Below, one piece after another: positions 1 through 64,000 of a DNA stretch of 64,000 bases (the stretch's first letter is position 1; every line of letters starts with the position of its first letter). The notes under the pieces were generated by a model. It made no database searches. It saw nothing but the letters and a program-made list of their open reading frames with translations, and was not told the DNA's origin. The stretch is from Streptomyces albofaciens JCM 4342 (GTDB lineage Bacteria; Actinomycetota; Actinomycetes; Streptomycetales; Streptomycetaceae): positions 434,001 to 498,000 of the forward strand of contig NZ_PDCM01000002.1 in the NCBI RefSeq assembly GCF_008634025.1, written 5' to 3'. The position numbers and the translations under genes are program-made.

Positions 1-1
1 C

Positions 2-727
2 GGCGCCGAGACCCAGGGAATGATCGGTTACTGGCTGCTCCAGTCGCTGCAGAACGCCCTGCCCGGGCGCCAGGTGTGCGCCCTGCTCAACCAGACCCTC
101 GTCTCCAGCGCGGATCCCGCCTTCACCCGCCCCACCAAGTTCGTCGGCCCCGTCTACGGCCGCGAGGAGGCCGAAGCGCTCGCCGCCTCGCGCGGCTGGA
201 CGGTACGGCAGGACGGGACGCACTGGCGCCGGGTGGTCCCCTCCCCCGACCCGCAGCGCGTGGTCGAGACCCGGCTGATCCGGCTGCTGCTCTCGTCCGG
301 GGCCGTCGCCGTGTGCGCCGGTGGTGGCGGCGTCCCGGTCATCCGCGACGAGAACGGACAGCTCACCGGCGTGGAGGCGGTCGTGGACAAGGACCTGACC
401 GCCGCCCTGCTCGCCGAGGCCCTGGACGCCGACGCGCTGCTGCTGCTCACCGACGTTCCCCAGGTCGTGCGCGGCTACGGCACGAAGGAGGCGGATCCCA
501 TCGGGCACACCACTCCCCCGCGGCTGCGGGCCGAGCGGTTCCCGGCGGGCTCGATGGGGCCGAAGGTGGAGGCGGTGTGCCGGTTCGTGGAACTGACCGG
601 CGGCATGGCCGCCATCGGCTCCCTGGACGACGCGGCGGCGCTCCTCGACGGCACCGCCGGCACGGTCGTCACCCCCAGCGGCCGCCCGTTCCACAACGGC
701 GCCGCGACTCCTGAGGACCGGCCATGA
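2..727 (+). CDS. arcC: Carbamate kinase, C-terminal part (5' end outside window)
   Basis: Carbamate kinase makes ATP from carbamoyl phosphate and ADP, the last step of arginine deiminase fermentation in the cytoplasm. The frame is open from base 2, and the first visible residues (ETQGMIGYWLLQSL) match the interior of the family. About 70 residues of a roughly 310-residue enzyme therefore lie upstream, and the ATG at 20 is internal. Visible family motifs are CAGGGGVPVI, the VDKDLTAALLA segment, LLTDVP and GSMGPKVEA near the C terminus, which together form the amino acid kinase fold. The stop overlaps the next start (ATGA at 724), so translation is probably coupled to the transporter. arcA and arcB are expected just upstream; this is an inference. 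Identification is firm. Confidence 0.93.
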   Translation, partial: GAETQGMIGYWLLQSLQNALPGRQVCALLNQTLVSSADPAFTRPTKFVGPVYGREEAEALAASRGWTVRQDGTHWRRVVPSPDPQRVVETRLIRLLLSSGAVAVCAGGGGVPVIRDENGQLTGVEAVVDKDLTAALLAEALDADALLLLTDVPQVVRGYGTKEADPIGHTTPPRLRAERFPAGSMGPKVEAVCRFVELTGGMAAIGSLDDAAALLDGTAGTVVTPSGRPFHNGAATPEDRP

Positions 728-2256
728 CCACCCGCGTCCCCGCCCCGGCGCAGCCCGGACCGGGCGGTGCACCCGCCGCCCCGCCGGAAGCGGGCCCCAA
801 GCGCCGGCTCCGGTTCCCCTCGGCGTTCACCGTCCTGGCGCTCGTCACCGTCGCTGTGTGGGCCCTGACCTTCGTGATCCCAGCCGGGCGGTACGAGACC
901 AAGGACGGCGCGCCCGTCCCCGGCACGTACCACCGGGTCGAGCTGCCCACGGGTTTCGGGGACCGGCTCAAGGACCTGTTCCTGTCGCCCGTCAACGGGC
1001 TGTACGGCGTCACGGACGCGGGCACCGGACTGACCGCGCCGGGTGGCGAGGGGGCCTTCTTCGGTGCCGCGGGCGTCTTCCTCTTCGTTCTCGCGGTCGG
1101 CGCCTTCATCACCGTCACGCTGCGCACCGGCGCCCTGACCAGCGGAGTGGCTCGCCTGGCCGAGCGCCTGACCCGGCACCGCACGCTCCTGCTCGTGGTC
1201 CTGACGGCCCTGTTCTCCCTCGGGGGCACCACCTACGGCATGGCCGAGGAGACCCTCGGCTTCTACGGGCTGATGATCCCGCTGGTGCTCAAACTGGGCT
1301 ACGACCGGATGGTCGGCGCCGCGGTGATCATGGTGGGGGCCGGGGTGGGCACCCTCGCCTCGACCGTCAACCCCTTCGCGACCGGTGTCGCCTCCGACAG
1401 CGCCGGCATCGGCACCGGTGACGGCATCGTGCTGCGGCTGCTGATGTGGGCCGTCCTGACGGCGCTGGCCGCCGGTTACGTGGTGCGCTACGCCAACCGG
1501 GTGCTCAAGGAGCCGGCCCGCTCCCTGGTCGCCCCGCTGCCGGAGGACGCCGGGCTGCGGAGGGAGGGATCGGCCGCCGAACCGCTGACCGGGCGTCAGC
1601 GGGCCGTGCTCGCCCTGTTCGCGGCGACGTTCCTCTTCATGATCTTCGCCGTCATTCCCTGGGCCGGCCTGCACCTCGGCTTCCTGCCGACGCTCGGCTG
1701 GTACTTCCCCGAACTGGCGGCGCTGTTCATCGTGGCGTCCGTCGTGGTCGGCCTGATCGGCGGGCTCGGCGAGAAGGGCACGACCGGCGCCGTCGTGGCG
1801 GGCGCCGGTGACTTCATCGGAGCGGCGATGATCATCATGCTGGCCCGCGGCGTGACCGTCATCATGAACAACGCCAGTGTCACCGACACGATCCTCAACG
1901 CCCTCCACAGCGCGGTCTCGGGCACCTCCTCGGGCTTCTTCACCGTGCTGATGTTCCTGGTCAACCTGCCGCTGGCGTTCTTCGTGCCCTCGTCCTCCGG
2001 ACACGCGGCCCTGGCCATGCCCATCCTCGCCCCGCTCGCCGACTTCGCCGGCGTCGGCCGGGCCATGGTGGTCACCGCCTACCAGTCGGCCTCCGGCTGG
2101 ATCAATCTCATCACCCCGACCTCCGCCGTCGTCATGGGCGGCCTCGCCCTGGCCAAGGTGCGCTACGACCGCTACCTGCGCTTCGTGGCCCCCCTCATGG
2201 CCGTCCTGCTGGCCGCGGTCATCGGGTTCATGCTGCTCGGAGCGGTCCTCGGCTGA
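724..2256 (+). CDS. YfcC/DcuC-family transporter, probable arginine/ornithine exchanger
   Basis: The 510-residue integral membrane protein has a short cytoplasmic Pro/Arg-rich N terminus. About twelve hydrophobic segments follow, starting near residue 35 (FTVLALVTVAVWALTFVIPAG). The early FVIPAGRYE segment, the GGTTYGMAEETLGFY stretch and the late PSSSGHAALAMPILAP and TPTSAVVMGGLALA segments are typical of the YfcC branch of the DcuC superfamily. In arginine deiminase operons such proteins are taken to exchange arginine for ornithine. Here the assignment rests on position: the start overlaps the arcC stop by 4 bp. Substrate is inferred, not shown by the sequence. The operon appears to end at the hairpin that follows. 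Confidence 0.85.
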   Translation: MTTRVPAPAQPGPGGAPAAPPEAGPKRRLRFPSAFTVLALVTVAVWALTFVIPAGRYETKDGAPVPGTYHRVELPTGFGDRLKDLFLSPVNGLYGVTDAGTGLTAPGGEGAFFGAAGVFLFVLAVGAFITVTLRTGALTSGVARLAERLTRHRTLLLVVLTALFSLGGTTYGMAEETLGFYGLMIPLVLKLGYDRMVGAAVIMVGAGVGTLASTVNPFATGVASDSAGIGTGDGIVLRLLMWAVLTALAAGYVVRYANRVLKEPARSLVAPLPEDAGLRREGSAAEPLTGRQRAVLALFAATFLFMIFAVIPWAGLHLGFLPTLGWYFPELAALFIVASVVVGLIGGLGEKGTTGAVVAGAGDFIGAAMIIMLARGVTVIMNNASVTDTILNALHSAVSGTSSGFFTVLMFLVNLPLAFFVPSSSGHAALAMPILAPLADFAGVGRAMVVTAYQSASGWINLITPTSAVVMGGLALAKVRYDRYLRFVAPLMAVLLAAVIGFMLLGAVLG

Positions 2257-2274
2257 GGACCGCGGACAACCACC

Positions 2275-2314
2275 TGACGGTGGCGCCCCCGGCCGCGGGG
2301 TGGCGCCACCGTCA
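2275..2314. terminator. Bidirectional hairpin terminator between arcC operon and xfp
   Basis: Arms TGACGGTGGCGCC (2275-2287) and GGCGCCACCGTCA (2302-2314) form a perfect 13-bp stem with a 14-nt loop. It sits between two convergent genes. There is no T-tract, as is common for Streptomyces hairpin terminators. Confidence 0.75.
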
Positions 2315-2337
2315 CATGCGGACGCGTGAGGAAACCG

Positions 2338-4707
2338 TCACCGTTCCCAGCACCAGTCGGCGACTTCCGGCAGGTCCGTACCGTGTTCGCAGATCCAGGC
2401 GTGGTGGCGGGTGCGGGTGTCCTCCATTTCCTGGCGTACGGCGGCGGCCCGGACCGCCAGGCCGGGAACGCGGTCGATGACGTCCATGACCAGGCGGTAG
2501 CGGTCGAGGTCGTTGGTGACGACCATGTCGAAGGGCGTCGTAGTGGTGCCGATCTCCTTGTAGCCGCGCACGTGCAGGTGGGCGTGCCCGGTGCGGCGGT
2601 AGGCGAGGCGGTGGATGAGCCAGGGGTAGCCGTGGTAGGCGAAGATGACGGGCTTGTCGGGGGTGAACAGGGCGTCGTACTCCGCGTCGGACATGCCGTG
2701 CGGGTGTTCCTCCTTCGGCAGCAGCCGGGCCAGGTCCACGACGTTGACGACGCGTACGGAAAGCTCCGGCAGGTACTGCCGCAACAGCCCGGCGGCGGCC
2801 AGCACTTCCTGGGTGGGGACGTCGCCCGCGCAGGCCAGGACCACGTCCGGCTCGCGGGTGCCGTCGTCGGTGCCCGCCCAGTCCCACATCCCCGCCCCAC
2901 GGGCACAGTGCGCGCGGGCCGCGTCGAGGCTCAGCCAGTCGAAGCAGGGCTGTTTGCCGGCGACCACGACGTTGACGTAGTCGCGGCTGTGCAGGACGTG
3001 TTCGGCCACCGAGAGCAGGGTGTTGGTGTCCGGCGGCAGGTAGACGCGCACGACTTCGGGGCTCTTGTTGAGGACGTGGTCGATGAAGCCGGGGTCCTGG
3101 TGGGAGAAGCCGTTGTGGTCCTGACGCCACACGTGGGAGGTCAGCAGGTAGTTCAGCGAGGCGATGGGGCGGCGCCAGGGCAGGCGGCGGGTCACCCGCA
3201 GCCACTTGATGTGCTGATTGACCATGGAGTCGACGATGTGGACGAACGCCTCGTAGCAGGAGAACAGGCCGTGGCGGCCGGTGAGCAGGTAGCCCTCCAG
3301 CCAGCCCTGGCAGGTGTGCTCGGACAGGATCTCCAGGACGCGGCCGTGCCGGTCGAGGTGTTCGTCGGTGTCGGCCGTCGCCGCCTGCCACGCCTTGCCG
3401 CTGGCCTCGTAGACCGCCTGGAGGCGGTTGGAGGCCGTCTCGTCGGGTCCGACGATGCGGAAGTCGCGGCGGCCGGCGGTGTCCGCCATGACCTTTTGCA
3501 GCAGGCTGCCGAGAATCCGGGTGGGTTCGTGGAGGGTCGCGCCGGGCTTGTCGACGGGCACGGCGAAACGTTCCAGGGCCGGTACGGGCAGGCGGCGCAG
3601 CAGCAGACCGCCGTTGGCGTGCGGGGTGGCGCCGAGCCTGCGCCGCCCTTCCGGCACGCACTCCAGCACCTGCGGCCGGGGCCGGCCGTCGGCGTCGAAC
3701 AGTTCCTCCGGGCGGTACGAGCGCAGCCAGTCCTCCAGCTGCCGCAGGTGGTCGGGGTGGTCGCGGACGGTGGCCAGCGGTACCTGATGGGAGCGCCAGG
3801 TGCCTTCGACGGGCAGCCCGTCGACCTCGGCGGGGCCGGTCCAGCCCTTGGGGGTGCGCAGCACGATCATGGGCCAGGCGGCGCGCTCGCTGGTGCTTCC
3901 GTCGCGGGCCGCGCGCTGGATGGCCGCGATGCGCTCCACGGCGGTGTCCATGGCGGCGGCCATGGCCCGGTGGACGGGCAGGGGCTCGTCACCGGCGACG
4001 AAGATCGGCTCATGGCCGTATCCCCGCAGCAGCGCGTCGAGTTCCGGTTCGGGCAGCCGGGACAGCACGGTCGGGTTGGCGATCTTGTAGCCGTTCAGAT
4101 GCAGGATCGGCAGCACGGCGCCGTCGTGCACCGGGTCGAGGAACTTGGTGGAGTGCCAGGACGCCGCGAGCGGCCCGGTCTCGGCCTCACCGTCGCCGAC
4201 GACACAGGCGACCAGGAGATCGGGGTTGTCGAAGGCGGCGCCGTAGGCGTGCGCCAGGGAGTAGCCCAGCTCGCCGCCCTCATGTATGGAACCGGGCGTC
4301 TCGGGCGCGACGTGGCTGGGCACGCCACCGGGGAAGGAGAACTGTTTGAACAGCCGTGCCATGCCGGCGGCGTCCCGGCCGATGTCCGGATACGTCTGGG
4401 TGTAGCTGCCCTCCAGCCAGGAGTTGGCCAGCACCGCGGGCCCGCCGTGTCCCGGACCCCAGACGCACAGCGCATCCAGGTGCCGGGCCTTGATGACCCG
4501 GTTGAGGTGGGTGTGCACGAGGTTGAGGCCGGGTGAGGTGCCCCAGTGGCCGAGCAGCCGCGGCTTGACGTGTTCGGGCCGCAGGGGTTCGGCGAGCAGG
4601 GGGTTGTCCATGAGGTAGATCTGGCCGACGGCGAGGTAGTTGGCGGCGCGCCAGTGGGCGTCGAGCGCGTGGAGTTCTTCGTCGGTGATGCCGGGCGCGG
4701 GGGACAT
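2338..4707 (-). CDS. xfp: Xylulose-5-phosphate/fructose-6-phosphate phosphoketolase
   Basis: The 789-residue thiamine diphosphate enzyme cleaves xylulose 5-phosphate or fructose 6-phosphate with phosphate, giving acetyl phosphate and glyceraldehyde 3-phosphate or erythrose 4-phosphate. Length and motifs fit the family: [18 protein letters not shown] near the N terminus, the ThDP motif [27 protein letters not shown], and [12 protein letters not shown] in the middle domain. The frame continues 35 codons upstream, but ATG at 4707 has GGAGG at a good distance and begins with the conserved [18 protein letters not shown] region, so I chose it. It is divergent from a USP gene, with two palindromic boxes between them. 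In context it would supply acetyl phosphate for ATP synthesis when respiration is limited; an acetate kinase is not visible here. Confidence 0.96.
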
Positions 4708-4757
4708 GCGTGCCTCCGGGGATGAGGGTGGGCTTCCCGTATCGCGCGCACCAGCCT

Positions 4758-4795
4758 GTCCCGTACGGCCCGGGCCCACCAGAGCCGTACGGGCC
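4758..4795. promoter_or_regulatory. Two candidate OsdR/DevR-type boxes, xfp/USP divergent promoter
   Basis: GTCCCGTACGGCCC (4758-4771) and GAGCCGTACGGGCC (4782-4795) each match GGGCCGTTCGGCCC at 11 of 14 positions and start 24 bp apart. A related palindrome, GGCCGAGTCGGCC, follows at 4792-4804. They lie 51 bp from the xfp start and 123 bp from the USP start. Confidence 0.5.
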
Positions 4796-4918
4796 GAGTC
4801 GGCCGTTTCCACGCGCCGGAGGACGGTCGGCCCGGGGCGGGGACCTGCGGCCCCTCCTGCGGCGAGCCGGTGGCCGACAGGGTGAACATGTCACTCCCGC
4901 CCCGCCCTGGAGGATTCC

Positions 4919-5806
4919 ATGTCCCGTGCTGTCACGGTCGGCCTCGACGGTTCCCGGGAGAGCGTCGCGGCCGCGGCCTGGGCCGCCGACGAGGCTCTGC
5001 TGCGGCGTCTTCCGCTCCGGCTGCTGCACGTGTGGGACCTCGGGCCGGACGTTCACACGCCGCTGCTCGGCCCCGACGTCCGGCCCTACTGGGCCGAGCG
5101 CATGCCCCGCAAGGTCGCGGAGCGGATGCGCGAGACGCATCCGGACCTGGAAACGCGGACGCACCAGAAGTGCGGCGAGCCCGCGGCCGTACTGTGCGAG
5201 GCGGCGCAAGAGGACGAACTGCTCGTTCTCGGCTCACGCGGCCTCGGTGGCCTGGCCGGCGCCATGGTCGGGTCCGTCGCCCTGTCCGTCGTCGCCCGTA
5301 CGCGGTTCCCGGTGATCCTCGTACCTGTTTCGGACCCGGAATCGGAAACGGCCGAAAGCCGCATCCGTGGCGGGGGTTCCGGTGACGTCGTACTCGGCGT
5401 GGACCTCGCCCACCGGAGCGACGAAGCACTGGACTTCGCGTTCGCCCACGCCGACCGGCGCGGTGCGGCACTGCGGGTCCTGCACACCTGGAGCCCACCG
5501 CCTCTCTACGGCACTTCCCCCACAGCGGCCACGGCCGTGGTCGAGTCGGAGGTGACGGCCGTGAAGGAGGCGGCGCTGTCGGAGTTGCTGGAGCCGTGGC
5601 GGCGCAAGTATCCGGAGGTACCGGTCACCGTCCGGTGCCGGCCCGGCCGGGCGGCACGCGACCTCGTGGAAGCCGCCCGCGAGGCAGGACTCGTGGTAGT
5701 CGGCCGCCGCGCCCGCCGTGCGCCCGTCGGCCCCCGCATCGGCTCTGTCGCCCATGCCGTGCTGCACCGTTCCCCCGCTCCCGTGGCCGTTGTGCCCCAC
5801 CCGTAA
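4919..5806 (+). CDS. Tandem universal stress protein
   Basis: The 295-residue protein has two UspA domains (about 1-140 and 155-295). It starts MSRAVTVGLDGSRESVAAAAWAADEA, the usual beta1/alpha1 of the fold. The first domain keeps the ATP-binding pattern LGSRGLGGLAGAMVGSVALSV. The second has VVGRRARRAPVGPRIGSVAHAVL, in which the glycine-rich loop is altered. A good ribosome site (CTGGAGGATTCC) precedes ATG 4919. Tandem USPs are cytoplasmic and typical DosR/OsdR regulon members; their exact task is not known. It is one of four in the window and shares a divergent, boxed promoter region with xfp. Confidence 0.93.
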   Translation: MSRAVTVGLDGSRESVAAAAWAADEALLRRLPLRLLHVWDLGPDVHTPLLGPDVRPYWAERMPRKVAERMRETHPDLETRTHQKCGEPAAVLCEAAQEDELLVLGSRGLGGLAGAMVGSVALSVVARTRFPVILVPVSDPESETAESRIRGGGSGDVVLGVDLAHRSDEALDFAFAHADRRGAALRVLHTWSPPPLYGTSPTAATAVVESEVTAVKEAALSELLEPWRRKYPEVPVTVRCRPGRAARDLVEAAREAGLVVVGRRARRAPVGPRIGSVAHAVLHRSPAPVAVVPHP

Positions 5807-5846
5807 GAGCACCGTCTGTGGGGCTGGGTCCCGCGTCCGTCCTGTG

Positions 5847-5860
5847 GGTCCGTTCGGCCC
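5847..5860. promoter_or_regulatory. Candidate OsdR/DevR-type box
   Basis: GGTCCGTTCGGCCC matches the box at 13 of 14 positions. It lies 40 bp after a USP gene and 480 bp before the next confident gene. The nearest downstream frame is a short broken one at 5943. Confidence 0.45.
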
Positions 5861-5942
5861 AGGTCATCACGATCCCGCCCGCGGGATGCTGCCGGTCAGG
5901 CGACGAGTGCCCGGGCGAGCGCCACCGAAGCAGAGGGCGTGC

Positions 5943-6116
5943 ATGATGAACGGCGCGGGGACACGACGGCCGGAGGGCTCGCCCGAGACTGTGGAACCCC
6001 GGCACAGGAAGCTCCGTCCGGCCGTTGACGGCAGCTGGCCGTAGCCCGGTGCCCCCTCGTGCGGCCTCAAGCACTTCTTCCACAGCGACGAGGTCGCCTA
6101 CAGCCCCTCCCCGTAG
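5943..6116 (+). pseudogene. Possible broken small gene
   Basis: This lies in the 520-bp gap between a USP gene and a secreted-protein gene. From ATG 5943 a 33-codon frame runs to TAG 6042. The same frame continues with protein-like sequence (PSCGLKHFFHSDEVAYSP) to a second TAG at 6114. GC-rich third positions continue past the first stop, suggesting a small gene disrupted by a stop codon. I recognise no family. A candidate regulatory box lies 83 bp upstream. The alternative is chance coding-like sequence in GC-rich DNA. Confidence 0.2.
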
Positions 6117-6326
6117 AACTCCGGCTGCCCCTGCGTCTACGCGAAACGGCCCGACCGACCCGAACAGCCGGTACCTCACCGTCGCCGCGGGCACCGGGGC
6201 GAGGAAGGAACGGCAGGTCGTCCGGCCCTGTGCCTGCCCCACCCGGCACCTGTCGCGCCCGGGAGCACGGCGGTGCACTGGACACGTAGGTGCACACATC
6301 GCCTTCGCGGAGAGGGAGGCAGCACC

Positions 6327-6830
6327 ATGAGGTCAGCACGCGCACGCACCACCCGCCGTATCGCGCTCGCCGTCCCGGTCCTCACCCTGGCGCCGGTCGC
6401 GTCCGCCACCGCCACCCCCGTCCCGGCCCAGCCGACCTCCCGAGCCGCGGACGCGGCCATGCCCGCCACCCGCAGCGGAAGCCCGCAGTCCGTGGTCGAC
6501 CGCGTCGCGCACTTCTACGGCGCGTACGTCGACGCCCGTTACGACGGCCGGCCCGGCCCGCTGCCCGGCAGCCTGCGGCAGCACTACCTCACCCGCGACG
6601 CCCTGACGCGCCTGGCCGTGTGGGAGAAGAAGCACCACCTCGACGGCGTCCTGCGCGCGAAAGGAACACCGCTCGCCTGGCGCGTCACCTATCAGGACAG
6701 TGCCATGGGGCACTGCTGGTCCCGCGTCCGTCTGACCTGGGGCCCGCCCCAGCACCGGCACCACAGCTACCTGAGTGTGCAGTCGGACCTGAGCACGCGG
6801 CTGATCTCGGACATCAAGACGACGAAGTAG
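6327..6830 (+). CDS. Secreted protein of unknown function
   Basis: The 167-residue protein begins with an Arg-rich n-region (MRSARARTTRR), a hydrophobic stretch (IALAVPVLTLAPVASA) and a likely signal peptidase site after TATA or VPA, so it should be exported. The mature part (VVDRVAHFYGAYVDARYDG, then a LRQHYLTRDALTRLAVWE helix-rich segment and a beta-rich end RLTWGPPQHRHHSYLSV) has the size of a small NTF2-like or lipoprotein-type domain, but I do not recognise a named family. It has one cysteine. ATG 6327 is preceded by GGGAGGCAGCACC and starts the signal sequence. The frame is open 18 codons further upstream, without a better ribosome site. Confidence 0.75.
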   Translation: MRSARARTTRRIALAVPVLTLAPVASATATPVPAQPTSRAADAAMPATRSGSPQSVVDRVAHFYGAYVDARYDGRPGPLPGSLRQHYLTRDALTRLAVWEKKHHLDGVLRAKGTPLAWRVTYQDSAMGHCWSRVRLTWGPPQHRHHSYLSVQSDLSTRLISDIKTTK

Positions 6831-6908
6831 CGCCACCCGCCCGGGCCGGCTGCACCAGGCCGCCCGCGCGGGCCGACCGCGCGTGGCCCGGTGGCAAGCC
6901 GTCGAGCC

Positions 6909-6922
6909 ACGCCGATCGGCCC
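6909..6922. promoter_or_regulatory. Weak candidate OsdR/DevR-type box before HAD gene
   Basis: ACGCCGATCGGCCC matches the box at 11 of 14 positions, with a complete right half, 40 bp before the HAD start. Confidence 0.3.
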
Positions 6923-6961
6923 CGGTGACGCACGCACGACGCCGTGGCCAGGAGGTCTTCC

Positions 6962-7780
6962 ATGAAAACGCACCACACTACGAACCGCCGTCACTCCTCC
7001 GGCCCGCCCCTGCGGCCGTTCAGCGCCGTGCTGATCGACGTCGATCTGGTGCTCACCGACTTCGCCACCGTACGGGCCGCCGCGTGGAAACGTACCTTCG
7101 ACACGTTCCTCAAGGAGATCGTCCCACCCGCTCCCGCGCGCATCCGGCCTTTCGACGCCGCGGAGGACTTCCGGCTCCACGTCGACGGCCGAACGTCCCT
7201 CGACGGCGCCCTGGCCTTCCTCGACGCACGAGGCATCGACGTGCCCGTCGGCGCCCCCGCCGCCCCTGCGGGCTGGTCGTCGGTGCACGCCTTGGTGGCC
7301 CGCGCCGACCAGGTGCTCGAAGGCTATGTGCGCCGCTACGGGGTGACGGCGCGGCCGGGCACGGTCCGGCTGGTCCGGGCCCTGCGGACGCGCGGGATTC
7401 CCGTGGCGGCGGTGTCGGCCGTACGGCATGCCGGTGACCTGCTGGACCGCGCGGAGGCCGGGGACGTCTTCTCCGCTGTCCTCGACCCCGGCAAGCACAC
7501 AGCGCCCGGCCTTCCGGGACCGCCGTCCCCGGACCTGCTGGTGGAATGGGCCCACCGCTTGAGCGTAGCCCCCACCCGCACGGCGGTACTCGAACGGTCT
7601 TTGCCCGGCGTACGGGCCGCCCGGCGTGGCCGGTTCGGCATCACCGTGGCCGTCGACGAATCCCGCGCCATGCGGCACGCAGCGGAGCTGCGGCAGGCCG
7701 GCGCCGAACTCGTCGCCCGCTCGCCAGACGAGTTGTCGGGCACCCTGACGGCCCTCGCCGAGGGGCGATACGCCGCCTGA
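6962..7780 (+). CDS. HAD-superfamily phosphatase/phosphoglucomutase-like protein
   Basis: The 272-residue cytoplasmic protein belongs to the beta-phosphoglucomutase-like branch of the HAD fold. Motif I reads LIDVDLVLTD and keeps both aspartates of the DxD nucleophile pair. The cap region contains AAAWKRTFDTFLK and RPFDAAEDFRLHVDGR, where the DFRLHVDG stretch corresponds to the sugar-phosphate-binding part of actinobacterial beta-PGM relatives. Motif II (AAVSAVRH) follows. The acidic motif near the end is poorly conserved, so activity is uncertain. ATG 6962 follows AGGAGGTCTTCC. A paralogue with a destroyed motif I lies at 28321. A role with the GH65 phosphorylase at 38206, converting beta-glucose 1-phosphate to glucose 6-phosphate, is plausible but inferred. 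Confidence 0.8.
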   Translation: MKTHHTTNRRHSSGPPLRPFSAVLIDVDLVLTDFATVRAAAWKRTFDTFLKEIVPPAPARIRPFDAAEDFRLHVDGRTSLDGALAFLDARGIDVPVGAPAAPAGWSSVHALVARADQVLEGYVRRYGVTARPGTVRLVRALRTRGIPVAAVSAVRHAGDLLDRAEAGDVFSAVLDPGKHTAPGLPGPPSPDLLVEWAHRLSVAPTRTAVLERSLPGVRAARRGRFGITVAVDESRAMRHAAELRQAGAELVARSPDELSGTLTALAEGRYAA

Positions 7781-7806
7781 CCCTGACGCGACGAAGAGAG
7801 CCCAAC

Positions 7807-7820
7807 GGGCCGTTCGCCCC
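7807..7820. promoter_or_regulatory. Orphan candidate OsdR/DevR-type box between convergent genes
   Basis: GGGCCGTTCGCCCC (13 of 14) lies 26 bp after the HAD stop, in a 216-bp gap between two gene ends. No convincing coding sequence follows on either strand; it could drive a small or antisense RNA. Confidence 0.35.
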
Positions 7821-7996
7821 CGACATGCCCCGGTCGGCCACTGGCCGGACACCGGCTGGTGAACCGGTTCCGGTGGGCATGCCGAGCTGCTTGGCCGGCT
7901 TCCCCCCCTCGTTGCCAGCCAAGCCCCCGGGCCCCGTCGGCACCGCACGAAACGGTCGCCGGGCCCCGGAGTTCATGCCACGCCCACAGCTGCCCG

Positions 7997-8704
7997 TCAC
8001 CGGGCCGTGGCGACGTCAGCACGCGACTGCGGGCCGGCACTCACGCGGGTCCGCAGGTTCCGGAACTGCCGCAGCTGCATCAGCAGGTGCACGGGTTCCC
8101 ACAGCAGCAGGTCCAGGGGCCGGGTGAGCGGCCGCGGGCGGCTTTGGCCGCGCGTCCGGACGACGAGCCGGGTACCGCCCTGGGCGGTCCGGCGCAGATG
8201 GAAACCCCAGACGGCATCCGTGTACGCCCCGGACAACGGCCCGAACCGCGCGTCGAAGGGATGACCGGACGGCAGCTCCAGGGACATCCGCAGCACCAGA
8301 GTCCGTTCCGGCTCGACGAGCGCGGCCGTGAACCACGCACCGCCCTCGGGCACCGCCTCCAGACGCTGGCCCTCCTTGAGGTCCTGCCACCGGTCGACGA
8401 TACGCTCGGCACTCGGACGCCCGGCGTTGTCGAGCCGGTCGAAGCTGTACCAGCCCGCACGGTTGCAGCCCATCTGCACCAGCCAGGGCCAGACGGCATC
8501 CGGCGGCGCCGGCAGCGTCGTCGCCATGGTCGACTGCCCGTCGTACCGGGCAATCAGCTCATCCCCGGGCCACTCGCCGGCGGCCTCGGCCCGGGTGGCA
8601 CCCCAGGCCAGCAGACGCGGACGGATGACGACACCGTAGGCGACGGCCGCCACGAGCGCGCCCGCGCGAGGCAGGGACCGCAACACCGGTCGGTTTCCGC
8701 TCAT
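7997..8704 (-). CDS. SRPBCC-fold membrane-anchored protein
   Basis: The 235-residue protein has one N-terminal hydrophobic segment (AGALVAAVAYGVVIRPRLLAWG, about residues 15-36) and then an SRPBCC/polyketide-cyclase-like domain. The family is recognisable from ATTLPAPPDAVWPWLVQMGCNRAGWYSFDRLDN and the later WGFHLRRTAQGGTRLVVRTRG strand. These proteins bind hydrophobic ligands; the ligand here is unknown. ATG 8704 was chosen because the hydrophobic segment follows directly. The ribosome site is weak (GGGAAG), and the frame extends 84 codons upstream through what looks like promoter DNA. Two candidate boxes lie 37 and 57 bp upstream, so it is probably part of the hypoxia regulon. Confidence 0.82.
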   Translation of the reverse strand: MSGNRPVLRSLPRAGALVAAVAYGVVIRPRLLAWGATRAEAAGEWPGDELIARYDGQSTMATTLPAPPDAVWPWLVQMGCNRAGWYSFDRLDNAGRPSAERIVDRWQDLKEGQRLEAVPEGGAWFTAALVEPERTLVLRMSLELPSGHPFDARFGPLSGAYTDAVWGFHLRRTAQGGTRLVVRTRGQSRPRPLTRPLDLLLWEPVHLLMQLRQFRNLRTRVSAGPQSRADVATAR

Positions 8705-8740
8705 GGCGCCAGCGTCTTCCCACCGCCCTGCCGGGCCCAG

Positions 8741-8774
8741 GGGCCGGCCGGCCCAGAACGGGGCCGTTCGGCAC
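8741..8774. promoter_or_regulatory. Two candidate OsdR/DevR-type boxes, divergent promoter
   Basis: GGGCCGGCCGGCCC (8741-8754, 12 of 14, perfect palindrome) and GGGCCGTTCGGCAC (8761-8774, 13 of 14) start 20 bp apart. They lie between the SRPBCC gene (minus) and the 29-residue membrane protein gene (plus). Confidence 0.6.
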
Positions 8775-8900
8775 CTGGCACCGTCCCGGCACACCGGGCC
8801 GACGATGAAGGTACGAACACGCCTGCCCGACTGGCGGGCCAGGTGCCTGCCGGGTCCTGGGCGTGGTCCCCAGCCGTACCCACGAGCACGGGGAGGAACG

Positions 8901-8990
8901 ATGAACTGGCCCACCGCGGTGGTCATCATCGCCGCGCTGTTCACCCTCGCAGCCATCCTCAGCAGCTACTTCGCAGCGAAGAAGCGATGA
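8901..8990 (+). CDS. 29-residue single-span membrane peptide
   Basis: ATG 8901 follows an excellent ribosome site (GGGAGGAACG). The product starts MNWPTAVVIIAALFTLAAI, one transmembrane helix, and ends with a basic tail (FAAKKR). I do not recognise a named family. Small membrane peptides of this kind often regulate or stabilise larger membrane complexes, but nothing here shows a partner. The strong Shine-Dalgarno sequence, the position 127 bp downstream of a candidate regulatory box and the clean helix-plus-basic-tail pattern support a real gene despite its size. Confidence 0.65.
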   Translation: MNWPTAVVIIAALFTLAAILSSYFAAKKR

Positions 8991-9142
8991 GGGCCGGCAC
9001 CAAAACCATGAACGCGTGACGCAGCGGAGCGCAGTGTCGGCGACTTCCGGCGCTGCGGCGCTTTCCGGCCTTCCAGGATATCGCCCACTACTGAGCGCGG
9101 TCTTGAGAGTAACGCCCGACAGGCTTCGGCCGAGGAGGATCC

Positions 9143-9634
9143 ATGACCAACCGCATCGATCAACCGCACAAACTCGACCTGGTCGGCAACCCGGTACGGA
9201 TCAGCGGTATCGGCACCGGCCACGAGGCCACGCTCCAGTACCGCGTCGGCGACGGGCACGACGAAGTGACCGGCCACTTCAGCGTCGGCGGCGGCGCGGG
9301 AGAACACGGACAGTTCCAGGTCCAGGCCGACGTCGGACGCGCAGCATTCAAGCTCGACCGGCTGCTCGTCCAGGTCTTCGAGAAAAGCCCCAAGGACGGC
9401 AGTGAGATCAACCTGGTGTCGGTACCCGTGATCTACGGGCCGCGCATCGTGAAGGGCTACTACGGCTACCGCGAACACAAGGTGGTGAAGGGCGACACCC
9501 TGTCGTCCATCTCCAAGGCGTTCTACGGGGACGCGTCCCTGTTCAACCGCATCGTGCGGGCGAACCCCGACCAGATATCGGACCCCGACAAGATCATGCC
9601 GGGTCAGGTGCTGCGCATTCCCATCGGCTCCTGA
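9143..9634 (+). CDS. LysM-domain protein with N-terminal beta-sandwich domain
   Basis: The 163-residue protein has an N-terminal beta-rich domain (about 10-105; it resembles the immunoglobulin-like Gmad2 domain, with LVGNPVRISGIGTGHEATLQYRV). A C-terminal LysM domain follows (HKVVKGDTLSSISKAFYGDASLFNRIVRANPDQI, ending PGQVLRIP). LysM binds peptidoglycan, yet no signal peptide or membrane segment is seen, so export is unexplained. ATG 9143 follows GAGGAGGATCC. A very strong hairpin 74 bp after the stop ends the unit. Proteins of this type occur among hypoxia-induced genes of actinobacteria, a contextual inference. Confidence 0.85.
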   Translation: MTNRIDQPHKLDLVGNPVRISGIGTGHEATLQYRVGDGHDEVTGHFSVGGGAGEHGQFQVQADVGRAAFKLDRLLVQVFEKSPKDGSEINLVSVPVIYGPRIVKGYYGYREHKVVKGDTLSSISKAFYGDASLFNRIVRANPDQISDPDKIMPGQVLRIPIGS

Positions 9635-9707
9635 CGGCCAACCGGATACCTGGAAAGCGGCACCCAAAGGGCCTCGCCCACGCATCCGGCCCTGGTCCGG
9701 CCGTCCC

Positions 9708-9742
9708 ATCGTCCCCGGCCCGCATAGCGGGCCGGGGACGAT
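9708..9742. terminator. Strong hairpin terminator
   Basis: ATCGTCCCCGGCCCGC (9708-9723) and GCGGGCCGGGGACGAT (9727-9742) form a perfect 16-bp stem with a 3-nt loop, downstream of the LysM gene. Confidence 0.85.
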
Positions 9743-9793
9743 CCCGTTGGAAAGAAAACACCAGCCGGGCCTTGGGATGAACGGCCGTTCCGC

Positions 9794-9807
9794 GGGTCGT
9801 TCGGCCC
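9794..9807. promoter_or_regulatory. Candidate OsdR/DevR-type box
   Basis: GGGTCGTTCGGCCC (13 of 14) lies 93 bp before the small membrane protein gene at 9901. A degenerate half-like copy sits just upstream at about 9782-9795. Confidence 0.55.
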
Positions 9808-9900
9808 CTCCCAGAGTGCTTCTCCCGCCTGTGCACTTGGCTATGACGGCACTCGACGTACTGATGGCCACGGGTGCTGCTGCCGCAAGGAGGCAGGGTC

Positions 9901-10257
9901 ATGAACGGCTTCGACCCCGAACACATTCACTGGGACCCCGTGCCTTTCGTCGGCTGGCCGCTCGTGGGAGCCGTGCTGGCCCTGTCCGCCGCCGTGCTGG
10001 TGGCTCTGCTCGCCCGGTTGCGGCACACATGCCGCCGACCGCCCCGACCAGCCGTGCACGTCACCCCGTCCTGCGGCGCCACAGAGGCCCGATCTCGGCC
10101 CACTCCTTGTCCCAAGCGTCGAGACGTCGGCGATCCAGCGCGCGGCGTGCCCACCACGCGGCCGAGAGGACGACGGCGCCCGATCCGACGCCGGCCCACA
10201 CCCCGGTCGCCGTGGCAGCCGACAGTACGTCGTCGTGATCGAGGGGTTTCCTGGTGA
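9901..10257 (+). CDS. Small membrane protein; 3' part overlaps convergent gene
   Basis: ATG 9901 follows AAGGAGGCAGGGTC and opens a 118-codon frame. The first 45 residues look real: MNGFDPEHIHWDPVPFVGWP, then a transmembrane helix (LVGAVLALSAAVLVALLARL) and an Arg-rich end. From about 10061 the frame runs antisense through the last 197 bp of the Rv1733c-like gene and gives low-complexity Arg/Pro sequence. The natural product may therefore be shorter, with a frameshift or sequencing error hiding an earlier stop. Alternatively the two genes truly overlap tail to tail. A candidate regulatory box precedes it. Function unknown. Confidence 0.5.
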   Translation: MNGFDPEHIHWDPVPFVGWPLVGAVLALSAAVLVALLARLRHTCRRPPRPAVHVTPSCGATEARSRPTPCPKRRDVGDPARGVPTTRPRGRRRPIRRRPTPRSPWQPTVRRRDRGVSW

Positions 10258-10645
10258 GCCGGCCGTCGTTCAGGACCCACACGGTGATGTGTGCCCCTTT
10301 CCGCTTGCCGACTTCCACTTGCGTCTCGCCGGTGCGAGCCGATCCGTCCGGCGCGTTCCACCGGACCCTCGCCGGGAAACGGCCACCGACTGTGCCGTCC
10401 CGCTGAGCCACGGCCTCCGGTACGTCCTGCATCAGCTCCGCTGTCACCGGATGACGCGTCCTCTGCTGTTCCCGCATGACCTGGTTCTGCACCTCGTAGG
10501 ACCAGGACGCGGCGCAGAATCCGGCCGTCGGAGCGCCGGCGACCAGCAGCAGCGCCGCCACCAGGCCGAGCCAGCCGTCGACCGCGTCGACCTTGCGGCG
10601 TAACGGGCTACGCCGCCAGCGCCACCACCTGTTCGCAGCGCGCAT
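10061..10645 (-). CDS. Rv1733c-like two-span membrane protein
   Basis: The 194-residue protein has two transmembrane segments, WLGLVAALLLVAGAPTAGFCAASW (about 24-47) and TATGVWAGVGSGAVVLSAAWW (about 150-170). They enclose a mostly beta extracytoplasmic domain (EVQNQVMREQQRTRHPVTAELMQD..., RVRWNAPDGSARTGETQVEVG). The arrangement, N-terminal RRSPLRRKVDAVDGW and C-terminal RRALDRRRLDAWDKEW fit the Rv1733c family, whose mycobacterial member is a known DosR regulon antigen. ATG 10645 has GGAGG nine bases upstream; the 66 codons before it are not protein-like. A near-perfect box lies 80 bp upstream. Molecular function is unknown in the family. Confidence 0.85.
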   Translation of the reverse strand: MRAANRWWRWRRSPLRRKVDAVDGWLGLVAALLLVAGAPTAGFCAASWSYEVQNQVMREQQRTRHPVTAELMQDVPEAVAQRDGTVGGRFPARVRWNAPDGSARTGETQVEVGKRKGAHITVWVLNDGRLTRKPLDHDDVLSAATATGVWAGVGSGAVVLSAAWWARRALDRRRLDAWDKEWAEIGPLWRRRTG

Positions 10646-10724
10646 CAGACGACACCTCCTTCGCCTCACCGCGCAACCTCCCACCCCACGCTCGGCCCCG
10701 GGAGGGACGACACGGGCACGACGG

Positions 10725-10825
10725 GGGCCGTCCGGCCCGTGGCCGGCGGCGGAAGACGTCGTCCTTGCGGCCGTCCGGGCGCTCCGTCGTCCGGGCGAGG
10801 CGGTCTCACCAGGGCTGTTCGGCCC
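10725..10825. promoter_or_regulatory. Two candidate OsdR/DevR-type boxes, divergent promoter
   Basis: GGGCCGTCCGGCCC (10725-10738) and GGGCTGTTCGGCCC (10812-10825), each 13 of 14, lie 87 bp apart between the Rv1733c-like gene (minus) and the DUF4389 gene (plus). Each probably serves one direction. Confidence 0.6.
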
Positions 10826-10941
10826 CTGCTCTGCGAAGCGCACCGGGCGGACGCTACGAGGACGAGGACGGCAGGAAACAAGAATGCGCGAACACCGCGC
10901 GTTCCCTGGAACGTTCTCGGGAACGGCGAAGGAGGGACACC

Positions 10942-11679
10942 ATGTCCTGTCCGTCTTATCCGTCCCGTCAGCCCTACCCGGCCCGCCTGGAAGCGGACTT
11001 CCCTTCGCGGGTGTCCCGCTGGCTGTGGCTGGTGAAATGGCTGCTCATCATCCCGCACGCGATCGTGCTGTCACTGCTGTGGATCGCGTTCCTCGCCGTC
11101 AGCGTGGTGGGGTGGTTCGCGATCCTGGTCACGGCCCGGTACCCGCGGGCCCTGTTCGACTTCCAGGTCGGAGTGCTGCGCTGGACCTGGCGGGTGTCGT
11201 TCTACAGCTACTCCGCTCTCGGAACGGACCGCTACCCGCCGTTCCGCCTGGCCGACGTACCCGACTACCCGGCACACTTCGACGTGACGTATCCCAAGCA
11301 CCTGTCCCGCGGCCTGGCCCTGGTCAAGTGGTGGCTGCTGGCCCTGCCCCACTACGCGCTCGTGGCGCTCTTCACCTCCGGGTACGGGAACTGGGGCGGG
11401 CTCATCGGGCTGCTCGTGCTCTTCGCCGCGGTCGCGGTTCTGTTCACCGGGCGCTATCCCGGCGGCATCTTCGCCCTCGTCATCGGGCTCAACCGCTGGG
11501 TGATGCGGGTGGCCGCCTACGCCGCCCTGCTCACCGACACCTACCCGCCGTTCCGGCTCGACCTCGGCGCCGGGGAACCTGCCGACGACAGCCGGCAGGC
11601 CGAACGGAAGTCCAGGAGCGACCAGGACGCCAGGGCCCCGCACCGGACCGCTCAAGGCATCGGGGAAACAGCCGGCTGA
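10942..11679 (+). CDS. DUF4389 membrane protein
   Basis: The 245-residue protein contains a repeated unit. In each half a Pro-rich stretch (YPARLEADFPSRVSRWLWLVKWLL; YPAHFDVTYPKHLSRGLALVKWW) precedes two hydrophobic segments and the motif RYP(R/G)(A/G)(L/I)F...G..RW..R, ending in TDxYPPFRL. This duplication is the hallmark of DUF4389. Four transmembrane helices are predicted by eye. The C-terminal 40 residues are charged and probably cytoplasmic. Start 10942 follows GGAGGGACACC. Function is unknown; a boxed promoter and dormancy-type neighbours suggest hypoxic induction. Confidence 0.88.
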   Translation: MSCPSYPSRQPYPARLEADFPSRVSRWLWLVKWLLIIPHAIVLSLLWIAFLAVSVVGWFAILVTARYPRALFDFQVGVLRWTWRVSFYSYSALGTDRYPPFRLADVPDYPAHFDVTYPKHLSRGLALVKWWLLALPHYALVALFTSGYGNWGGLIGLLVLFAAVAVLFTGRYPGGIFALVIGLNRWVMRVAAYAALLTDTYPPFRLDLGAGEPADDSRQAERKSRSDQDARAPHRTAQGIGETAG

Positions 11680-11863
11680 CACGGTCGCTTCCCTGCCACC
11701 GTCTTACGGGCACACCCTCAGGAGGTTGCTGCGCCCGGCCGTACGACCGGTCTCGGATGCGCGCTGCGTGCCCCTCGGGTCCATGCGTCGGTGATGGCTG
11801 ACCTTCATTGGCGTACCGCAGTGCGCACCCACCGCTCTGGCGTTGCTGCTCGCCGCCGGCACA

Positions 11864-11902
11864 GCGGCCCTGTCCGAACGGCGGCGACTGGACAGGGGCC
11901 GC
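11864..11902. terminator. Hairpin terminator between DUF4389 and serine hydrolase genes
   Basis: GCGGCCCTGTCC (11864-11875) pairs with GGACAGGGGCCGC (11890-11902), a 12-bp stem with one bulged base and a 14-nt loop, in the 279-bp gap between convergent genes. I see no gene in that gap. Confidence 0.5.
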
Positions 11903-11958
11903 GAGGCCCTCCCTCGGACGGCGGGGGCTTGCGGCCCTGTGAAACGCCGTGGCCGCAC

Positions 11959-13401
11959 TCAGGAGCGGCGGCGGTTGGCGGCCATCTTGCGCATCGAGAG
12001 AGGTATCGGCACGAAGTGCAGCTCGGTGGTCCCGGCGGCCGAGTCGTGACCGAAGACGACCCGGACCTTGCCGATTCCGAACCGGGACAGATCAATCCGG
12101 AATATATAGGGATCATTTTCGTCGTCGGGGCAGAGCGGGATGCCCCGGAGCATCGTGGGAACGGGTGTCAGGCTGCGCAGCATGAGCCGGCCGCCGCGGA
12201 CGAAGACCTCGGCCGCGGACCCTGCCATGGCCCGGGCCCGTACGTCCGTGATCCGTCCGGCGAGGGCGTACCACCCGCACAGCTCGCCCCAGATCTCGGG
12301 GCGCTGCGGCACGTCGGTGCGGAGCGTTTGCTCCGGGAGGCCGATCAGCCGGCGCAGGAGTGCCTCGGTCTCGGCGGGCAGCCACAGCAGGGCGCGATGG
12401 GCGGCGTTGGTCAGAGCGATCACTCCGATCCCGTCGTCCGGGGCCACGAAGAGCTGTGAGGTGAAGCCGGGCAGGATCCCCTGGTGCTCGACGAACCGGT
12501 GGCCGTCCGCCGCACCGCGGAAGAAGGCCAGCCCCATCCCCGGCACGCGGGGATCGGGCTGGTAGTGGGGGGCGAACATCATGGCCAGCGTCGAGGGTTC
12601 GACGGCCGCACCGTGCTCGTTGGTCCCGCCGTTCAGGAGCGCGGAAACATAGCGGGCCATGTCCCGCGTCGTGGAGCAGACGGAGGAGGCGCCCGGGGTC
12701 GTCCGCTCCCGGTCGGTGACCGCTTTCAGGCCCCGGGCGCGCAGTTCGTACCCCGTCGCCAGGCGGCCGCGGATCCGTTCGGACCGCACCAGATCGGTGT
12801 CGTGCATACCCCACGGCGTGAAAACGTGTTCGCGCAGGTAGCGGTCGAACGGCTCGCCGCTGACGTCTTCGACGATCTGGCCGAGCGTGGCGAACCCGTG
12901 GTTGGCGTACGTCCACTGCGTACCCGGCTCGGCGTCCACCCGCAGGCCGCGGCGGTAGTACTCGGCGAGGGACGGCAGCGGCCGGCCGGGCTTGACGCCT
13001 TCTCCCGCGTTGGCCCGCAGCAGGTCGGCGGGCCCGCGCAGTTCGCCGATTCCGGCGGTGTGGGTGAGCAGGTGCCGCAGCGTGGCCGGCCGGAAGCCTT
13101 CCTTGGCCGGCGACAGCCGGAACGCCTTGAGGTAGCTGCCGGCGGGTGCGTCGAGGTCCACCATTCCTCGTTCCCACAATTGCATCACCGCGACGGCGGT
13201 GAACGTCTTGCTGATGGAAGCGATGCGGAAGGCCGTATCCTCGCTGATCGGTGTGCGCGCGGCCAGGTCGGCGAAACCGTGCCCCACGAAATGTTCGACA
13301 CGGCCGTCGCGCACCACTCCCAGCGCGAGCCCTCCGACGGAGTGGCGGTTGAGCATCTCGGCGACCCGGTGTTCCGTCACGGCCGCGATGTCCTGGAGCA
13401 C
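11959..13401 (-). CDS. Serine hydrolase, beta-lactamase class C / esterase family
   Basis: The 480-residue protein belongs to the penicillin-binding-protein-like serine hydrolases (PF00144). The catalytic SxxK is in FRIASISKTFTAVAVMQLWE (about residues 58-77), the YxN motif is in WTYANHGFATLGQI (near 167), and a C-terminal HQGILPGFTSQLFVAPDD segment replaces KTG, as in many esterase-type members. After about residue 340 there is an extra beta domain, seen in longer family members. No signal peptide is visible, so it is probably cytoplasmic. The start at 13401 gives MLQDIAAVTEHRVAEMLNRHSVGGLALGVV, a normal family beginning. No regulatory box is seen nearby, so its link to the island is only positional. 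Confidence 0.9.
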   Translation of the reverse strand: MLQDIAAVTEHRVAEMLNRHSVGGLALGVVRDGRVEHFVGHGFADLAARTPISEDTAFRIASISKTFTAVAVMQLWERGMVDLDAPAGSYLKAFRLSPAKEGFRPATLRHLLTHTAGIGELRGPADLLRANAGEGVKPGRPLPSLAEYYRRGLRVDAEPGTQWTYANHGFATLGQIVEDVSGEPFDRYLREHVFTPWGMHDTDLVRSERIRGRLATGYELRARGLKAVTDRERTTPGASSVCSTTRDMARYVSALLNGGTNEHGAAVEPSTLAMMFAPHYQPDPRVPGMGLAFFRGAADGHRFVEHQGILPGFTSQLFVAPDDGIGVIALTNAAHRALLWLPAETEALLRRLIGLPEQTLRTDVPQRPEIWGELCGWYALAGRITDVRARAMAGSAAEVFVRGGRLMLRSLTPVPTMLRGIPLCPDDENDPYIFRIDLSRFGIGKVRVVFGHDSAAGTTELHFVPIPLSMRKMAANRRRS

Positions 13402-13637
13402 GGCTCCTCCTCACCGCGCCTCTCCCGGAGGCGCTGTGCGCCGCCTACGGACGGCGGCTGTCACTGGCCCGGACCACCGAGACTGCCGGGCCCGCTGCCC
13501 GTGGGCGAGACGGGAACGCGCCGGATCGGGGCACTGCCCCACCCCGCGGCTTTGTTCCCTTCCGGATCGCACCGGTCGACTCGGTCGTCAAGGCGGGGGC
13601 CCGGCAGTCGCAGGAAGGCGAGCACACGTCCGTCAAG

Positions 13638-13651
13638 GGGCCGTACGGGCC
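13638..13651. promoter_or_regulatory. Candidate OsdR/DevR-type box before ppk2
   Basis: GGGCCGTACGGGCC (12 of 14) lies 186 bp before the ppk2 start, in a 422-bp gap. The rest of the gap shows only an imperfect inverted repeat (CTTCCTGGAG at about 13748 with CTCCAGGAAA at about 13780) in the ppk2 leader. Confidence 0.5.
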
Positions 13652-13823
13652 ACGGCTGGAGACGGCCGGCCCGATGTGACGTGGATGCCCGCATCGCCAC
13701 AGTGGCAGGGCCAACGGGTCATGAACCCAGGCGAAGGAGGGGATCTTCCTGGAGACGGCACGCGACGCGCTCTCGCGCCCCTCCAGGAAAATCCCGGATA
13801 CCGAGACGAAGGCCGGGCAAGCG

Positions 13824-14666
13824 GTGGGCAGGAGATCCGAGTCCGACGCGGAGGCCGCTGTGCGTCAGGCCCGGCGGCCGGGTTCCCTCCCCCGGGCCGC
13901 GTACCAGCGCGAGTTACTGCATCTGCAGACCGAGCTGGTCAAGGTCCAGGAGTGGGTGCGGGCCGAGGGCGCCCGGCTCGTGGTCGTCTTCGAGGGGCGG
14001 GACGCGGCCGGCAAGGGCGGTGTGATCAAGCGGGTGGCCGAGCACCTCAACCCGCGGGTCGCGCGGATCGTCGCGCTGCCCGCGCCGTCCGGCCGGGAGC
14101 GGGGGCAGTGGTACTTCCAGCGGTACGTGGAACGGCTGCCGACCGCGGGCGAGATCGTGTTGTTCGACCGCAGTTGGTACAACCGGGCCGGTGTCGAGCA
14201 CGTCATGGGCTTCTGCGACGACGAGGAGTACCGGCGCTTCCTGCGCCAGTGCCCGGTGTTCGAGCGGATGCTGGTGGAGGACGGCATCCTGCTGCGCAAG
14301 TACTGGTTCTCGGTGAGCGACGCCGTACAGGAGCAGCGCTTCCGCAGCCGCCTGGAGGACCCGACGCGGCGCTGGAAGCTGTCGCCCATGGACCTGGAGT
14401 CCGTCACCCGGTGGGAGGCGTACTCCCGCGCCAAGGACACGATGTTCGCGCACACCGACATCCCCGAGGCCCCGTGGTACGTCGTCGAGAGCGACGACAA
14501 GCGACGGGCCCGCCTCAACATGATCGCGCACCTGCTGTCCACGCTCCCCTATCACGAGGTGCGGCAACCGGAACTCACGCTGCCGCCACGGCCGCCGTCC
14601 ACCGGCTACCGGCGCCCGCCGAGGGAGTCCCAGACCCGTGTACCGGACCACCCCGTCCCTGACTGA
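13824..14666 (+). CDS. ppk2: Polyphosphate kinase 2
   Basis: PPK2 transfers phosphate between polyphosphate and nucleotides, usually making nucleoside triphosphates at the expense of polyphosphate. The 280-residue single-domain protein has Walker A FEGRDAAGKGG, Walker B VLFDRSWYNRAGVEHVMGF and the lid region KYWFSVSDAVQEQRFRSRLEDPTRRWKLSPMD, all intact, so the protein should be active. The form with one domain and SPMDLES resembles class I enzymes. I list GTG 13824, but GTG 13860 has a better ribosome site (GCGGAGGCCGCT) and may be the true start, removing 12 residues. In this setting it would regenerate ATP or GTP from stored polyphosphate during dormancy, an inference from the neighbours. 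Confidence 0.94.
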   Translation: MGRRSESDAEAAVRQARRPGSLPRAAYQRELLHLQTELVKVQEWVRAEGARLVVVFEGRDAAGKGGVIKRVAEHLNPRVARIVALPAPSGRERGQWYFQRYVERLPTAGEIVLFDRSWYNRAGVEHVMGFCDDEEYRRFLRQCPVFERMLVEDGILLRKYWFSVSDAVQEQRFRSRLEDPTRRWKLSPMDLESVTRWEAYSRAKDTMFAHTDIPEAPWYVVESDDKRRARLNMIAHLLSTLPYHEVRQPELTLPPRPPSTGYRRPPRESQTRVPDHPVPD

Positions 14667-14714
14667 CGGTCCGGGCCGGTGACGGCGTGACCTGCGCCGA
14701 GTAACCCTCCGGCC

Positions 14715-14753
14715 GGGCCGAACGGCCCCTCGGCAGACGGGCCGCGGCGGCCC
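14715..14753. promoter_or_regulatory. Perfect candidate OsdR/DevR-type box plus second variant
   Basis: GGGCCGAACGGCCC (14715-14728) is the exact reverse complement of the consensus. GGGCCGCGGCGGCCC (14739-14753) has the same arms with a 3-nt centre and starts 24 bp later. They lie 93 and 68 bp before the small membrane protein gene at 14821. Confidence 0.65.
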
Positions 14754-14820
14754 ACTCTGAGGGGACAGGGACAGCGGACGGAGTTCCGCACCCGTCCCTG
14801 GTGAGGGGCAGGAGGCAGCC

Positions 14821-15045
14821 ATGTGGGTCATCGGATTCGGTATCGGCGCCATCCTCTGGGGCGGCCTGACCATCATCGGCGGAACCGACAGCGCCGCGTT
14901 CCCGTGGCTCCTGATCTTCGTGGGCGTCATCGCGCTCACCGCCTCGGGCCTCTGGTACGGGCCGCACCGCCACCCCGGCGAGAGCGGGACGGTCCTTGAG
15001 GAGCGGCACTACTACAGTGACCCGCCCACTCATCACCGCCGGTGA
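14821..15045 (+). CDS. 74-residue two-span membrane protein
   Basis: ATG 14821 follows GGCAGGAGGCAGCC. The product has two hydrophobic segments (VIGFGIGAILWGGLTII and FPWLLIFVGVIALTASGLWYG) joined by a short loop (GGTDSAA). Its polar, His-rich C terminus (HRHPGESGTVLEERHYYSD, ending THHRR) is probably cytoplasmic. No named family is recognised. A perfect palindromic box lies upstream and it is followed at once by the hydrogenase promoter, so it is likely induced together with the hydrogenase. Whether it helps anchor a complex is unknown; group 3b hydrogenases are soluble. Confidence 0.75.
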   Translation: MWVIGFGIGAILWGGLTIIGGTDSAAFPWLLIFVGVIALTASGLWYGPHRHPGESGTVLEERHYYSDPPTHHRR

Positions 15046-15050
15046 CTCCC

Positions 15051-15084
15051 GGGCCGGGCGGCGCGCACCAGGGCCGTTCGGCCC
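15051..15084. promoter_or_regulatory. Paired candidate OsdR/DevR-type boxes before hydrogenase operon
   Basis: GGGCCGGGCGGCGC (15051-15064, 11 of 14) and the exact consensus GGGCCGTTCGGCCC (15071-15084) start 20 bp apart. The perfect copy lies 70 bp before hyhB. Confidence 0.7.
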
Positions 15085-15154
15085 CCTCCCGGCCGGAGTT
15101 CTCCGGCCGACGATGAGGACACGGACCCCATGGGACGCTGCCGAGGAGGCGCTG

Positions 15155-16330
15155 ATGTCCCGGAGTGCAGTTGCACCGGATGCGGTGATCTCGGCGACGG
15201 ACGGGCTGGCCACGCTGGTCGGTGTCCTCGCCGAGGAACACACCGTCATCGGCCCCACCCCCCGCGACGGCGCGATCGTCCTCGCGGAGCTCTCCACGGC
15301 GGACGAGCTGCCGCACGGCTGCGGTGTGGAGACGGCGGCCGGCCGGTACCGGCTGGTGCGCCGCCCGGACGCGATGATCTTCGCGCACAGTGCCGGGCCG
15401 CAGTCGTGGAAGGCGTACCTGCACCCGCAGCGCGAGCGGCTGTGGACGGTGGACCGGGACGCGCGGGGCCGGCTCGCCTTCCGTGCGGAGGACGGCGAGC
15501 CGCCCGCGTACGCGTTCCTGGGCGTACGGCCGTGCGATCTGCGGGCCATTGCCATCCAGGACCGGGTGCTGGGCGGCGGACCGCACGCGGACACCGCCTA
15601 CCGGCGCCGCCGCGACCGTACGTTCATCGTCGCCGTGGAGTGCACCGATCCCGGCGCCACCTGCTTCTGCACGTCGATGGGCACGGGCCCGGGCGTCGGG
15701 GAGGGCGGTCCGCCCGCGTACGACCTGGCGCTGACCGAGGTGCTGGACGAGGACGGGCACCGCTTCCGGGTACGGGCGGGGAGCCCGGCGGGTGAACGGG
15801 TACTGGCCCGGCTCCCCCGCCGTACCTGCGACCCGGCGACCCGGACCGCCGCCCGCGCGGCCGTCACGGCCGCCGCGGAGCACATGGAACGCGCCATGCC
15901 GCCGGTCGACCTGCACACCCTGATGGCCGGTTCACACGACGCCACCCGCTGGGACGACGTCGCCGCACGCTGCCTGACCTGCGGCAACTGCACGATGGTC
16001 TGCCCGACCTGTTTCTGCACCACCACCGAGGACGTCACCGATCTGACGGGCGACCACGCGGAGCGGTGGCAGCGCTGGGACTCCTGCTTCGACCTGGACT
16101 TCACCCACTTGCACGGCGGCCCGGTCCGCGCGTCCGCGCGCAGCCGCTACCGGCAGTGGCTCACCCACAAGCTCGGCACTTGGCACGACCAGTTCGGGGA
16201 GTCGGGCTGTGTCGGCTGCGGGCGCTGCATCGTGTGGTGCCCGGTCGGCATCGACATCACCGAGGAGGCCGCCGCCCTGCACGCGGAGGCCCGCAGCTCG
16301 CACGCCACCGATGAGGAGGCACCGTCATGA
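15155..16330 (+). CDS. hyhB: [NiFe]-hydrogenase (group 3b) iron-sulfur subunit
   Basis: The 391-residue protein carries electrons between the NAD(P)-binding diaphorase subunit and the small hydrogenase subunit. It resembles the HydB/AsrA family. The N-terminal 250 residues form the family domain (AFLGVRPCDLRAIAIQDRV; FIVAVECTDPGATCFCTSMGTG). Two [4Fe-4S] motifs follow, CLTCGNCTMVCP (from residue 273) and CVGCGRCIVWCPVGIDIT (from residue 352), and an additional CFCT lies just after the first motif. ATG 15155 has GAGGAGG seven bases away and was preferred to upstream in-frame ATGs. It is the first gene of a tightly coupled operon and overlaps the next gene by 4 bp. Mycobacterium smegmatis has a comparable DosR-controlled hyhBGSL operon. 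Confidence 0.92.
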   Translation: MSRSAVAPDAVISATDGLATLVGVLAEEHTVIGPTPRDGAIVLAELSTADELPHGCGVETAAGRYRLVRRPDAMIFAHSAGPQSWKAYLHPQRERLWTVDRDARGRLAFRAEDGEPPAYAFLGVRPCDLRAIAIQDRVLGGGPHADTAYRRRRDRTFIVAVECTDPGATCFCTSMGTGPGVGEGGPPAYDLALTEVLDEDGHRFRVRAGSPAGERVLARLPRRTCDPATRTAARAAVTAAAEHMERAMPPVDLHTLMAGSHDATRWDDVAARCLTCGNCTMVCPTCFCTTTEDVTDLTGDHAERWQRWDSCFDLDFTHLHGGPVRASARSRYRQWLTHKLGTWHDQFGESGCVGCGRCIVWCPVGIDITEEAAALHAEARSSHATDEEAPS

Positions 16331-16803
16331 CCACCAGGACCGGACTGAAGACCATGCTGTGTCAGCTGGACGCCCTCAGCGACGACCAGCGTGTGCGGCT
16401 GATGGGCCTGGCCCGCGAGGTGTCCTTCCGGGCGGGTGCGCGGCTTTTCGAGGAGCGCCGCGCCGCCGACCGGTTCTGGATCGTCCGGACCGGCAGCGTC
16501 GTCCTGGACCTCCACGTGCCCGGCCGCCGGGCCGCGGTGATCGAGACCCTGGGCCCCGGGGACCTGGTGGGCTGGTCCTGGCTCTTCCCGCCGCGCAACT
16601 GGCACCTGGGCGCCGAGGCTCAAAGCCCCGTACGAGCCTGGGAGTTCGACGCCGAGGCCGTGCGCCGGCTGTGCCGGGAGGACCCGAAGCTGGGGTACGC
16701 GCTGGTGCTGGCGGTGGCCGAGGTCATCGGGCACCGGCTGGAGTGCGCCCGTACCCGGCTGCTGGACCTGTACGGGCCGTACGGAAGCGGGCTGCCACGA
16801 TGA
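16327..16803 (+). CDS. Stand-alone cyclic-nucleotide-binding-domain protein
   Basis: The 158-residue protein is a single cNMP-binding (CAP_ED) domain. It has the beta-roll sequence VSFRAGARLFEERRAADRFWIVRTGSVVLDLHVPGRRAAVIETLGPGDLVGWSWLFPP and a C-terminal helix (LALVLAVAEVIGHRLECARTRLLDLY). There is no helix-turn-helix, so it is not a CRP-type DNA-binding regulator. In the binding pocket LGPGDLVGWSWLFPPRNW, the FGE(I/L)AL-R phosphate cassette of cAMP sensors is strongly altered, so cAMP binding is doubtful. Start and stop overlap both neighbours (ATGA), placing it stoichiometrically inside the hydrogenase operon. It could be an accessory or sensory subunit of the enzyme; that is inference. 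Confidence 0.88.
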   Translation: MTTRTGLKTMLCQLDALSDDQRVRLMGLAREVSFRAGARLFEERRAADRFWIVRTGSVVLDLHVPGRRAAVIETLGPGDLVGWSWLFPPRNWHLGAEAQSPVRAWEFDAEAVRRLCREDPKLGYALVLAVAEVIGHRLECARTRLLDLYGPYGSGLPR

Positions 16804-17627
16804 CCACGGCCCCCGCCTCTTCCGTGCCGGTGCCCTACCGGGTCACCTGGCGTCGGCGGGAGGCCACGGACACCGTGACGATGAAGATCCGTCCGGTCGG
16901 CCGGCCGCTGCCGGAGTTCCGGCCGGGGCAGTTCGCGATGCTGTACGCCTTCGGGGTCGGCGAGATACCGGTCTCCGTGTCCGGTCTTCCGGTGGGTGAG
17001 AACGCGCTGGTGCACACCGTGCGGGCGGTCGGCGCGGTGTCCCGGGCGCTGTGCGGGCTGGGTGTGGGCGACACCGTGGGGGTGCGGGGGCCGTACGGCA
17101 CCGGTTGGGACCTGGAGACGGCCCTGGGCCGGGACGTTCTCGTGATCGCCGGTGGGATCGGTCTGGCGCCGCTGCGCCCGCTCGTGCTGCGGATGCTGGC
17201 GGAGCCCGGACGTCACGGGCGGATCAGCGTCCTGATCGGTGCCCGCACGCCGAGCGATCTGCTGTACCGGCTCCAGGCCCGCGCGTGGCGTACGGCGGCG
17301 CGGGTGGCGGTCACGGTGGACCGGCCGGAGGCCGGCTGGCAGGGCGACGTGGGCGTGGTCACCCGGCTGCTGCCGCGTGTCCGATGGACACCCGCCGATA
17401 CCACCGCCTTCGTCTGCGGCCCCGAGCCGATGATCCACGCCACCGCGCGTGACCTGGTGCGGGCAGGCGTCCCGCCGCACCGCGTCCACGTGTCGCTGGA
17501 GCGCAACATGCGCTGCGGCGAGGGCAACTGCGGCCACTGCCAGCTGGGCCCCCTCCTGCTGTGCCGGGACGGGCCGGTCACCGGCTGGGACCGCGCCGAC
17601 CCCCTCCTCGCCGTGAAGGAGCTGTGA
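16800..17627 (+). CDS. hyhG: Hydrogenase FAD/NAD(P)-binding reductase subunit
   Basis: The 275-residue ferredoxin-NADP-reductase-like subunit (HydG/AsrB family) passes electrons between NAD(P)H and the iron-sulfur subunit. An FAD domain comes first ([25 protein letters not shown]; the classic RxYS is replaced by PVSVSG, as in this family). The NAD(P) domain follows ([36 protein letters not shown]). The C-terminal [2Fe-2S] motif has cysteines at about 239, 244, 247 and 255 ([17 protein letters not shown]). It overlaps the cNMP gene by 4 bp. The stop (TGA 17625) is followed one base later by the next ATG. The motifs are complete, so the subunit should function. Confidence 0.93.
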
Positions 17628-17628
17628 G

Positions 17629-18456
17629 ATGAGCGCCCCCCGACCGGCCCCCCGCAACGGTGCGGCACCACGCCCGACGCTCGCCGTCTTCAAGCTCGCC
17701 TCGTGCGACGGCTGCCAGCTGACCCTGCTCGACTGCGAGGACGAACTCCTCACCGTGGCCGGGCGGGTGGAGATCGCGCACTTCCTGGAGGCGTCCAGCG
17801 CCGTCCGGCCCGGCCCGTACGACCTCGCCCTCGTCGAAGGGTCCGTCACCACACCGCAGGACGCCGAGCGCGTTCGGGAGATCCGGGCCGCCGCGCGCTT
17901 CCTGGTCACCATCGGCGCCTGCGCCACGGCCGGCGGCATCCAGGCACTGCGCGACTTCGCCGACGTGGAGGAGTTCCGCGCCACCGTCTACGCCCGCCCC
18001 GACTACATCGCCACCCTCGCCACCTCCACCCCCGTCTCCGCCCACGTTCCCGTCGACTTCGAGCTGCGCGGCTGCCCCATCGACCGCGGCCAGCTCCTCG
18101 AAGTGATCACGGCTTTCCTCGCAGGCCGCAAGCCGGACGTGCCCGACCACAGTGTCTGCTTCGCCTGCAAGCGGCGCGGCACCGTGTGCGTGACCGTCGC
18201 GCACGGCACGCCCTGCCTGGGACCGGTCACCCATGCCGGGTGCGGCGCCATCTGCCCGGCGTACGGGCGCGGCTGCTACGGCTGCTTCGGGCCGTCCGGC
18301 TCGGTCAACCTGCCCGCGCTGATCCCGTTGCTGCGGCGGGACGGCATGAGCGAGGACGACGTACGGCGCGCCCTGCGCACGTACAACGCCGCGTCCTTCG
18401 TCGAGGTGGAGGGAGCCGGGGCCGGGGGAGCCGGAGTGAAGGGAGCGCCGTCATGA
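17629..18456 (+). CDS. hyhS: [NiFe]-hydrogenase small subunit
   Basis: The 275-residue electron-transfer subunit of the hydrogenase core holds the proximal iron-sulfur cluster, with motifs for two more. After a short basic N terminus, [17 protein letters not shown] gives the first proximal ligands (Cys26, Cys29). GACATAGG and [14 protein letters not shown] supply the rest. Cysteine-rich segments near the end ([34 protein letters not shown]) provide ligands for medial and distal clusters. There is no twin-arginine signal, so the enzyme is cytoplasmic, as expected for group 3. The Gly/Ala-rich end ([12 protein letters not shown]) is unusual and probably disordered. It overlaps hyhL by 4 bp. Confidence 0.94.
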
Positions 18457-19853
18457 CGCACCGCGGCTCGCGCGTGCTGCACGTCGGCCCGCTCGCCCGG
18501 GTCGAGGGGGAAGGCGCCCTGCACCTGACGGTCGACGACGGCACGGTCACCGGCGCCGAGCTGCGCATCTACGAGCCGCCGCGGTTCTTCGAGGCGTTCC
18601 TGCGCGGCCGCTCCCACACCGAGCCGCCGGACATCACCGCGCGGGTGTGCGGCATCTGCCCGGTGGCGTACCAGATGAGCGCCTGCCGGGCCGTCGAGGA
18701 CGCCTGCGGGGTGACGGTCGACGGGCAACTGGCGGCGCTGCGGCGGCTGCTGTACTGCGGTGAGTGGATCGAGAGCCAGATCCTGCACATCCACCTGCTG
18801 CACGCCCCGGACTTCCTCGGCGTCGACGGCGCGGTCGAACTCGCCCGCACCCAGCGCGCGCACGTGGAACGCGGACTGCGCATCAAACAGGCGGGCAACG
18901 CGATCCTCGAACAGCTCGGCGGACGCGCCATCCACCCGGTCAACGTGCGGCTCGGCGGCTTTCACCGCGTACCGGCCACCGGGGAACTGGGGCCGCTGGC
19001 CGAACGGCTGCGCAGAGCCCGCGACGACGCGTGGCAGACCGTGTGCTGGGTCGCCGGCTTCGACTTCCCCGACGCCGGACTGGACCACGCCCTGCTGGCA
19101 CTGGCCGAACCCGGCCGCTACGCCATCGACTCCGGCACCCCCACCGTCATGGCCGCCCCGCACACCCACGGGCTGCCGTCCGGAACCGCCGCTCCCCTGC
19201 CCCTGCGGCAGTTCCCCGTGTACGCGTTCCCGTCCGAGGTCACCGAGGAGCAAGTTCCCTACTCCACCGCCCTCCAGGCCGCCTTGGACGGCGAGCGCTA
19301 CCTCACCGGCTCGCTGGCCCGCTACGCGATCAGCGGGCGCTGGCTGTCCCCGCTCGCGCAGGAGGCGGCGCGGGCGGGCGGGCTCGGCGATCCGGCGGCC
19401 GGGAAGGTGTGCCGCAATCCGTTCCGCAGCATCGTCGTCCGGGCCGTCGAGGCGCTGTACGCGATCGACGAGGCGCTGCGGATCATCGACGCGTACGAGC
19501 CGCCGCCCCGCCCGTACGTGGCCGTGCCGCCGCGCGCCGGGACCGGCCACGGCGCCACCGAAGCCCCCCGCGGCCTGCTCTACCACCGCTACACGCTGGA
19601 CGCCGCCGGCCTGATCACCGCCGCCACCCTCGTGCCGCCCACCTCCCAGAACCAGGGCGCCATCGAGGACGACCTGCGCCGCCTCGTCCAGGCCCGCCTG
19701 GACACCGGCGCGGGGGACACGGAGGCGGAGCTGACCGCCCTGTGCGAGCGCGGCATCCGCAACCACGATCCGTGCATCTCCTGTTCCGCCCACTTCCTCG
19801 ACCTCACCGTCGACACGGTCGACCGTGCCCGAAGGAGCCCGCCATGCCCGTGA
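18453..19853 (+). CDS. hyhL: [NiFe]-hydrogenase large (catalytic) subunit, group 3b type
   Basis: The 466-residue subunit carries the NiFe(CN)2CO site where H2 is split or formed. Motif L1 reads [29 protein letters not shown] with Cys66 and Cys69. Motif L2 near the end is DPCISCSAH with Cys441 and Cys444, followed by a 19-residue tail ([19 protein letters not shown]) that the maturation protease would remove after His447. Both motifs fit group 3b (bidirectional NAD(P)-linked) hydrogenases. The start overlaps hyhS, and the stop overlaps the CBS gene by 10 bp. Under hypoxia such enzymes dispose of NAD(P)H as H2 or reuse H2; direction cannot be read from sequence. Confidence 0.95.
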
Positions 19854-20548
19854 CCGACCCCGGCAACCCGCAGGAACACGGTCTGCACACCGTGAGCGAC
19901 GTGATGACCCACACCGTCGTGGCCGTCGGCCGAGACGCGTCGTTCAAGGAGATCGTGCAGATGATGGAGCAGTGGAAGGTCAGCGCCCTGCCGGTGCTGG
20001 AGGGCGAGGGCCGGGTGATCGGCATCGTCTCCGAGGCCGACCTGCTGCCCAAGGAGGAGTTCCGCGACAGCGATCCCTCGCGGTTCGAGCAGCGCCGGCG
20101 GCTGGAGGACCTGGCCAAGGCCGGTGCGCTGACCGCGGGGGAGCTGATGACCGCGCCCGCCATCTGCGTGCACGCCGACGCAGCCCTCCCCCAGGCCGCC
20201 CGCATCATGGCCGTACGGCACGTCAAGCGCCTGCCCGTCACCGATGCCCAGGGGCTGCTGCAAGGTGTGATCAGCCGCAGCGATCTGCTCAAGGTCTTCC
20301 TGCGCTCCGACGCCGACATCGCCGACGAGGTACGCCGCGTGGTGATCGACCAGGTCTTCCCCGGGCAGCACGTGGGCGTCACCGTGGAAGACGGCGTGGT
20401 CGAGCTGAGCGGACGGGTACGCGACAGTACGTTCGTGCCCGTCGCGGCCCGGCTGTGCCGTGCCGTCGAGGGCGTCGTCGACGTCACCTGGGAACAGGAC
20501 GAGCGCGCCCACGGCAGCGTTCCCCCGTCCGGCCCGACGGGACCGTGA
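19844..20548 (+). CDS. CBS-BON domain protein in hydrogenase operon
   Basis: The 234-residue protein has two CBS motifs (about 15-75, [27 protein letters not shown]...GIVSEADLL; and 100-155, [27 protein letters not shown]...[12 protein letters not shown]). A C-terminal BON-like domain follows ([38 protein letters not shown]). CBS pairs bind adenine nucleotides and sense energy status. The DosR regulon protein Hrp1 of Mycobacterium is a CBS-only relative. Start 19844 lies inside the end of hyhL with GAAGGAG as ribosome site, so it is translationally coupled. A homologue with the same layout is at 33009. Its role in the operon, perhaps linking activity to AMP/ATP ratio, is inference. Confidence 0.9.
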
Positions 20549-21660
20549 TGCGCTATCTCGACGAGTACCGCGATCCCGAGCTGGCCCAAAGCCTGCTGGA
20601 CCGGCTCCGGCGCGTCGCCACCCGCCCGTGGCGCATCATGGAGGTCTGCGGCGGACAGACCCACACGCTCGTGCGCCAGGGCATCGACGAACTGCTGCCC
20701 GCCGGCCTCCGCATGATCCACGGACCGGGGTGTCCGGTGTGCGTGACGCCGCTGGAGACCCTGGACCGGGCCATGGCCGTCGCCGCCCGGCCCGAGGTGA
20801 CCTTCACCAGCTTCGGGGACATGCTGCGCGTGCCCGGTACGCACACCGACCTGCTGTCGCTGCGGGCGCGAGGCGCGGACGTACGGGTCGTGTACTCCCC
20901 GATGGACGCCGTACGGATCGCCGTCGCCGAACCCGACCGTCAGGTCGTCTTCCTGGCCGTCGGGTTCGAAACGACCGCCCCGGCCAACGCGATGGCCGTC
21001 CTGCACGCCCGCCGGCTGGGCCTGGCCAACTTCTCCGTGCTGGTCAGCCACGTCCTCGTGCCACCGGCCATGACCGCGTTGCTGGCCGATCCGGACTGCG
21101 AGGTGCAGGCGTTCCTCGCCGCCGGGCACGTGTGCGCCGTGATGGGCTGGCGGCAGTACGAGCCGATCGCCGCCCGCTGGCGCGTGCCCATCGTGGTCAC
21201 CGGCTTCGAACCCCTCGATCTCCTCGAAGGCGTCCTGATGGCGGTCGAACAGCTGGAAGAGGGCCGCGAGGAGGTCGAGAACCAGTACGCGCGCGCAGTC
21301 CAGCGTGCCGGGAACCGCCACGCGCAGCAGGTTGTGGCCGAGGTCTTCCGGATCACCGACCGCACCTGGCGCGGCATCGGACCGCTTCCCGCCAGTGGCC
21401 TCGAACTGGCCCCGGCGTTCGTCTCCTACGATGCCGCGCGCCGCTTCCGCGTCATGGACGTGCGCTCCGCCGAGCACCCCGAATGCATCACGGGCGCCAT
21501 CCTCACCGGCGCCCGGGAACCGACCGACTGCGGCGCCTACGGCGTCCGCTGCACCCCACGCACCCCGCTCGGTGCCCCCATGGTCTCCGCCGAGGGCACC
21601 TGCGCCGCCTACTTCGCGGCCGGGCGCACCCGTGCCGCCCCCGCAGGGAGCCCACCATGA
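20548..21660 (+). CDS. hypD: Hydrogenase maturation factor HypD
   Basis: The 370-residue HypD is the iron-sulfur scaffold that, with HypC, assembles the Fe(CN)2CO unit. Typical motifs are [17 protein letters not shown] (catalytic Cys), [31 protein letters not shown], and the cluster-binding C-terminal region with [29 protein letters not shown]. The start overlaps the CBS gene stop by one base (TGATG). The gene lies in the structural operon, so maturation is co-expressed with the hydrogenase. Length and all key cysteines are normal; identification is firm. Confidence 0.96.
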
Positions 21661-22688
21661 CGATCCAGTGCCCCACACCACGACACGAGGACGAGCGGGT
21701 CCTGCTCGGCCACGGCGCGGGCGGCCGCCTCACCGCGGAACTCCTCGACACCCTTCTGCTTCCGGCGCTGGGGGTGCCGCCCGGCCCGCTGGAGGACGCC
21801 GCCGTACTGCCTCCCGTGGGCCTGCCGGTCATCAGCACCGACAGCTTCGTCGTCAGCCCGCTGTTCTTCCCCGGCGGTGACATCGGCTCCCTCGCCGTCC
21901 ACGGCACGGTCAACGACCTCGCCATGCGTGGCGCCGAACCGGTCGCCCTGGCGGTGGCGCTCATCATCGAGGAGGGCCTGCCGCTGGCCCAGCTGCGGTC
22001 GGTGGTGGAATCGCTGGGCAAGGCCGCCGCCGAGGCGGAAGTGCCGGTGGTCACCGGGGACACGAAGGTCGTCGGGCGTGGCGCCGCCGACCGGCTGTTC
22101 ATCACCACCACCGGCGTCGGGCGGCGCATCCCCGCTCTCCACCCCTCGGCGGCGCGCGCCCGGCCCCACGACGCGATCCTGCTCTCCGGCCCCCTCGGTC
22201 TGCACGGTACCGCCGTGCTCAGTACCCGTGAGGGTCTGGGCTTCGAGGCCGACATCGCCTCCGACTCGCGTCCTCTGCACCGCCTGGTACGCGCCCTCGC
22301 CCCACTCGGCGGCGACATCCACACGCTGCGGGACCCGACGCGCGGCGGGCTCGCCGCCACTCTCAACGAGATCGCCGCGGCGTCCGGCACCGGAGCCCTG
22401 ATCGAGGAGAGCGCCGTTCCCGTCCCCGGGCCCGTCGCCACCGCGTGCGACCTGCTCGGACTCGACCCCCTGCAGGTCGCCAACGAAGGCTGCCTGGTCG
22501 CCTGCGTACCGGAAGCCCGGGCGGACGACGTACTGGACGCGATGCGCGGCGTGCCCGAAGGAGCGGCGGCGGTACGCATCGGGCGAACCACCGCCGCGCA
22601 CCCCGGACGCGTGGAGCTGCGCACCCGCGTCGGCTCCCACCGCGTCATCGACATGCCGCTGGGCGAACAACTGCCCCGCATCTGCTGA
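21657..22688 (+). CDS. hypE: Hydrogenase maturation factor HypE
   Basis: The 343-residue HypE dehydrates a carbamoyl group on its C-terminal cysteine to a cyanide ligand, with ATP, and hands it to HypCD. The N-terminal [62 protein letters not shown] and [17 protein letters not shown] motifs are characteristic of this PurM-like family. The essential C-terminal cysteine is present as the last residue (PRIC). It overlaps hypD by 4 bp. A short gap of 20 bp then leads to the flavodoxin gene with its own ribosome site. Confidence 0.96.
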
Positions 22689-22708
22689 CCACTGTTCGAG
22701 GAGGAAGC

Positions 22709-23269
22709 ATGCGCGTGTTCATCGGTCATGCGGGAGAGCACGGATCCACCCGCGGCATCGCCGAACGCATCGCGGCCACGCTCACGGAGCAGGGGCTCCG
22801 GGCCGACCTGACGGACCTGGCCGACGAGCGTGCCGCCTCCCCCGGCCACGACGCCTGTGTGCTCGGCAGCGCCGTCCACAGCGGCCGCTGGATGCCCGCG
22901 GCCGCCGAGTACGTACGCCGCTACACCCCCGAACTCGCCCGGCAGCCCCTGTGGCTCTTCAGCGTCGGCCTGGCCCGCGTCTTCGGCGGTCCTCTCGAAC
23001 GGTGGTCCCGGAACCCGGACCCGCTGCCCGCCGTACGCGACCTCCTCTCTCCCGTGGAGCACCGGCTGCTGGCGGGCGCCTTCGAGCGGGAGCACACCTC
23101 CCTGCTCGGGCACGTGATCTTCCGGGCGATGGGCGGCCGCTACGGGGACCACCGGGACTGGCAGGAAATCGACGCATGGGCGGAGGACATCGCCCACCGA
23201 CTTCTGTCGGCGCCGTCCGGGAAGGAGCACCATCGGAACGGAACCGCGCCAAGCCTCCGTGTCCTCTGA
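22709..23269 (+). CDS. Flavodoxin-like domain protein
   Basis: The 186-residue cytoplasmic protein has a flavodoxin fold. FIGHAGEHGSTRGIAERIAATL gives the FMN phosphate-binding loop, followed by CVLGSAVHSGRWMPAAAEYVRRY and FSVGLARVFGGP. The pattern resembles the HemG-type (menaquinone-dependent protoporphyrinogen oxidase-like) flavodoxins frequent in DosR/OsdR regulons. Ribosome site GAGGAGG precedes ATG 22709. A related but shorter protein is encoded at 33777. It follows hypE by 20 bp, so it is probably part of the hydrogenase transcript, where it could be an electron acceptor; no redox partner is proven. Confidence 0.85.
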   Translation: MRVFIGHAGEHGSTRGIAERIAATLTEQGLRADLTDLADERAASPGHDACVLGSAVHSGRWMPAAAEYVRRYTPELARQPLWLFSVGLARVFGGPLERWSRNPDPLPAVRDLLSPVEHRLLAGAFEREHTSLLGHVIFRAMGGRYGDHRDWQEIDAWAEDIAHRLLSAPSGKEHHRNGTAPSLRVL

Positions 23270-23331
23270 CTCGGCGGGCCGGGTCGGGCGCGGTAGCGGC
23301 CCGCCGACGCTCATGGACGGAGCGATGCCTC

Positions 23332-24030
23332 ATGCACGCACCAGCCGCCCCGCACCCGATCCGCGTCTTCCTGCTGGACGACCACGAAATGGTCCGCCGG
23401 GGCGTACGCGATCTGCTCGACGGCGAACCGGACATCGAGGTGGTGGGCGAGGCCGCCGACCAGCGCGAGGCCCTGGCCAGGGGCCCTGCGGTACGTCCGC
23501 ACGTCGCGCTGCTGGACGTACGGCTCGGCCCGGGCAGCCCCGAAGGCGACCACGGGGGCATCGAGGTGTGCCGCGAACTGCGCGCCCGTCTACCGGGCCT
23601 GGCCTGCCTGATGCTGACGTCCTTCGACGACGAGGCCCTCTTCGACGCCATCATGGCCGGCGCCGCCGGCTACGTCCTCAAGCAGATCAAAGGCTCCGAC
23701 CTGGTCTCGGCCGTCCGTACCGTGGCGGCCGGCGCGTCCCTGCTCGACCCGGGCGCCACCGCGCGCGTCATGGCCCGGGTCCGCGGCGAAGAAGATCCCG
23801 TACCACCCGAACTGGCCCGCCTCTCCCCCAGGGAGCGGGAGATCCTCGAACTGATCGGTGAGGGCCTGACCAACGGCCAGATCGCCCAGCGGCTGTACCT
23901 GGCGGAGAAGACCGTCAAGAACCGCATCTCCTCCATCCTCGGGAAGCTCGGGGTCGGGCGCCGCGTCCAGGCCGCGGTCCTGGCCGAGAAGCTCCGCCAC
24001 CGCGATACGGAACACGACGAACCGGGATGA
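23332..24030 (+). CDS. osdR: DevR/DosR/OsdR-type response regulator
   Basis: The 232-residue NarL-family regulator has a receiver domain (about 10-135) with the acidic pair DD17, phospho-acceptor Asp62 (ALLDVRLG), LTSFDDE and Lys in GYVLKQIKG. A LuxR-type helix-turn-helix follows (LSPREREILELIGEGLTNGQIAQRLYLAEKTVKNRISSILGKLG). The recognition segment LAEKTVKN and flanking GLTNxQIAxRxxLAEKTVKN are those of mycobacterial DevR, as I recall its sequence, so homology is strong. The loop after Asp62 (GPGSPEGDHGG) is about six residues longer than in DevR. No histidine kinase is adjacent in this window. It lies 62 bp after the flavodoxin gene and may be read through from the hydrogenase promoter. 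It is the best candidate to bind the palindromic boxes. Confidence 0.9.
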   Translation: MHAPAAPHPIRVFLLDDHEMVRRGVRDLLDGEPDIEVVGEAADQREALARGPAVRPHVALLDVRLGPGSPEGDHGGIEVCRELRARLPGLACLMLTSFDDEALFDAIMAGAAGYVLKQIKGSDLVSAVRTVAAGASLLDPGATARVMARVRGEEDPVPPELARLSPREREILELIGEGLTNGQIAQRLYLAEKTVKNRISSILGKLGVGRRVQAAVLAEKLRHRDTEHDEPG

Positions 24031-24034
24031 GCAC

Positions 24035-24086
24035 CGGGGCGGTCCGGCCGTCCGGCGTCACCCCTCTTCGGGCCGGACGGGCCCCG
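24035..24086. terminator. Hairpin terminator between osdR and USP gene
   Basis: GTCCGGCC (24042-24049) pairs with GGCCGGAC (24071-24078), extended by CGGGGC (24035-24040) and GCCCCG (24081-24086) across a small internal loop. It sits between two convergent genes. Confidence 0.55.
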
Positions 24087-24953
24087 CTACGTTCGGGGTA
24101 CGACGGCCACCGGGCAGTGCGCGTGGTGGAGCACGGCGTGGTTGACCGGTCCGAGTTGCAGGCCGCGCGTGTGCCGGTGGCGTTCGGCGCCGACCACCAG
24201 GAGGTCAGCGCCGGCCGAGGCGGCGAGAAGGACGTCGCGGGGGTTGCCTTCGGCCGGGCGAGGCGTCACGGGTGTCCCCGGGTGCTCGCACGCCACGGGA
24301 GCGAGGGCGGCTTCGAGGGTGTCCGAGGCGCGGCGGACGTGTTCCTCGCGGCGCTTGTTGTACGGTCCGCTCTCCTCGGCGAGGCCACTGCCCGGACACC
24401 GCCAGGCGTGTACGGCCTCGATCTCGCCGCGGCGCAGGACCGCCTCGCCGTACGCGAAAGCGACCGTGGCCTCGCTGCCGGTACCCTCGCCGACGCCCAC
24501 GACGATGCGGCCGCCCCGGCCTGATGAGGACCGGGTCCGGCCATGTCCGCGTACGACGATGACCGGGCAGTGCGCCCGTCCCGCCACCGTCAGGCTCACC
24601 GTCCCCAGCAGCAGGGATGCCAGTTCGCCGCGGCCCCGGTGTCCCACGGTCAGCAGCACGGCGGTTCGGGACTCCGCGATGAGTGCCGCAGCGGGCTCCT
24701 CCGCTACCGCCCGGGCCGTCACCTGCGAACGGGCCATCCACCGTGCGGCCCGCTCGACCGAGTCGGACAGCACCCGCTCCTCCGCTTCGCCCTCCTCGGC
24801 AGCCCCTTCCCCGTAACGCTCCCAGAGCGAGGCGTACACCATGCGCAACGGCAGGCCGCGCAGCCGGGCCTCTTCTGCTGCCCAGTCCAGCGCGTGCATG
24901 CTGTCGTCGGATCCGTCCACACCCACCACGACAGGTCGTTCCACCTCAGCCAC
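24087..24953 (-). CDS. Tandem universal stress protein
   Basis: The 288-residue protein has two UspA domains. The first begins PVVVGVDGSDDSMHALDWAAEEARLRGLPLRMVYA and has TVGHRGRGELASLLLGTVSLTVAGRAHCPVIVVRG, a good ATP-binding motif. The second begins GGRIVVGVGEGTGSEATVAFAYGEAVLRRGEIEAVHAW and ends VVGAERHRHTRGLQLGPVNHAVLHHAHCPVAVVP, where the Gly-rich motif is partly lost. GTG 24953 was chosen as the start because the domain begins eight residues later; GTG 24944 is also possible and the ribosome site is weak. A perfect box lies 78 bp upstream, shared with the divergent hydrogenase maturation operon. Confidence 0.9.
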   Translation of the reverse strand: MAEVERPVVVGVDGSDDSMHALDWAAEEARLRGLPLRMVYASLWERYGEGAAEEGEAEERVLSDSVERAARWMARSQVTARAVAEEPAAALIAESRTAVLLTVGHRGRGELASLLLGTVSLTVAGRAHCPVIVVRGHGRTRSSSGRGGRIVVGVGEGTGSEATVAFAYGEAVLRRGEIEAVHAWRCPGSGLAEESGPYNKRREEHVRRASDTLEAALAPVACEHPGTPVTPRPAEGNPRDVLLAASAGADLLVVGAERHRHTRGLQLGPVNHAVLHHAHCPVAVVPRT

Positions 24954-25009
24954 CGCCTTTCCGGAATCCGGCTGCCCGCAGCATGGGCCCGCGTGCCGGC
25001 GCCGCGCAG

Positions 25010-25044
25010 GGGTGGTTCGGGGCACGTCGAGGGCCGTTCGGCCC
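25010..25044. promoter_or_regulatory. Paired candidate OsdR/DevR-type boxes, USP / maturation operon divergent promoter
   Basis: GGGTGGTTCGGGGC (25010-25023, 10 of 14) and the exact consensus GGGCCGTTCGGCCC (25031-25044) start 21 bp apart. Distances are 57-78 bp to the USP start and 124 bp to the protease start. Confidence 0.7.
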
Positions 25045-25167
25045 CAAGCGGGCAGCGGTGCGGGGGCGCACTCTGGCGGAGAAGGGCCCAGAGCCCTGGT
25101 GTGCCGGTGCCCGGGAACCGGGCTCCGGCCCACCGACCGGCCGCTTCCCGGACAGGAGAGTCCCGTG

Positions 25168-25707
25168 ATGAAGGCGCCGCCCCGCATCGCCGTGATCGGC
25201 GTCGGCAACGCGTTCCGCCACGACGACGGCATCGGTCCGGCCGTCGTGCGACGGCTGCGCGAGCGGGCCGTGGACCGTCCGCTGCCGCCGTCGGTCGCCC
25301 TCGTCGACTGCGACGGTGAGACCGGACGGCTGATATCCGTATGGGAGGGTGCGGAGCTGGCCATCGTGATCGACGCCGCCCACGCCCACCCCGGCCACCC
25401 CGGCCGCGTCCACCGCTTCGACCACGAAGGTCCCTACGCCCGTCCGGCCGCCACCAGTTCGCACGGCCTGGGCCTGGGGGAAGCCGTCGAGTTGTCCGAC
25501 GCGCTCGGCCGCCTGCCGGGCAGGCTGATCGTCTTCGCCGTCGAAGGCGCGGACGCGTCCCTGGGCACCGGCCTGTCACCGGACGTCGCCGCCGTCGTCG
25601 ACCGTCTGGCCGGGACCGTGGAAGCGGAGATCACCCGGCACCGGGACGAACGCGCGCGGAACGCGGGCCATCGGGCCGGCGGCGCGCCCCGCTCGGCGGA
25701 CGGGTGA
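25168..25707 (+). CDS. Hydrogenase maturation endopeptidase (HycI/HyaD family)
   Basis: The 179-residue nickel-dependent protease trims the C-terminal tail of the large subunit after nickel insertion. The family start RIAVIGVGNAFRHDDGIGPAVVRRLRE is clear, with the nickel-binding acidic residue in HDDGIG. A second, in VIDAAHAH, corresponds to the conserved Asp, and SSHGLGLGEAVELSDALGRLPGRLIVFAVEGADASLGTGLSP matches the later region including the conserved His. The target in this window is HyhL, with its 19-residue tail. GTG 25165 (ribosome site GGAG 7 bases away) is an equally good start. It is the first gene of the maturation operon. Confidence 0.9.
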   Translation: MKAPPRIAVIGVGNAFRHDDGIGPAVVRRLRERAVDRPLPPSVALVDCDGETGRLISVWEGAELAIVIDAAHAHPGHPGRVHRFDHEGPYARPAATSSHGLGLGEAVELSDALGRLPGRLIVFAVEGADASLGTGLSPDVAAVVDRLAGTVEAEITRHRDERARNAGHRAGGAPRSADG

Positions 25708-25712
25708 GTGCC

Positions 25713-28031
25713 ATGGACGGCGACCGGGAGGCACGGCGCTTCGAGGTGTACGGGACGGTGCAGGGCGTCGGCTTCCGCCCGTTCGTCCAGCGCCTCGCCT
25801 CCGGGCTGGACCTGGACGGCTGGGTACGCAACGTCGACGGCCATGTCGTCATCGACACCGCCGGGGCCCCGCACTCACTGCGCCGGTTCGCCGCCGCCCT
25901 GCGCGCACAGGCCCCGCCGCTGTCCACCGTACGCCGCATCCGCAGTTCCGCCGATGTCCCCGAACACCCCGCGGTGGGCGCCGGGTTCACCGTGCGCGCC
26001 AGTGCCGCCGCCGATGCCCGGCCGACGCCGCGCGAGATCCCGCCGGACGCGGCGACCTGCGACGCCTGCCTGGCCGAACTGTTCGACCCGGCCGACCGGC
26101 GCTACCGCTACCCCTTCATCAACTGCACCGACTGCGGCCCACGTGCCACCGTGATCACAGGGCTTCCCTACGACCGGCCCCGCACGACGATGCTCTCCTT
26201 CCCGCTGTGCCCGGCGTGCGCGGCCGAGTACCGCGACCCGTCCGACCGGCGCTTCCACGCCGAGCCGCTGGCCTGCCCCGTGTGCGGGCCCCGGTTGTCG
26301 TGGAACGCCGGCGGTCGGAGCGCGACCGGTCCGGCCGCTCTCCGGTCCGCCGAGGAACTGATCGCGCAGGGCGGCATCGTCGCCGTCAAAGGGCTGGGCG
26401 GCTACCAGCTCGTCTGCGACGCGCGGCAACCGGCGGCCGTTCTGCTGCTGCGCCGGCGCAAGCACCGGCCGCACAAGCCGTTCGCCGTGATGGTCGCCGA
26501 CCTGGCCGCGGCGCACCGCATCGCCCGGCCCACCCGTACCGAAAGCCGTCTGCTCACCTCGCCCGCCCGACCCGTGGTGCTGGTCGCGGACGGACCGTCC
26601 GGCAGGGCGAGCGCCGGGGCCGTGCACCCCGGCACCGGACGCATCGGGCTCTTCCTGCCCACAACCGGTCTGCACCATCTCCTCCTGCGCGACCTCGACC
26701 GGCCGCTGGTGGTCACCAGCGGCAATGTCGCCGACGAGCCGATCGCCGTCACGGACGCCGACGCGCGCGAGCGTCTGGCGGAGGTCGCCGACGGCTTCCT
26801 GGCCCACGACCGCCCGATCGCCGCCCGCTACGACGATTCCGTGACGCAAGCCGTACGGGGGCGGGTCCTGACCATCCGGCGGGCCCGCGGGTACGCCCCC
26901 GCTCCCCTGCCGCTCCCGGTGCCGGCCCGTACGCCGGTCGTGGCGGCCGGTGCGCAGAGCAAGCACACCGTGACGGTGGCCTGCGGCGACCGCGCCGTGA
27001 CAGGCCCGCACACCGGCGACCTGTCCGACGCCCGCACCATGGAAGCCTTCGAGCGCTGCTACGCGGACCTCGTGGCCCTCACCGGTGTGGCGCCGCAGGC
27101 CGTGGCACACGACCTGCACCCGGGTTACCTGTCCACCCAGTGGGCGGCTGCGCATTTCGCCCCCGAGCGGCGCGTCGCGGTCCAGCACCACCACGCGCAC
27201 ATCGCCGCCTGTGCGGCAGAGCACCGGCTGCGCGGCCCGTTCCTGGGGATCGCCTATGACGGCCTGGGGTTCGGTGACGACGGCACCTTGTGGGGCGGGG
27301 AAGTCCTGGTCGCCGACTACACCGGCTATCGTCGCGTCGGCCGCTTCGCCACCGCGCCGCTGCCCGGCGGCGAGGCCGCGGTGCGCCACCCGGCGCGGAT
27401 GGCGCTCGGCTACCTGTACGGCCTCGAACCGCTCGGGGTGCCGCCCCCGTCGCCCGAACTCGCCCGCACGTTCACCGGGCGGATGGCCCCGCACGCGGTC
27501 GCGACGGTGCGCACCATGGTCCGGCGCCGCCTCAACTGCCCCCGCGCCTCCAGCGCCGGCCGCCTCTTCGACACCGCCGCCGCGCTGCTCGGGCTCGCCG
27601 ACGACATCTCCTACGAGGGGCAGGCCGCCGTAGCCCTGGAGAACGCGGCCGGTGCCGCGCGCCGGGCCGCGCTCCCCTGGCGCCTGGTCCGCGCCGACGG
27701 GCTGTGGGTCTACGACCCGGCGCCCACCCTGACCGCCCTGCTCGGCCGGCTCCGTGACGGAACGCCCGTACCCTGGCTGGCCGCCGCCTTCCACACCACG
27801 ATCGCCGAAGTCACCGCCGCGCTGGCCGAACGGGCGGTAACCGCCGGCGCCCCGCGCACCGTCTGCCTGGCCGGCGGCTGCTTCGTCAACCGCCGCCTGC
27901 TGACGGACGTGTCCCGGCTGCTGCGCGCCCGGGGGATGCGGGTGCTGGTCGGCAGCGCCGTGCCCGTCGGGGACGGCGGCATCAGCTACGGCCAGGCAGC
28001 GGTCGCCGCCGCCCGCCTGAAGAGGGGGTGA
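25713..28031 (+). CDS. hypF: Hydrogenase maturation carbamoyltransferase HypF
   Basis: The 772-residue HypF makes the carbamoyl group, from carbamoyl phosphate and ATP, that becomes the cyanide ligands of the active site. Domains in order are an acylphosphatase (about 5-90, VYGTVQGVGFRPFVQRLA), zinc-finger cysteine pairs (CDAC, CTDC, CPAC, CPVC between about 110 and 195), a YrdC-like domain (about 205-380, IVAVKGLGGYQLVCDA; KPFAVMV), and a Kae1/TobZ-like carbamoyltransferase domain with VQHHHAHIAACAAEH and CLAGGCFVNRRL. All are intact. ATG 25713 lies 5 bp after the protease stop. Because arcC uses the same substrate, carbamoyl phosphate pools may link the two systems; this is speculation. Confidence 0.96.
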   Translation: MDGDREARRFEVYGTVQGVGFRPFVQRLASGLDLDGWVRNVDGHVVIDTAGAPHSLRRFAAALRAQAPPLSTVRRIRSSADVPEHPAVGAGFTVRASAAADARPTPREIPPDAATCDACLAELFDPADRRYRYPFINCTDCGPRATVITGLPYDRPRTTMLSFPLCPACAAEYRDPSDRRFHAEPLACPVCGPRLSWNAGGRSATGPAALRSAEELIAQGGIVAVKGLGGYQLVCDARQPAAVLLLRRRKHRPHKPFAVMVADLAAAHRIARPTRTESRLLTSPARPVVLVADGPSGRASAGAVHPGTGRIGLFLPTTGLHHLLLRDLDRPLVVTSGNVADEPIAVTDADARERLAEVADGFLAHDRPIAARYDDSVTQAVRGRVLTIRRARGYAPAPLPLPVPARTPVVAAGAQSKHTVTVACGDRAVTGPHTGDLSDARTMEAFERCYADLVALTGVAPQAVAHDLHPGYLSTQWAAAHFAPERRVAVQHHHAHIAACAAEHRLRGPFLGIAYDGLGFGDDGTLWGGEVLVADYTGYRRVGRFATAPLPGGEAAVRHPARMALGYLYGLEPLGVPPPSPELARTFTGRMAPHAVATVRTMVRRRLNCPRASSAGRLFDTAAALLGLADDISYEGQAAVALENAAGAARRAALPWRLVRADGLWVYDPAPTLTALLGRLRDGTPVPWLAAAFHTTIAEVTAALAERAVTAGAPRTVCLAGGCFVNRRLLTDVSRLLRARGMRVLVGSAVPVGDGGISYGQAAVAAARLKRG

Positions 28032-28036
28032 CTCCG

Positions 28037-28324
28037 ATGTGCCTGGGTATCCCGGGCCGCGTCCTGGAGACGTACGAGGACGCCGGACTGCGCATGGCCC
28101 GCGTGGACTTCGGCGGCATCCGCCGCGAAGCGTGCCTGGAATACACCCCCGAGGCCGCCGTCGGCGACCACGTCGTCGTACATGTCGGCTTCGCCATCAC
28201 CACCGTCGACGAGGCCGAGGCGGCCCGCACGCTCGCCGTACTGCGGGCGATGGCGGACGCCGTGGCGGGCGAACTGGGCGAACCACTGCCTGCCGAGCAA
28301 CCCACCGAGGAGGCAGGACGATGA
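28037..28324 (+). CDS. hypC: Hydrogenase maturation chaperone HypC
   Basis: The 95-residue HypC binds HypD and the large-subunit precursor while the Fe(CN)2CO group is delivered. The start is fixed by biology: the essential Cys must be residue 2, giving MCLGIPGRVLE at ATG 28037, although an in-frame GTG at 28028 gives a three-residue extension. The family pattern continues with VDFGGIRREACLEYTPEAAVGDHVVVHVGFAITTVDEAEA, with a typical helix at the end. It lies 5 bp after hypF, and the stop overlaps the following HAD gene by 4 bp. Confidence 0.94.
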   Translation: MCLGIPGRVLETYEDAGLRMARVDFGGIRREACLEYTPEAAVGDHVVVHVGFAITTVDEAEAARTLAVLRAMADAVAGELGEPLPAEQPTEEAGR

Positions 28325-29169
28325 CCACCGTCTCACCCCAACAGGGCCGGCCCTCAGTTCCCTGCGGACCGACCGCCCGTCGAGGCGTCCGGGAGACGCC
28401 CACTCCGGTCGAGGCCCGTCCTACGCCGCTCACCCGGTACCACGCGCTGATCATCGGCATCGAGGGTGTGGTCACGGACACCGCGCGCATCCATGCCACG
28501 ACCTGGCAACGAGCCTTCGACGCCTTCCTCCGGCAGGCCGACCGCCTCCCGCGGCACGCCACCCGGCCCTTCGACCCGGACCGGGACTTCCGGCGGTTCT
28601 TCCAGGGACGCGCCCGCACCGAAGGCGTCCAGGCGTTCCTCACCGCGCGAGGCATTCCACCGCCGGAGGACGAAGGTGCCTGGACACCGGAAAGCCGTAC
28701 CGTCCGGACGCTCGTCGCCCAGGAGGACCAACTCTTCACCGCGTACATGCAGCACAACGGTGTGCCGGTCTGGCCGGACAGCCTGCGGCTGGTGGGGGCC
28801 GTGCGCCGGCACGCGGTACCCGTCGCCGCGGTGTCCGCCTCCCGCCACGCGCACACCCTGCTGGCAGCGGCGGGCGTACGGCACCGCTTCGACACCGTGG
28901 TGGACGGGCGCGACCGGGTCCGTCTGCACCGCTCCGCCGGCCCCGACCCGATCCTGCTGCAAGAGGCGGCCAGGCGGCTGCGGGCCACGCCCCTGCGCAC
29001 CGCCGTGGTCGTCGCCGCGCCCGCCTGGGTGACGGCGGCCCGGCGGGGCGGCTTCGGCACCGTCGTCGGCCTGGACCGGGCGGGCCGGGCGGAGCACGCC
29101 GTCGAACTCTACGAGCGGGGCGCCGGCCACGTCGTACGCGGACTGGTCGAACTGCTGCCCGACACCTGA
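28321..29169 (+). CDS. HAD-fold pseudo-enzyme coupled to hypC
   Basis: The 282-residue protein is related to the HAD/beta-phosphoglucomutase-like protein at 6962: HALIIGIEGVVTDTARIHATTWQRAFDAFLRQ, RPFDPDRDFRRFFQGRARTEGVQAFLTARGI and VAAVSASRHAHTLLAAAGV match segment by segment. In motif I the nucleophile region FDxDG has become GIEG, so the catalytic aspartates are gone and phosphatase or mutase chemistry is unlikely. A pseudo-enzyme or binding role is more likely. The start overlaps the hypC stop (ATGA at 28321), so it is translationally coupled to the maturation operon. The N-terminal 35 residues are low-complexity and may be disordered. Confidence 0.82.
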   Translation: MTTVSPQQGRPSVPCGPTARRGVRETPTPVEARPTPLTRYHALIIGIEGVVTDTARIHATTWQRAFDAFLRQADRLPRHATRPFDPDRDFRRFFQGRARTEGVQAFLTARGIPPPEDEGAWTPESRTVRTLVAQEDQLFTAYMQHNGVPVWPDSLRLVGAVRRHAVPVAAVSASRHAHTLLAAAGVRHRFDTVVDGRDRVRLHRSAGPDPILLQEAARRLRATPLRTAVVVAAPAWVTAARRGGFGTVVGLDRAGRAEHAVELYERGAGHVVRGLVELLPDT

Positions 29170-29244
29170 CATGCGGCCTCAAGAAGGCCCGCACGCCCGA
29201 GCGCGGACCATCCCGTCACGGTCTTCGCCAGGACCAGCGGTCCG

Positions 29245-29258
29245 GGCCCATACGGCCC
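29245..29258. promoter_or_regulatory. Candidate OsdR/DevR-type box before acyl-CoA synthetase gene
   Basis: GGCCCATACGGCCC (11 of 14) is preceded by the short palindrome GGACCAGCGGTCC (29231-29243). It lies 64 bp before the start at 29322. Confidence 0.45.
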
Positions 29259-29321
29259 CTGGTGGAGCCGTCACGCGCCGCGGAACCTGCCAGCAGCCCC
29301 TTCTCCCCTCGAGGAACGGTC

Positions 29322-32015
29322 ATGACGAGCATCGAACAGTCCGGAAGCGGTGTGTACGCGTTGTCGTCCGACGGCACGACGGTCTGCATACGACCCGCCC
29401 GCCCGGAGGACCGGGAACGGGTACTGCGGATGTTCACCGGCATGTCCCCCGAGAACCTGCGGCTGCGATTCTTCACCGTGGGAACGAAGTCCGGCGCAGC
29501 GGCTGCGGACCGCATCAGCACCCGAGGGGACACCGGCGGCCATGCCCTGCTCGCACTGGTAGGAGATGAGGTCACCGGCACCGCCGAATTCCACCGCTCC
29601 CCTGCCGACCCGGACACGGCGGACATCGGCCTGGCGGTCGCGGACGCCTGGCACGGTCACGGCATCGGGACGCTGCTGTTGGAACACCTGGCCCATGCCG
29701 CCCGCGCGGCCGGTATCCGTTCCTTCACCGCCGACGCCCTGACCGAGAACCACCTCATGCTGAAGGTGATCGCCGACCTCGGCCTGCGCACCGCGCGGCG
29801 CTTCGACGGACCGGAGGTCCACTGCACCATCGAACTCAGCGAGGACGAACCGTACCTGACCGCGGTGGACGAGCGGGGGCGCACCGCCGATGTGGCCAGT
29901 CTGGAGCCGTTGCTGCGGCCCGCTTCCGTCGTCGTGATCGGCGTCGGCCGGTCCCCGTCCTCGGTCGGCCGCGCCCTGCTCGGCAACATCCGCGCGCACG
30001 GCTTCACCGGGCAGCTCGCCGCCGTCAACCCGCACGCCGACGCCATCGACGGCACGCCCTGCCACCCGTCGGCCGAGCAACTGCCCTACGTGCCCGACCT
30101 GGCGGTCCTGGCGGTACCCGCCCCCGCCGTGCCCGATGCCGCCGAACAGTGCGGCAAACACGGCGTCAAGGCCCTGGTCGTCGTCACTTCCGGACTCGGC
30201 GACGGGCAGGCGGCGGGACTGCTGGCCGCCTGCCGGCGCCACGGAATGCGGCTGGTGGGCCCCAACTGCCTGGGCCTGGCCAACACCGAGCAGGCCGTAC
30301 GGCTGGACGCGACCTTCGCCGCGGCGCCGCCCCGTGCGGGCACCGCCGGGGTCGCCGTGCAGTCCGGCGGAGTGGGCATCGCGCTGCTCGGCGCACTGTC
30401 CCGGCTCGGCATCGGCGTGTCCTCCTTCGTCTCCCTCGGCGACAAGTACGACGTCAGCGGCAACGACCTGTTGCAGTGGTGGGAGAGCGACGGAGTCACC
30501 GACCTGGCGCTGCTGCACCTGGAGTCGTTCGGCAACCCGCGCGCCTTCTCCCGTACCGCGCGCCGGGTGGCCCGTACGATGCCCGTCCTGACCGTGGACG
30601 CGGGCCGGTCGGCGGCCGGGCGACGCGCCGCCGCCTCGCACACCGCGGCCATCGCCACTCCGACCATGACCCGCCGGGCCCTGTTCCAGCAGGCCGGGAT
30701 CATCGCCACCGACAGCGTCGGCGACCTCGTCGCGACCGCCGCGCTGCTGCGTGCCCAGCCGCTGCCGGCCGGCGCCCGGGTCGCCGTGGTCAGCAACGCG
30801 GGCGGTGTCGCCGTCCTGGCCGCCGACGCCTGCGCGGAAGCCGGGCTGACGCTTCCGGAGCTGCCGGGGCCGCTCATCGCCGACCTGCTCGCCGTCCTCC
30901 CGCCCGGCGCGAAGGCCGCCAATCCGGTCGACACCACCGCCGTCGTCTCCGGGAAGCAAATGGCGGGCTGCCTGGACCTGCTGACCGGACACGGCACCGT
31001 GGACGCCGTGCTCGTGGCGCTGGTCCCCACCGCCCTGTCCGCCGCGACCGGCGACGACCCGGCCCGGGCCCTCGTCCCGCCGTCCGGGACCAGGCCCCGG
31101 CCGGTCGCCGCAGTACTCCCCGGTCAGGACGTGTCCGTACGGCTGCTGCACAGCGGCGGCGCCGCCGTCCCCGCATACACCGAACCGTCCGCTGCCGCCC
31201 GGGCTCTCGCCCACGCCGTCTCCTACACCCGCTGGCGCGCCGAGCCCCCGGGCACGGTCCCGGCCCTGGAGGGCATCGACAGCGGAACTGCCGCCGCGCT
31301 CGTGTCGGGCTTCCTGGACCGCCATCCCGACGGCGGCTGGGCGGACCCCGGCCTGTGCGCGGCGCTGCTGGAGGCGTACGGCATTCCGCAGTCACCGTGG
31401 GAGTGGGCCGCCGACGCCGACGCGGCGGTGGCCGCGGCCGAACGGCTGGGCGGCGGCCGGATGGCCCTCAAGGCGCACTGGCCCGGACTGCTGCACAAGA
31501 CCGATGTGGGAGCGCTGCGCCTGGACCTGGAAGGGCCACAGCACGTCCGTGACGCGTACGCGGACCTGGCAGCACGCTTCGCCGGTGTGATGACGGGGGC
31601 GGTGGTGCAGCCGATGGCCGCGCGCGGCGTCGAACTGGTCGCGGGCGTCGTCCAGGACCAGGTGTTCGGCCCCCTGGTGCTCTTCGGCCTCGGCGGCACC
31701 GCCACCGAGGTGCTGGCCGACCACGCCGCCCGTCTCGCGCCGCTCACCGACCTGGACGCGCACGCCCTGATCACCGCACCGCGCTGCGCGCCCCTGCTGT
31801 TCGGCCACCGCACCGGCCGCGCCGTGGACCTCGAAGGGCTCGAACAACTGCTGCTGCGCCTGTCCCGCATGGCGTGCGACCTCCCCCAGCTGGCCGAGGC
31901 CGACCTCAACCCCGTACTCGCCCGCCCGGACGCCGTCCTCCCCCTGGACGTCCGCATCCGCCTGCTCCCGCACACCGCGCAGAGCCCGTACCTGCGCCGC
32001 CTGCGCACACGCTGA
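29322..32015 (+). CDS. GNAT acetyltransferase fused to ADP-forming acyl-CoA synthetase
   Basis: This 897-residue two-part protein has an N-terminal GNAT domain (about 20-170; GLAVADAWHGHGIGTLLLEHLAHAARAAG is the acetyl-CoA loop). The nucleoside-diphosphate-forming acyl-CoA synthetase domains follow: CoA-binding ASVVVIGVGRSPSSVGRALLGNI, ligase VAVQSGGVGIALLGALSRLGIG, and a C-terminal ATP-grasp domain. The phosphohistidine motif RRAAASHTAAIA (His440) is intact, so the synthetase half could make ATP from acyl-CoA. In Pat-type acetyltransferases this half is usually regarded as a sensor. Either protein acetylation or acetate formation with ATP gain is possible, and the fermentation-type neighbours favour the second. 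ATG 29322 follows GAGGAACGGTC. Confidence 0.9.
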   Translation: MTSIEQSGSGVYALSSDGTTVCIRPARPEDRERVLRMFTGMSPENLRLRFFTVGTKSGAAAADRISTRGDTGGHALLALVGDEVTGTAEFHRSPADPDTADIGLAVADAWHGHGIGTLLLEHLAHAARAAGIRSFTADALTENHLMLKVIADLGLRTARRFDGPEVHCTIELSEDEPYLTAVDERGRTADVASLEPLLRPASVVVIGVGRSPSSVGRALLGNIRAHGFTGQLAAVNPHADAIDGTPCHPSAEQLPYVPDLAVLAVPAPAVPDAAEQCGKHGVKALVVVTSGLGDGQAAGLLAACRRHGMRLVGPNCLGLANTEQAVRLDATFAAAPPRAGTAGVAVQSGGVGIALLGALSRLGIGVSSFVSLGDKYDVSGNDLLQWWESDGVTDLALLHLESFGNPRAFSRTARRVARTMPVLTVDAGRSAAGRRAAASHTAAIATPTMTRRALFQQAGIIATDSVGDLVATAALLRAQPLPAGARVAVVSNAGGVAVLAADACAEAGLTLPELPGPLIADLLAVLPPGAKAANPVDTTAVVSGKQMAGCLDLLTGHGTVDAVLVALVPTALSAATGDDPARALVPPSGTRPRPVAAVLPGQDVSVRLLHSGGAAVPAYTEPSAAARALAHAVSYTRWRAEPPGTVPALEGIDSGTAAALVSGFLDRHPDGGWADPGLCAALLEAYGIPQSPWEWAADADAAVAAAERLGGGRMALKAHWPGLLHKTDVGALRLDLEGPQHVRDAYADLAARFAGVMTGAVVQPMAARGVELVAGVVQDQVFGPLVLFGLGGTATEVLADHAARLAPLTDLDAHALITAPRCAPLLFGHRTGRAVDLEGLEQLLLRLSRMACDLPQLAEADLNPVLARPDAVLPLDVRIRLLPHTAQSPYLRRLRTR

Positions 32016-32064
32016 CCGACTCCGTGCCCAACGCAACAAGCCCCACCGCGTCCAGGAGGCTGTG

Positions 32065-32958
32065 ATGACCCGAGCACCGACCCCGTTCCCCGGCCGGGTG
32101 GTCGTCGGATTCGACGGTTCCGACCACGCCGTACGGGCCCTCGACCGCGCCGCCGACGAGGCCGCGCGCCGCGGCACTTCGCTGGAGATCGTCTGCGGCT
32201 GGCCCTGGGGCAAGCATCCGCTGCCCGACTTCGGCGTCACCGACGACACCGGCAAACTGCTCTACAGCAGCGCCCGCCGGCTGATGGACGCGGCCACCGA
32301 ACGCGTCCGGGCCCGCGCTGCGCAGGTTGCCGTCAGCGAGTCGCTGACCACGGAATCGGCGGCGCGCGCCCTGCTGCGCTGCGGGCGCGACGCCGCGCTC
32401 ACCGTGGTCGGCACCCGCGGCCACGGCGGCTTCGCCGGGCTGCTGCTGGGCTCGGTGAGCCTGCGCGTGGCGGCCCACTGCACCACACCCCTGATGGTCG
32501 TACGCGGCGACGGCGCCGAACGACACCACCGGGTCCTCGTCGGCGTCGAATCGGAAGCGGACGACGACGCCCTCCACTTCGCCTTCCAGGAAGCCCGGCG
32601 GTGCGCTGCCGAGCTGCGCGTACTGCACGCCTGGCAGTACCCGGCGGCCCCGCACGGGTCGCACGCCGCGTCGTACCACCTGACCTGGGACGAACTGGAG
32701 CAGCTGCGCAAGGGAGCCGAAGCGGTTGCGCAGTACGCCGTCGCGCCGCTGCGCGAGATCTACCCGGACGTCGCAGTCCACACCGACACGGTCTGTCAGC
32801 AGCCCGGCAAGGCCCTCGTGGAGGCCGGCCGGAACGCCGATGTGACCGTGCTGGCCGCCCACCGACGCCCGCGCCGGGTGGGCCTGCAACTGGGGCCGGT
32901 CACCCACGCGATGCTCCACCACGCGCACTGCCCGGTCGTCCTCGTGCCGGTGGACTGA
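32065..32958 (+). CDS. Tandem universal stress protein
   Basis: The 297-residue protein has two UspA domains. Domain one has GRVVVGFDGSDHAVRALDRAADEAARRGTSLEIVCGW and the ATP loop TVVGTRGHGGFAGLLLGSVSLRVAAHCTTPLMVV. Domain two has HRVLVGVESEADDDALHFAFQEARRCAAELRVLHAW and ends VTVLAAHRRPRRVGLQLGPVTHAMLHHAHCPVVLVP, a degenerate loop also seen in the USP at 24087. CAGGAGG five bases before ATG 32065 decides the start over GTG 32062. It follows the acyl-CoA synthetase gene by 49 bp with no box between, so it is probably on the same transcript. Confidence 0.93.
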   Translation: MTRAPTPFPGRVVVGFDGSDHAVRALDRAADEAARRGTSLEIVCGWPWGKHPLPDFGVTDDTGKLLYSSARRLMDAATERVRARAAQVAVSESLTTESAARALLRCGRDAALTVVGTRGHGGFAGLLLGSVSLRVAAHCTTPLMVVRGDGAERHHRVLVGVESEADDDALHFAFQEARRCAAELRVLHAWQYPAAPHGSHAASYHLTWDELEQLRKGAEAVAQYAVAPLREIYPDVAVHTDTVCQQPGKALVEAGRNADVTVLAAHRRPRRVGLQLGPVTHAMLHHAHCPVVLVPVD

Positions 32959-33008
32959 GCAGCGGGACCACCTCCGAGAGAAACTCGAAGCCGGAAGGAA
33001 GACCGAAG

Positions 33009-33734
33009 ATGAAGCACCGGCTGATCGACCAGGTCATGAACCGCGAGGTCGTCAAGACGCTCCCCGAGGCGCCGTTCAAGGAGGTCGCCGACCTGCTGGC
33101 ACGGCACGACATCAGCGGGGTGCCCGTCGTGGACCCGGACGACAAGGTACTGGGCGTCGTCTCGGAGACCGACCTGATATACCGGCAGGCCGGTCAGGAG
33201 GACGCACCGCACCGGCGGTACGTACCGGTGCCGCGCTCCAAGCGCGCCCGCACCGCGCGGGCCAAGGCACGTGCGCGAACGGCCCGTGCCCTGATGTCCT
33301 CCCCCGCCGTCACGGTCGGTCCCCGCCAGACCGTCACCGAGGCCGCCCGCACCATGGCCGCCCACCACGTCGAACGCCTCCCGGTCATTGACGAAGAGGG
33401 ACGGCTCATGGGCATCGTCACCCGCAGCGACCTGCTCTCCGTCTTCCGCCGCCCCGACGAGGAGATCCGCGACGAGATCATCGAAGACGTCCTCGTCCGC
33501 ACCCTGTGGCTCGCCCCGCACACCATCGGCGTGATCGTCCAGGACGGCGTCGTCACCCTCACCGGAAAGCTCCAGCGGCGCAGCGAAGTCCCCATCGCCG
33601 TACGGCTGGCCGGCCGCGTCGACGGTGTCGTCAGCGTCATCGACCGCCTCGGCTACCAGGAAGACGACTCCCACCTGCGCCCCACCGAACAGGCCCTGCA
33701 CGGCATCACCGAGGAATGGCTGCGGAAGATCTGA
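33009..33734 (+). CDS. CBS-BON domain protein
   Basis: The 241-residue cytoplasmic protein has two CBS motifs (DQVMNREVVKTLPEAPFKEVADLLARHDISGVPVV...GVVSETDLIY and ARALMSSPAVTVGPRQTVTEAARTMAAHHVERLPVI...GIVTRSDLLSVF). They are separated by a strongly basic linker (SKRARTARAKARARTAR). A C-terminal BON domain follows (TIGVIVQDGVVTLTGKLQRRSEVPIAVRLAGRVDGVVSVIDRL). It has the same layout as the hydrogenase-operon protein at 19844. CBS pairs usually bind adenine nucleotides; BON domains are thought to bind lipids or membranes. It starts 50 bp after the USP gene and probably shares its transcript. Confidence 0.92.
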   Translation: MKHRLIDQVMNREVVKTLPEAPFKEVADLLARHDISGVPVVDPDDKVLGVVSETDLIYRQAGQEDAPHRRYVPVPRSKRARTARAKARARTARALMSSPAVTVGPRQTVTEAARTMAAHHVERLPVIDEEGRLMGIVTRSDLLSVFRRPDEEIRDEIIEDVLVRTLWLAPHTIGVIVQDGVVTLTGKLQRRSEVPIAVRLAGRVDGVVSVIDRLGYQEDDSHLRPTEQALHGITEEWLRKI

Positions 33735-33776
33735 CCGACCCCGCGGCCCCGGACCTTCGAACGGAGCTGAACGCCC

Positions 33777-34286
33777 ATGACCGGCAAGCGCGTCCTCGTC
33801 GCCTACGGAACGCAGAACGGCGGCACCGCGGGCATCGCCGAAGAGATCGCGGCAACACTGGAAAAGGACGGCCTGGCAGCGGAGCCCCGCCCGGCGGCGG
33901 ACGTCACCGATGTGACCGCCTATGACGCGGTCGTCCTCGGCGGCGGGCTGTACGCCGGCCGCTGGCACCGTGACGCCCGCCGCTTCGCCCGCAGGCTCAA
34001 GTCCGCATTGCTGGAACGCCCGGTGTGGTGCTTCAGCAGCGGCCCGCTCGACGCCACCGCCACCCAGAAGGACATCCCGCCGACGCGGGCGGTGCAGCGC
34101 GACATGTCCCGCATCAAGGCACGCGGCCACACCACCTTCGGCGGCCGCCTCGACCCGGACCCTCAGGGCCGGCTCGCCCGCTCCATGGCCAAACGGGGCA
34201 TGGCCCACGACTGGCGCGACTTCGACCAGATCCGCGCCTGGGCCCACACCATCGCCACGGACCTGGACAAACAAGCAGTGATATGA
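33777..34286 (+). CDS. Flavodoxin-like (HemG-type) protein
   Basis: The 169-residue flavodoxin-fold protein has RVLVAYGTQNGGTAGIAEEIAATLEKDG as the FMN-binding loop. AYDAVVLGGGLYAGRWHRDARRFARR and WCFSSGPLDATA follow as the isoalloxazine-contacting segments. It resembles menaquinone-dependent protoporphyrinogen oxidase-like proteins common in hypoxia regulons and the protein at 22709. Start 33777 is preceded by CGGAGCTGAACGCCC. It is the last gene before a strong terminator, so the unit acyl-CoA synthetase-USP-CBS-flavodoxin looks like one operon. Redox partner unknown. Confidence 0.87.
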   Translation: MTGKRVLVAYGTQNGGTAGIAEEIAATLEKDGLAAEPRPAADVTDVTAYDAVVLGGGLYAGRWHRDARRFARRLKSALLERPVWCFSSGPLDATATQKDIPPTRAVQRDMSRIKARGHTTFGGRLDPDPQGRLARSMAKRGMAHDWRDFDQIRAWAHTIATDLDKQAVI

Positions 34287-34294
34287 GGACGGAC

Positions 34295-34327
34295 GGGTGA
34301 GGACCGGGCCGAACCCGGTCCTCACCC
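34295..34327. terminator. Strong bidirectional hairpin terminator
   Basis: GGGTGAGGACCGGG (34295-34308) and CCCGGTCCTCACCC (34314-34327) form a perfect 14-bp stem with a CCGAA loop between convergent flavodoxin and USP genes. Confidence 0.85.
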
Positions 34328-34368
34328 CTGCCCGCCCGTACCGCCGCGCATGTCCCGCGCCGGCCCGG

Positions 34369-35295
34369 TCAGTCGTGTGGCACGACGACCACCGGGCACC
34401 TCACGTGATGGATCGCCGCGTGCGCCACCGGACCCAGGTGCGCACCGATCGCGGACCGCCGGTTCCGGCGCCCGATCACCAGCAGTTCCGCGCCCTCGGT
34501 GAGTGCCACCAGGTTCCGGGCGGGCTTACCGGTGCGCAGCAGCTCGGTGATCTCCTGTTCGGGGTACTTCTCCCGCCACAGCCGTAGCGCTCCGGAGACG
34601 GCCCGGCGGGCGCGCGCCTCGGACTCCGCGTAGGCGGTCGGTCCGGGTGCCGCCACCGCCGGGTCGGCGGACGAAGGCGGTGGCTTCCAGGTGTGGACGA
34701 CGCTCAGCGGCGCCCCGCGGCGGGCGGCGGCGTCGAAGGCGAACTCGATCACGGGATCGCATGGACGGCGGGCGTCCAGCCCCAGCGTCACCGCGCGGCA
34801 GGACGTCCGCGACGGGGCCTGTCCGTGCCCGCCGGGTCCCTCCTCGGCCTGCGCGCGGTACCCGGCCCTGACGAGGGCGACCGGCCGGACCGCGTGCGCC
34901 ACGGTGGACATCGCCACCGACCCGACCAGGAAACCGGTCACCCCGCCCAGCCCCCGTGATCCGAGCACCAGCAGTTCCGCCTCCTTCCCCGCCGCGGCCA
35001 GGGCGGCCACCGGCGGTTCGGCCACCAGGTCCGCCACGATCCGCAGGTCCGGATACCGCAGGTTCAGGTCGTTCTCGGCGGACCGCAGGATGCGGCGCGC
35101 CCAGTGCCTGGGTACGGCCAGCTCCGGCAGTACCGGCTCTTTGAGACCCGCGTCCCGGTCCGGGCAGGTCAGCCCTTCCCAGGCGTGCACGAGTCGCAGC
35201 GACAGCCCGCGAAACCGTGCCTCTCGGGCCGCCCAGCCGGCGGCGGCCAGGCTCTCGCGTGAACCGTCCAGTCCGACGGCTATGTGACCGGTCAC
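34369..35295 (-). CDS. Tandem universal stress protein
   Basis: The 308-residue protein has two UspA domains. Domain one has MTGHIAVGLDGSRESLAAAGWAAREARFRGLSLRLVHAWEG and the ATP loop LGSRGLGGVTGFLVGSVAMSTVAHAVRPVALV. Domain two has CRAVTLGLDARRPCDPVIEFAFDAAARRGAPLSVVHTW and ends VIGRRNRRSAIGAHLGPVAHAAIHHVRCPVVVVP. It closely resembles the USP at 4919, including the RR-rich second loop. The start at 35295 has GGGGGTGGGTTTCC upstream. Two candidate boxes lie 72-106 bp upstream, in the gap after the ppdK gene, so it has its own promoter. Confidence 0.92.
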   Translation of the reverse strand: MTGHIAVGLDGSRESLAAAGWAAREARFRGLSLRLVHAWEGLTCPDRDAGLKEPVLPELAVPRHWARRILRSAENDLNLRYPDLRIVADLVAEPPVAALAAAGKEAELLVLGSRGLGGVTGFLVGSVAMSTVAHAVRPVALVRAGYRAQAEEGPGGHGQAPSRTSCRAVTLGLDARRPCDPVIEFAFDAAARRGAPLSVVHTWKPPPSSADPAVAAPGPTAYAESEARARRAVSGALRLWREKYPEQEITELLRTGKPARNLVALTEGAELLVIGRRNRRSAIGAHLGPVAHAAIHHVRCPVVVVPHD

Positions 35296-35366
35296 GGAAA
35301 CCCACCCCCAAGACGGATGCGCTCAAGTCGGTCTCAGCGTGCCGCCAGGACGCGGTGCCCCGCCTG

Positions 35367-35401
35367 GGGCCGTCCGGGGCGGTACAAGGCCCGTACGGTC
35401 C
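35367..35401. promoter_or_regulatory. Paired candidate OsdR/DevR-type boxes before USP gene
   Basis: GGGCCGTCCGGGGC (35367-35380, 12 of 14) and GGCCCGTACGGTCC (35388-35401, 11 of 14) start 21 bp apart, between the ppdK stop and the USP start. Confidence 0.55.
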
Positions 35402-35463
35402 CTGGCGCACGCCGCCGACGCTCAGAGCCCGGCGGCACGCGCACCAGGACGATCAGCTCACGC

Positions 35464-38157
35464 CTACGCCCCGCGGTCCTCGTCCCGGTCCGCTGACGGC
35501 AGTGCTGCCCGTGCCGCTTCCAGACGTGCGCCGGGAACACGGAACGGGGAGCAGGAGACGTAGTCGAGTCCCGCGGCGTGGAAGAAGCGGATGGAGTCCG
35601 GTTCTCCGCCGTGCTCGCCGCACACACCGATCTTGATGTCGGGGCGGGCGCCCCGCCCCTCGTCCACGGCCGTGCGGATCAGGCGGCCGACACCGTCCTC
35701 GTCCAGTTTCTCGAACGGTGAGGCCGGCAGGATGCCCTGGTCGAGGTAGGGGGCGAAGAAGGACGCTTCCGCGTCGTCCCGGGAGAAGCCCCAGGTCGTC
35801 TGGGTCAGGTCGTTGGTGCCGAAGGAGAAGAAGTCGGCGTACCGGGCGATCCCCGCCGCGGTCAGCGCCGCCCTCGGCAGTTCGATCATGGTGCCGACCG
35901 GGCAGTTCACCGCGCATCCCGCGGCCGTGAAGACATCGGACAGCGCCGTCTCGATCTGCCCGCGCATCACGCGCAGCTCTTCGTGGGTACCCACCAGCGG
36001 CACCATGATCTCCGCACGCGGGTCACCGCCGGCCCGTACCCGGGCGACCACGGCCTCACCGACAGCCCGCACCTGCATGGCCGTGAGCCCGGGGACCACC
36101 AGCGCCAGACGTACTCCCCTCAGGCCCAGCATGGGATTCTGCTCGCGCATCCGCTCGACGGCCTCCAGCAGCCGCACCTCGCGGGCGTCCGGAACGCGTC
36201 CGGCCGCCTTCGCCGAGGCGATGTCCACCGCCAGTTCCGTACGGTCGGGCAGGAACTCGTGCAGGGGCGGGTCCAGCAGCCGGATGGTGACCGGCAGACC
36301 GTCCATCGCCGCGAGGATCTCGGTGAAGTCCGCCCGCTGGAGCGGAAGCAGCGCATCGAGCGCGCTCTGCCGTTCACCGCCGGTCCGGGCGAGGATCATG
36401 TCCTCGACGAGGTGCCGCCGCTCCCCCAGGAACATGTGCTCGGTGCGGCACAGCCCGATGCCCCGCGCTCCGAACCTCCGGGCCCGTGCGGCGTCCTCGG
36501 GAGTGTCGGCATTGGCGCGCACTTCCAGCCGGGCCACGGCGTCCGCCTGTCGCAGCATCCGGTCCACCGCCTCGGCCGGGCCCGCGGTCCGTTCGCCGGT
36601 CTCCAGATACCGCATCACGGGTGAGTCGACCAGGGGCAGCGCACCGAGGTGCACCGTGCCGGCGGCTCCGTCGACGGAGACGACCGTGCCCTCCGTCACT
36701 TCCTGCCCGTCGCCGGTGGTGAACCGGCGCCGAACGAGGTCGACCCGGATGTGCTCGGCGCCGCACACGCAGACCTTTCCCATGCCGCGGGCGACGACCG
36801 CGGCATGGCTGGTCTTGCCGCCCCTGCTGGTGAGCACGGCCTGCGCCGCGATCATTCCGGGCAGGTCGTCCGGGGTCGTCTCCTCCCGTACCAGGACGAC
36901 CTGCTCACCCGCCGCGGCCCGGCGGACCGCCTCCGCGCTGTCGAACACCACCTGGCCGACCGCGGCGCCGGGCGAGGCCGGGATGCCGCGCGTGAGCGGC
37001 CGCGACGCGGCCCGTTCGTCGAAGCGGGGGAACATCAACTGGGTCAGCTGTCCGCCGCCGACCCTGCGCAGGGCATCGGCCCAGGTGATCCGTCCTTCGT
37101 CGACGAGTTCCGCGGCGATGCGGAACGCCGCTTGCGCGGTGCGTTTGCCGATACGGGTCTGGAGCATCCACAGGCGCCCGCGCTCGATGGTGAACTCCAC
37201 GTCACACAGATCGCGGTACTGCTCTTCCAGAAGTGCCATGTGTGCCAGCAGTCGCTCGTAGGAGAGCGAGTCGATGTTCCGCAGTTCCTGGAGCGGCACG
37301 GCGTTGCGGATGCCCGCGACGACGTCCTCGCCCTGGGCGTCGGGCAGGTATTCGCCGTAGACACCGGCGCGGCCGGTGGCCGGGTCCCGGGTGAAGGCCA
37401 CTCCGGTACCGGAGTCGGGGCCCAGATTTCCGTAGACCATGGTCTGGATGTTCACGGCGGTGCCCAGGTCGTCGGGGATGTGCTCACGCCGACGGTAGAC
37501 ACGGGCGCGTTCACCGTTCCAGGAGCGGAAGACGGCGAGCACGGACTGCTCCAGCTGCTCGTCGGGGTCCTGCGGGAAGTCGGCGCCGGTCGCCCTTCGC
37601 ACGATGGCCTTGAACTCCCTGACCAGTCCCACCAGTTCACGAGTTCCGAGGCCGAGGTCGTCCGTCGTGTCACGCTCCCGCTTGGCGCGGGTCAGAGCCT
37701 CTTCGAAAAGCGCCCCGTCGACGCCCATGACCGTGCTGCCGTACATCTGGATCAGCCGCCGGTAGGAGTCCCAGGCGAAGCGCTCCCGGCCGGAACGCTT
37801 GGCCAGACCGTGCACCGTCGTGTCGTTCAGCCCCACATCGAGGATCGTGTCCATCATCCCCGGCATGGAGAAGCGGGCTCCCGAGCGTACGGACAGCAGC
37901 AGCGGATCGTCCGCCTGGCCCAGACGGCGTCCGGCCCGCTCCTCCAGCCTCCGGAGGTGAGCGACGACCTGCCGGGTCAGTTCCTGCGGCAGCTCACCCG
38001 TGGCCAGGAACGCCCGGCACGCCTCCGTGGTGATGGTGAACCCCGGCGGCACGGGCAGCCCCAGGCGTGTCATCTCGGCCAGGTTGGCACCCTTGCCGCC
38101 GAGCAGGCCGGCCTCGTCACGGGAGCCTTCGGTGAAGTCGTACACATACGCGACCAT
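35464..38157 (-). CDS. ppdK: Pyruvate, phosphate dikinase
   Basis: The 897-residue PPDK interconverts PEP, AMP and PPi with pyruvate, ATP and phosphate in the cytoplasm. The N-terminal ATP-grasp part begins VYDFTEGSRDEAGLLGGKGANLAEMTRLGLPVPPGFTITTEAC and includes SVRSGARFSMPGMMDTILDVGLND. The phosphohistidine domain has the catalytic His (His451) in LTSRGGKTSHAAVVARGMGK. The C-terminal TIM barrel has GLCRTEHMF, NPMLGLRGVRL and GVCGEHGGEP. All hallmark residues are present. In glycolytic direction it gains extra ATP from PPi, which suits low-energy states. It follows the GH65 gene by 48 bp on the same strand, and GAPDH lies upstream, so a GAPDH-GH65-PPDK operon is likely. Confidence 0.96.
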   Translation of the reverse strand: MVAYVYDFTEGSRDEAGLLGGKGANLAEMTRLGLPVPPGFTITTEACRAFLATGELPQELTRQVVAHLRRLEERAGRRLGQADDPLLLSVRSGARFSMPGMMDTILDVGLNDTTVHGLAKRSGRERFAWDSYRRLIQMYGSTVMGVDGALFEEALTRAKRERDTTDDLGLGTRELVGLVREFKAIVRRATGADFPQDPDEQLEQSVLAVFRSWNGERARVYRRREHIPDDLGTAVNIQTMVYGNLGPDSGTGVAFTRDPATGRAGVYGEYLPDAQGEDVVAGIRNAVPLQELRNIDSLSYERLLAHMALLEEQYRDLCDVEFTIERGRLWMLQTRIGKRTAQAAFRIAAELVDEGRITWADALRRVGGGQLTQLMFPRFDERAASRPLTRGIPASPGAAVGQVVFDSAEAVRRAAAGEQVVLVREETTPDDLPGMIAAQAVLTSRGGKTSHAAVVARGMGKVCVCGAEHIRVDLVRRRFTTGDGQEVTEGTVVSVDGAAGTVHLGALPLVDSPVMRYLETGERTAGPAEAVDRMLRQADAVARLEVRANADTPEDAARARRFGARGIGLCRTEHMFLGERRHLVEDMILARTGGERQSALDALLPLQRADFTEILAAMDGLPVTIRLLDPPLHEFLPDRTELAVDIASAKAAGRVPDAREVRLLEAVERMREQNPMLGLRGVRLALVVPGLTAMQVRAVGEAVVARVRAGGDPRAEIMVPLVGTHEELRVMRGQIETALSDVFTAAGCAVNCPVGTMIELPRAALTAAGIARYADFFSFGTNDLTQTTWGFSRDDAEASFFAPYLDQGILPASPFEKLDEDGVGRLIRTAVDEGRGARPDIKIGVCGEHGGEPDSIRFFHAAGLDYVSCSPFRVPGARLEAARAALPSADRDEDRGA

Positions 38158-38205
38158 GGTGAAGCACTTCCTTCCGAAAGGCTGGCGACGATGTGCCGGG
38201 GTGCG

Positions 38206-40686
38206 TCAACGGGAGGGGGTGAGCAGGCGGAATTCGTGTGTGCCACCGGGCGGGACCGTGACGGCGCGATCGTCGAAGACCACCTTGACGGGGCTTTCGG
38301 CGGAGTCCGGTACGGAGACCCGCAGACGGTCGGCCGTGATGCGTACGCCAAGGTCCCAGTGGCCCCGGTAGCGCAGCCGGTAGCCGAAGCTGGAGAGTTC
38401 CGGGAGGGGCGCGGGGTCGAACCTCAGCGCCTCGTCACGGGTCTCCAGGCCGGCCAGGCCGCGCTGGACGAGGTCGAGGGTGCCCGCCATGGCGCCGAGG
38501 TGGATGCCCTCGGCGGTGGTGCCGCCCTGGATGTCGGCCACGTCACCGCGCAGTGCCTCCAGGCAGTGCTGCCAGGCGTCGCCGCGCCGGGCGCGGGCCA
38601 GCACCCAGCCGTGCACCAGCCCGCTGAGGGTCGATCCGTGGCTGGTACGCCGCAGGTAGTAGTCGACCGTCGTCCGCCACGTCTCGTCGTCCATCGAGCA
38701 GCCGAGCAGCCGGAACAGCTCCGCCAGTTCGACGGGCGAGAAGAGATAGCCGAGCATCAGCACATCAGCTTGTTTGGACGCCTGGTAGCGGTTGGGGCTG
38801 TCGCCCTCGCTCTCCAGGATGCGATCCAGCCGCCGGATGTCGCCGTAGCGCTTGCGGTAGTCGTCCCAGTCCAGCTCCGCGAGGTTGCCGTAGCCCTCGA
38901 ACTGGCTGACGACACCCGCGTGGAAGGGGACGCGGAGCCCCCGGGAAACCTCCTCCCAGCGGTCGAGTTCCGCGGCGTCCAGGCCGAGTTGGCCGAAGAG
39001 GTCGGCGCGCCGGGGAACGGGCAGCGTGCGGGCCAGCTCCAGGGCGCGGCGCAGCACCCAGGCCGCGGTCACGTTGGTGTACGTGTTGTCGTCCAGGCCG
39101 GGGGTGTCGGCGTCCGGGTACGCGTCGTGGTACTCGTCCGGGCCGACGACCCCCTTGATCCGGTACCGGCCCATACCCGGATCGTGAACAGCGGTGTCCG
39201 CCCAGAAGCGGGCGATCTGCATCACCATCTCCGCGCCCTTGGTGTGCAGGTACTCGGTGTCACCGCTGGCCTCGCAGTAGCGCCACACGTTGTAGGCCAC
39301 GGCCGAACCGACGTGGTGCTGGAGGCGGGTGTGGTCGGGCAGCCAGCGCCCGGAGCGCGGGTTGAGGTGCAGGGTCTGGGTCTCCTCCCGCCCGTCGCTG
39401 CCGCTCTGCCACGGGTACATGGCCCCGCTGCGGCCCGCGTCCTCGGCGGCCCGGCAGGCCCGCTTGAGCCGCCGGTGGCGGTAGTTCAGCAGACCGCGGG
39501 ATACCTCCGGGAAGTGCAGGTTCAGGTACGGCAGGACGAACAGCTCGTCCCAGAAGACGTGCCCGCGGTACGCCTCGCCGTGCAGCCCCCGGGCGGGTAC
39601 GCCCACGTCCAGCTCGGCCGTGTGCGGGGAGAGGGTCTGCAGCAGGTGGAACAGGTGCAGCCGCAGGACGCGGCCGGCCTCGCCGGGCACGTTCAGATCG
39701 GCCCGCCGCCACAGCCGGTTCCAGGCCGCGGTGTGCGAGGCGAGGAGTCCGGCGTAATCGGGAGCCCGGGCCACATCGTCGATGGCGGCCAGCGAAGGGT
39801 CGCTGATCGCCAGGTCGCGCGAGGTGTGCAGGGCCACGACCTTCTCGACCACGCTCGCCTCCCCGTCCGTGAGGGGAATCCGCAGCCGGTGGGCGGCGCC
39901 GCAGGAGCCCAGGACGGTCCGCATCCCGTCGGCCCGGCCCGCCGTGACGCGGGTCCGTGCCGCGCACGCGATGCGGATGTCGGAGGTGGAGGTGCGGCAG
40001 CGCAGCCACAGGGTCGCCGGGTCCACGGCTCCGGTGTGCATCCGGGTCAGATGCTGTCCGGCGAGCGCACGGTAGCGTTCGACGCCCGCGTTGCGGACGT
40101 CACCGTCGAGCGCCGACTCCACCTCCAGCTCCCCCGACCAGCCGTCAGGCGTGAACTCCGTGCGCAGGACCGCCAGATGCGGGTCGGCCATGTGGACCAG
40201 CCGGTGCTGGACGACCACCAGACTCCGTTGGCCGGACGTATGGACGCGCATGCGCCGGGTGAGTGTCCCGGCCCGCATGTCGAGTATCTGCCGGTACTCC
40301 AGCGGATACCCCTCGTCGGGGGTGAACCACCGTGCGGCGGAACCGCCTTCTCCGGGAAGGCGGAAGCGCAGCGGCAACCAGTTGGGCAGGTTGACCAGGT
40401 CCTCGTTCTCCACCTGCCGCCCGGCCACTTCCGACAGCAGCCGGTTGTAGCAGCCGGCGGCATATGTACCGGGGTAATGGTGCTCTCCGGCCGCTGCCTC
40501 GGGTGCGGCTCCGCGGGCGGCGAAATACCCGTTGCCGAGCGTGCACAGGGATTCCCGCAGACGTTCCTGCGAGGGGTCGTAGCCTTCGTACTGCCAGATC
40601 CACTCACCCGTCGGCTCGGCCGGTCCGGAGGACGTCCCGAAGGACACGGGCGGCGCGGACGGTGTGGCTTGTCGACGTACGGTCAT
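38206..40686 (-). CDS. GH65 family alpha-glucoside phosphorylase (trehalose/kojibiose-type)
   Basis: The 826-residue family 65 protein has an N-terminal beta-sandwich (WIWQYEGYDPSQERLRESLCTLGNGYFAARG) and a catalytic (alpha/alpha)6 barrel. In the barrel, GHVFWDELFVLPYLNLHFPE and IKGVVGPDEYHDAYPD carry the catalytic acid Glu518. The RRTSHGSTLSGLVHGW loop is typical of phosphate-binding phosphorylases, not trehalases, and a C-terminal jelly-roll follows. Phosphorolysis of a disaccharide gives beta-glucose 1-phosphate and saves an ATP. The exact substrate (trehalose, kojibiose, maltose) cannot be decided by eye. HAD/beta-PGM-like proteins elsewhere in the window could process the product. ATG 40686 has GAGAGGAAGCGGG upstream; it begins 35 bp after the GAPDH stop. 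Confidence 0.9.
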   Translation of the reverse strand: MTVRRQATPSAPPVSFGTSSGPAEPTGEWIWQYEGYDPSQERLRESLCTLGNGYFAARGAAPEAAAGEHHYPGTYAAGCYNRLLSEVAGRQVENEDLVNLPNWLPLRFRLPGEGGSAARWFTPDEGYPLEYRQILDMRAGTLTRRMRVHTSGQRSLVVVQHRLVHMADPHLAVLRTEFTPDGWSGELEVESALDGDVRNAGVERYRALAGQHLTRMHTGAVDPATLWLRCRTSTSDIRIACAARTRVTAGRADGMRTVLGSCGAAHRLRIPLTDGEASVVEKVVALHTSRDLAISDPSLAAIDDVARAPDYAGLLASHTAAWNRLWRRADLNVPGEAGRVLRLHLFHLLQTLSPHTAELDVGVPARGLHGEAYRGHVFWDELFVLPYLNLHFPEVSRGLLNYRHRRLKRACRAAEDAGRSGAMYPWQSGSDGREETQTLHLNPRSGRWLPDHTRLQHHVGSAVAYNVWRYCEASGDTEYLHTKGAEMVMQIARFWADTAVHDPGMGRYRIKGVVGPDEYHDAYPDADTPGLDDNTYTNVTAAWVLRRALELARTLPVPRRADLFGQLGLDAAELDRWEEVSRGLRVPFHAGVVSQFEGYGNLAELDWDDYRKRYGDIRRLDRILESEGDSPNRYQASKQADVLMLGYLFSPVELAELFRLLGCSMDDETWRTTVDYYLRRTSHGSTLSGLVHGWVLARARRGDAWQHCLEALRGDVADIQGGTTAEGIHLGAMAGTLDLVQRGLAGLETRDEALRFDPAPLPELSSFGYRLRYRGHWDLGVRITADRLRVSVPDSAESPVKVVFDDRAVTVPPGGTHEFRLLTPSR

Positions 40687-40721
40687 CCCGCTTCCTCTCG
40701 GTCCGGCCGTCCGAGCACGGC

Positions 40722-41738
40722 TCACAGCCGGGCGGCAACGTGCTCGGTCAAGTCCAGGAGCCGGTTCGCGTAGCCCCACTCGTTGTCGTACCAGCCGAAT
40801 GCCTTCACCAGGTCGCCGTGCGCCTGGGTGAGCCCCGCGTCCACGACACAGGAAGCCGGGTCGCCGACGACGTCCCGGGAGACGAACGGCGCGTGGCTCA
40901 CCCGCAGCACCGAGCCGAGCGGCCCGGCGGCGGCCCGCTCGAAAGCCCCGTTGATCTCCTCCGCGGTGGTCTCCTGCCCCAGCAGGACGGTCAGGTCCGT
41001 CAGCGACCCGTCTTCCACCGGCACCCGCACCGCCAGCCCGTCCAGGGCCCCTTCCAGCTCCGGCAGCACGACTCCGACGGAACGCGCGGCACCCGTGGTG
41101 GTGGGGATGATGCTCACGGCAGCCGACCGGGCCCGCCGCAGATCCTTGTGCGGGCCGTCGAGCAGAGCCTGATCGTTGGTGTATCCATGGATCGTGGTCA
41201 TCATCCCCTTGCGAACGCCGAAGGCATCGTGGAGGACCTTGACCATCGGTACGACGCAGTTGGTCGTGCACGACGCGCAGGAGACCACGTGGTGCCGGTC
41301 CGGCTCGTACTCGTCTTCGTTGACGCCCATCACCACAGTCGCGTCCGCGTTCCTGCCCGGGGCCGACAGCAGCACCTTGACCGCGCCGCTCTTCAGATGC
41401 AGCGCGGCGGCGTCCCGGTCGCGGAAACGCCCCGTCGCTTCGATGATGACGTCCGCGCCCGTCTCCCGCCAGTCCAGGCCGGCCGGATCCCGCTGCGAGG
41501 ACACGGCTATCCGCCGCCCGGCGACGAGCAGCGCGCCTTCCTCGGACCCGACCGGCCGACCGAGCCTGCCGTACGTCGAGTCGTACTCCAGCAGATGGGC
41601 CAGGGTCGCCGCCGGCGCGATGTCGTTGACCGCCACCACCTCCACCGGTGTCCCCCTCCCCTCCGCCCGCTCCAGAACGCAACGGAGGTAGTTCCGTCCG
41701 ATCCGCCCGAACCCATTGACCGCTACCCGTACCACCAT
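40722..41738 (-). CDS. gap: Glyceraldehyde-3-phosphate dehydrogenase
   Basis: The 338-residue glycolytic enzyme produces 1,3-bisphosphoglycerate and NADH. The Rossmann motif VAVNGFGRIGRNYLR opens the protein. Catalytic Cys157 lies in SCASCTTNC, and MTTIHGYTNDQ and the C-terminal WYDNEWGYANRLLDL follow the family pattern. The adenine-binding VNDIA after strand beta2 suits NAD preference. It is probably an extra copy for hypoxia and not the housekeeping gene, because it heads the operon with GH65 and PPDK behind a perfect palindromic box 115 bp upstream. Phosphoketolase would feed it with glyceraldehyde 3-phosphate. Confidence 0.95.
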   Translation of the reverse strand: MVVRVAVNGFGRIGRNYLRCVLERAEGRGTPVEVVAVNDIAPAATLAHLLEYDSTYGRLGRPVGSEEGALLVAGRRIAVSSQRDPAGLDWRETGADVIIEATGRFRDRDAAALHLKSGAVKVLLSAPGRNADATVVMGVNEDEYEPDRHHVVSCASCTTNCVVPMVKVLHDAFGVRKGMMTTIHGYTNDQALLDGPHKDLRRARSAAVSIIPTTTGAARSVGVVLPELEGALDGLAVRVPVEDGSLTDLTVLLGQETTAEEINGAFERAAAGPLGSVLRVSHAPFVSRDVVGDPASCVVDAGLTQAHGDLVKAFGWYDNEWGYANRLLDLTEHVAARL

Positions 41739-41852
41739 GCCGTGCCGCCTTCGTCGTGGCTTTTTCACAGACACGTACACGCGCCGCCGGCTCCCGCGGG
41801 GACCGTTCGCGGCACGCGGACCACCTTCCCGGGTGGCGGCCCGTCGGGGAGG

Positions 41853-41866
41853 GGGCCGAACGGCCC
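41853..41866. promoter_or_regulatory. Perfect candidate OsdR/DevR-type box, GAPDH operon / membrane protein divergent promoter
   Basis: GGGCCGAACGGCCC is the exact reverse complement of the consensus. It lies 115 bp before the gap start (minus) and 118 bp before the gene at 41984 (plus). Confidence 0.65.
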
Positions 41867-41983
41867 TCGTGCCGACGGGCCGGGCGAACAGCACGACACC
41901 CGCTGCCCGCGGCCGCCTCGCCCGCTGACAGAACGGCAGCCATTGGGGACCATGAGGACAGTCCGGTACCTCAAGGAGGAACC

Positions 41984-42547
41984 ATGCCGGAAGACGGGGG
42001 AACCCGCAGTGCACCGCTGGCCGTCTCCCTCGCGCTGATCGGCGCGTCAGCGACCGTGATCGCCGCGCTGATCACCACCTGCGGGCATGGCTCCGGCCCC
42101 GGCGACCGCGCGACGTCCGCCCCGGACCCGCCGACGACGGGGGCGTCCTCGTCCGCCCCCGCCCCGGCAGGTTGGCAGAAGACCTTTTCCGGCTCCGTGC
42201 TGATCCCATCGAACAGACGCGGCATCGACATCGATGCCGACACGCCCCGTACCGTGCCGCTCTTCACCCAGGAAGACATCTACGCCGCCGACACGCTCCA
42301 GCCGGACGGCAGCGTGAAATTCTTCGACGGCGCCGGAATAGCCGCCCTGCCGGAAGATGTCCCGCCCGGCCCCGCCACATGCCTGCGACAGCTCGACAGC
42401 GACGGGCGCACACAGGCCTCGGTGCGGCTGAACGGTCGCTTTTGCGCACGCAGCCCGAACGGAGCCGTTCTGGCGGCGACCATCCGCGATGTCTCCCTCG
42501 TCCGAGGCGGGGCCTCGGTCGAAATGACCCTGTGGAGACAACGGTGA
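41984..42547 (+). CDS. Membrane-anchored protein of unknown function
   Basis: The 187-residue protein has an N-terminal hydrophobic segment (APLAVSLALIGASATVIAALITTCG, about 10-34). A Pro/Ser/Ala-rich linker follows (PDPPTTGASSSAPAPAGW), then a 120-residue beta-rich extracellular domain with two cysteines (ATCLRQL, GRFCARS). The cysteine in ALITTC could be a lipoprotein cysteine, but the lipobox is poor. AAGGAGGAACC precedes ATG 41984. I do not recognise the domain. A perfect regulatory box is shared with the divergent GAPDH operon, so hypoxic induction is likely. Confidence 0.75.
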   Translation: MPEDGGTRSAPLAVSLALIGASATVIAALITTCGHGSGPGDRATSAPDPPTTGASSSAPAPAGWQKTFSGSVLIPSNRRGIDIDADTPRTVPLFTQEDIYAADTLQPDGSVKFFDGAGIAALPEDVPPGPATCLRQLDSDGRTQASVRLNGRFCARSPNGAVLAATIRDVSLVRGGASVEMTLWRQR

Positions 42548-42921
42548 CCCGGCCTTCGGCTCGGCGAAGCGGTCACAGCAGCCGGGGCCGACGGCCGGAC
42601 CGTGCGCGTTCCCAGTTCGTCGTTCCCGTGTCCATGGGCCAGGCTTCCAGCCTCCACGGGCATACGGGCCGTCGTCCACAGATCTCTGCACCGGCCCGGC
42701 GCCCGACCGTACGTCACGGCCCCGCACCAGTTCGTCCAGGCCCCGGGCGACGTCATCCCCAGGGGACGCCGTCGCCCCCTCTGAGGACCAGCGTGGCGGC
42801 CGGCATGGTCATCCCCGACGCGGCCGCCCCCACCATCGGCATGTTTCGCTACGGCCCGGTGATGTCGGCCGGCCATGACCGGAGGACCGTCCGCCCGCGT
42901 CACCCGGATGGCTGCCGGTCC
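42548..42921. other. Intergenic, no gene seen
   Basis: This is 374 bp between the membrane-anchored protein gene and the end of the copper-storage gene. Short open stretches in several frames give only low-complexity sequence; a VAAGMVIPDAAAPTIGMF segment near 42790 looks protein-like but is isolated. No box or clear hairpin was found. Confidence 0.4.
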
Positions 42922-43332
42922 TCAGCCGAGGGCGTGGTACAGCGCGTCGCACGCCTGCTCGCAGCGACGGCAGGCTTCGGCGCAGACACGGCAGTGCTCG
43001 TGCACGCCGGCGTGCCGTTCGCACTCGTCGGCGCATGCCCGGCAAGCCGTGGCGCACGCCTTCAGCTGGGCCCGGACCAGGTCGGCGTCACGGCCGGTGT
43101 GGCGGGACAGCACCCGGCCGGTGGCCGTGCAGAGGTCCGCGCAGTCCAGGTCGGTACGGATGCACCGGGCCAGCTCGGCAACCGTGTCCTCGGACAGGCA
43201 GCAGTCCGCGCAGGCCGTACACGCCTGGGCGCAGCTCTGGCACTCCTCGATGCAGCGGACGAGTTTCTCCCGGTCCACGTCACCGAGTTCGCCCGGGAAA
43301 GCCAGCAGCATGTCCTTGGCCACCAAGGTCAT
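42922..43332 (-). CDS. Cysteine-rich four-helix copper-storage-like protein (Csp3/DUF326)
   Basis: The 136-residue cytoplasmic protein has about nineteen cysteines spaced as CxxxC and CxxC along predicted helices: [50 protein letters not shown] and [20 protein letters not shown]. This pattern is that of cytosolic copper-storage proteins, in which thiols line a four-helix bundle and bind many Cu(I) ions. There is no signal peptide, so Csp3-type. The start at 43332 follows AAAGGTGGAAACG. It lies next to the cytochrome oxidase gene, whose product needs copper, which makes a supply or detoxification role reasonable but unproven. Confidence 0.88.
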
Positions 43333-43738
43333 CGCGTTTCCACCTTTCGTCTTCCCGGCCGCACAGCCGGTCCCGGCTCACGCTCCGTGGCCCGCACGAA
43401 CGACGATCGGTCATCGGCGTTCCCTCTGCCACTCACGCCACGCAACCGGCCGTACCGCCATCAGAAATGGTCTCGCCTCTCGGCTGACCCGCGCATGCTC
43501 AGGAAAACCCCGGCAAGGGAACGATTCGCCGGGCGAGCGTCACCGATGGCCACGTGCCCGGCGCGCTGGATAACCACCCGACGGACCGCTTCGCGTACCG
43601 CTTTCACTTTTCGACCGGCCGACTCGCCACCTGGCGCACCGCCGGCTCCTCCGTCCGGGCCAGGGATTGCGCACAGACGGCCGGGGAACCCGCTCGGCCG
43701 TGAAGCGACGTCGCCGGGAGAAGGGCACACCGATCATC
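43333..43738. other. Divergent intergenic region, csp/ctaD promoters
   Basis: This 406-bp region must hold the promoters for the copper-storage gene (minus) and ctaD (plus). I found no copy of the GGGCCGTTCGGCCC box, and no other clear operator. Confidence 0.5.
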
Positions 43739-45436
43739 ATGATGGCGCTTGCGCGAAGGGCACTCCGGTCGGCCGTCGGACCCGCGCAACCGCCGGCGGC
43801 GGACGCCCGGACGTACCCGGCCAGGGGCACCACACCGGTTCTGGGGCGGGCGCTGGTGCGTCTGACCAGGACGACCGACCACAAGGCGATCGGGAACATG
43901 TACCTGGTCACGGCCTTCTGCTTCTTCGTTGTGGCCGGGGTGCTCGCAATGCTCATGCGGGCCGAACTGGCGCGTCCCGGGCTGCAGATCGTGGACGCGC
44001 ACACGTACAACCAGCTGTTCACCATCCACGGCACGATCATGATGCTGCTCTTCGCGACGCCGCTGTTCGCGGGCTTCGCCAACGCGGTCATGCCGTTGCA
44101 GATCGGCGCCCCCGACGTGGCCTTCCCCCGGCTCAACGCCCTGTCGTACTGGCTGTACCTCTTCGGCGGCCTGGTCGTGGTCAGCGGATTCCTCGCGCCG
44201 GGCGGCGCCGCCGCCTTCGGCTGGTTCGCCTACGCGCCCCTCAACTCCTCCCTGCGCTCCCCGGGAGCGGGCGGCGATCTGTGGACGATGGGACTGGTCA
44301 TCACCGGTGTGTCCACCACGCTCGGCGCCGTCAACTTCATCACCACCATCCTGTGCCTGCGCGCCCCCGGCATGACCATGTTCCGGATGCCGATCTTCAC
44401 CTGGAACGTGCTGTTCACCTCGATCCTGGTGCTCCCGGCGTTCCCGGTGCTCACCGCGGCCCTGCTGGCTCTGGAGGCCGACCGGAAATTCGGGGCCCAC
44501 ATCTTCGACCCGGGCAACGGCGGGGCGATCCTGTGGCAGCACCTGTTCTGGTTCTTCGGCCATCCCGAGGTCTATATCGTCGCCCTGCCGTTCTTCGGCA
44601 TCATCACGGAAATCCTGCCGGTCTTCGCGCGCAAACCGGTCTTCGGATATCTGGGCCTGGTCGGCGCCACCATCGCCATCACCATGCTGTCGTCGGTGGT
44701 ATGGGCCCACCACATGTTCGCCACCGGTGCGGTACTGCTGCCGTTCTTCTCCCTGATGTCCTTCCTGATCGCCGTGCCGACGGGCGTGAAGTTCTTCAAC
44801 TGGATCGGCATCATGTTCAAAGGGTCGTTGTCCTTCGAGACGCCGATGCTGTGGGCGGTGGGCTTCCTGGTGACGTTCCTGCTCGGCGGTCTCAGCGGAG
44901 TGCTGATCGCCTCACCGCCCCTGGACTTCCATCTGACCGACTCCTACTTCATCGTGGCGCACCTGCACTACGTCCTGTTCGGCACCGTCGTGTTCGCGAT
45001 GTTCGGCGGCTTCTATTTCTGGTGGCCCAAATTCACCGGCAGAATGCTCGGCGAACGCCTCGGGAAAGTGCACTTCTGGACGCTCTTCACCGGCTTCCAG
45101 GTCACGTTCCTCGTCCAGCACTGGCTGGGGGAGAGCGGAATGCCCCGGCGATACGCCGACTATCTGGCGGCGGACGGCTTCACCCTGCTCAACACCGTCT
45201 CCTCCATCGGTGCCTTCCTGCTCGGCGCCTCCACCCTCCCGTTCCTCTACAACGTCTGGAGGACGGCGAAGTACGCGCCGAAGGTGCGGGTGGACGACCC
45301 GTGGGGCTACGGCCGTTCCCTGGAATGGGCCACCTCCTGCCCACCGCCACGGCACAATTTCGTCGCGCTGCCGCGCATCCGCTCGGAATCCCCCGCCTTT
45401 GATCTGCACCACCCGGAAAAGGAGTGGCGCACATGA
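43739..45436 (+). CDS. ctaD: Cytochrome c oxidase subunit I
   Basis: The 565-residue subunit is the heme-copper core of an aa3-type oxidase, with twelve transmembrane helices. Conserved elements include [45 protein letters not shown] (low-spin heme ligand), [13 protein letters not shown] (CuB His and cross-linked Tyr), [10 protein letters not shown] (CuB pair) and [13 protein letters not shown] (heme ligands). It appears catalytically complete. ATG 43739 or 43742 is likely; the ribosome site is weak. The usual neighbours ctaC and ctaE are missing, so this is an extra copy that must borrow other subunits. The stop overlaps ctaF (ATGA). Confidence 0.95.
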
Positions 45437-45855
45437 GGACCGAGGCGCTGCTGTTCGCCGGTGTGACGCTCTTCTTCGCCGTCACCGGGGGTGTCTACGG
45501 GCGCTACGGCGATGACCCGGCCGGTACCGCCGTCCTGCTGGTGGCCTGCCTGATGGCGGCGCTGGTCTCCTTCTACCTGGCCGTGCAGTACCGCAAGCGC
45601 GGGCGGCGTCCGCAGGACCGCGACGACGCCGAAGTGATCGAAACGGCCGGGCCGGTGGCGTTTTTCCCGGCCGCCAGTTCCTGGCCCATCACCGTCGCCG
45701 CCGGCTCCACCGGGGTGGGGCTCGGCGTGGTCTTCGGCCTGTGGCTGGCTCTGCTCGGCGCAGGACTTCTGGCGCTCGGGGTCTTCGGCCTGGTCTTCCA
45801 GTACGCGCGGCATCAGGAGCCGGAGGCGTCACCGCCGGACCGCTCGCACGGCTGA
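45433..45855 (+). CDS. ctaF: Cytochrome c oxidase polypeptide 4
   Basis: The 140-residue actinobacterial oxidase subunit IV has four hydrophobic segments. Two are N-terminal ([42 protein letters not shown]). After a charged loop with [15 protein letters not shown] come two more ([40 protein letters not shown]). The FFPAxSxWP motif is a family marker. Translation is coupled to ctaD by a 4-bp overlap. Its last 43 bp overlap the end of qcrB on the opposite strand. Confidence 0.93.
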
Positions 45856-47456
45856 GATTCGCCTCCCGCCGGCCGGGGCCGCGGGACCGGGGAGCCGGTG
45901 AACCAGTGACGGAGCCTGCCGCGTGCCCGCCGCACGGCTGTCCCGTCGTCCGGCGCGTCATCCGGCTCCCGCGGAACCGCCGGCAGGCTGCCGTGGAGCG
46001 CCGCGTACCGCTGCTCCTCGTCGGCCGGCCGGTGCGTCTCCTCGTACCCGCCCGAAATCGTCTGGCGCACCTGCCCGGTCTCCGTCCCTTCGGCCAGCCG
46101 CTCGTGTTCAGCTTCCCGCAGGGCCAGGCACACCCCTTTGGCCACCCGGAACGCCACCACCGGCAGCACCACCAGCGCCACCCGCAGGACCCACGTCAGC
46201 GCGTTGAGGGAGATCCCGAAGGTGTGGGCCACCACATCGTTGCCTCCGGCCAGCAGCAGCACGCCATACCCGGTGACGGCCGCGACGCCCAACCCGGTAC
46301 GCACCGGCCGGTCACGTGGCCGGTCGCACAGGTGGTGCTCCCGGCGGTCGCCGGTCACCCACGCCTCGACGAACGGATAGGCGTACAGCACGGCGAACAG
46401 GGCCAGCGGCAGCACCACCGCCGGCAGCAGCACGTTCCACATCACGGTGTGCCCCGCCAGCGTGGTCTCCCACGGCGGCACCAGCCGCAGCGCGCCCTCC
46501 AGGAAGCCGACGTACCAGTCGGGCTGGGCACCGGTCGACGCCTGGTCGGGCCGGTAAGGCCCGTACACCCACACCGGGTTGACCTGGGCCAGACCACCCA
46601 GCGCGGCCAGCAGGCCGAAGACCACGCAGAACAGGCCCCCGGACGTCGCGGCGAAGTGCGGGAAGAGCGGCTTGCCGACCACATTGCTGTTGGTGCGGCC
46701 CCGGGCCGACCACTGCGTGTGCTTGAGGCGGAGGACCAACAGCAGATGGAGGGTGACCAGGGCCAGGATCAGGCCGGGCAACAGCAGGACATGCAGCGCG
46801 TACAGCCGTGCAACGATGTCCTCGCCGGGGAATTCGGCGCCGAACGCGAACATGCTGAGGTACGTGCCCGCCACCGGGACCGACAGCATGATGCCCTGCG
46901 CGATACGCAGCCCTGTCCCCGACAGCAGGTCATCGGGCAGCGAATAGCCGGCGAACCCTTCGGCCAGCGCCAGCAGGAACAGCGTCACCCCGACCATCCA
47001 GTTCACTTCCCGCGGCTTGCGGAAGGCCCCGGTGAAGAAGACCCGCAGCAGATGCACGCCGATCGCCGCGACAAAGACGATCGCGGCCCAGTGATGCATC
47101 TGGCGGATCAGCAACCCGCCCCGTACGTCGAAGCTGATGCGGAGCGTGGAGCTGAACGCATGCGACATGCGCACGCCGGACAGCGGCTGGTACGAGCCGT
47201 CGTACGTGACCTCCCGCATTTCCGGCTTGAAGAAGAGCGTCAGGTACACACCCGTCAGCACCAGGACCAGCAGGCTGTACAGTGCCAGCTCGCCCAGCAG
47301 GAACGACCAGTGGCCCGGAAACGCCTTGCGCAGCAGCCCGCCTCCTTCGGCCACCGGCAGCCGGGCGTCCAGGGCGCCGACGGACCGCCCGGCCACGCGC
47401 CGAGCACCGCGCTCGGCGGCGCCCACCTTCAGCCGGGAGCGCCGGAAAAAGATCAT
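45813..47456 (-). CDS. qcrB: Cytochrome b subunit of the bc1 complex
   Basis: The 547-residue menaquinol-cytochrome c reductase cytochrome b of the actinobacterial type is larger than b6 because of its C-terminal extension. Heme ligands sit in MHHWAAIVFVAAIGVHLLRVFFTGAFRKPRE and YALHVLLLPGLILALVTLHLLLV. The quinone-site region has NPVWVYGPYRPDQ (the family's P(E/D)W(Y/F) is shifted to PDWYVGFLEGALRL). Eight to nine transmembrane helices are evident. ATG 47456 has GAGGAG seven bases upstream; the 47 codons before it are not protein-like. qcrA and qcrC are absent here, so this is a lone extra copy, convergent with ctaDF. Confidence 0.94.
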   Translation of the reverse strand: MIFFRRSRLKVGAAERGARRVAGRSVGALDARLPVAEGGGLLRKAFPGHWSFLLGELALYSLLVLVLTGVYLTLFFKPEMREVTYDGSYQPLSGVRMSHAFSSTLRISFDVRGGLLIRQMHHWAAIVFVAAIGVHLLRVFFTGAFRKPREVNWMVGVTLFLLALAEGFAGYSLPDDLLSGTGLRIAQGIMLSVPVAGTYLSMFAFGAEFPGEDIVARLYALHVLLLPGLILALVTLHLLLVLRLKHTQWSARGRTNSNVVGKPLFPHFAATSGGLFCVVFGLLAALGGLAQVNPVWVYGPYRPDQASTGAQPDWYVGFLEGALRLVPPWETTLAGHTVMWNVLLPAVVLPLALFAVLYAYPFVEAWVTGDRREHHLCDRPRDRPVRTGLGVAAVTGYGVLLLAGGNDVVAHTFGISLNALTWVLRVALVVLPVVAFRVAKGVCLALREAEHERLAEGTETGQVRQTISGGYEETHRPADEEQRYAALHGSLPAVPREPDDAPDDGTAVRRARGRLRHWFTGSPVPRPRPAGGESQPCERSGGDASGS

Positions 47457-47690
47457 CACCTGCTCCTCACGACGTCCGCACACAGCGCTGCACGCCCGGG
47501 TACCCCCACGGCCCGGTACAAAAATCCGGGACATGTCACCCGGCCCGCCGCACCCGCGCACCAGGCCGGCCCATCCCGCATGGCATGGGTGGAACACGCG
47601 CGGAAGAATCGGATACCGGAAAACGAACCACCGGCAAGAGACCCCGCCTCACGAATGACGGACGCGCGGATGCGCACAGGAGAAGGCGCG

Positions 47691-47852
47691 ATGACGGCGA
47701 AGAGCGGCGAAAAGGCACAGAAGACGGGCGACTTCTACTGCACCAGGTGCCACGAGAAAGTGCACGTGCGGCAGGGTGAAAAAATCCCGCCGTGTCCCAA
47801 CGGACACAAAGAGTTCGGAGCCCGGCGCAACGAGCCGGGAAACGCGTCCTGA
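47691..47852 (+). CDS. 53-residue zinc-ribbon-like protein
   Basis: ATG 47691 follows GGAGAAGGCGCG. The product contains FYCTRCHEKVHVRQGEKIPPCPNGH, a four-ligand zinc ribbon (CxxC...CxxGH), within a short basic protein. Small proteins of this kind are common in Streptomyces, with no assigned function. It lies 234 bp from the divergent qcrB start. A weak inverted repeat (GGTGGC at 47902 with GCCACC at 47917) follows and might act as terminator. Confidence 0.75.
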   Translation: MTAKSGEKAQKTGDFYCTRCHEKVHVRQGEKIPPCPNGHKEFGARRNEPGNAS

Positions 47853-48006
47853 GGCCGTCGCGGATTCAGGTGGAGAGCGCCGCCCCGCGCATGACCCAGT
47901 AGGTGGCGGGTACCCGGCCACCGCCTGATCCACAGGCGAAGCTTCACACATGCCCCCCGCCCCACCCCACCGATCCGCCCCCACCACCGACGGAAAGGAG
48001 CTCACA

Positions 48007-48360
48007 ATGCCCACCCCTGACCCGCACTCGCTGCCCTTGGCTGATTACGACCATCTGTCCGTGGGAGAAATCGAATCCCGCGTCCGCTCGCTGACCTCCG
48101 AGGAACTGGAAGCGGTACTACGCCACGAGCGGTCCCATGCCAATCGCCCAGCAGTGCTGGCGGCGCTCACCGCACGACGCGACCAGCTCGCGGCCGGGGC
48201 TGAGCCCACCCAGGGAGACCCCGACGCCGTACGGCCGCAGGAGCGCCCCGGCCAACAGGGCGGTTCCCCGGTCTCGCCTTCGACCGCCGCGCCTCCCATC
48301 CACCCTGCGCCCCACGGCACCCCCGACCAGCCGGCGAGGCCGAAGGGCAATCGTCCTTGA
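48007..48360 (+). CDS. Conserved small actinobacterial protein (DUF8129-like)
   Basis: In this 117-residue protein the first 65 residues form a helical domain (LPLADYDHLSVGEIESRVRSLTSEELEAVLRHERSHANRPAVLAALTARRDQLAAGAEP) recurring in many actinobacterial proteins. The remainder is Pro/Gly/Ala-rich and probably disordered. GGAAAGGAGCTCACA precedes ATG 48007. No signal or membrane segment. Function is unknown; I am fairly sure of the family resemblance but less so of its DUF number. Confidence 0.78.
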   Translation: MPTPDPHSLPLADYDHLSVGEIESRVRSLTSEELEAVLRHERSHANRPAVLAALTARRDQLAAGAEPTQGDPDAVRPQERPGQQGGSPVSPSTAAPPIHPAPHGTPDQPARPKGNRP

Positions 48361-48642
48361 AGGGTGCTTGCCGACCGAGCCCGCGGCCGGGTGATCTGGC
48401 CCGCTCGCGTCCCAGTCCGGCAGGGTGTCATCGCGGTTGCCGGCGGTGCCGCGAGTGGGGCGCCGCGCCCGTCGGTGTACTGGTCCGGTGCCCCATGGCG
48501 CCGGCCGGGTGCGGGCGTCCGGTCCCGACTTCACACCCGGCGTCCCGCACAAAAAGGCGTCTGACCTGGGGTTTTGTCCGTCGGACGCCTTCCGCTCGCC
48601 CCACCAGCACGGCGAGCGCATTCGACCGGGCCCACACCCGAG

Positions 48643-48851
48643 TGCCCACGTCGTTCCGTAGGCCGCAGCGTCCACGGAGTTGCCCGCCCTGTTGCGGAAC
48701 AGCCGCCCGTCCGACGTCACGCCGAAGCGTTCGATGTGCGCTTTGAGCATGCGTACGAACTGCGGTGGGATGCCGGTGAAATGGGCACCGGCCGGATCGC
48801 GGTGGCCGCGCGCCGCTTGAGCGAGTGCACCTCGTGCACCGCGCCGTCGCC
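48643..48851 (-). pseudogene. Tyrosine-recombinase (integrase) remnant
   Basis: Two adjacent frames read as one integrase segment: DGAVHEVHSLKRRAATAIRPVPI (48780-48851), then a frameshift, then IPPQFVRMLKAHIERFG and TSDGRLFRNRAG up to AAAYGTTWA (48643-48774). The RxVPIPP..L...L..H...FG...DGRLF pattern is that of Streptomyces integrative-element integrases, between the core-binding and catalytic parts. No catalytic R-H-R-Y region follows. A related scrap is at 53730. The rest of 48361-49065 shows no convincing gene. Confidence 0.6.
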
Positions 48852-48871
48852 TGTCCATTCCTTTTCCGAGG

Positions 48872-48988
48872 TTACGACACCTCCCCGTCCACCTTGCGGC
48901 ACAGGGCATCCAGCGCCCCGCGCAATGCATCGGCTGCCGCCAGAGCGTTGACGGGTGGCGCTTCATCCAGTCCGGCGTCCGGTCCCAT
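48872..48988 (-). CDS. Possible 38-residue peptide gene
   Basis: A frame from ATG 48988 gives MGPDAGLDEAPPVNALAAADAL, continuing as a helix (RGALDALCRKVDGEVS) to TAA. Composition is protein-like, but the ribosome site is weak and an upstream GTG would extend it. It lies in a decayed region and could equally be the end of a lost gene. No family recognised. Confidence 0.3.
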   Translation of the reverse strand: MGPDAGLDEAPPVNALAAADALRGALDALCRKVDGEVS

Positions 48989-49065
48989 CGCTGGTCGAGG
49001 AGCGACAGAAGCATGAGGAAAGCGACCACGGGGACTCACAGGGGCGTGGACGGACGAATCGGCGT

Positions 49066-49317
49066 CTACTTCTGGGCTTGCTCACCGAGCAGGCCGACCA
49101 CGTAGAGAAAGCCATAGGCGAAGAAGACGAAGAAGAACACCCGCAATGCGACGCCCTTCACCTTCCACCGCTCTCTCGCCCTGTCCGTGTCGTATCGCTC
49201 GCTGCTCAAAGCGGGCTTCCTTCCTGGCGGTCCGGGAGGTCCTGGGGGTCCGGGAGGTCCCTGAGGGTCCGGGAAGTCCTGGACGTCTTTGGGAAAATCG
49301 ATGTCAGCGCCCCAGAC
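49066..49317 (-). CDS. Small single-span membrane protein with GPP repeats (DUF6126-like), start unclear
   Basis: The frame ends in RERWKVKGVALRVFFFVFFA followed by YGFLYVVGLLGEQAQK. This is one transmembrane helix after a charged helix and resembles DUF6126 proteins of Streptomyces. Before it stands a collagen-like run, PQGPPGPPGPPGPPG. No ATG, GTG, TTG or CTG occurs in frame between the repeat and the interior of the upstream amine oxidase gene, so the true start is unknown. It may use a rare start such as ATC 49302, or the gene may be damaged. It follows the amine oxidase gene directly and would be co-transcribed. Confidence 0.5.
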   Translation of the reverse strand, partial: VWGADIDFPKDVQDFPDPQGPPGPPGPPGPPGRKPALSSERYDTDRARERWKVKGVALRVFFFVFFAYGFLYVVGLLGEQAQK

Positions 49318-50689
49318 TCGCGAGGACCGCCCTTGCCGCGTTCTCGCCCGAAGTAGCCGCGTCGGCGAGCGAAGGCATGTCGAGCTGGTAGTCGCCGGCC
49401 AGGTGGATCGGTCCCAGGGGGTTCCGCAGCGTTGGCAGCGACTCGCGCCTACCGGGAGCCCAGAAAGGCACAACACGGTGGTGCCGCCGCACCACTCCCT
49501 CCCCGAGCTTCCCTTCGAGCTGAGGGTAGATCGACAGGAGATCCTTGGCGAACCGGGCCACGATCTCTTCGTCGGAGAGCTCGAACAAGTCGTCGGCGAC
49601 GGCACCGCCGGCGAAACACGCCAGCGCACCGCCAGGCTTCCGTGAGGCGCCCTTCCGAATGGCGGCGGCGTGGTTGAACATCGCCTGAAAGGAAAGCTGC
49701 GGTGTGGACACACCGAAGAACTCGTCCCACGGCTGCGGCCCCTCCTCCTCGGTGAAGAAGCCGACGATCACGTACCGGCCGTAGCGAATATCGCCGAACG
49801 CGTTGCGGTATTTCTGCGGTAGTCCCGGAAGGATCTGCAACGCGACGTCGCCGGGAACCGCGACGACGGCTCGCTGCGCGCGCATCCGCACCGGGCCGTC
49901 CCCGTCGACATAGTTCACGGCGACCCCGTCTCCGTCCGGTTCCACAGAGCGGACGGCCGACCGAAGCCGGAGGCGTTCGCCCAGATCGGCGGCGAGAATA
50001 TCGGTCAGCGTCTGATTACCCCCTACCGGCAGGGCGAAGTTCGGCACCTTCGCCGGGTCCGCGAGGGCGAGCCCGATCGACGTCACAAGCTGGGTCGCTG
50101 CCGTCTCTCCGGGCTCGCATCCCATCCACTGACCCGACCACGATCGGACCATGTCGTGGACCAACTCGGAGCGAACGCCGCGTAGAAGGTCCGAAGCGAG
50201 ACGCTTGTCGAGCCTGGCCCGTACCCTTTGCGCCACGCCGCTGTCCGACTCCAGGAACGGGACGGCCGAGACGATACGGGCGCCGACCATCGCCATGCCG
50301 ACCCGGTCCAGGAAGCTCATCCGCGTGCGGAACATGAGCGCGAAGAGGTTGGACGTGTCAACCAGTCCCCCGTTGAGGACCAGCGCCACGCTCTTGCCTG
50401 CCAGCGACCCCATCTCGATGCCGTGGTGATGGAGCGCGTCGATCAACGGCCCGGTCCCCTCGGTGAACTGCGTCCCGACGTTGATCCAGTAATCGCCCTT
50501 CCGGACCGTCTCGACGCGCCCGCCCGCCCGATCCGCGGCCTCGAACACGACGACGTCGGTCTTGCCGGCGAGCGTCGTGGCTGCCGTAAGCCCCGCCATC
50601 CCCGCACCGACGACGGCCACATCGCAGGTCTCCTCGCGTACGGGTTGCGCTGCGCTCGTCACATCCGATTCGGGCTTCGCCTGCGTCAT
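49304..50689 (-). CDS. FAD-dependent amine oxidase / phytoene-desaturase-like oxidoreductase
   Basis: The 461-residue flavin monoamine oxidase family protein opens with CDVAVVGAGMAGLTAATTLAGKTDVVVFEAADRAGGRVET, the FAD-binding Rossmann motif plus the RxGGR signature. It closes with GPIHLAGDYQLDMPSLADAATSGENAARAVLASL, the C-terminal FAD motif. The substrate domain has no diagnostic residue I can read. ATG 50689 has GGGAGCCGAGAAG upstream and begins a normal N terminus. An operator-like 13-mer at 50711-50723, also present at the tetR gene start (53040), suggests repression by that TetR. Confidence 0.88.
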   Translation of the reverse strand: MTQAKPESDVTSAAQPVREETCDVAVVGAGMAGLTAATTLAGKTDVVVFEAADRAGGRVETVRKGDYWINVGTQFTEGTGPLIDALHHHGIEMGSLAGKSVALVLNGGLVDTSNLFALMFRTRMSFLDRVGMAMVGARIVSAVPFLESDSGVAQRVRARLDKRLASDLLRGVRSELVHDMVRSWSGQWMGCEPGETAATQLVTSIGLALADPAKVPNFALPVGGNQTLTDILAADLGERLRLRSAVRSVEPDGDGVAVNYVDGDGPVRMRAQRAVVAVPGDVALQILPGLPQKYRNAFGDIRYGRYVIVGFFTEEEGPQPWDEFFGVSTPQLSFQAMFNHAAAIRKGASRKPGGALACFAGGAVADDLFELSDEEIVARFAKDLLSIYPQLEGKLGEGVVRRHHRVVPFWAPGRRESLPTLRNPLGPIHLAGDYQLDMPSLADAATSGENAARAVLASLGR

Positions 50690-50710
50690 CTTCTCGGCTC
50701 CCCACTTTCT

Positions 50711-50730
50711 CGATCTCGAATCGAGTTTGA
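50711..50730. promoter_or_regulatory. Candidate TetR operator before amine oxidase gene
   Basis: CGATCTCGAATCGAGTTTGA lies 22 bp before the amine oxidase start. The 13-mer CGATCTCGAATCG recurs in inverse orientation at 53040-53052, over the start of the tetR gene. Confidence 0.5.
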
Positions 50731-50983
50731 GTTTACAGCACGACCGCGGCCCCAGTTCGTTCGAGTGCCCTCCGGGATCCGGCCCGACCACCCGTCAGTT
50801 GCTGTCCACGGGAGACACCTGGCTCGGGCCGCGACGGCGTTCAAGACGAACGCGATACCCGGGTGCGCCGTCACAGCCCGGCGCACCTCCCGGACGTCAC
50901 CGTGACGCCCCGGGAGGCGCCGAACGCCGTCGTGACCGAGCAGGCGAAACAGACGTACTCGGCTCAGACAGGACTGTCCTCAC

Positions 50984-51268
50984 CGGGAAATCCAGCGCCC
51001 GCTCGTCTTCCACGAGGTTGTCCGCCTGGAAGGCGACCGTGTCACAGGCCGCCGACGTTGCCGTGCGGGTCTCGCAGTCCGCGGGACTGGCCGTCATGCC
51101 GCGCAGCGCGTCACCGTGGCCGTCGGCATGGCCGAGACCCCCGTTGCGGTCGACGGTGAGGCGCTGCGGATGCCTACCCCGGTCGTGTGCACGCTACGTC
51201 CAGGGGGCGCTGCGGGTCCTGGTACCGCGTGACCGCCCGGGTGCGGCGGTACCCGTGCCGCCCGCGGC
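50984..51268 (+). pseudogene. Lipid (diacylglycerol) kinase C-terminal remnant
   Basis: The frame reads REIQRPLVFHEVVRLEGDRV, then VAVDGEALRMPTPVVCTLRPG. After a +1 shift near 51208 it continues GALRVLVPRDRPG. The order FHEVV...VDGE...V..PGALRVLVP is that of the beta-rich C-terminal half of DagK-type lipid kinases. The N-terminal catalytic half is absent. Frameshifts and lack of a start mark it as a pseudogene. Confidence 0.45.
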
Positions 51269-51283
51269 TAACGACGGATCATT

Positions 51284-52302
51284 GACCTCGCATTCGACCG
51301 CTCCGCGGGGACCGGCTCACCTACGCACAACTGAGGCGGCGCGCCACAAGGGTGGCCGGCGGGCGGCGGGCCCGCGGAGTGGAGCGAGGAGACCGGGTGG
51401 CCGTGAGGTACCCGGCGGGCACGAATTCGGCCCTCGCCTTCTGGGCCCCTGACGGCCGGCGGCATCGCCGTGGCAGTCAACACCCGGTCCGCTCAGCCGG
51501 AAGTGGAGTTCGTCCTCGGCGACACCGGCGCGGAGGTCGACCTGCCGGACGACGCACCGTTGCCGGACGGCGACCCGTACGTCACGACGGATCTGGGACC
51601 CACCGACGTGGCGGCGCTCTTCTACACATCCCACCGACGTGGCCGCGCTCTTTTGCACATCGGGAACGACCGGGTGCTGCCCCAAGGGAGTGCCGACCAC
51701 GCAAGAGGCGTTCGTGACCAACGCCGAGAACCTGATCCGCTGCCTCGGCATACCCGGGAGGCCGGGCCACATTCACGGACTCTGATCTCGGTCCCTCTGT
51801 TCCATGTCACGGGCCGCAACGCGCAGTTCATCGTCGCCGCCCACCTCGGCGGCACCTCGGTGATCATGCCAACGCCCGATCTGTCGCGGTTGGTGGCTGC
51901 GTTGGCCGAGGAGCGGTTCCCCTTCCTGGTGACCGTCCCCACGGCGTACTTCCTGCTGCTGCGCCATCCGGGCTTCACCGGTGCCGACGTCTCCGGGGTG
52001 CGCTGGCTGGCGTACGGCGGGGCCACGGTCGCGCCGTCACTCGTGCGCGCGGTGAAGGAGACGTACCCGCGGTCCACAGTGATCAACGGCTACGGCATGA
52101 CCGAGACGGCGTCGCTGTTCAGCGTCCTGCCGGACCGGATGCCGCCAAGCACGCGGACTACGGATAGACGTCGCAGATGTAATCGCGCACTGCCGAGACG
52201 GCTCGCCGATTCCAAGGTTCCGCAGTACGCCACGGTCGTCACCGAGGCGCGAGGCGCTGCCGCGTGACGCCGGAGGCAAACTGCTCAAGAACTGGTTACG
52301 AC
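51284..52302 (+). pseudogene. Broken AMP-dependent acyl-CoA synthetase
   Basis: Pieces in different frames line up in the order of an AMP-binding ligase: GDRLTYAQLRRRATRVAGG, then NTRSAQPEVEFVLGDTGAEV, then VAALFCTSGTTGCCPKGVPTTQEAF (the P-loop), VPLFHVTGRNAQFIVAAHLGG, WLAYGGATVAPSLVRAVKETY, INGYGMTETASLFSVLPDRM, and finally LPRDAGGKLLKN. A 31-bp tandem duplication at 51599-51660 breaks the frame just before the P-loop, and at least two more frameshifts are present. The C-terminal third is mostly deleted, with about 100 bp between GYGMTET and the LPRDAGGK end. It cannot encode a working enzyme. Confidence 0.8.
51599..51660 (+). repeat. 31-bp tandem duplication
   Basis: Copies at 51599-51629 and 51630-51660 differ at three or four positions. 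The unit length is not a multiple of three, so it shifts the reading frame of the acyl-CoA synthetase pseudogene. Confidence 0.85.
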
Positions 52303-52407
52303 CAGGTGCGGTGGGACGGCCCGCTGCGTCAGCCGGCCGCGCGCGGCCGGAGGACAGCCGCGCGGTGGTGACAGGGCGCGTCGGACCGGCTCGGTGCGTC
52401 GGCCGAT

Positions 52408-53040
52408 TCACCGTTTCTCTTCGGAGGCATACGTCTCCAGGTACGCGGTGACGAGGCGGCGCACCTCGTCGATCGTGGCGTCGTCACCGGTCGGCGAGCG
52501 CCGGAAAGCGGTGTCGAACAGCCGGGTGCCCACCTCGAAGGCGAGAAGCAGGGCGAGCAGCGGTGTGTCGGCGGGTACCAAGCGCTGCTCGACGAGGTGG
52601 CGCCAGAGCCGTTCCGCCTGCGCCTCGTCGAAGGCGCGCACCAGTTCGTCGAGTGTGGCGTGACGGCCCGCGAACCAGAGTTCCGTGCAGCTCCGGTGGC
52701 GGCGGAGGTAGCCGAGAAGCAGGTCGACCATGACGTCGACGGCCTCGCGCAGGGTCTGCGCCCCGGGTTCGGCCAAGGTGTCGCCGATGAGCCTGTCCAG
52801 CTCGTTCAGGTGCCGTTGCAGCAGCTCGGCATCGACCTGGTACCGGTCGGCGAAGTAGTGGTACATGGAGGCGATCGGGATACCGGCGCGCTCACCGGTC
52901 GCCTTCAGAGTGGCGGCCTCGTAACCCCGCTCGGCAAGCACGGCCTCAGCGGCATCGAGGATGGCTTTCCTGCGCTCCACCCCGCGGCGCTGCGTTGCCG
53001 ACCGAGCCGGGGTCCGAGTTGTCGCACTTTTATCGAACAC
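52408..53040 (-). CDS. TetR-family regulator
   Basis: The 210-residue protein has an N-terminal helix-turn-helix (RRKAILDAAEAVLAERGYEAATLKATGERAGIPIASMYHYFADRYQVDAELL) and a helical ligand domain typical of TetR repressors. The start is uncertain. GTG 53040 gives FDKSATTRTPARSATQRRGVERR and would make the message nearly leaderless, with the operator-like CGATTCGAGATCG overlapping the start. The longer ATG 53109 has no better ribosome site. The shared 13-mer before the amine oxidase gene indicates a small regulon including itself. The neighbouring ligase and SDR pseudogenes may once have belonged to it. Confidence 0.85.
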   Translation of the reverse strand: MFDKSATTRTPARSATQRRGVERRKAILDAAEAVLAERGYEAATLKATGERAGIPIASMYHYFADRYQVDAELLQRHLNELDRLIGDTLAEPGAQTLREAVDVMVDLLLGYLRRHRSCTELWFAGRHATLDELVRAFDEAQAERLWRHLVEQRLVPADTPLLALLLAFEVGTRLFDTAFRRSPTGDDATIDEVRRLVTAYLETYASEEKR

Positions 53041-53052
53041 GATTCGAGATCG
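53036..53052. promoter_or_regulatory. Candidate TetR auto-operator
   Basis: AACACGATTCGAGATCG contains the reverse complement of the 13-mer at 50711-50723 and overlaps the proposed tetR start. Confidence 0.45.
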
Positions 53053-53250
53053 TATCAGCCGCGATGCCACACCTCCCGTTCGTTCGTATCGACAGGTCCC
53101 GTTCGGCACGTATCAACAGGCCCCGAATGCGTCATGAACACGAACACGACGTCATCGGTTCGACGGGTGGCGCGGCCGCTGTCCCGGAACATCTCGGCAG
53201 CGCAGACCGCCGGCCGTCAATGACCTGCGCCAACCCGTCGAGGAGAAACC

Positions 53251-53703
53251 ATGGCCGAGCGATTCGCGGGACAGACCGCGATCATCACGGGCGACGGCCG
53301 CGGAATCGGGCTCGCAACCGCCTAGCGTCCGATCACCGAGGGCGCGAAGGCGATGATCATCGGACGCCAGCCCGACGCCCTGGCCGCTGCCGTCGCCGCG
53401 CTCGGCGCCGCGGACACGCACTCGGCAACAACACCGGCATCAACCCGTGTACGGGCCGCGATGGAACTTGAACTCGGCTCGCCCGCAATGTGGTCGAGGT
53501 CAGCGTCCTCTCCGCGCTGTCGCCGCTGTCATGGGTTCAGAAGATCAACACAGCGTGGATGCGCCGACACGGCGGCGCGATCGTCAAACGTGACGTCCCC
53601 CGGAGGTATCCGGCCGGAGACCGGCATCGCGATGTACGGGGCCGGCAAGGCGATACTGATGCGCCTCACCAATGCGCTGGCCATCGAACTCAGCCCTCGA
53701 TGA
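53251..53703 (+). pseudogene. Broken short-chain dehydrogenase/reductase
   Basis: ATG 53251 opens ERFAGQTAIITGDGRGIGLATA, the Rossmann TGxxxGIG motif, then hits TAG. Later pieces in shifted frames give GNNTGINP, INTAWMRRHGGAIV, and GIRPETGIAMYGAGKAILMRLTNALAIELSP (the YxxxK catalytic motif). At least one stop and two frameshifts are present, and about 80 residues are missing before the NNTG motif. The order is that of a FabG-type SDR. Confidence 0.8.
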
Positions 53704-53729
53704 CCGGCCCCGCAGGCACGTTCCGTCCG

Positions 53730-53790
53730 GGACAGGACCGACTCGCGCGCCCGCGCCCACGTCGTTCCGTAAGCCGCAACCACCACGTCT
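53730..53790 (-). pseudogene. Second integrase scrap
   Basis: The frame gives VVAAYGTTWARARESVLS, matching the AAYGTTWA end of the integrase remnant at 48643. The two loci share a nearly identical stretch, CCCACGTCGTTCCGTARGCCGC. It is a fragment only. Confidence 0.5.
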
Positions 53791-54196
53791 TTCCCGAATC
53801 TTCCCCACCCCGACCGGCCGCCGCGCCCCTGGGGACGTGTGGACGTACGGGACCTCACCCTCCGCCGAGATCCCGTTGAGCCGGACCATGCTGCTGATGC
53901 CCACCGAGCTGGTCCGGGCCGCCGGGGGCCACGGCGGCCCGGACCAGGCCGGGGACTTCCTCATGGTCAACGGCGTCACCACCCTGGCCGCATGCCCTCG
54001 TGTTACGAGCGTCCTTGGCCGACCATGAGCAGCTTCGGGTGGGTAGTCGCTGGAGCCGGGATTCCGTCCTTCGCCCGCCGTCCTTCGCGTCCGCCGTTTT
54101 TCGGAAACCGGTCTGCTGTGCCGACCACCTGTCGATTCACCGAGACGAGCCGCCGTGCCGCCGTCGACGAGGCGCTCGATGTGGGACGGAGAGCCG
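53791..54196. other. Decayed intergenic region
   Basis: This 406-bp stretch has protein-like snatches on the plus strand (DVWTYGTSPSAEIPLSRTMLL, GDFLMVNGVTTLAAC) but no start, continuous frame or recognisable family. It is probably remnant DNA belonging to the same decayed zone as the SDR and integrase pieces. Confidence 0.4.
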
Positions 54197-55000
54197 TTAG
54201 CAAAAAGCCCGTTCGGCCGCCTCCCGGATCGTGTCTGCCAGCATGTCGGGGGCTGTGAGGTGAGCCGCGTGTCCTTGCCCGGCGAGTGTGACGACCCGCG
54301 CGTTCGGCAGGGCGTCCGCCAGGTCGGCCACTCGCTCCCTCAGGTGGAGGGGGCTTCGCTCGCCCTCCACCAGGGTGGTCGGTACGCCGAGCCGCCGGAA
54401 GCGGTCGACGCCGACCCCGAGCGCGTCGATCGCGTCGGTGTCGGCCAGCGCCCCGGTCGCCTGCGCAGTGAACACAGCAAGCGCCTTCGGGTTCGCGATG
54501 AGCGTTTCCACCAGCTCCGCGGGTTCTTGGGAGATGTCACGCAGGTGAATCCGCATGGCCTCACGAGGGTTCCCAGCGGCGAGGGCCTCGCGAGCGCGCC
54601 GGGCCGCCGTTCCCCCGACCAGTGACCGGGTGGGCACCGGCGGGTCGTAAAGGACCAAGCCCGCCAGCCTCTCAGGCGATTGCACCGCGGCTTCCAACGC
54701 GGCGACCGCACCCGAGGAATGCCCGACCAGCAGCACGGGGCGGCCGAGGAGCCGGGCGATCGTCAGCACGTCCGCCGCCTCGACGGCCATGGAATACCCG
54801 GGCGGGACACTCGCTCCGGGCACGTAGACGCGACGGGCGATTCTGACCACCCGGAAGTCGCCGGCCAGAGACCGTATGACGCCGTCCCAGCATCCGGCGC
54901 TTCCACCGCCCCAGTGGACGAGGAGCAGCGGCGGCCCTGCGCCGTCGTCGAGAGCGGTCACCATCGCGCCGTCCGCGGACGCTGCCGCAAGCTCTGCCAT
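54197..55000 (-). CDS. Alpha/beta-fold hydrolase
   Basis: The 267-residue cytoplasmic hydrolase has the oxyanion region LLLVHWGGGSAGCWDGVI. The nucleophile elbow is VLLVGHSSGAVAALEAAV (Ser in GHSSG), the acid lies probably in PTTLVEGERSPLHLRERV, and the catalytic His is in LAGQGHAAHL. Length and order are normal for a monomeric esterase/epoxide-hydrolase-like member. The acid position (Glu or Asp) is not clear by eye. The substrate cannot be inferred. The start at 55000 lacks a strong ribosome site. Confidence 0.88.
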   Translation of the reverse strand: MAELAAASADGAMVTALDDGAGPPLLLVHWGGGSAGCWDGVIRSLAGDFRVVRIARRVYVPGASVPPGYSMAVEAADVLTIARLLGRPVLLVGHSSGAVAALEAAVQSPERLAGLVLYDPPVPTRSLVGGTAARRAREALAAGNPREAMRIHLRDISQEPAELVETLIANPKALAVFTAQATGALADTDAIDALGVGVDRFRRLGVPTTLVEGERSPLHLRERVADLADALPNARVVTLAGQGHAAHLTAPDMLADTIREAAERAFC

Positions 55001-55171
55001 GCGCCCAGTCTGCGCCGCCCGGCCGACAGCCCACCAGCAGCCCGTCGACGGGCGCGCGCAGAGGGGCGGACCCGCGCCTCACCAGAAGCTGCCGTCGCCA
55101 CCAAAGCGTCAGCGATCGGAGCGGGGCGGCATCGCGCTTCCGACGTCCCGCCATGCACTGCGAGGACACCA

Positions 55172-55262
55172 GCGCTTCCCGCGGTTGGCCTGTTGGTCGG
55201 CCGGTTCGGCGATGTTCGCCTTGATGTTCCGGCGGCGCAGGTAGGCACGGTCGGCACAGTTC
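55172..55262 (-). mobile_element. IS5-family transposase fragment
   Basis: The frame reads CADRAYLRRRNIKANIAEPADQQANRGKR, matching the conserved RxxLRxRGIxAxIPxxxDQxxNR segment near the C terminus of IS5-type transposases. No DDE catalytic core or terminal inverted repeats were found around it. The remainder of the 540-bp gap 55001-55540 has no intact gene. Confidence 0.6.
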
Positions 55263-55540
55263 CTGCCCGGCCCGCCACGCCGAGCCGGATGCCGAGAGTG
55301 CGTACTGCCCCCGGACTCCACCAGGCGCGGCGAGACATCCTCTCCCGTGACCTTGAGGGCGGCGGCCGCCGACGCCGGTAGACGCCGCTCCCTCACCACC
55401 GATCCCGTCCGCACCCGGGAAAACGCCTCGGACGGCTACCACCGCGCACTCGCCGCGCACCCGGAGGCGGCCCCGCCGCACGCCGGTGGACCCGGCCGTC
55501 GCGGAAGCGGTGCAGCGGCAGACCGCCGCGATGCGCACGC

Positions 55541-58177
55541 TCAGCGTCCGTGTCGTTCCTGAGTGCCTGGCGGAATGGGGCGTAGAGCGAGCAGGGCGAT
55601 GTCGTCGGTGCTACCGGCGCCGAGGCTGAGGATCAGTTCGTCGCAGAAGACGTCGAGGGGTGCCTGGGCGAGGGCGGCGGTGTGCCGGCGCAGGCGGTCC
55701 AAGGCGTCGCTGAGGGATTCTCCCGGGCGTTCGATCAGGCCGTCGGTGAACATGAGCAGGGTGGAGTGGGCCGGCAGCAGGTCGCGGGCGGTGGTTCTGG
55801 GAAGGGTGCTGTCCATGCCGATGAGGAGACCGGAGGCGGAGTCCAGGTAGTCGGTATCGCCGTTGGGACAGGTCAGCAGCAGGGGGAGGTGTCCGGCGGA
55901 TGAGTGGTGCACTTCCCGTGGGTCGTTGTTGTGGGGACCTTTGACGACGGCGTAGGCGCAGGTCGCGGTGGAGTGTGGGTACAGGGTGAGGGTCGCGAGG
56001 TCGAGGCGGCGCAATACCTCCGACGGCCGGTCCTGGCAGTCGACGGCGATGCCGCGGAGCATGTTGCGCAGTTGGCTCATCGTTACGGCGGCGTTCAGAT
56101 CATGTCCGGACACGTCTCCGATGACCAATGCCGTGTCGCCGTCGGGCAGAGTGAAGGCGTCGAACCAGTCGCCGCCGACCTGGGCGGTGGTACTGGACGG
56201 GGCGTAGCGGGCGGTGATCTCCATGGACTGGATGTGCGGGAGGCGGGGCAGCAGGGAGCGCTGAAGGCGCTCGGCCGTGGTACGGGTGTGCTGGTGCAGA
56301 CGGGAGTTGTCGACGCTCAGCGAGATGCTCTGTACGAGGTCGGCGACGAGGAGCGCGTCCTGTTCGGTGAAGGGGGCGTCGTGGCGGGTACGTACGACGA
56401 TGAGGGCGCCCAGCACCTCACGTCGGGCCCGCAGTGGAGCCATGATCGTGCTGCCGGCGCCCAGTTGCTCGAACAGCCTCAGCTGCCGGGCGTCCAGGGC
56501 GCTTTCCGCCTGGTCCGGTGAGGGGATGTCGGTGATCAGCAGGGGGCCCGCGCCGTTCAGTACCCGGGCCAGCGGTCCTCGCGCGTTCTCGGACACCGGG
56601 GGCAGCCTGCCGAGGTCCACCCCGACACTCAGCGCCCGGGGCTCGCGGTGGACGACGCAGACCCGTTCGGCGTCCCCGTGCTCGTCGAGCAGGTCGACCA
56701 CGCACCAGGCGGCCATCTGCTGGGTGAGGACGTGGCACACTCGGCGCAGTCCCTCGCGCAAGTCGAGTGTGCTCGACAGCGCGGTGGTGGTGTCGGCCAG
56801 CAGGCTCAACCGCTCCCAAGCCCGTGTCGCCTTCTCATCGCCGGCCCGCGGCGCTGCTGCCGCGCCGGCATGCAGCCGGACCGAGGGTCCGTGATCGGGA
56901 CGTGATACCGGCCGGTCCTCCCCGGCGGCCGTCGCTGTGGGCTTGAACTGGCCGACCCGTACGGCGCGGCCGTCCACCGCCTCCTGACTCTGGACGTGCA
57001 GACGCACATGGACCAGGCTGCCGTCGCGGTGCAACGCCGGCAGCGGGATGGACCGGCCCATGATGCGGGACCGGCCGGTCAGCCGGAGCGCGGTGAACCC
57101 AGCCCGATGACGCTCGCGCAGATGTTCGGGAATCAGTACGGTCAACGGTCGGCCGATGAGCTCGTCGGCCTGCCATCCCAGCAGGTCGGCCAGAGCGGCG
57201 TTGGCCGCGATGATCCAGCCGTCCTCGTCGGCCGCGACAGTCGGAACACTGCTGTCCTCCACATCGCCGGCGTCCCACGGCGCCAGCTCGACAAAGGTCG
57301 TGTCCGGCACGCCGGGCAGCAGCGTCCACGCGGTGGGCGGACCTCCGGAGAGTTGAGTGACCAGCTGGTCGAGCATCCACCGGTCGTGGCTCCGCACGTG
57401 CGGCGGAGCCGGCAGGGTGAGCAGGGACTCCAGCTGCGCCGCCACGTCGCCTTGTTCGAACACGTGCCGCAACGTGTCCACGGCGGGCGCGGCGTCCAGC
57501 GGGAACGCGATGTCCAAGGTCACCGTGGCGCCGCTGGTGACCGTCTCCGCCAGCGCGGATGTCATGCACGCGTTGATCACATTGGCCACGTCGTTGGCGA
57601 TGAGCAGTTCGGCGCCCGACACTCCGGCGCGCTCCTCGACGCGTGGGGTCAGCATCAGTTCGCGCAGCAGCTCGTCACCGTGCTGTTGCGCCGCACGGAA
57701 CACGATGTACGGCATGTCGATCAGTGTCACGGTCGCGGTTCGCCCGTACATGGGCATGGATCCCCACCCGGACGTCGGCGGCACCGGGGCCTTCGGCCAT
57801 AGCTCGAACCAGACCGTCTTGCGCCCCTCCCCCACGTGGGCTCCATGACTGGAAGCCAGCCCAGCGACCACGGCAAGGCCCCTTCCGGCACCGGCATACG
57901 GCCTGGACTCCCGCGGCACGAGCGGGCGGTCCGGTCGGCCGTCGCCGACCCGCACGCGCACATGTCCCCCGTGCGACCAGATCCGCACCTCCACCTCGGT
58001 ACGCGCGTGCAGCACCGCGTTGGTCACCAGCTCACTGGTCAGCAGCTCGGCGGTGTCCACCACCTCCGGCGCAACACCCCGCAACGCCGACCGCACGAAC
58101 CGCCGGGCCAGCGGCGCACTGCGCGCCTCCGGAGGGAAAAGCCGAAAGAGGACTCCGGGTGGACTGGAGCTATCCAT
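55541..58177 (-). CDS. Multidomain PP2C (SpoIIE-type) phosphatase with HATPase, PAS and GAF domains
   Basis: The 878-residue cytoplasmic signalling protein begins with an anti-sigma-factor-type HATPase (about 20-130: ELLTSELVTNAVLHARTEVEV, GRGLAVVAGLAS). A region of about 150 residues without clear family follows. Next come a PAS domain (about 320-430: IIAANAALADLLGWQADELIGRPLTVLIPEH), a GAF domain (about 490-640: REGLRRVCHVLTQQMAAWCVVDLL) and a SpoIIE phosphatase (about 660-870: VGGDWFDAFTLPDGDTALVIGDVSGHD, STDDIALLALR). Such proteins control sigma factors through anti-sigma and anti-anti-sigma partners; no partner genes are adjacent. ATG 58177 with AGAGGGA upstream precedes the first domain. 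IS5 scraps lie on both sides. Confidence 0.92.
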   Translation of the reverse strand: MDSSSPPGVLFRLFPPEARSAPLARRFVRSALRGVAPEVVDTAELLTSELVTNAVLHARTEVEVRIWSHGGHVRVRVGDGRPDRPLVPRESRPYAGAGRGLAVVAGLASSHGAHVGEGRKTVWFELWPKAPVPPTSGWGSMPMYGRTATVTLIDMPYIVFRAAQQHGDELLRELMLTPRVEERAGVSGAELLIANDVANVINACMTSALAETVTSGATVTLDIAFPLDAAPAVDTLRHVFEQGDVAAQLESLLTLPAPPHVRSHDRWMLDQLVTQLSGGPPTAWTLLPGVPDTTFVELAPWDAGDVEDSSVPTVAADEDGWIIAANAALADLLGWQADELIGRPLTVLIPEHLRERHRAGFTALRLTGRSRIMGRSIPLPALHRDGSLVHVRLHVQSQEAVDGRAVRVGQFKPTATAAGEDRPVSRPDHGPSVRLHAGAAAAPRAGDEKATRAWERLSLLADTTTALSSTLDLREGLRRVCHVLTQQMAAWCVVDLLDEHGDAERVCVVHREPRALSVGVDLGRLPPVSENARGPLARVLNGAGPLLITDIPSPDQAESALDARQLRLFEQLGAGSTIMAPLRARREVLGALIVVRTRHDAPFTEQDALLVADLVQSISLSVDNSRLHQHTRTTAERLQRSLLPRLPHIQSMEITARYAPSSTTAQVGGDWFDAFTLPDGDTALVIGDVSGHDLNAAVTMSQLRNMLRGIAVDCQDRPSEVLRRLDLATLTLYPHSTATCAYAVVKGPHNNDPREVHHSSAGHLPLLLTCPNGDTDYLDSASGLLIGMDSTLPRTTARDLLPAHSTLLMFTDGLIERPGESLSDALDRLRRHTAALAQAPLDVFCDELILSLGAGSTDDIALLALRPIPPGTQERHGR

Positions 58178-58329
58178 AGCACCATCAATCCCTCTAGGGA
58201 GCGAAAATCTAACGGGTCCGTGCGGTGTGATCCACCGGGTCCGGGGGCCCGGGGACGTCTCCCACCTTGAGGTCGTCTTTGATGGTTCTTGCCGGCGGGT
58301 TGGGTCATGCTGCCCGGATCCGGGCAGGC

Positions 58330-58576
58330 GTCGGACATGGTGTGGCGGCATGAGCTGACCGATGTGCGGTGGTGGGCGATCGAGTCGCGGTTGGCGGTTG
58401 AGGGCCGGTCGGGCGGGCAGGGGCGGAGCATCGCACGGTGGCAAATGGTGTGCCGTACCCGGGCCTGTACGGGGGGTGCCGTACCGGGCCTGCCCGAACG
58501 GTACGGGCCTTGGCAAACCGTCTACGAGCGGTATCGGCGCTGGTCAGCGGACGGCGCCTGGCAGCGCATCCTGTGA
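58330..58576 (+). mobile_element. IS5-family transposase N-terminal fragment
   Basis: The frame reads ELTDVRWWAIESRLAV, and later LPERYGPWQTVYERYRRWSADGAWQRIL. This matches the LTDxQWxxIEPLL and LPxxYGxWxxVYxRxRRWxxDGxWxRI pattern of IS5-type transposase N termini, with a damaged middle. The frame stops at once, and nothing of the catalytic part follows. The rest of 58178-58858 shows no other gene. Confidence 0.65.
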
Positions 58577-58858
58577 GGTGGTCAGGTGCTGCCGGACAGG
58601 CGCCACCACTTCGCCCTCGCCCGGGACGTGCGTACCCAGCCCCGCCTCCACCGGTAAGCGGCGCTACGCCTCCCTGGCCGGTCGGTGAGCCGTCTCCGCG
58701 TAACCGCGGTCGTTCTTCTCCACCACGCTCCGGGAGTACCGGGTCTGGTCGAGTGTTCGGCGGCAGGGCGGCCGCGGTACGGCTTGACGCTGACGCAGCG
58801 GCAACTTGGACGATGACGCCGTACGGCAGGCACGGCCACCCCACCGGAGGTATTCGTC

Positions 58859-59878
58859 ATGTTGCGCGGCAAGGGCATCCACTACGACACCGGCACCTTT
58901 CCCAACGGCGACACGTCGCGCCCCGTCTTCGACGTTCGGGACGTCCAACGGGACATGCGTGTCATCGCGGAAGACCTGCACTGCACCGCGGTCCGTATCA
59001 CCGGGGGCGATCCGGACCGTATCGAGACCACTGCGCGGTACGCGGCGGAGGCGGGGCTGGAGGTCTGGTTCTCGCCGTTTCCCTGCGAGCTGTCGAACGC
59101 CGAGATGCTGCCGCTGTTCACCGACTGCGCCGAACGGGCGGAGCGACTGCGACGTGACGGCACCGAGGTCGTCCTCGTCACCGGCTGCGAAATCAGCGTG
59201 TTCGCCCGCGGCTACCTGCCCGGTGACACCCTGAACGAGCGCATTCCGGTCCTGGCGGGACCCGGCCGCGAAGCCGCGCTCCAGGGCGTCCCCGACAAGG
59301 TCAACGCCTTCCTGGGGGAGGTCGTGGATGCCGTGCGGCCCCTCTTCGGCGGCCGCGTGAGCTACGCCTCCTGCCCTCTGGACGGCGTGGACTGGGCCCC
59401 GTTCGACATCGTCGGCCTGGACGCCTTCCGTAGTCTGCGCAACGCGGCGACCTACCGCACCGACCTGCGCAAGGAATGCGGCCACGGCAAACCCGTCGCC
59501 ATCATGGAGGCCGGCTGCTGCACCTACCGGGGAGCGGGAGAGTACGGTGGCGCCGGCTGGTACATGGCGAAGGAGGCCGACGGCGTCACCCTCAAACCCG
59601 GCCTGGTGCGCGACGAGAGCGAGCAGGTCCGCTACCTCGACGATCTCATGACCGTCTTCGAGGAAGAGGGCGTCGACTCCGTCTTCTGGTTCAGCTTCGC
59701 CGGTTTCAGCACACCCCACCGGACATCCGGACCGGACGAGGACCTCGCCTCCTACGGCATCGTCAAGGTCCTCGACGAGCACAGCGGCTATCCCGCCGAC
59801 AAGCGCGCCTGTCCCGGCATGCCCTGGGAACCGAAGCAGGCGTTCCACGCACTCGCCACCCGCTACGGGACCCGCTGA
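58859..59878 (+). CDS. TIM-barrel glycoside-hydrolase-like protein (annotated 'abortive infection' type in relatives)
   Basis: The 339-residue cytoplasmic protein starts MLRGKGIHYDTGTFPNGDTSRPVFD. It has barrel-like strands ending in acidic residues (VVLVTGCEISVFARGYLPG; VDWAPFDIVGLDAFRS; PVAIMEAGCCTYRGAGEYGGAGW; VDSVFWFSFAGF). The spaced GCEIS and MEAGCCTY could hold the acid/base pair of a glycosidase fold. Relatives in Streptomyces are often labelled abortive-infection proteins, but I see no evidence here for phage defence. GGAGGTATTCGTC precedes ATG 58859. No cofactor or signal sequence. Confidence 0.7.
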   Translation: MLRGKGIHYDTGTFPNGDTSRPVFDVRDVQRDMRVIAEDLHCTAVRITGGDPDRIETTARYAAEAGLEVWFSPFPCELSNAEMLPLFTDCAERAERLRRDGTEVVLVTGCEISVFARGYLPGDTLNERIPVLAGPGREAALQGVPDKVNAFLGEVVDAVRPLFGGRVSYASCPLDGVDWAPFDIVGLDAFRSLRNAATYRTDLRKECGHGKPVAIMEAGCCTYRGAGEYGGAGWYMAKEADGVTLKPGLVRDESEQVRYLDDLMTVFEEEGVDSVFWFSFAGFSTPHRTSGPDEDLASYGIVKVLDEHSGYPADKRACPGMPWEPKQAFHALATRYGTR

Positions 59879-59911
59879 GCTTCTTCTCGATGGTCACCGA
59901 TCGGACTCGTG

Positions 59912-59956
59912 ACACGGGTGCACGGCACACGGGTGTACGGCACACGGGTGCACGAC
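59912..59956. repeat. 15-bp tandem repeat, three copies
   Basis: ACACGGGTGCACGGC, ACACGGGTGTACGGC and ACACGGGTGCACGAC lie head to tail, just after the TIM-barrel gene. Confidence 0.9.
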
Positions 59957-60082
59957 GAGCGAGGCCCCGGGCCGGTTGAGCGAGGTACCTGAAGTCTCAG
60001 ATCGCCTTGCTGAAAGCGACGGGCGTTGACATGGCCGTCACCGGGTGTCGGATCGAGGGCCCAGCATCGTCTGCGCACCCGG

Positions 60083-60116
60083 CGAGGTTGTCCGACGAGG
60101 TTGTCCGACGAGGTTG
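60083..60116. repeat. 13-bp tandem repeat, 2.6 copies
   Basis: CGAGGTTGTCCGA is repeated at 60083, 60096 and, in part, 60109. Confidence 0.9.
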
Positions 60117-60204
60117 TGATCAGAGCCGACAGTTGCTTCGCTACGACCGGACTGCCTCCACAACAACACACCGGCAACATCACTAGCAGGCGAGTTGGCG
60201 TCGG

Positions 60205-61707
60205 TCAGCTTTCCGTGAGGTCGAGGTCGAAGGGGGCGGGCGGACGGCCCGCCCAGATCCGGCGCGAGGTGTGCTCGGGATAGGGAACGGTCTGCGATTC
60301 GGCGGCCAGGATGCGCGTGAGCTGTTGGTCGGGGTGGTAGGCGGGCCATCCGGGGTCACCGGTGGTGACGAACCGGACCCATGCCTGCCGGAGTTCCCGG
60401 GAGACCGCGACGGCCTCGGGAGGCGGCTGGTCGCCGAAGAGCTGCTTGCCGATGGGGCTGTCCATCGTGCCGAACGCCAGGGGCACGTCGAGACTGTGAC
60501 AGGCACCCAGGCTGCCTCCCAGCGCCGGGGAGGCGAGACCCAGCTCGAACAGGTACGAGCTGCCGCCGGCTGTGGCGTTCGCCTCGGCCAGCAGCAGCGA
60601 CGGCATCCGGAAGGTGGCGTCGGAGAACACTGTTTCCAGCAGTTCTTCCGGGGTGGCGCGCGGGTGGGCGGCGCGGTAGGCGTCCGGGCCGCCCGGTGCC
60701 GGGGCGAGCAGGTCCAAGGCGGTGCGGGCGTCCTCGTCGGTGAACGTGCCCCGCCGCCCGGTCATGACGCTGAACAGCCGGAATTCGTCGCGCATATGGC
60801 CGGCGAGGAGTTCGATGCCGCTCGCACGGCCACTGGACAAGGCGGTCCAGGGTGTTTCGCCCAGGACTTCGCCGTCGACCACGGGGCACACGGCGATGCC
60901 GACGTGGGCGAGCCGTCCCCAGCTCTGCTGGTGGCGGGGGAGGTCGGCGCCCAGGGCGGTGACCTCGTCGGCCAGGCGTTGCGGGGCGATGTCGCCGAAG
61001 GCCTCGGCGGTGGGCGCGGTGCCGAGCCGGTCCGCGAGCGCGGCGGCGACCTGTCGGGCAAGCGCGGGGGTGCAGTGGAAGCCCGGCACCGAATGGGTGA
61101 TGGCCCGGCGGAACAGAGGGCGCGCCGGCTTCATCGTCAGCAAGGCGGCGACCGATCCCGCCCCGGCGGACTGTCCGGCAACGGTGACCAGGTCAGGGTC
61201 TCCTCCGAAGCGGGCGATGTTGCGCTGTACCCAGTGCAGCGCCGCGATCTGGTCGAGGAAGCCACGGTTGGGCGGGGCGCCGTCGAGCAGGGCGAAGCCC
61301 TCCGCGCCCACCCGGTAGTTGACGCTGACCACGACGAGACCGGCCTCGGCCAGTGCCGTCGGGTCGTACATCGGGTCGCTGGAGTCCGCCGTCATGTAGC
61401 CGCCGCCGGGAAACCACACCAGCACCGGCAGCCCCGCCGCTGACGGGTCCGGGGTACAGACGTTGAGCGTCAGCCAGTCGGTGCCTTTCGCCGAGGGTGC
61501 GCGCACCGGCACGGACTGCGGTCCCAGGGGCCCGAACCGAGCCGCCTGCCGTGTCCCCTCCCAGGGCCGGGGCGGGGCCGGTGCGGCGAACCGGAGCCGG
61601 CCCACGGGCGGCTGGGCATACGGGATGCCGCGGAAGGCCACCTGCCCGCCGCGCCGGCGGCCCTCCACCACGCCCTCCGTCGTACGCACTCTTGGCTGCT
61701 CAGACAT
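60205..61707 (-). CDS. Type B carboxylesterase
   Basis: The 500-residue carboxylesterase/cholinesterase-family protein has the early FRGIPYAQPPVGRLRF signature, oxyanion loop WFPGGGYM and nucleophile motif VTVAGQSAGAGSVAALL (Ser in GQSAG). The late CHSLDVPLAFGT segment supplies the catalytic His. The acid is probably in GHMRDEFRLF or nearby. No signal peptide, so intracellular. ATG 61707 follows GGGGAGGGGCAGCAGC; 38 codons upstream are open but promoter-like. It is divergent from a TetR gene, which very probably regulates it. Confidence 0.92.
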   Translation of the reverse strand: MSEQPRVRTTEGVVEGRRRGGQVAFRGIPYAQPPVGRLRFAAPAPPRPWEGTRQAARFGPLGPQSVPVRAPSAKGTDWLTLNVCTPDPSAAGLPVLVWFPGGGYMTADSSDPMYDPTALAEAGLVVVSVNYRVGAEGFALLDGAPPNRGFLDQIAALHWVQRNIARFGGDPDLVTVAGQSAGAGSVAALLTMKPARPLFRRAITHSVPGFHCTPALARQVAAALADRLGTAPTAEAFGDIAPQRLADEVTALGADLPRHQQSWGRLAHVGIAVCPVVDGEVLGETPWTALSSGRASGIELLAGHMRDEFRLFSVMTGRRGTFTDEDARTALDLLAPAPGGPDAYRAAHPRATPEELLETVFSDATFRMPSLLLAEANATAGGSSYLFELGLASPALGGSLGACHSLDVPLAFGTMDSPIGKQLFGDQPPPEAVAVSRELRQAWVRFVTTGDPGWPAYHPDQQLTRILAAESQTVPYPEHTSRRIWAGRPPAPFDLDLTES

Positions 61708-61773
61708 GCTGCTGCCCCTCCCCGGCCGGCCGGTCGGCCGGTCGTCACGTCGAAGGGCCCCAGCGTTATCGGC

Positions 61774-61796
61774 CAACTGTATTATGTCAACTGTAT
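61774..61796. promoter_or_regulatory. Candidate operator, direct repeats in tetR/esterase divergent promoter
   Basis: CAACTGTAT occurs at 61774-61782 and 61788-61796, 14 bp apart, in an unusually AT-rich stretch (CTGTATTATGTCAACTGTAT). It lies between the divergent esterase and tetR starts, 67 and 55 bp away. Confidence 0.5.
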
Positions 61797-61850
61797 GGCA
61801 ACGCGGGCGGACCGCGGGCACCGAGACGACCAGCTACAGAGAGGCCGACC

Positions 61851-62534
61851 ATGCCGAAGCAGGTGGACCACCGTGAACGCCGCGAGACGATCGCCCGGGC
61901 GCTGTGGCGTGTGGTCGAGCGGCGCGGCGCGATACACCTGACGATGCGCGAGGTCGCACAGGAGGCCGGCCTCTCCCACGGGGCGGTACAGCACTACTTC
62001 GCCTCCCGCGAGGCGATGCTGACCTTCGCGATGGACTTCGCGGCCGAACAGACCGCACTGCGCGTCGGCCGGGGCGTACAGGAACTCGGCGACCGGCCGC
62101 ACCCCCGCGCCGTGCTCCGGCTGATGCTCACCGAAATGCTCCCTTTGCATGCCGACGCCCGTGCGACCAGCCGGATGAGCGCGGCCTATGTCCTGGAGGC
62201 GCTGCACGACGAGAGCGTTCACGCACGGGCGCGCGACGGGATGCTCCAGGGGCGCGCCACCGTGGAGCGGCTGGTCCGCCAGGCCATCGCCGACGGGCAC
62301 ATCAGCCCCGACCGCGACCCGGCCACCGAGACCAACCTGCTTCTCGCCCTGACCGGCTTCACTCCCCTGCTCGAACTGAACGTGCTCGACCCCCAAGAGG
62401 TCCTCACCGCCGTCGACCGCTACCTGGACCGGCTGTTCACGCAAGAAGAGCATCGCCCGGGGACGAAACGGGGAACCGGTACGACAAACCGCCTTCCCGA
62501 ACCCGGCACCGCCGCTGCACCGGACAGAAACTGA
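61851..62534 (+). CDS. TetR-family regulator
   Basis: The 227-residue regulator has the N-terminal helix-turn-helix RRETIARALWRVVERRGAIHLTMREVAQEAGLSHGAVQHYFASREAMLTFAMD, very typical of TetR. A helical ligand domain follows (VLRLMLTEMLPLHADARATSRM; LLALTGFTPLLELNVLDPQEVL). The C-terminal tail (TKRGTGTTNRLPEPG) is disordered. ATG 61851 has AGAGAGGCCGACC upstream. It is divergent from the carboxylesterase gene with an AT-rich repeated operator between, so the esterase is the likely target. Confidence 0.92.
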   Translation: MPKQVDHRERRETIARALWRVVERRGAIHLTMREVAQEAGLSHGAVQHYFASREAMLTFAMDFAAEQTALRVGRGVQELGDRPHPRAVLRLMLTEMLPLHADARATSRMSAAYVLEALHDESVHARARDGMLQGRATVERLVRQAIADGHISPDRDPATETNLLLALTGFTPLLELNVLDPQEVLTAVDRYLDRLFTQEEHRPGTKRGTGTTNRLPEPGTAAAPDRN

Positions 62535-62660
62535 TCCGCAGAGGCTGCGCGAACACGTCGTTGACCTGCCGGGCGGCGGGCATCCTGGCCGCATTCGCCG
62601 GGGAATCGCGCGAAAGGCACGGCCCTGGCGGCAGGGCTATGGCAGGGGCTATGGCAGGCG

Positions 62661-63761
62661 CTATGCCTTGAGGTGGCCGCTCATCCACTCCAGGGCGGCG
62701 GGTATCTCCCGGCGCCAGGTGTTGAAGCTGTGGCCACCGCTGTCGAGGATGATCGACGCGATGCGGCCAGGGGACTTGGTCTGCTGGATGAACTTCAGCG
62801 TGTCCCGGTAATTCGGCTCGCCCTGCTTGCTGGAGGTGACGAGGAGGTTCACCGGCGCAGCGGGAAGGTGTTTCTGCCGCCACAGCAGGTTGTTCTCCCG
62901 CTCCAGCTGCTTGTCGCCGCCGAACAGGTCGCCGGTCTTGGCGTCGCGGGGGGCTTTGTAATCGGCGGAAAGGGCCACGCCGGTGGAGAACGCCTTCGGG
63001 TGGCGCATGGGCATCTTCAGGGCGCAGTAGCCGCCCGTGGAGTCCCCTATGACGCCCCAGTTCCTGGCCTCGGTGCCCACCCGGTAGTGGCCGGCTATGT
63101 CGTGGCGTACGTCGTCGGTGAAGAAGGCCTCGGTCTGCGGGCCCTTCGGGACGTCCACACACTCCGTGTCGCGGCCCGGCACGACGGCCGGGCTCATCAT
63201 CACCAGTATGGTCGGCTGCATCTTGTTCTTGCGGACCAGGTCGTGCTGGGTCTGCGGAAAGTGCAGCTTTTTGTAGAGGTTCTGCGCGATGCCCGGGTAG
63301 CCGGTCAGCACCACGGAGGCCGGGAACCGCTTGTTCGCGTACTTGGCCTGGAAGTATTCCGGCGGCAGATACACGAACGCCGGGCTGTTGATCTTGGATT
63401 TCTCGCCCTTGAGCACGACCTTCTCGATCCGGCCGGCGGCCTGGGGCCGGGAACCGCCGGGCAGACCCGATTGCTCACTGCCGAGCACCTTCACCTTGGC
63501 GCCGTTCGGACCGGTGCTCACGACATCCTGCTTCTCGCCGAGCAGTTCCCCCCAGGAGCCGAAGAAGAGGTGCGCATTGTTCGCGAGAAGACCGACCACC
63601 GCGAAAATCGACAACTGGGTCGCCAGCAGCAGGCCGACACGGCCGACGACCGCGCGCCAGTTGCGCTTGGACAGGCGAGGCCACAGCCAGATGGTCAGGG
63701 CGAAGAGCCCTACCGCGAAAAGGACGGCCAGGAGCAGCACGTTCTTACTGGTGAGACCCAT
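62661..63761 (-). CDS. Membrane-anchored esterase (esterase D / antigen 85-like fold)
   Basis: The 366-residue protein has two N-terminal transmembrane segments, VLLLAVLFAVGLFALTIWLW (about 8-27) and VVGRVGLLLATQLSIFAVVGLLA (about 40-62). An extracytoplasmic alpha/beta-hydrolase domain of the putative esterase family follows (PF00756). Its strand FPASVVLTGYPG, nucleophile elbow GVIGDSTGGYCALKM (Ser in GDSTGG), acid-region strand VNLLVTSSKQGE and catalytic His in ILDSGGHSFNTWRREIP match antigen 85/esterase-D relatives. ATG 63761 precedes the first helix; the ribosome site is poor. Such actinobacterial proteins act on cell-envelope or lipid esters; the substrate is unknown. Confidence 0.9.
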   Translation of the reverse strand: MGLTSKNVLLLAVLFAVGLFALTIWLWPRLSKRNWRAVVGRVGLLLATQLSIFAVVGLLANNAHLFFGSWGELLGEKQDVVSTGPNGAKVKVLGSEQSGLPGGSRPQAAGRIEKVVLKGEKSKINSPAFVYLPPEYFQAKYANKRFPASVVLTGYPGIAQNLYKKLHFPQTQHDLVRKNKMQPTILVMMSPAVVPGRDTECVDVPKGPQTEAFFTDDVRHDIAGHYRVGTEARNWGVIGDSTGGYCALKMPMRHPKAFSTGVALSADYKAPRDAKTGDLFGGDKQLERENNLLWRQKHLPAAPVNLLVTSSKQGEPNYRDTLKFIQQTKSPGRIASIILDSGGHSFNTWRREIPAALEWMSGHLKA

Positions 63762-64000
63762 GTGGCGCTTTCTTACGGGCGGCCGGTCAGCCGGGCCGCG
63801 GGCGCCGCCCCGGGCTCTGGTACACCGTCGTACAGGGCACAGCAGTCCGGAGATCGCGACGCACACACGCACGTTCTCCCGACCGGGGCGACGGGGAAAC
63901 AACGTCTGACAAGCTAGATGACGAAAAGTCCGGGACGGTTGTGTGGCCTCCGCCACTCCGGTCACGCGGCCCCGCCCGGAAACGGTCCCGCCATGGGTGG
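63762..64000. other. Upstream region of esterase gene
   Basis: This 239-bp stretch runs to the window edge. The esterase frame stays open but becomes low-complexity, so I take it as promoter DNA. No operator or other gene recognised. Confidence 0.4.

Follow-up and report, generated by a model that had tools for sequence, protein, structure and literature searches.

The palindromic boxes that mark most promoters of a ~37.2-kb island within the analyzed stretch of DNA (hereafter the window: 64 kb, positions 434001-498000 of contig C2 in a 9.25-Mb Streptomyces genome of two contigs) are best explained as operators of a response regulator of the OsdR/DevR family. The pattern originally described is confirmed. 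We regard this explanation, including the mechanism proposed below, as probable, and the original prediction, in which the motif was interpreted as OsdR/DosR-type, is supported. The basis is threefold: the boxes fit a matrix derived from published sites, they are crowded upstream of the island genes, and they keep a constant spacing to a -10-like signature in related genomes and at half of the window promoters examined. The motif has been described before, as the binding site of a regulator of low-oxygen dormancy. New here are the genes that it marks, which include a hydrogenase and the regulator itself, and the absence of the usual sensor partner from the island. The boxes appear to form a genuine operator set, familiar in type but newly placed, in which the hydrogenase gene string is probably self-reinforcing and the sensor seems to have been displaced.

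To avoid circularity, the scoring matrix was taken from published sites, namely the 26 S. coelicolor OsdR sites of Table 1 in Urem et al. 2016 (PMC5069765), with the window excluded; its rows are mostly sites predicted in that paper, one sequence occurs twice, and the resulting bits are not PREDetector scores. The word on which the original prediction was based differs in its core from the OsdR consensus in print, AGGGCCGATCGGCCCT (PMC5069765), at one central base only. The exact word GGGCCGTTCGGCCC occurs six times in the genome, and four of these copies, at the predicted positions 14715, 15071, 25031 and 41853, are in the island. When up to one mismatch is allowed, 75 matches are found genome-wide (palindromes may count twice, and the reversed-pattern control gives 47), 10 of them in the 37.2-kb island versus 0.3 expected; with up to three mismatches, the window contains 104 matches versus a mean of 49.6 and a maximum of 66 in 100 shuffles. 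At a threshold of 12 bits, the matrix yields 12 matches in the island and none elsewhere in the window, compared with 7 across the 200 kb of flanks and 17 across random stretches totalling 400 kb; at 10 bits or more, the respective numbers are 21, 0, 17 and 37.

Gene calls relied on a simple codon-based score for which the window served as training set, and the limits of the island were set after the sites had been seen. Under this definition, sites of at least 10 bits are located upstream of 12 of the 18 genes called in the island, in agreement with the claim that most of its promoters carry the palindrome. The corresponding figures are 2 of 88 for the flanks and 7 of 221 for stretches drawn at random from the genome (Fisher p 1.4e-11, island versus random); the random set was left uncleaned and includes one of the two exact copies that the genome has beyond the island. 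The 12 upstream regions represent 10 distinct sites, two of which serve divergent genes, and 6 of the 18 regions lack a site of this strength; the Rv1733c-family gene scored too low to be called and does not count among the 18. In the rest of the window, 2 of 13 upstream regions are positive, both in front of genes at the island edge, xfp and 41984, for which the sites are shared with the island, and no site of at least 10 bits is present between 42 and 64 kb, where none had been predicted; the best intergenic match there is at 58401 (9.4 bits). Both a fit to the published matrix and an upstream enrichment of the operator, as expected of an OsdR/DevR regulon, are therefore on record for the island. 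As for the two exact copies outside it, the one at C2:393621 has no called gene start nearby, and the one at C2:823969 (position 2992 of the random stretch L110), far from the island, is the best box found (21.8 bits). The latter is flanked by divergent genes, one of them response-regulator-like, and given that it lies between them at ~200 bp before a called gene, a promoter at this site is possible.

The genes of the island that bear most directly on the argument are as follows.

2338-4707, minus strand: phosphoketolase gene xfp at the island edge (Pfam)
10942-11679, plus strand: DUF4389 gene, at the position of osdK in the sister genome (S. rimosus)
15185-19853, plus strand: hydB, cNMP-binding protein, hydG, small and large subunits of a [NiFe] hydrogenase, putatively of the sulfhydrogenase type (Pfam)
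19844-23269, plus strand: CBS-BON protein, hypD, hypE, flavodoxin-domain protein
23332-24030, plus strand: OsdR/DevR-like response regulator, the final gene of the hydrogenase/hyp string (Pfam Response_reg and GerE)
25168-28324, plus strand: maturation protease (HycI family), hypF, hypC

In addition, the island encodes PPK2, an acyl-CoA synthetase, PPDK, a GH65 enzyme, GAPDH, a beta-lactamase-family protein, two HAD-family proteins and, counting those listed above, two CBS-BON and two flavodoxin-domain proteins. Products of DosR type, as claimed for this stretch, are indeed there and comprise universal stress proteins (USPs; three by Pfam and a fourth, at 34369, by eye), a Rv1733c-family protein (10061-10645) that exceeds its NCBIfam cut-off, CBS-BON proteins and, as in M. 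smegmatis, a hydrogenase.

The position of the boxes relative to promoters was analyzed in 99 loci of relatives and in the window, where 246 of the 259 strong sites (at least 13 bits) are intergenic by the codon-score gene calls. Among 122 proximal promoters of relatives, thinned from 137 by dropping near-identical promoters only, an A and a T four bases apart were seen in 30 at distances of 31.5 and 35.5 bp from the box centre and in 29 at 32.5 and 36.5 bp, two sets that may overlap; the pair at 33.5 and 37.5 bp was found in 9 promoters, and every other tested offset yielded 0 to 5. This loose spacing was first noticed in the relatives and afterwards applied to the window, where 7 of 14 oriented promoters, hand-picked from matrix matches, carry the 32.5/36.5 pair and no other offset is seen in more than two; at the hydB and hycI promoters, these letters are identical in the sister genome. 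A search for strict TANNNT at 26.5-42.5 bp from the centres of window sites of at least 9 bits yielded none. The spacing fits a -10 element with a transcription start ~43 bp after the box centre, which would place the start-proximal box next to the -35 region in the relatives and in the same 7 of the 14 window promoters. Furthermore, 49 of 158 promoters of relatives have a second site of at least 5 bits at a distance of 19-24 bp upstream, versus 4 of 158 for the control range of 40-45 bp (again, near-identical promoters only were dropped), and the spacing is 20-24 bp in 59 of 116 pairs from related genomes, with one duplicate locus left out. Most window promoters have a single box; clear pairs are 8741/8761 and 9774/9794, and a weak second box (2.9 bits) is present at hydB. 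The window boxes, with the presence of the -10 signature where it was assigned, are the following.

4820-4833, plus strand: box between xfp (minus) and a USP gene (plus), 11.3 bits; no -10 signature
8741-8754, minus strand: gene-proximal box of a 20-bp pair before gene 7997-8653, 13.5 bits; -10 signature on the minus strand
8761-8774, minus strand: distal box of this pair, 14.2 bits
9774-9807, plus strand: pair of boxes spaced by 20 bp, ahead of a possible small ORF, 9.0 and 10.8 bits
10725-10738, minus strand: box before the Rv1733c-family gene (10061-10645), 15.0 bits; no -10 signature
10812-10825, plus strand: box before the DUF4389 gene, 16.1 bits; -10 signature
13638-13651, plus strand: box between the beta-lactamase-family gene (minus) and PPK2 (plus), 12.3 bits; no -10 signature
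14715-14728, plus strand: exact-core box before a 74-aa membrane-protein ORF (14821-15045), 16.8 bits; -10 signature
15071-15084, plus strand: perfect box heading the string of hydrogenase genes, 20.0 bits
25031-25044, plus strand: perfect box between a USP gene (minus) and hycI/hypF/hypC (plus), 20.0 bits
29245-29258, plus strand: box before the acyl-CoA synthetase gene (29322), 10.1 bits; -10 signature
35388-35401, minus strand: box before the USP-like gene 34369-35295, 11.9 bits; no -10 signature
41853-41866, minus strand: perfect box before the GAPDH gene, 20.0 bits; -10 signature on the minus strand

The centre of the 15071 box is 108 bp before the called hydB start and is followed by a -10-like GACGAT at about 15109-15114 (a hand-counted position); this box and the one at 25031 are identical in S. 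rimosus, and the latter is accompanied by a -10-like CACTCT towards hycI and by none towards the USP gene. By hand count, the GAPDH start is probably near 41738. In the sister genome, the box of the Rv1733c-family gene scores 10.8 bits, and that of the acyl-CoA synthetase scores 12.3 bits and has a second box 20 bp upstream. The pair at 9774/9794, which was missing from the original list, precedes a possible small ORF that starts at 9902 with AAGGAGG in front, and its proximal box lacks the -10 signature. Several of the listed promoters hold in part. The xfp/USP promoter has its box at 4820, the copies at 4758 (below 7.5 bits) and 4782 (8.2 bits) being poor; those of the acyl-CoA synthetase and PPK2 genes are present as weaker cases, the latter box being 216 bp before the called start; and the supposed SRPBCC gene (7997-8653) has its box pair, whereas its product yields no Pfam match at E 0.001. 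Boxes were also observed within called genes, at 7185-7200 in a HAD-family gene (16.5 bits), at 17087-17102 in hydG (13.7 bits) and at 17797 (11.9 bits), the first two being either internal promoters or chance matches. Two more, at 5847-5860 (12.6 bits) and 7807-7820 (10.8 bits), are in gaps without a clear nearby gene start, where a small RNA or small ORF is possible; in a search for hidden RNAs in the window, no Rfam family reached its gathering score.

These boxes inside genes, the capacity of the word for self-pairing and the background of 10-bit matches in random stretches would be compatible with hairpins, or with a repeat dispersed over a G+C-rich genome, rather than with operators. Such an origin is extremely improbable in view of the upstream placement, the fixed -10 spacing and the enrichment in a single island, and the operator interpretation is supported also by the OsdR sites for which a gel shift was reported (PMC5069765). 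In the mechanism that we propose, a phosphorylated dimer of the regulator, bound on or next to the -35 region at ~43 bp upstream of the start point, would activate transcription, assisted at some promoters by another dimer positioned two helical turns further upstream.

A candidate for the regulator in question is encoded in the island itself. The product of the gene at 23332, correctly recognized as DevR-like, matches M. tuberculosis DevR (3c3w) with E 5.5e-65 and retains the DevR aspartate and an intact AEKTVKN stretch, i.e., it is a NarL-type regulator that combines the phospho-acceptor Asp with the DevR recognition stretch, as expected for the OsdR/DevR family. The ten genes called between 15185 and 24030 all lie on the plus strand, never more than 71 bp apart, and end with the regulator; the order of hydrogenase genes, hypE and regulator recurs in three loci of relatives (L171, L177 and L184). 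Given that the regulator ends a string headed by the perfect 15071 box, a positive loop is predicted: on the co-transcription suggested by gene order, the level of the regulator would probably rise together with that of the hydrogenase.

The genome encodes three further OsdR-like regulators (78, 73 and 62% identical to that at 23332), and the sister genome encodes four with 91, 77, 73 and 63% identity to it. One of the paralogues, C1:3965039, which has an adjoining kinase, or C2:4241314, could control the island through the same OsdR-type operators, the regulator at 23332 being weak or decaying. In line with this possibility, AEKT(V/I)KN is common to all four regulators, the recognition helix is nearly the same, of the four only C1:3965039 adjoins an OsdK-like gene, such genes occurring at three places in the genome, and the 23332 receiver is one residue shorter than that of S. 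rimosus, lacking one Asp of the three-Asp run after LTSF that the sister keeps in full, a loss that may weaken phosphorylation. Decay is opposed by the open reading frame, the 91-92% identity to the S. rimosus copy and the recurrence of the regulator at the end of hydrogenase strings in the three loci named above; on balance, control by a paralogue appears rather unlikely. A longer loop after the phospho-acceptor Asp was also observed in the 23332 regulator, in common with S. rimosus. The locus C1:286500-306499 encodes an OsdR-like regulator without an OsdK-like gene, beside dehydrogenase-complex-like genes; to judge by the neighborhood, this orphan is perhaps the counterpart of SCO3818.

The heme-GAF kinase that is expected beside an OsdR/DevR regulator was not found at the island: no OsdK-like gene is present in the 64-kb window or in 200 kb of its flanks, and remains of osdK, sought at 10.7-12 kb with the kinase of the sister, were represented by chance-level window matches only, the best of which (E 0.023) is elsewhere. 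In S. rimosus, the kinase gene is located between the Rv1733c-family and beta-lactamase-family genes, i.e., in the position taken by the DUF4389 gene in the window. Among the loci retrieved through the regulator, of which the best 80 of 283 were taken, 66 of 80 contain an OsdK-like gene; the S. rimosus locus was scored as kinase-less because its kinase is just beyond the stretch taken. Relative to the C1 OsdK of the window's genome, the sister kinases have identities of 96, 58, 47 and 41%. Given that the window's genome has this C1 kinase and copies at 47 and 41% only, the island-type kinase is the absent one.

The sensor of low oxygen would act in trans, the most likely candidate being the DosT/DevS-like kinase C1:3966775, which adjoins the OsdR-like gene C1:3965039 among genes for AdhE, nitrate reductase (beta subunit) and pyruvate formate-lyase. 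This kinase combines GAF, HisKA_3 and HATPase domains, and its GAF domain matches DosT with E 3.9e-50 and keeps the histidine motif HHPPMRTFLGVP, the histidine of which presumably binds heme, as in DosS/DosT. The surrounding stretch (C1:3955500-3975499, L132) appears as a second low-oxygen-type island, with nitrate reductase, AdhE, an OsdR-like regulator, OsdK, a USP-like gene and PFL, and has strong boxes of its own at stretch positions 14181, 15229 and 19364. A precedent for sharing is available in S. coelicolor, where a single kinase, SCO0203, phosphorylates two regulators, serving also the orphan SCO3818 (PMC3881020, PMC5069765).

Two other views of the signal were considered. The boxes could define a general stress regulon that responds not to oxygen but, for example, to nitric oxide, redox state or development; S. 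coelicolor OsdR also affects stress and developmental genes (PMC5069765), and the island has no sensor of its own. The hydrogenase, nitrate-reductase, AdhE and PFL genes of the two islands and the induction of the matching M. smegmatis hydrogenase at low oxygen (PMC2799521) argue against such a cue, which we consider unlikely. Alternatively, the 23332 regulator, with no adjoining kinase and a changed receiver loop, might have dropped its sensor altogether and have acetyl phosphate from the edge phosphoketolase (2338-4707) as its main phosphodonor, such that carbon overflow rather than a heme sensor would turn on both the hydrogenase and the regulator. OsdR has been phosphorylated in vitro with acetyl phosphate (PMC5069765), and 12 of the 80 OsdR loci examined in relatives, the 80 best out of 283, contain a phosphoketolase gene; this idea is highly improbable in our estimate, and sensing of low oxygen in trans remains the preferred reading.

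The extent to which box control of the hydrogenase is shared within Streptomyces can be gauged from 76 of 392 genomes, the window's own included, that encode close relatives of the large subunit at E 1e-60. The best or among the best matches of the alpha, beta, gamma and delta subunits are sulfhydrogenase NCBIfam models, with scores far below the curated cut-offs; the enzyme may be of the NAD(P)-linked sulfhydrogenase type, group 3b, and may belong to the same group as Hyh of M. smegmatis. A lone protein with a cyclic-nucleotide-binding domain is encoded within the string (16327-16803). In 20 hydrogenase stretches of up to 20 kb, hand-picked from the 76 genomes, a site of at least 13 bits is present in 19, OsdR in 6 and OsdK in 5; in other species, OsdR is found in 5 of 19 such loci. 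With the sister excluded, 7 of 19 loci have a site of at least 10 bits within 350 bp of hydB, compared with 7 of 221 promoters taken at random from the window's genome and searched over 300 bp (p 1.5e-5), and in other species 5 of the 7 sites are at -93 to -116. A box at hydB as a general feature of Streptomyces is rejected at 7 of 19, and control of the hydrogenase by the box is therefore supported in part of the genus only. A literature search retrieved no title or abstract on OsdR boxes at a Streptomyces hydrogenase, which, with subscription papers mostly outside its reach, is not proof of absence. Counted against the overall explanation are this scarcity of hydB boxes and OsdR genes in hydrogenase loci of other species, the three additional OsdR-like regulators, the 6 of 18 island upstream regions below 10 bits, the 7 of 14 window promoters without the -10 spacing, the residue lost from the 23332 receiver and the mostly single window boxes.

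By sequence evidence, these results extend the OsdR-type regulon to hydrogen metabolism in Streptomyces, in parallel to the case measured in M. smegmatis. The promoter rule, with a box centre ~43 bp before the start and a second box two turns upstream, can be used for target prediction, and two close species, one with and one without the island kinase, offer a natural experiment on how a single oxygen sensor might be shared among several regulators.

Compared with known systems, the window has in common with the OsdR (SCO0204)/OsdK (SCO0203) regulon of S. coelicolor the operator type, the clustering of sites around the regulator gene, USPs and PPDK. In S. coelicolor, the regulator and kinase form an osdR-osdK operon, nitrate-reductase genes are part of the cluster and a hydrogenase goes unmentioned in the main text of the paper (PMC5069765); unlike in S. 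coelicolor, the window regulator ends a hydrogenase/hyp string and has no OsdK-like gene with it. In M. smegmatis, a DosR-type cluster with a devR copy (msmeg_3932-3955) adjoins a low-oxygen-induced hydrogenase (msmeg_3931-3927; PMC2799521), and Hyd3 (Hyh) is listed as dos-regulated (PMC8125079). The window resembles that island in combining a DosR-type cluster with a hydrogenase and differs from it, as a member of another genus, in that the regulator sits inside the hydrogenase gene string. At M. tuberculosis DevR promoters, sites are closely packed and cooperatively bound, the start-proximal one overlapping the -35 element (PMC3029386); the box position suggested for the window and the relatives is the one where DevR sites overlap -35, whereas the window promoters, unlike those of DevR, mostly have one clear box.
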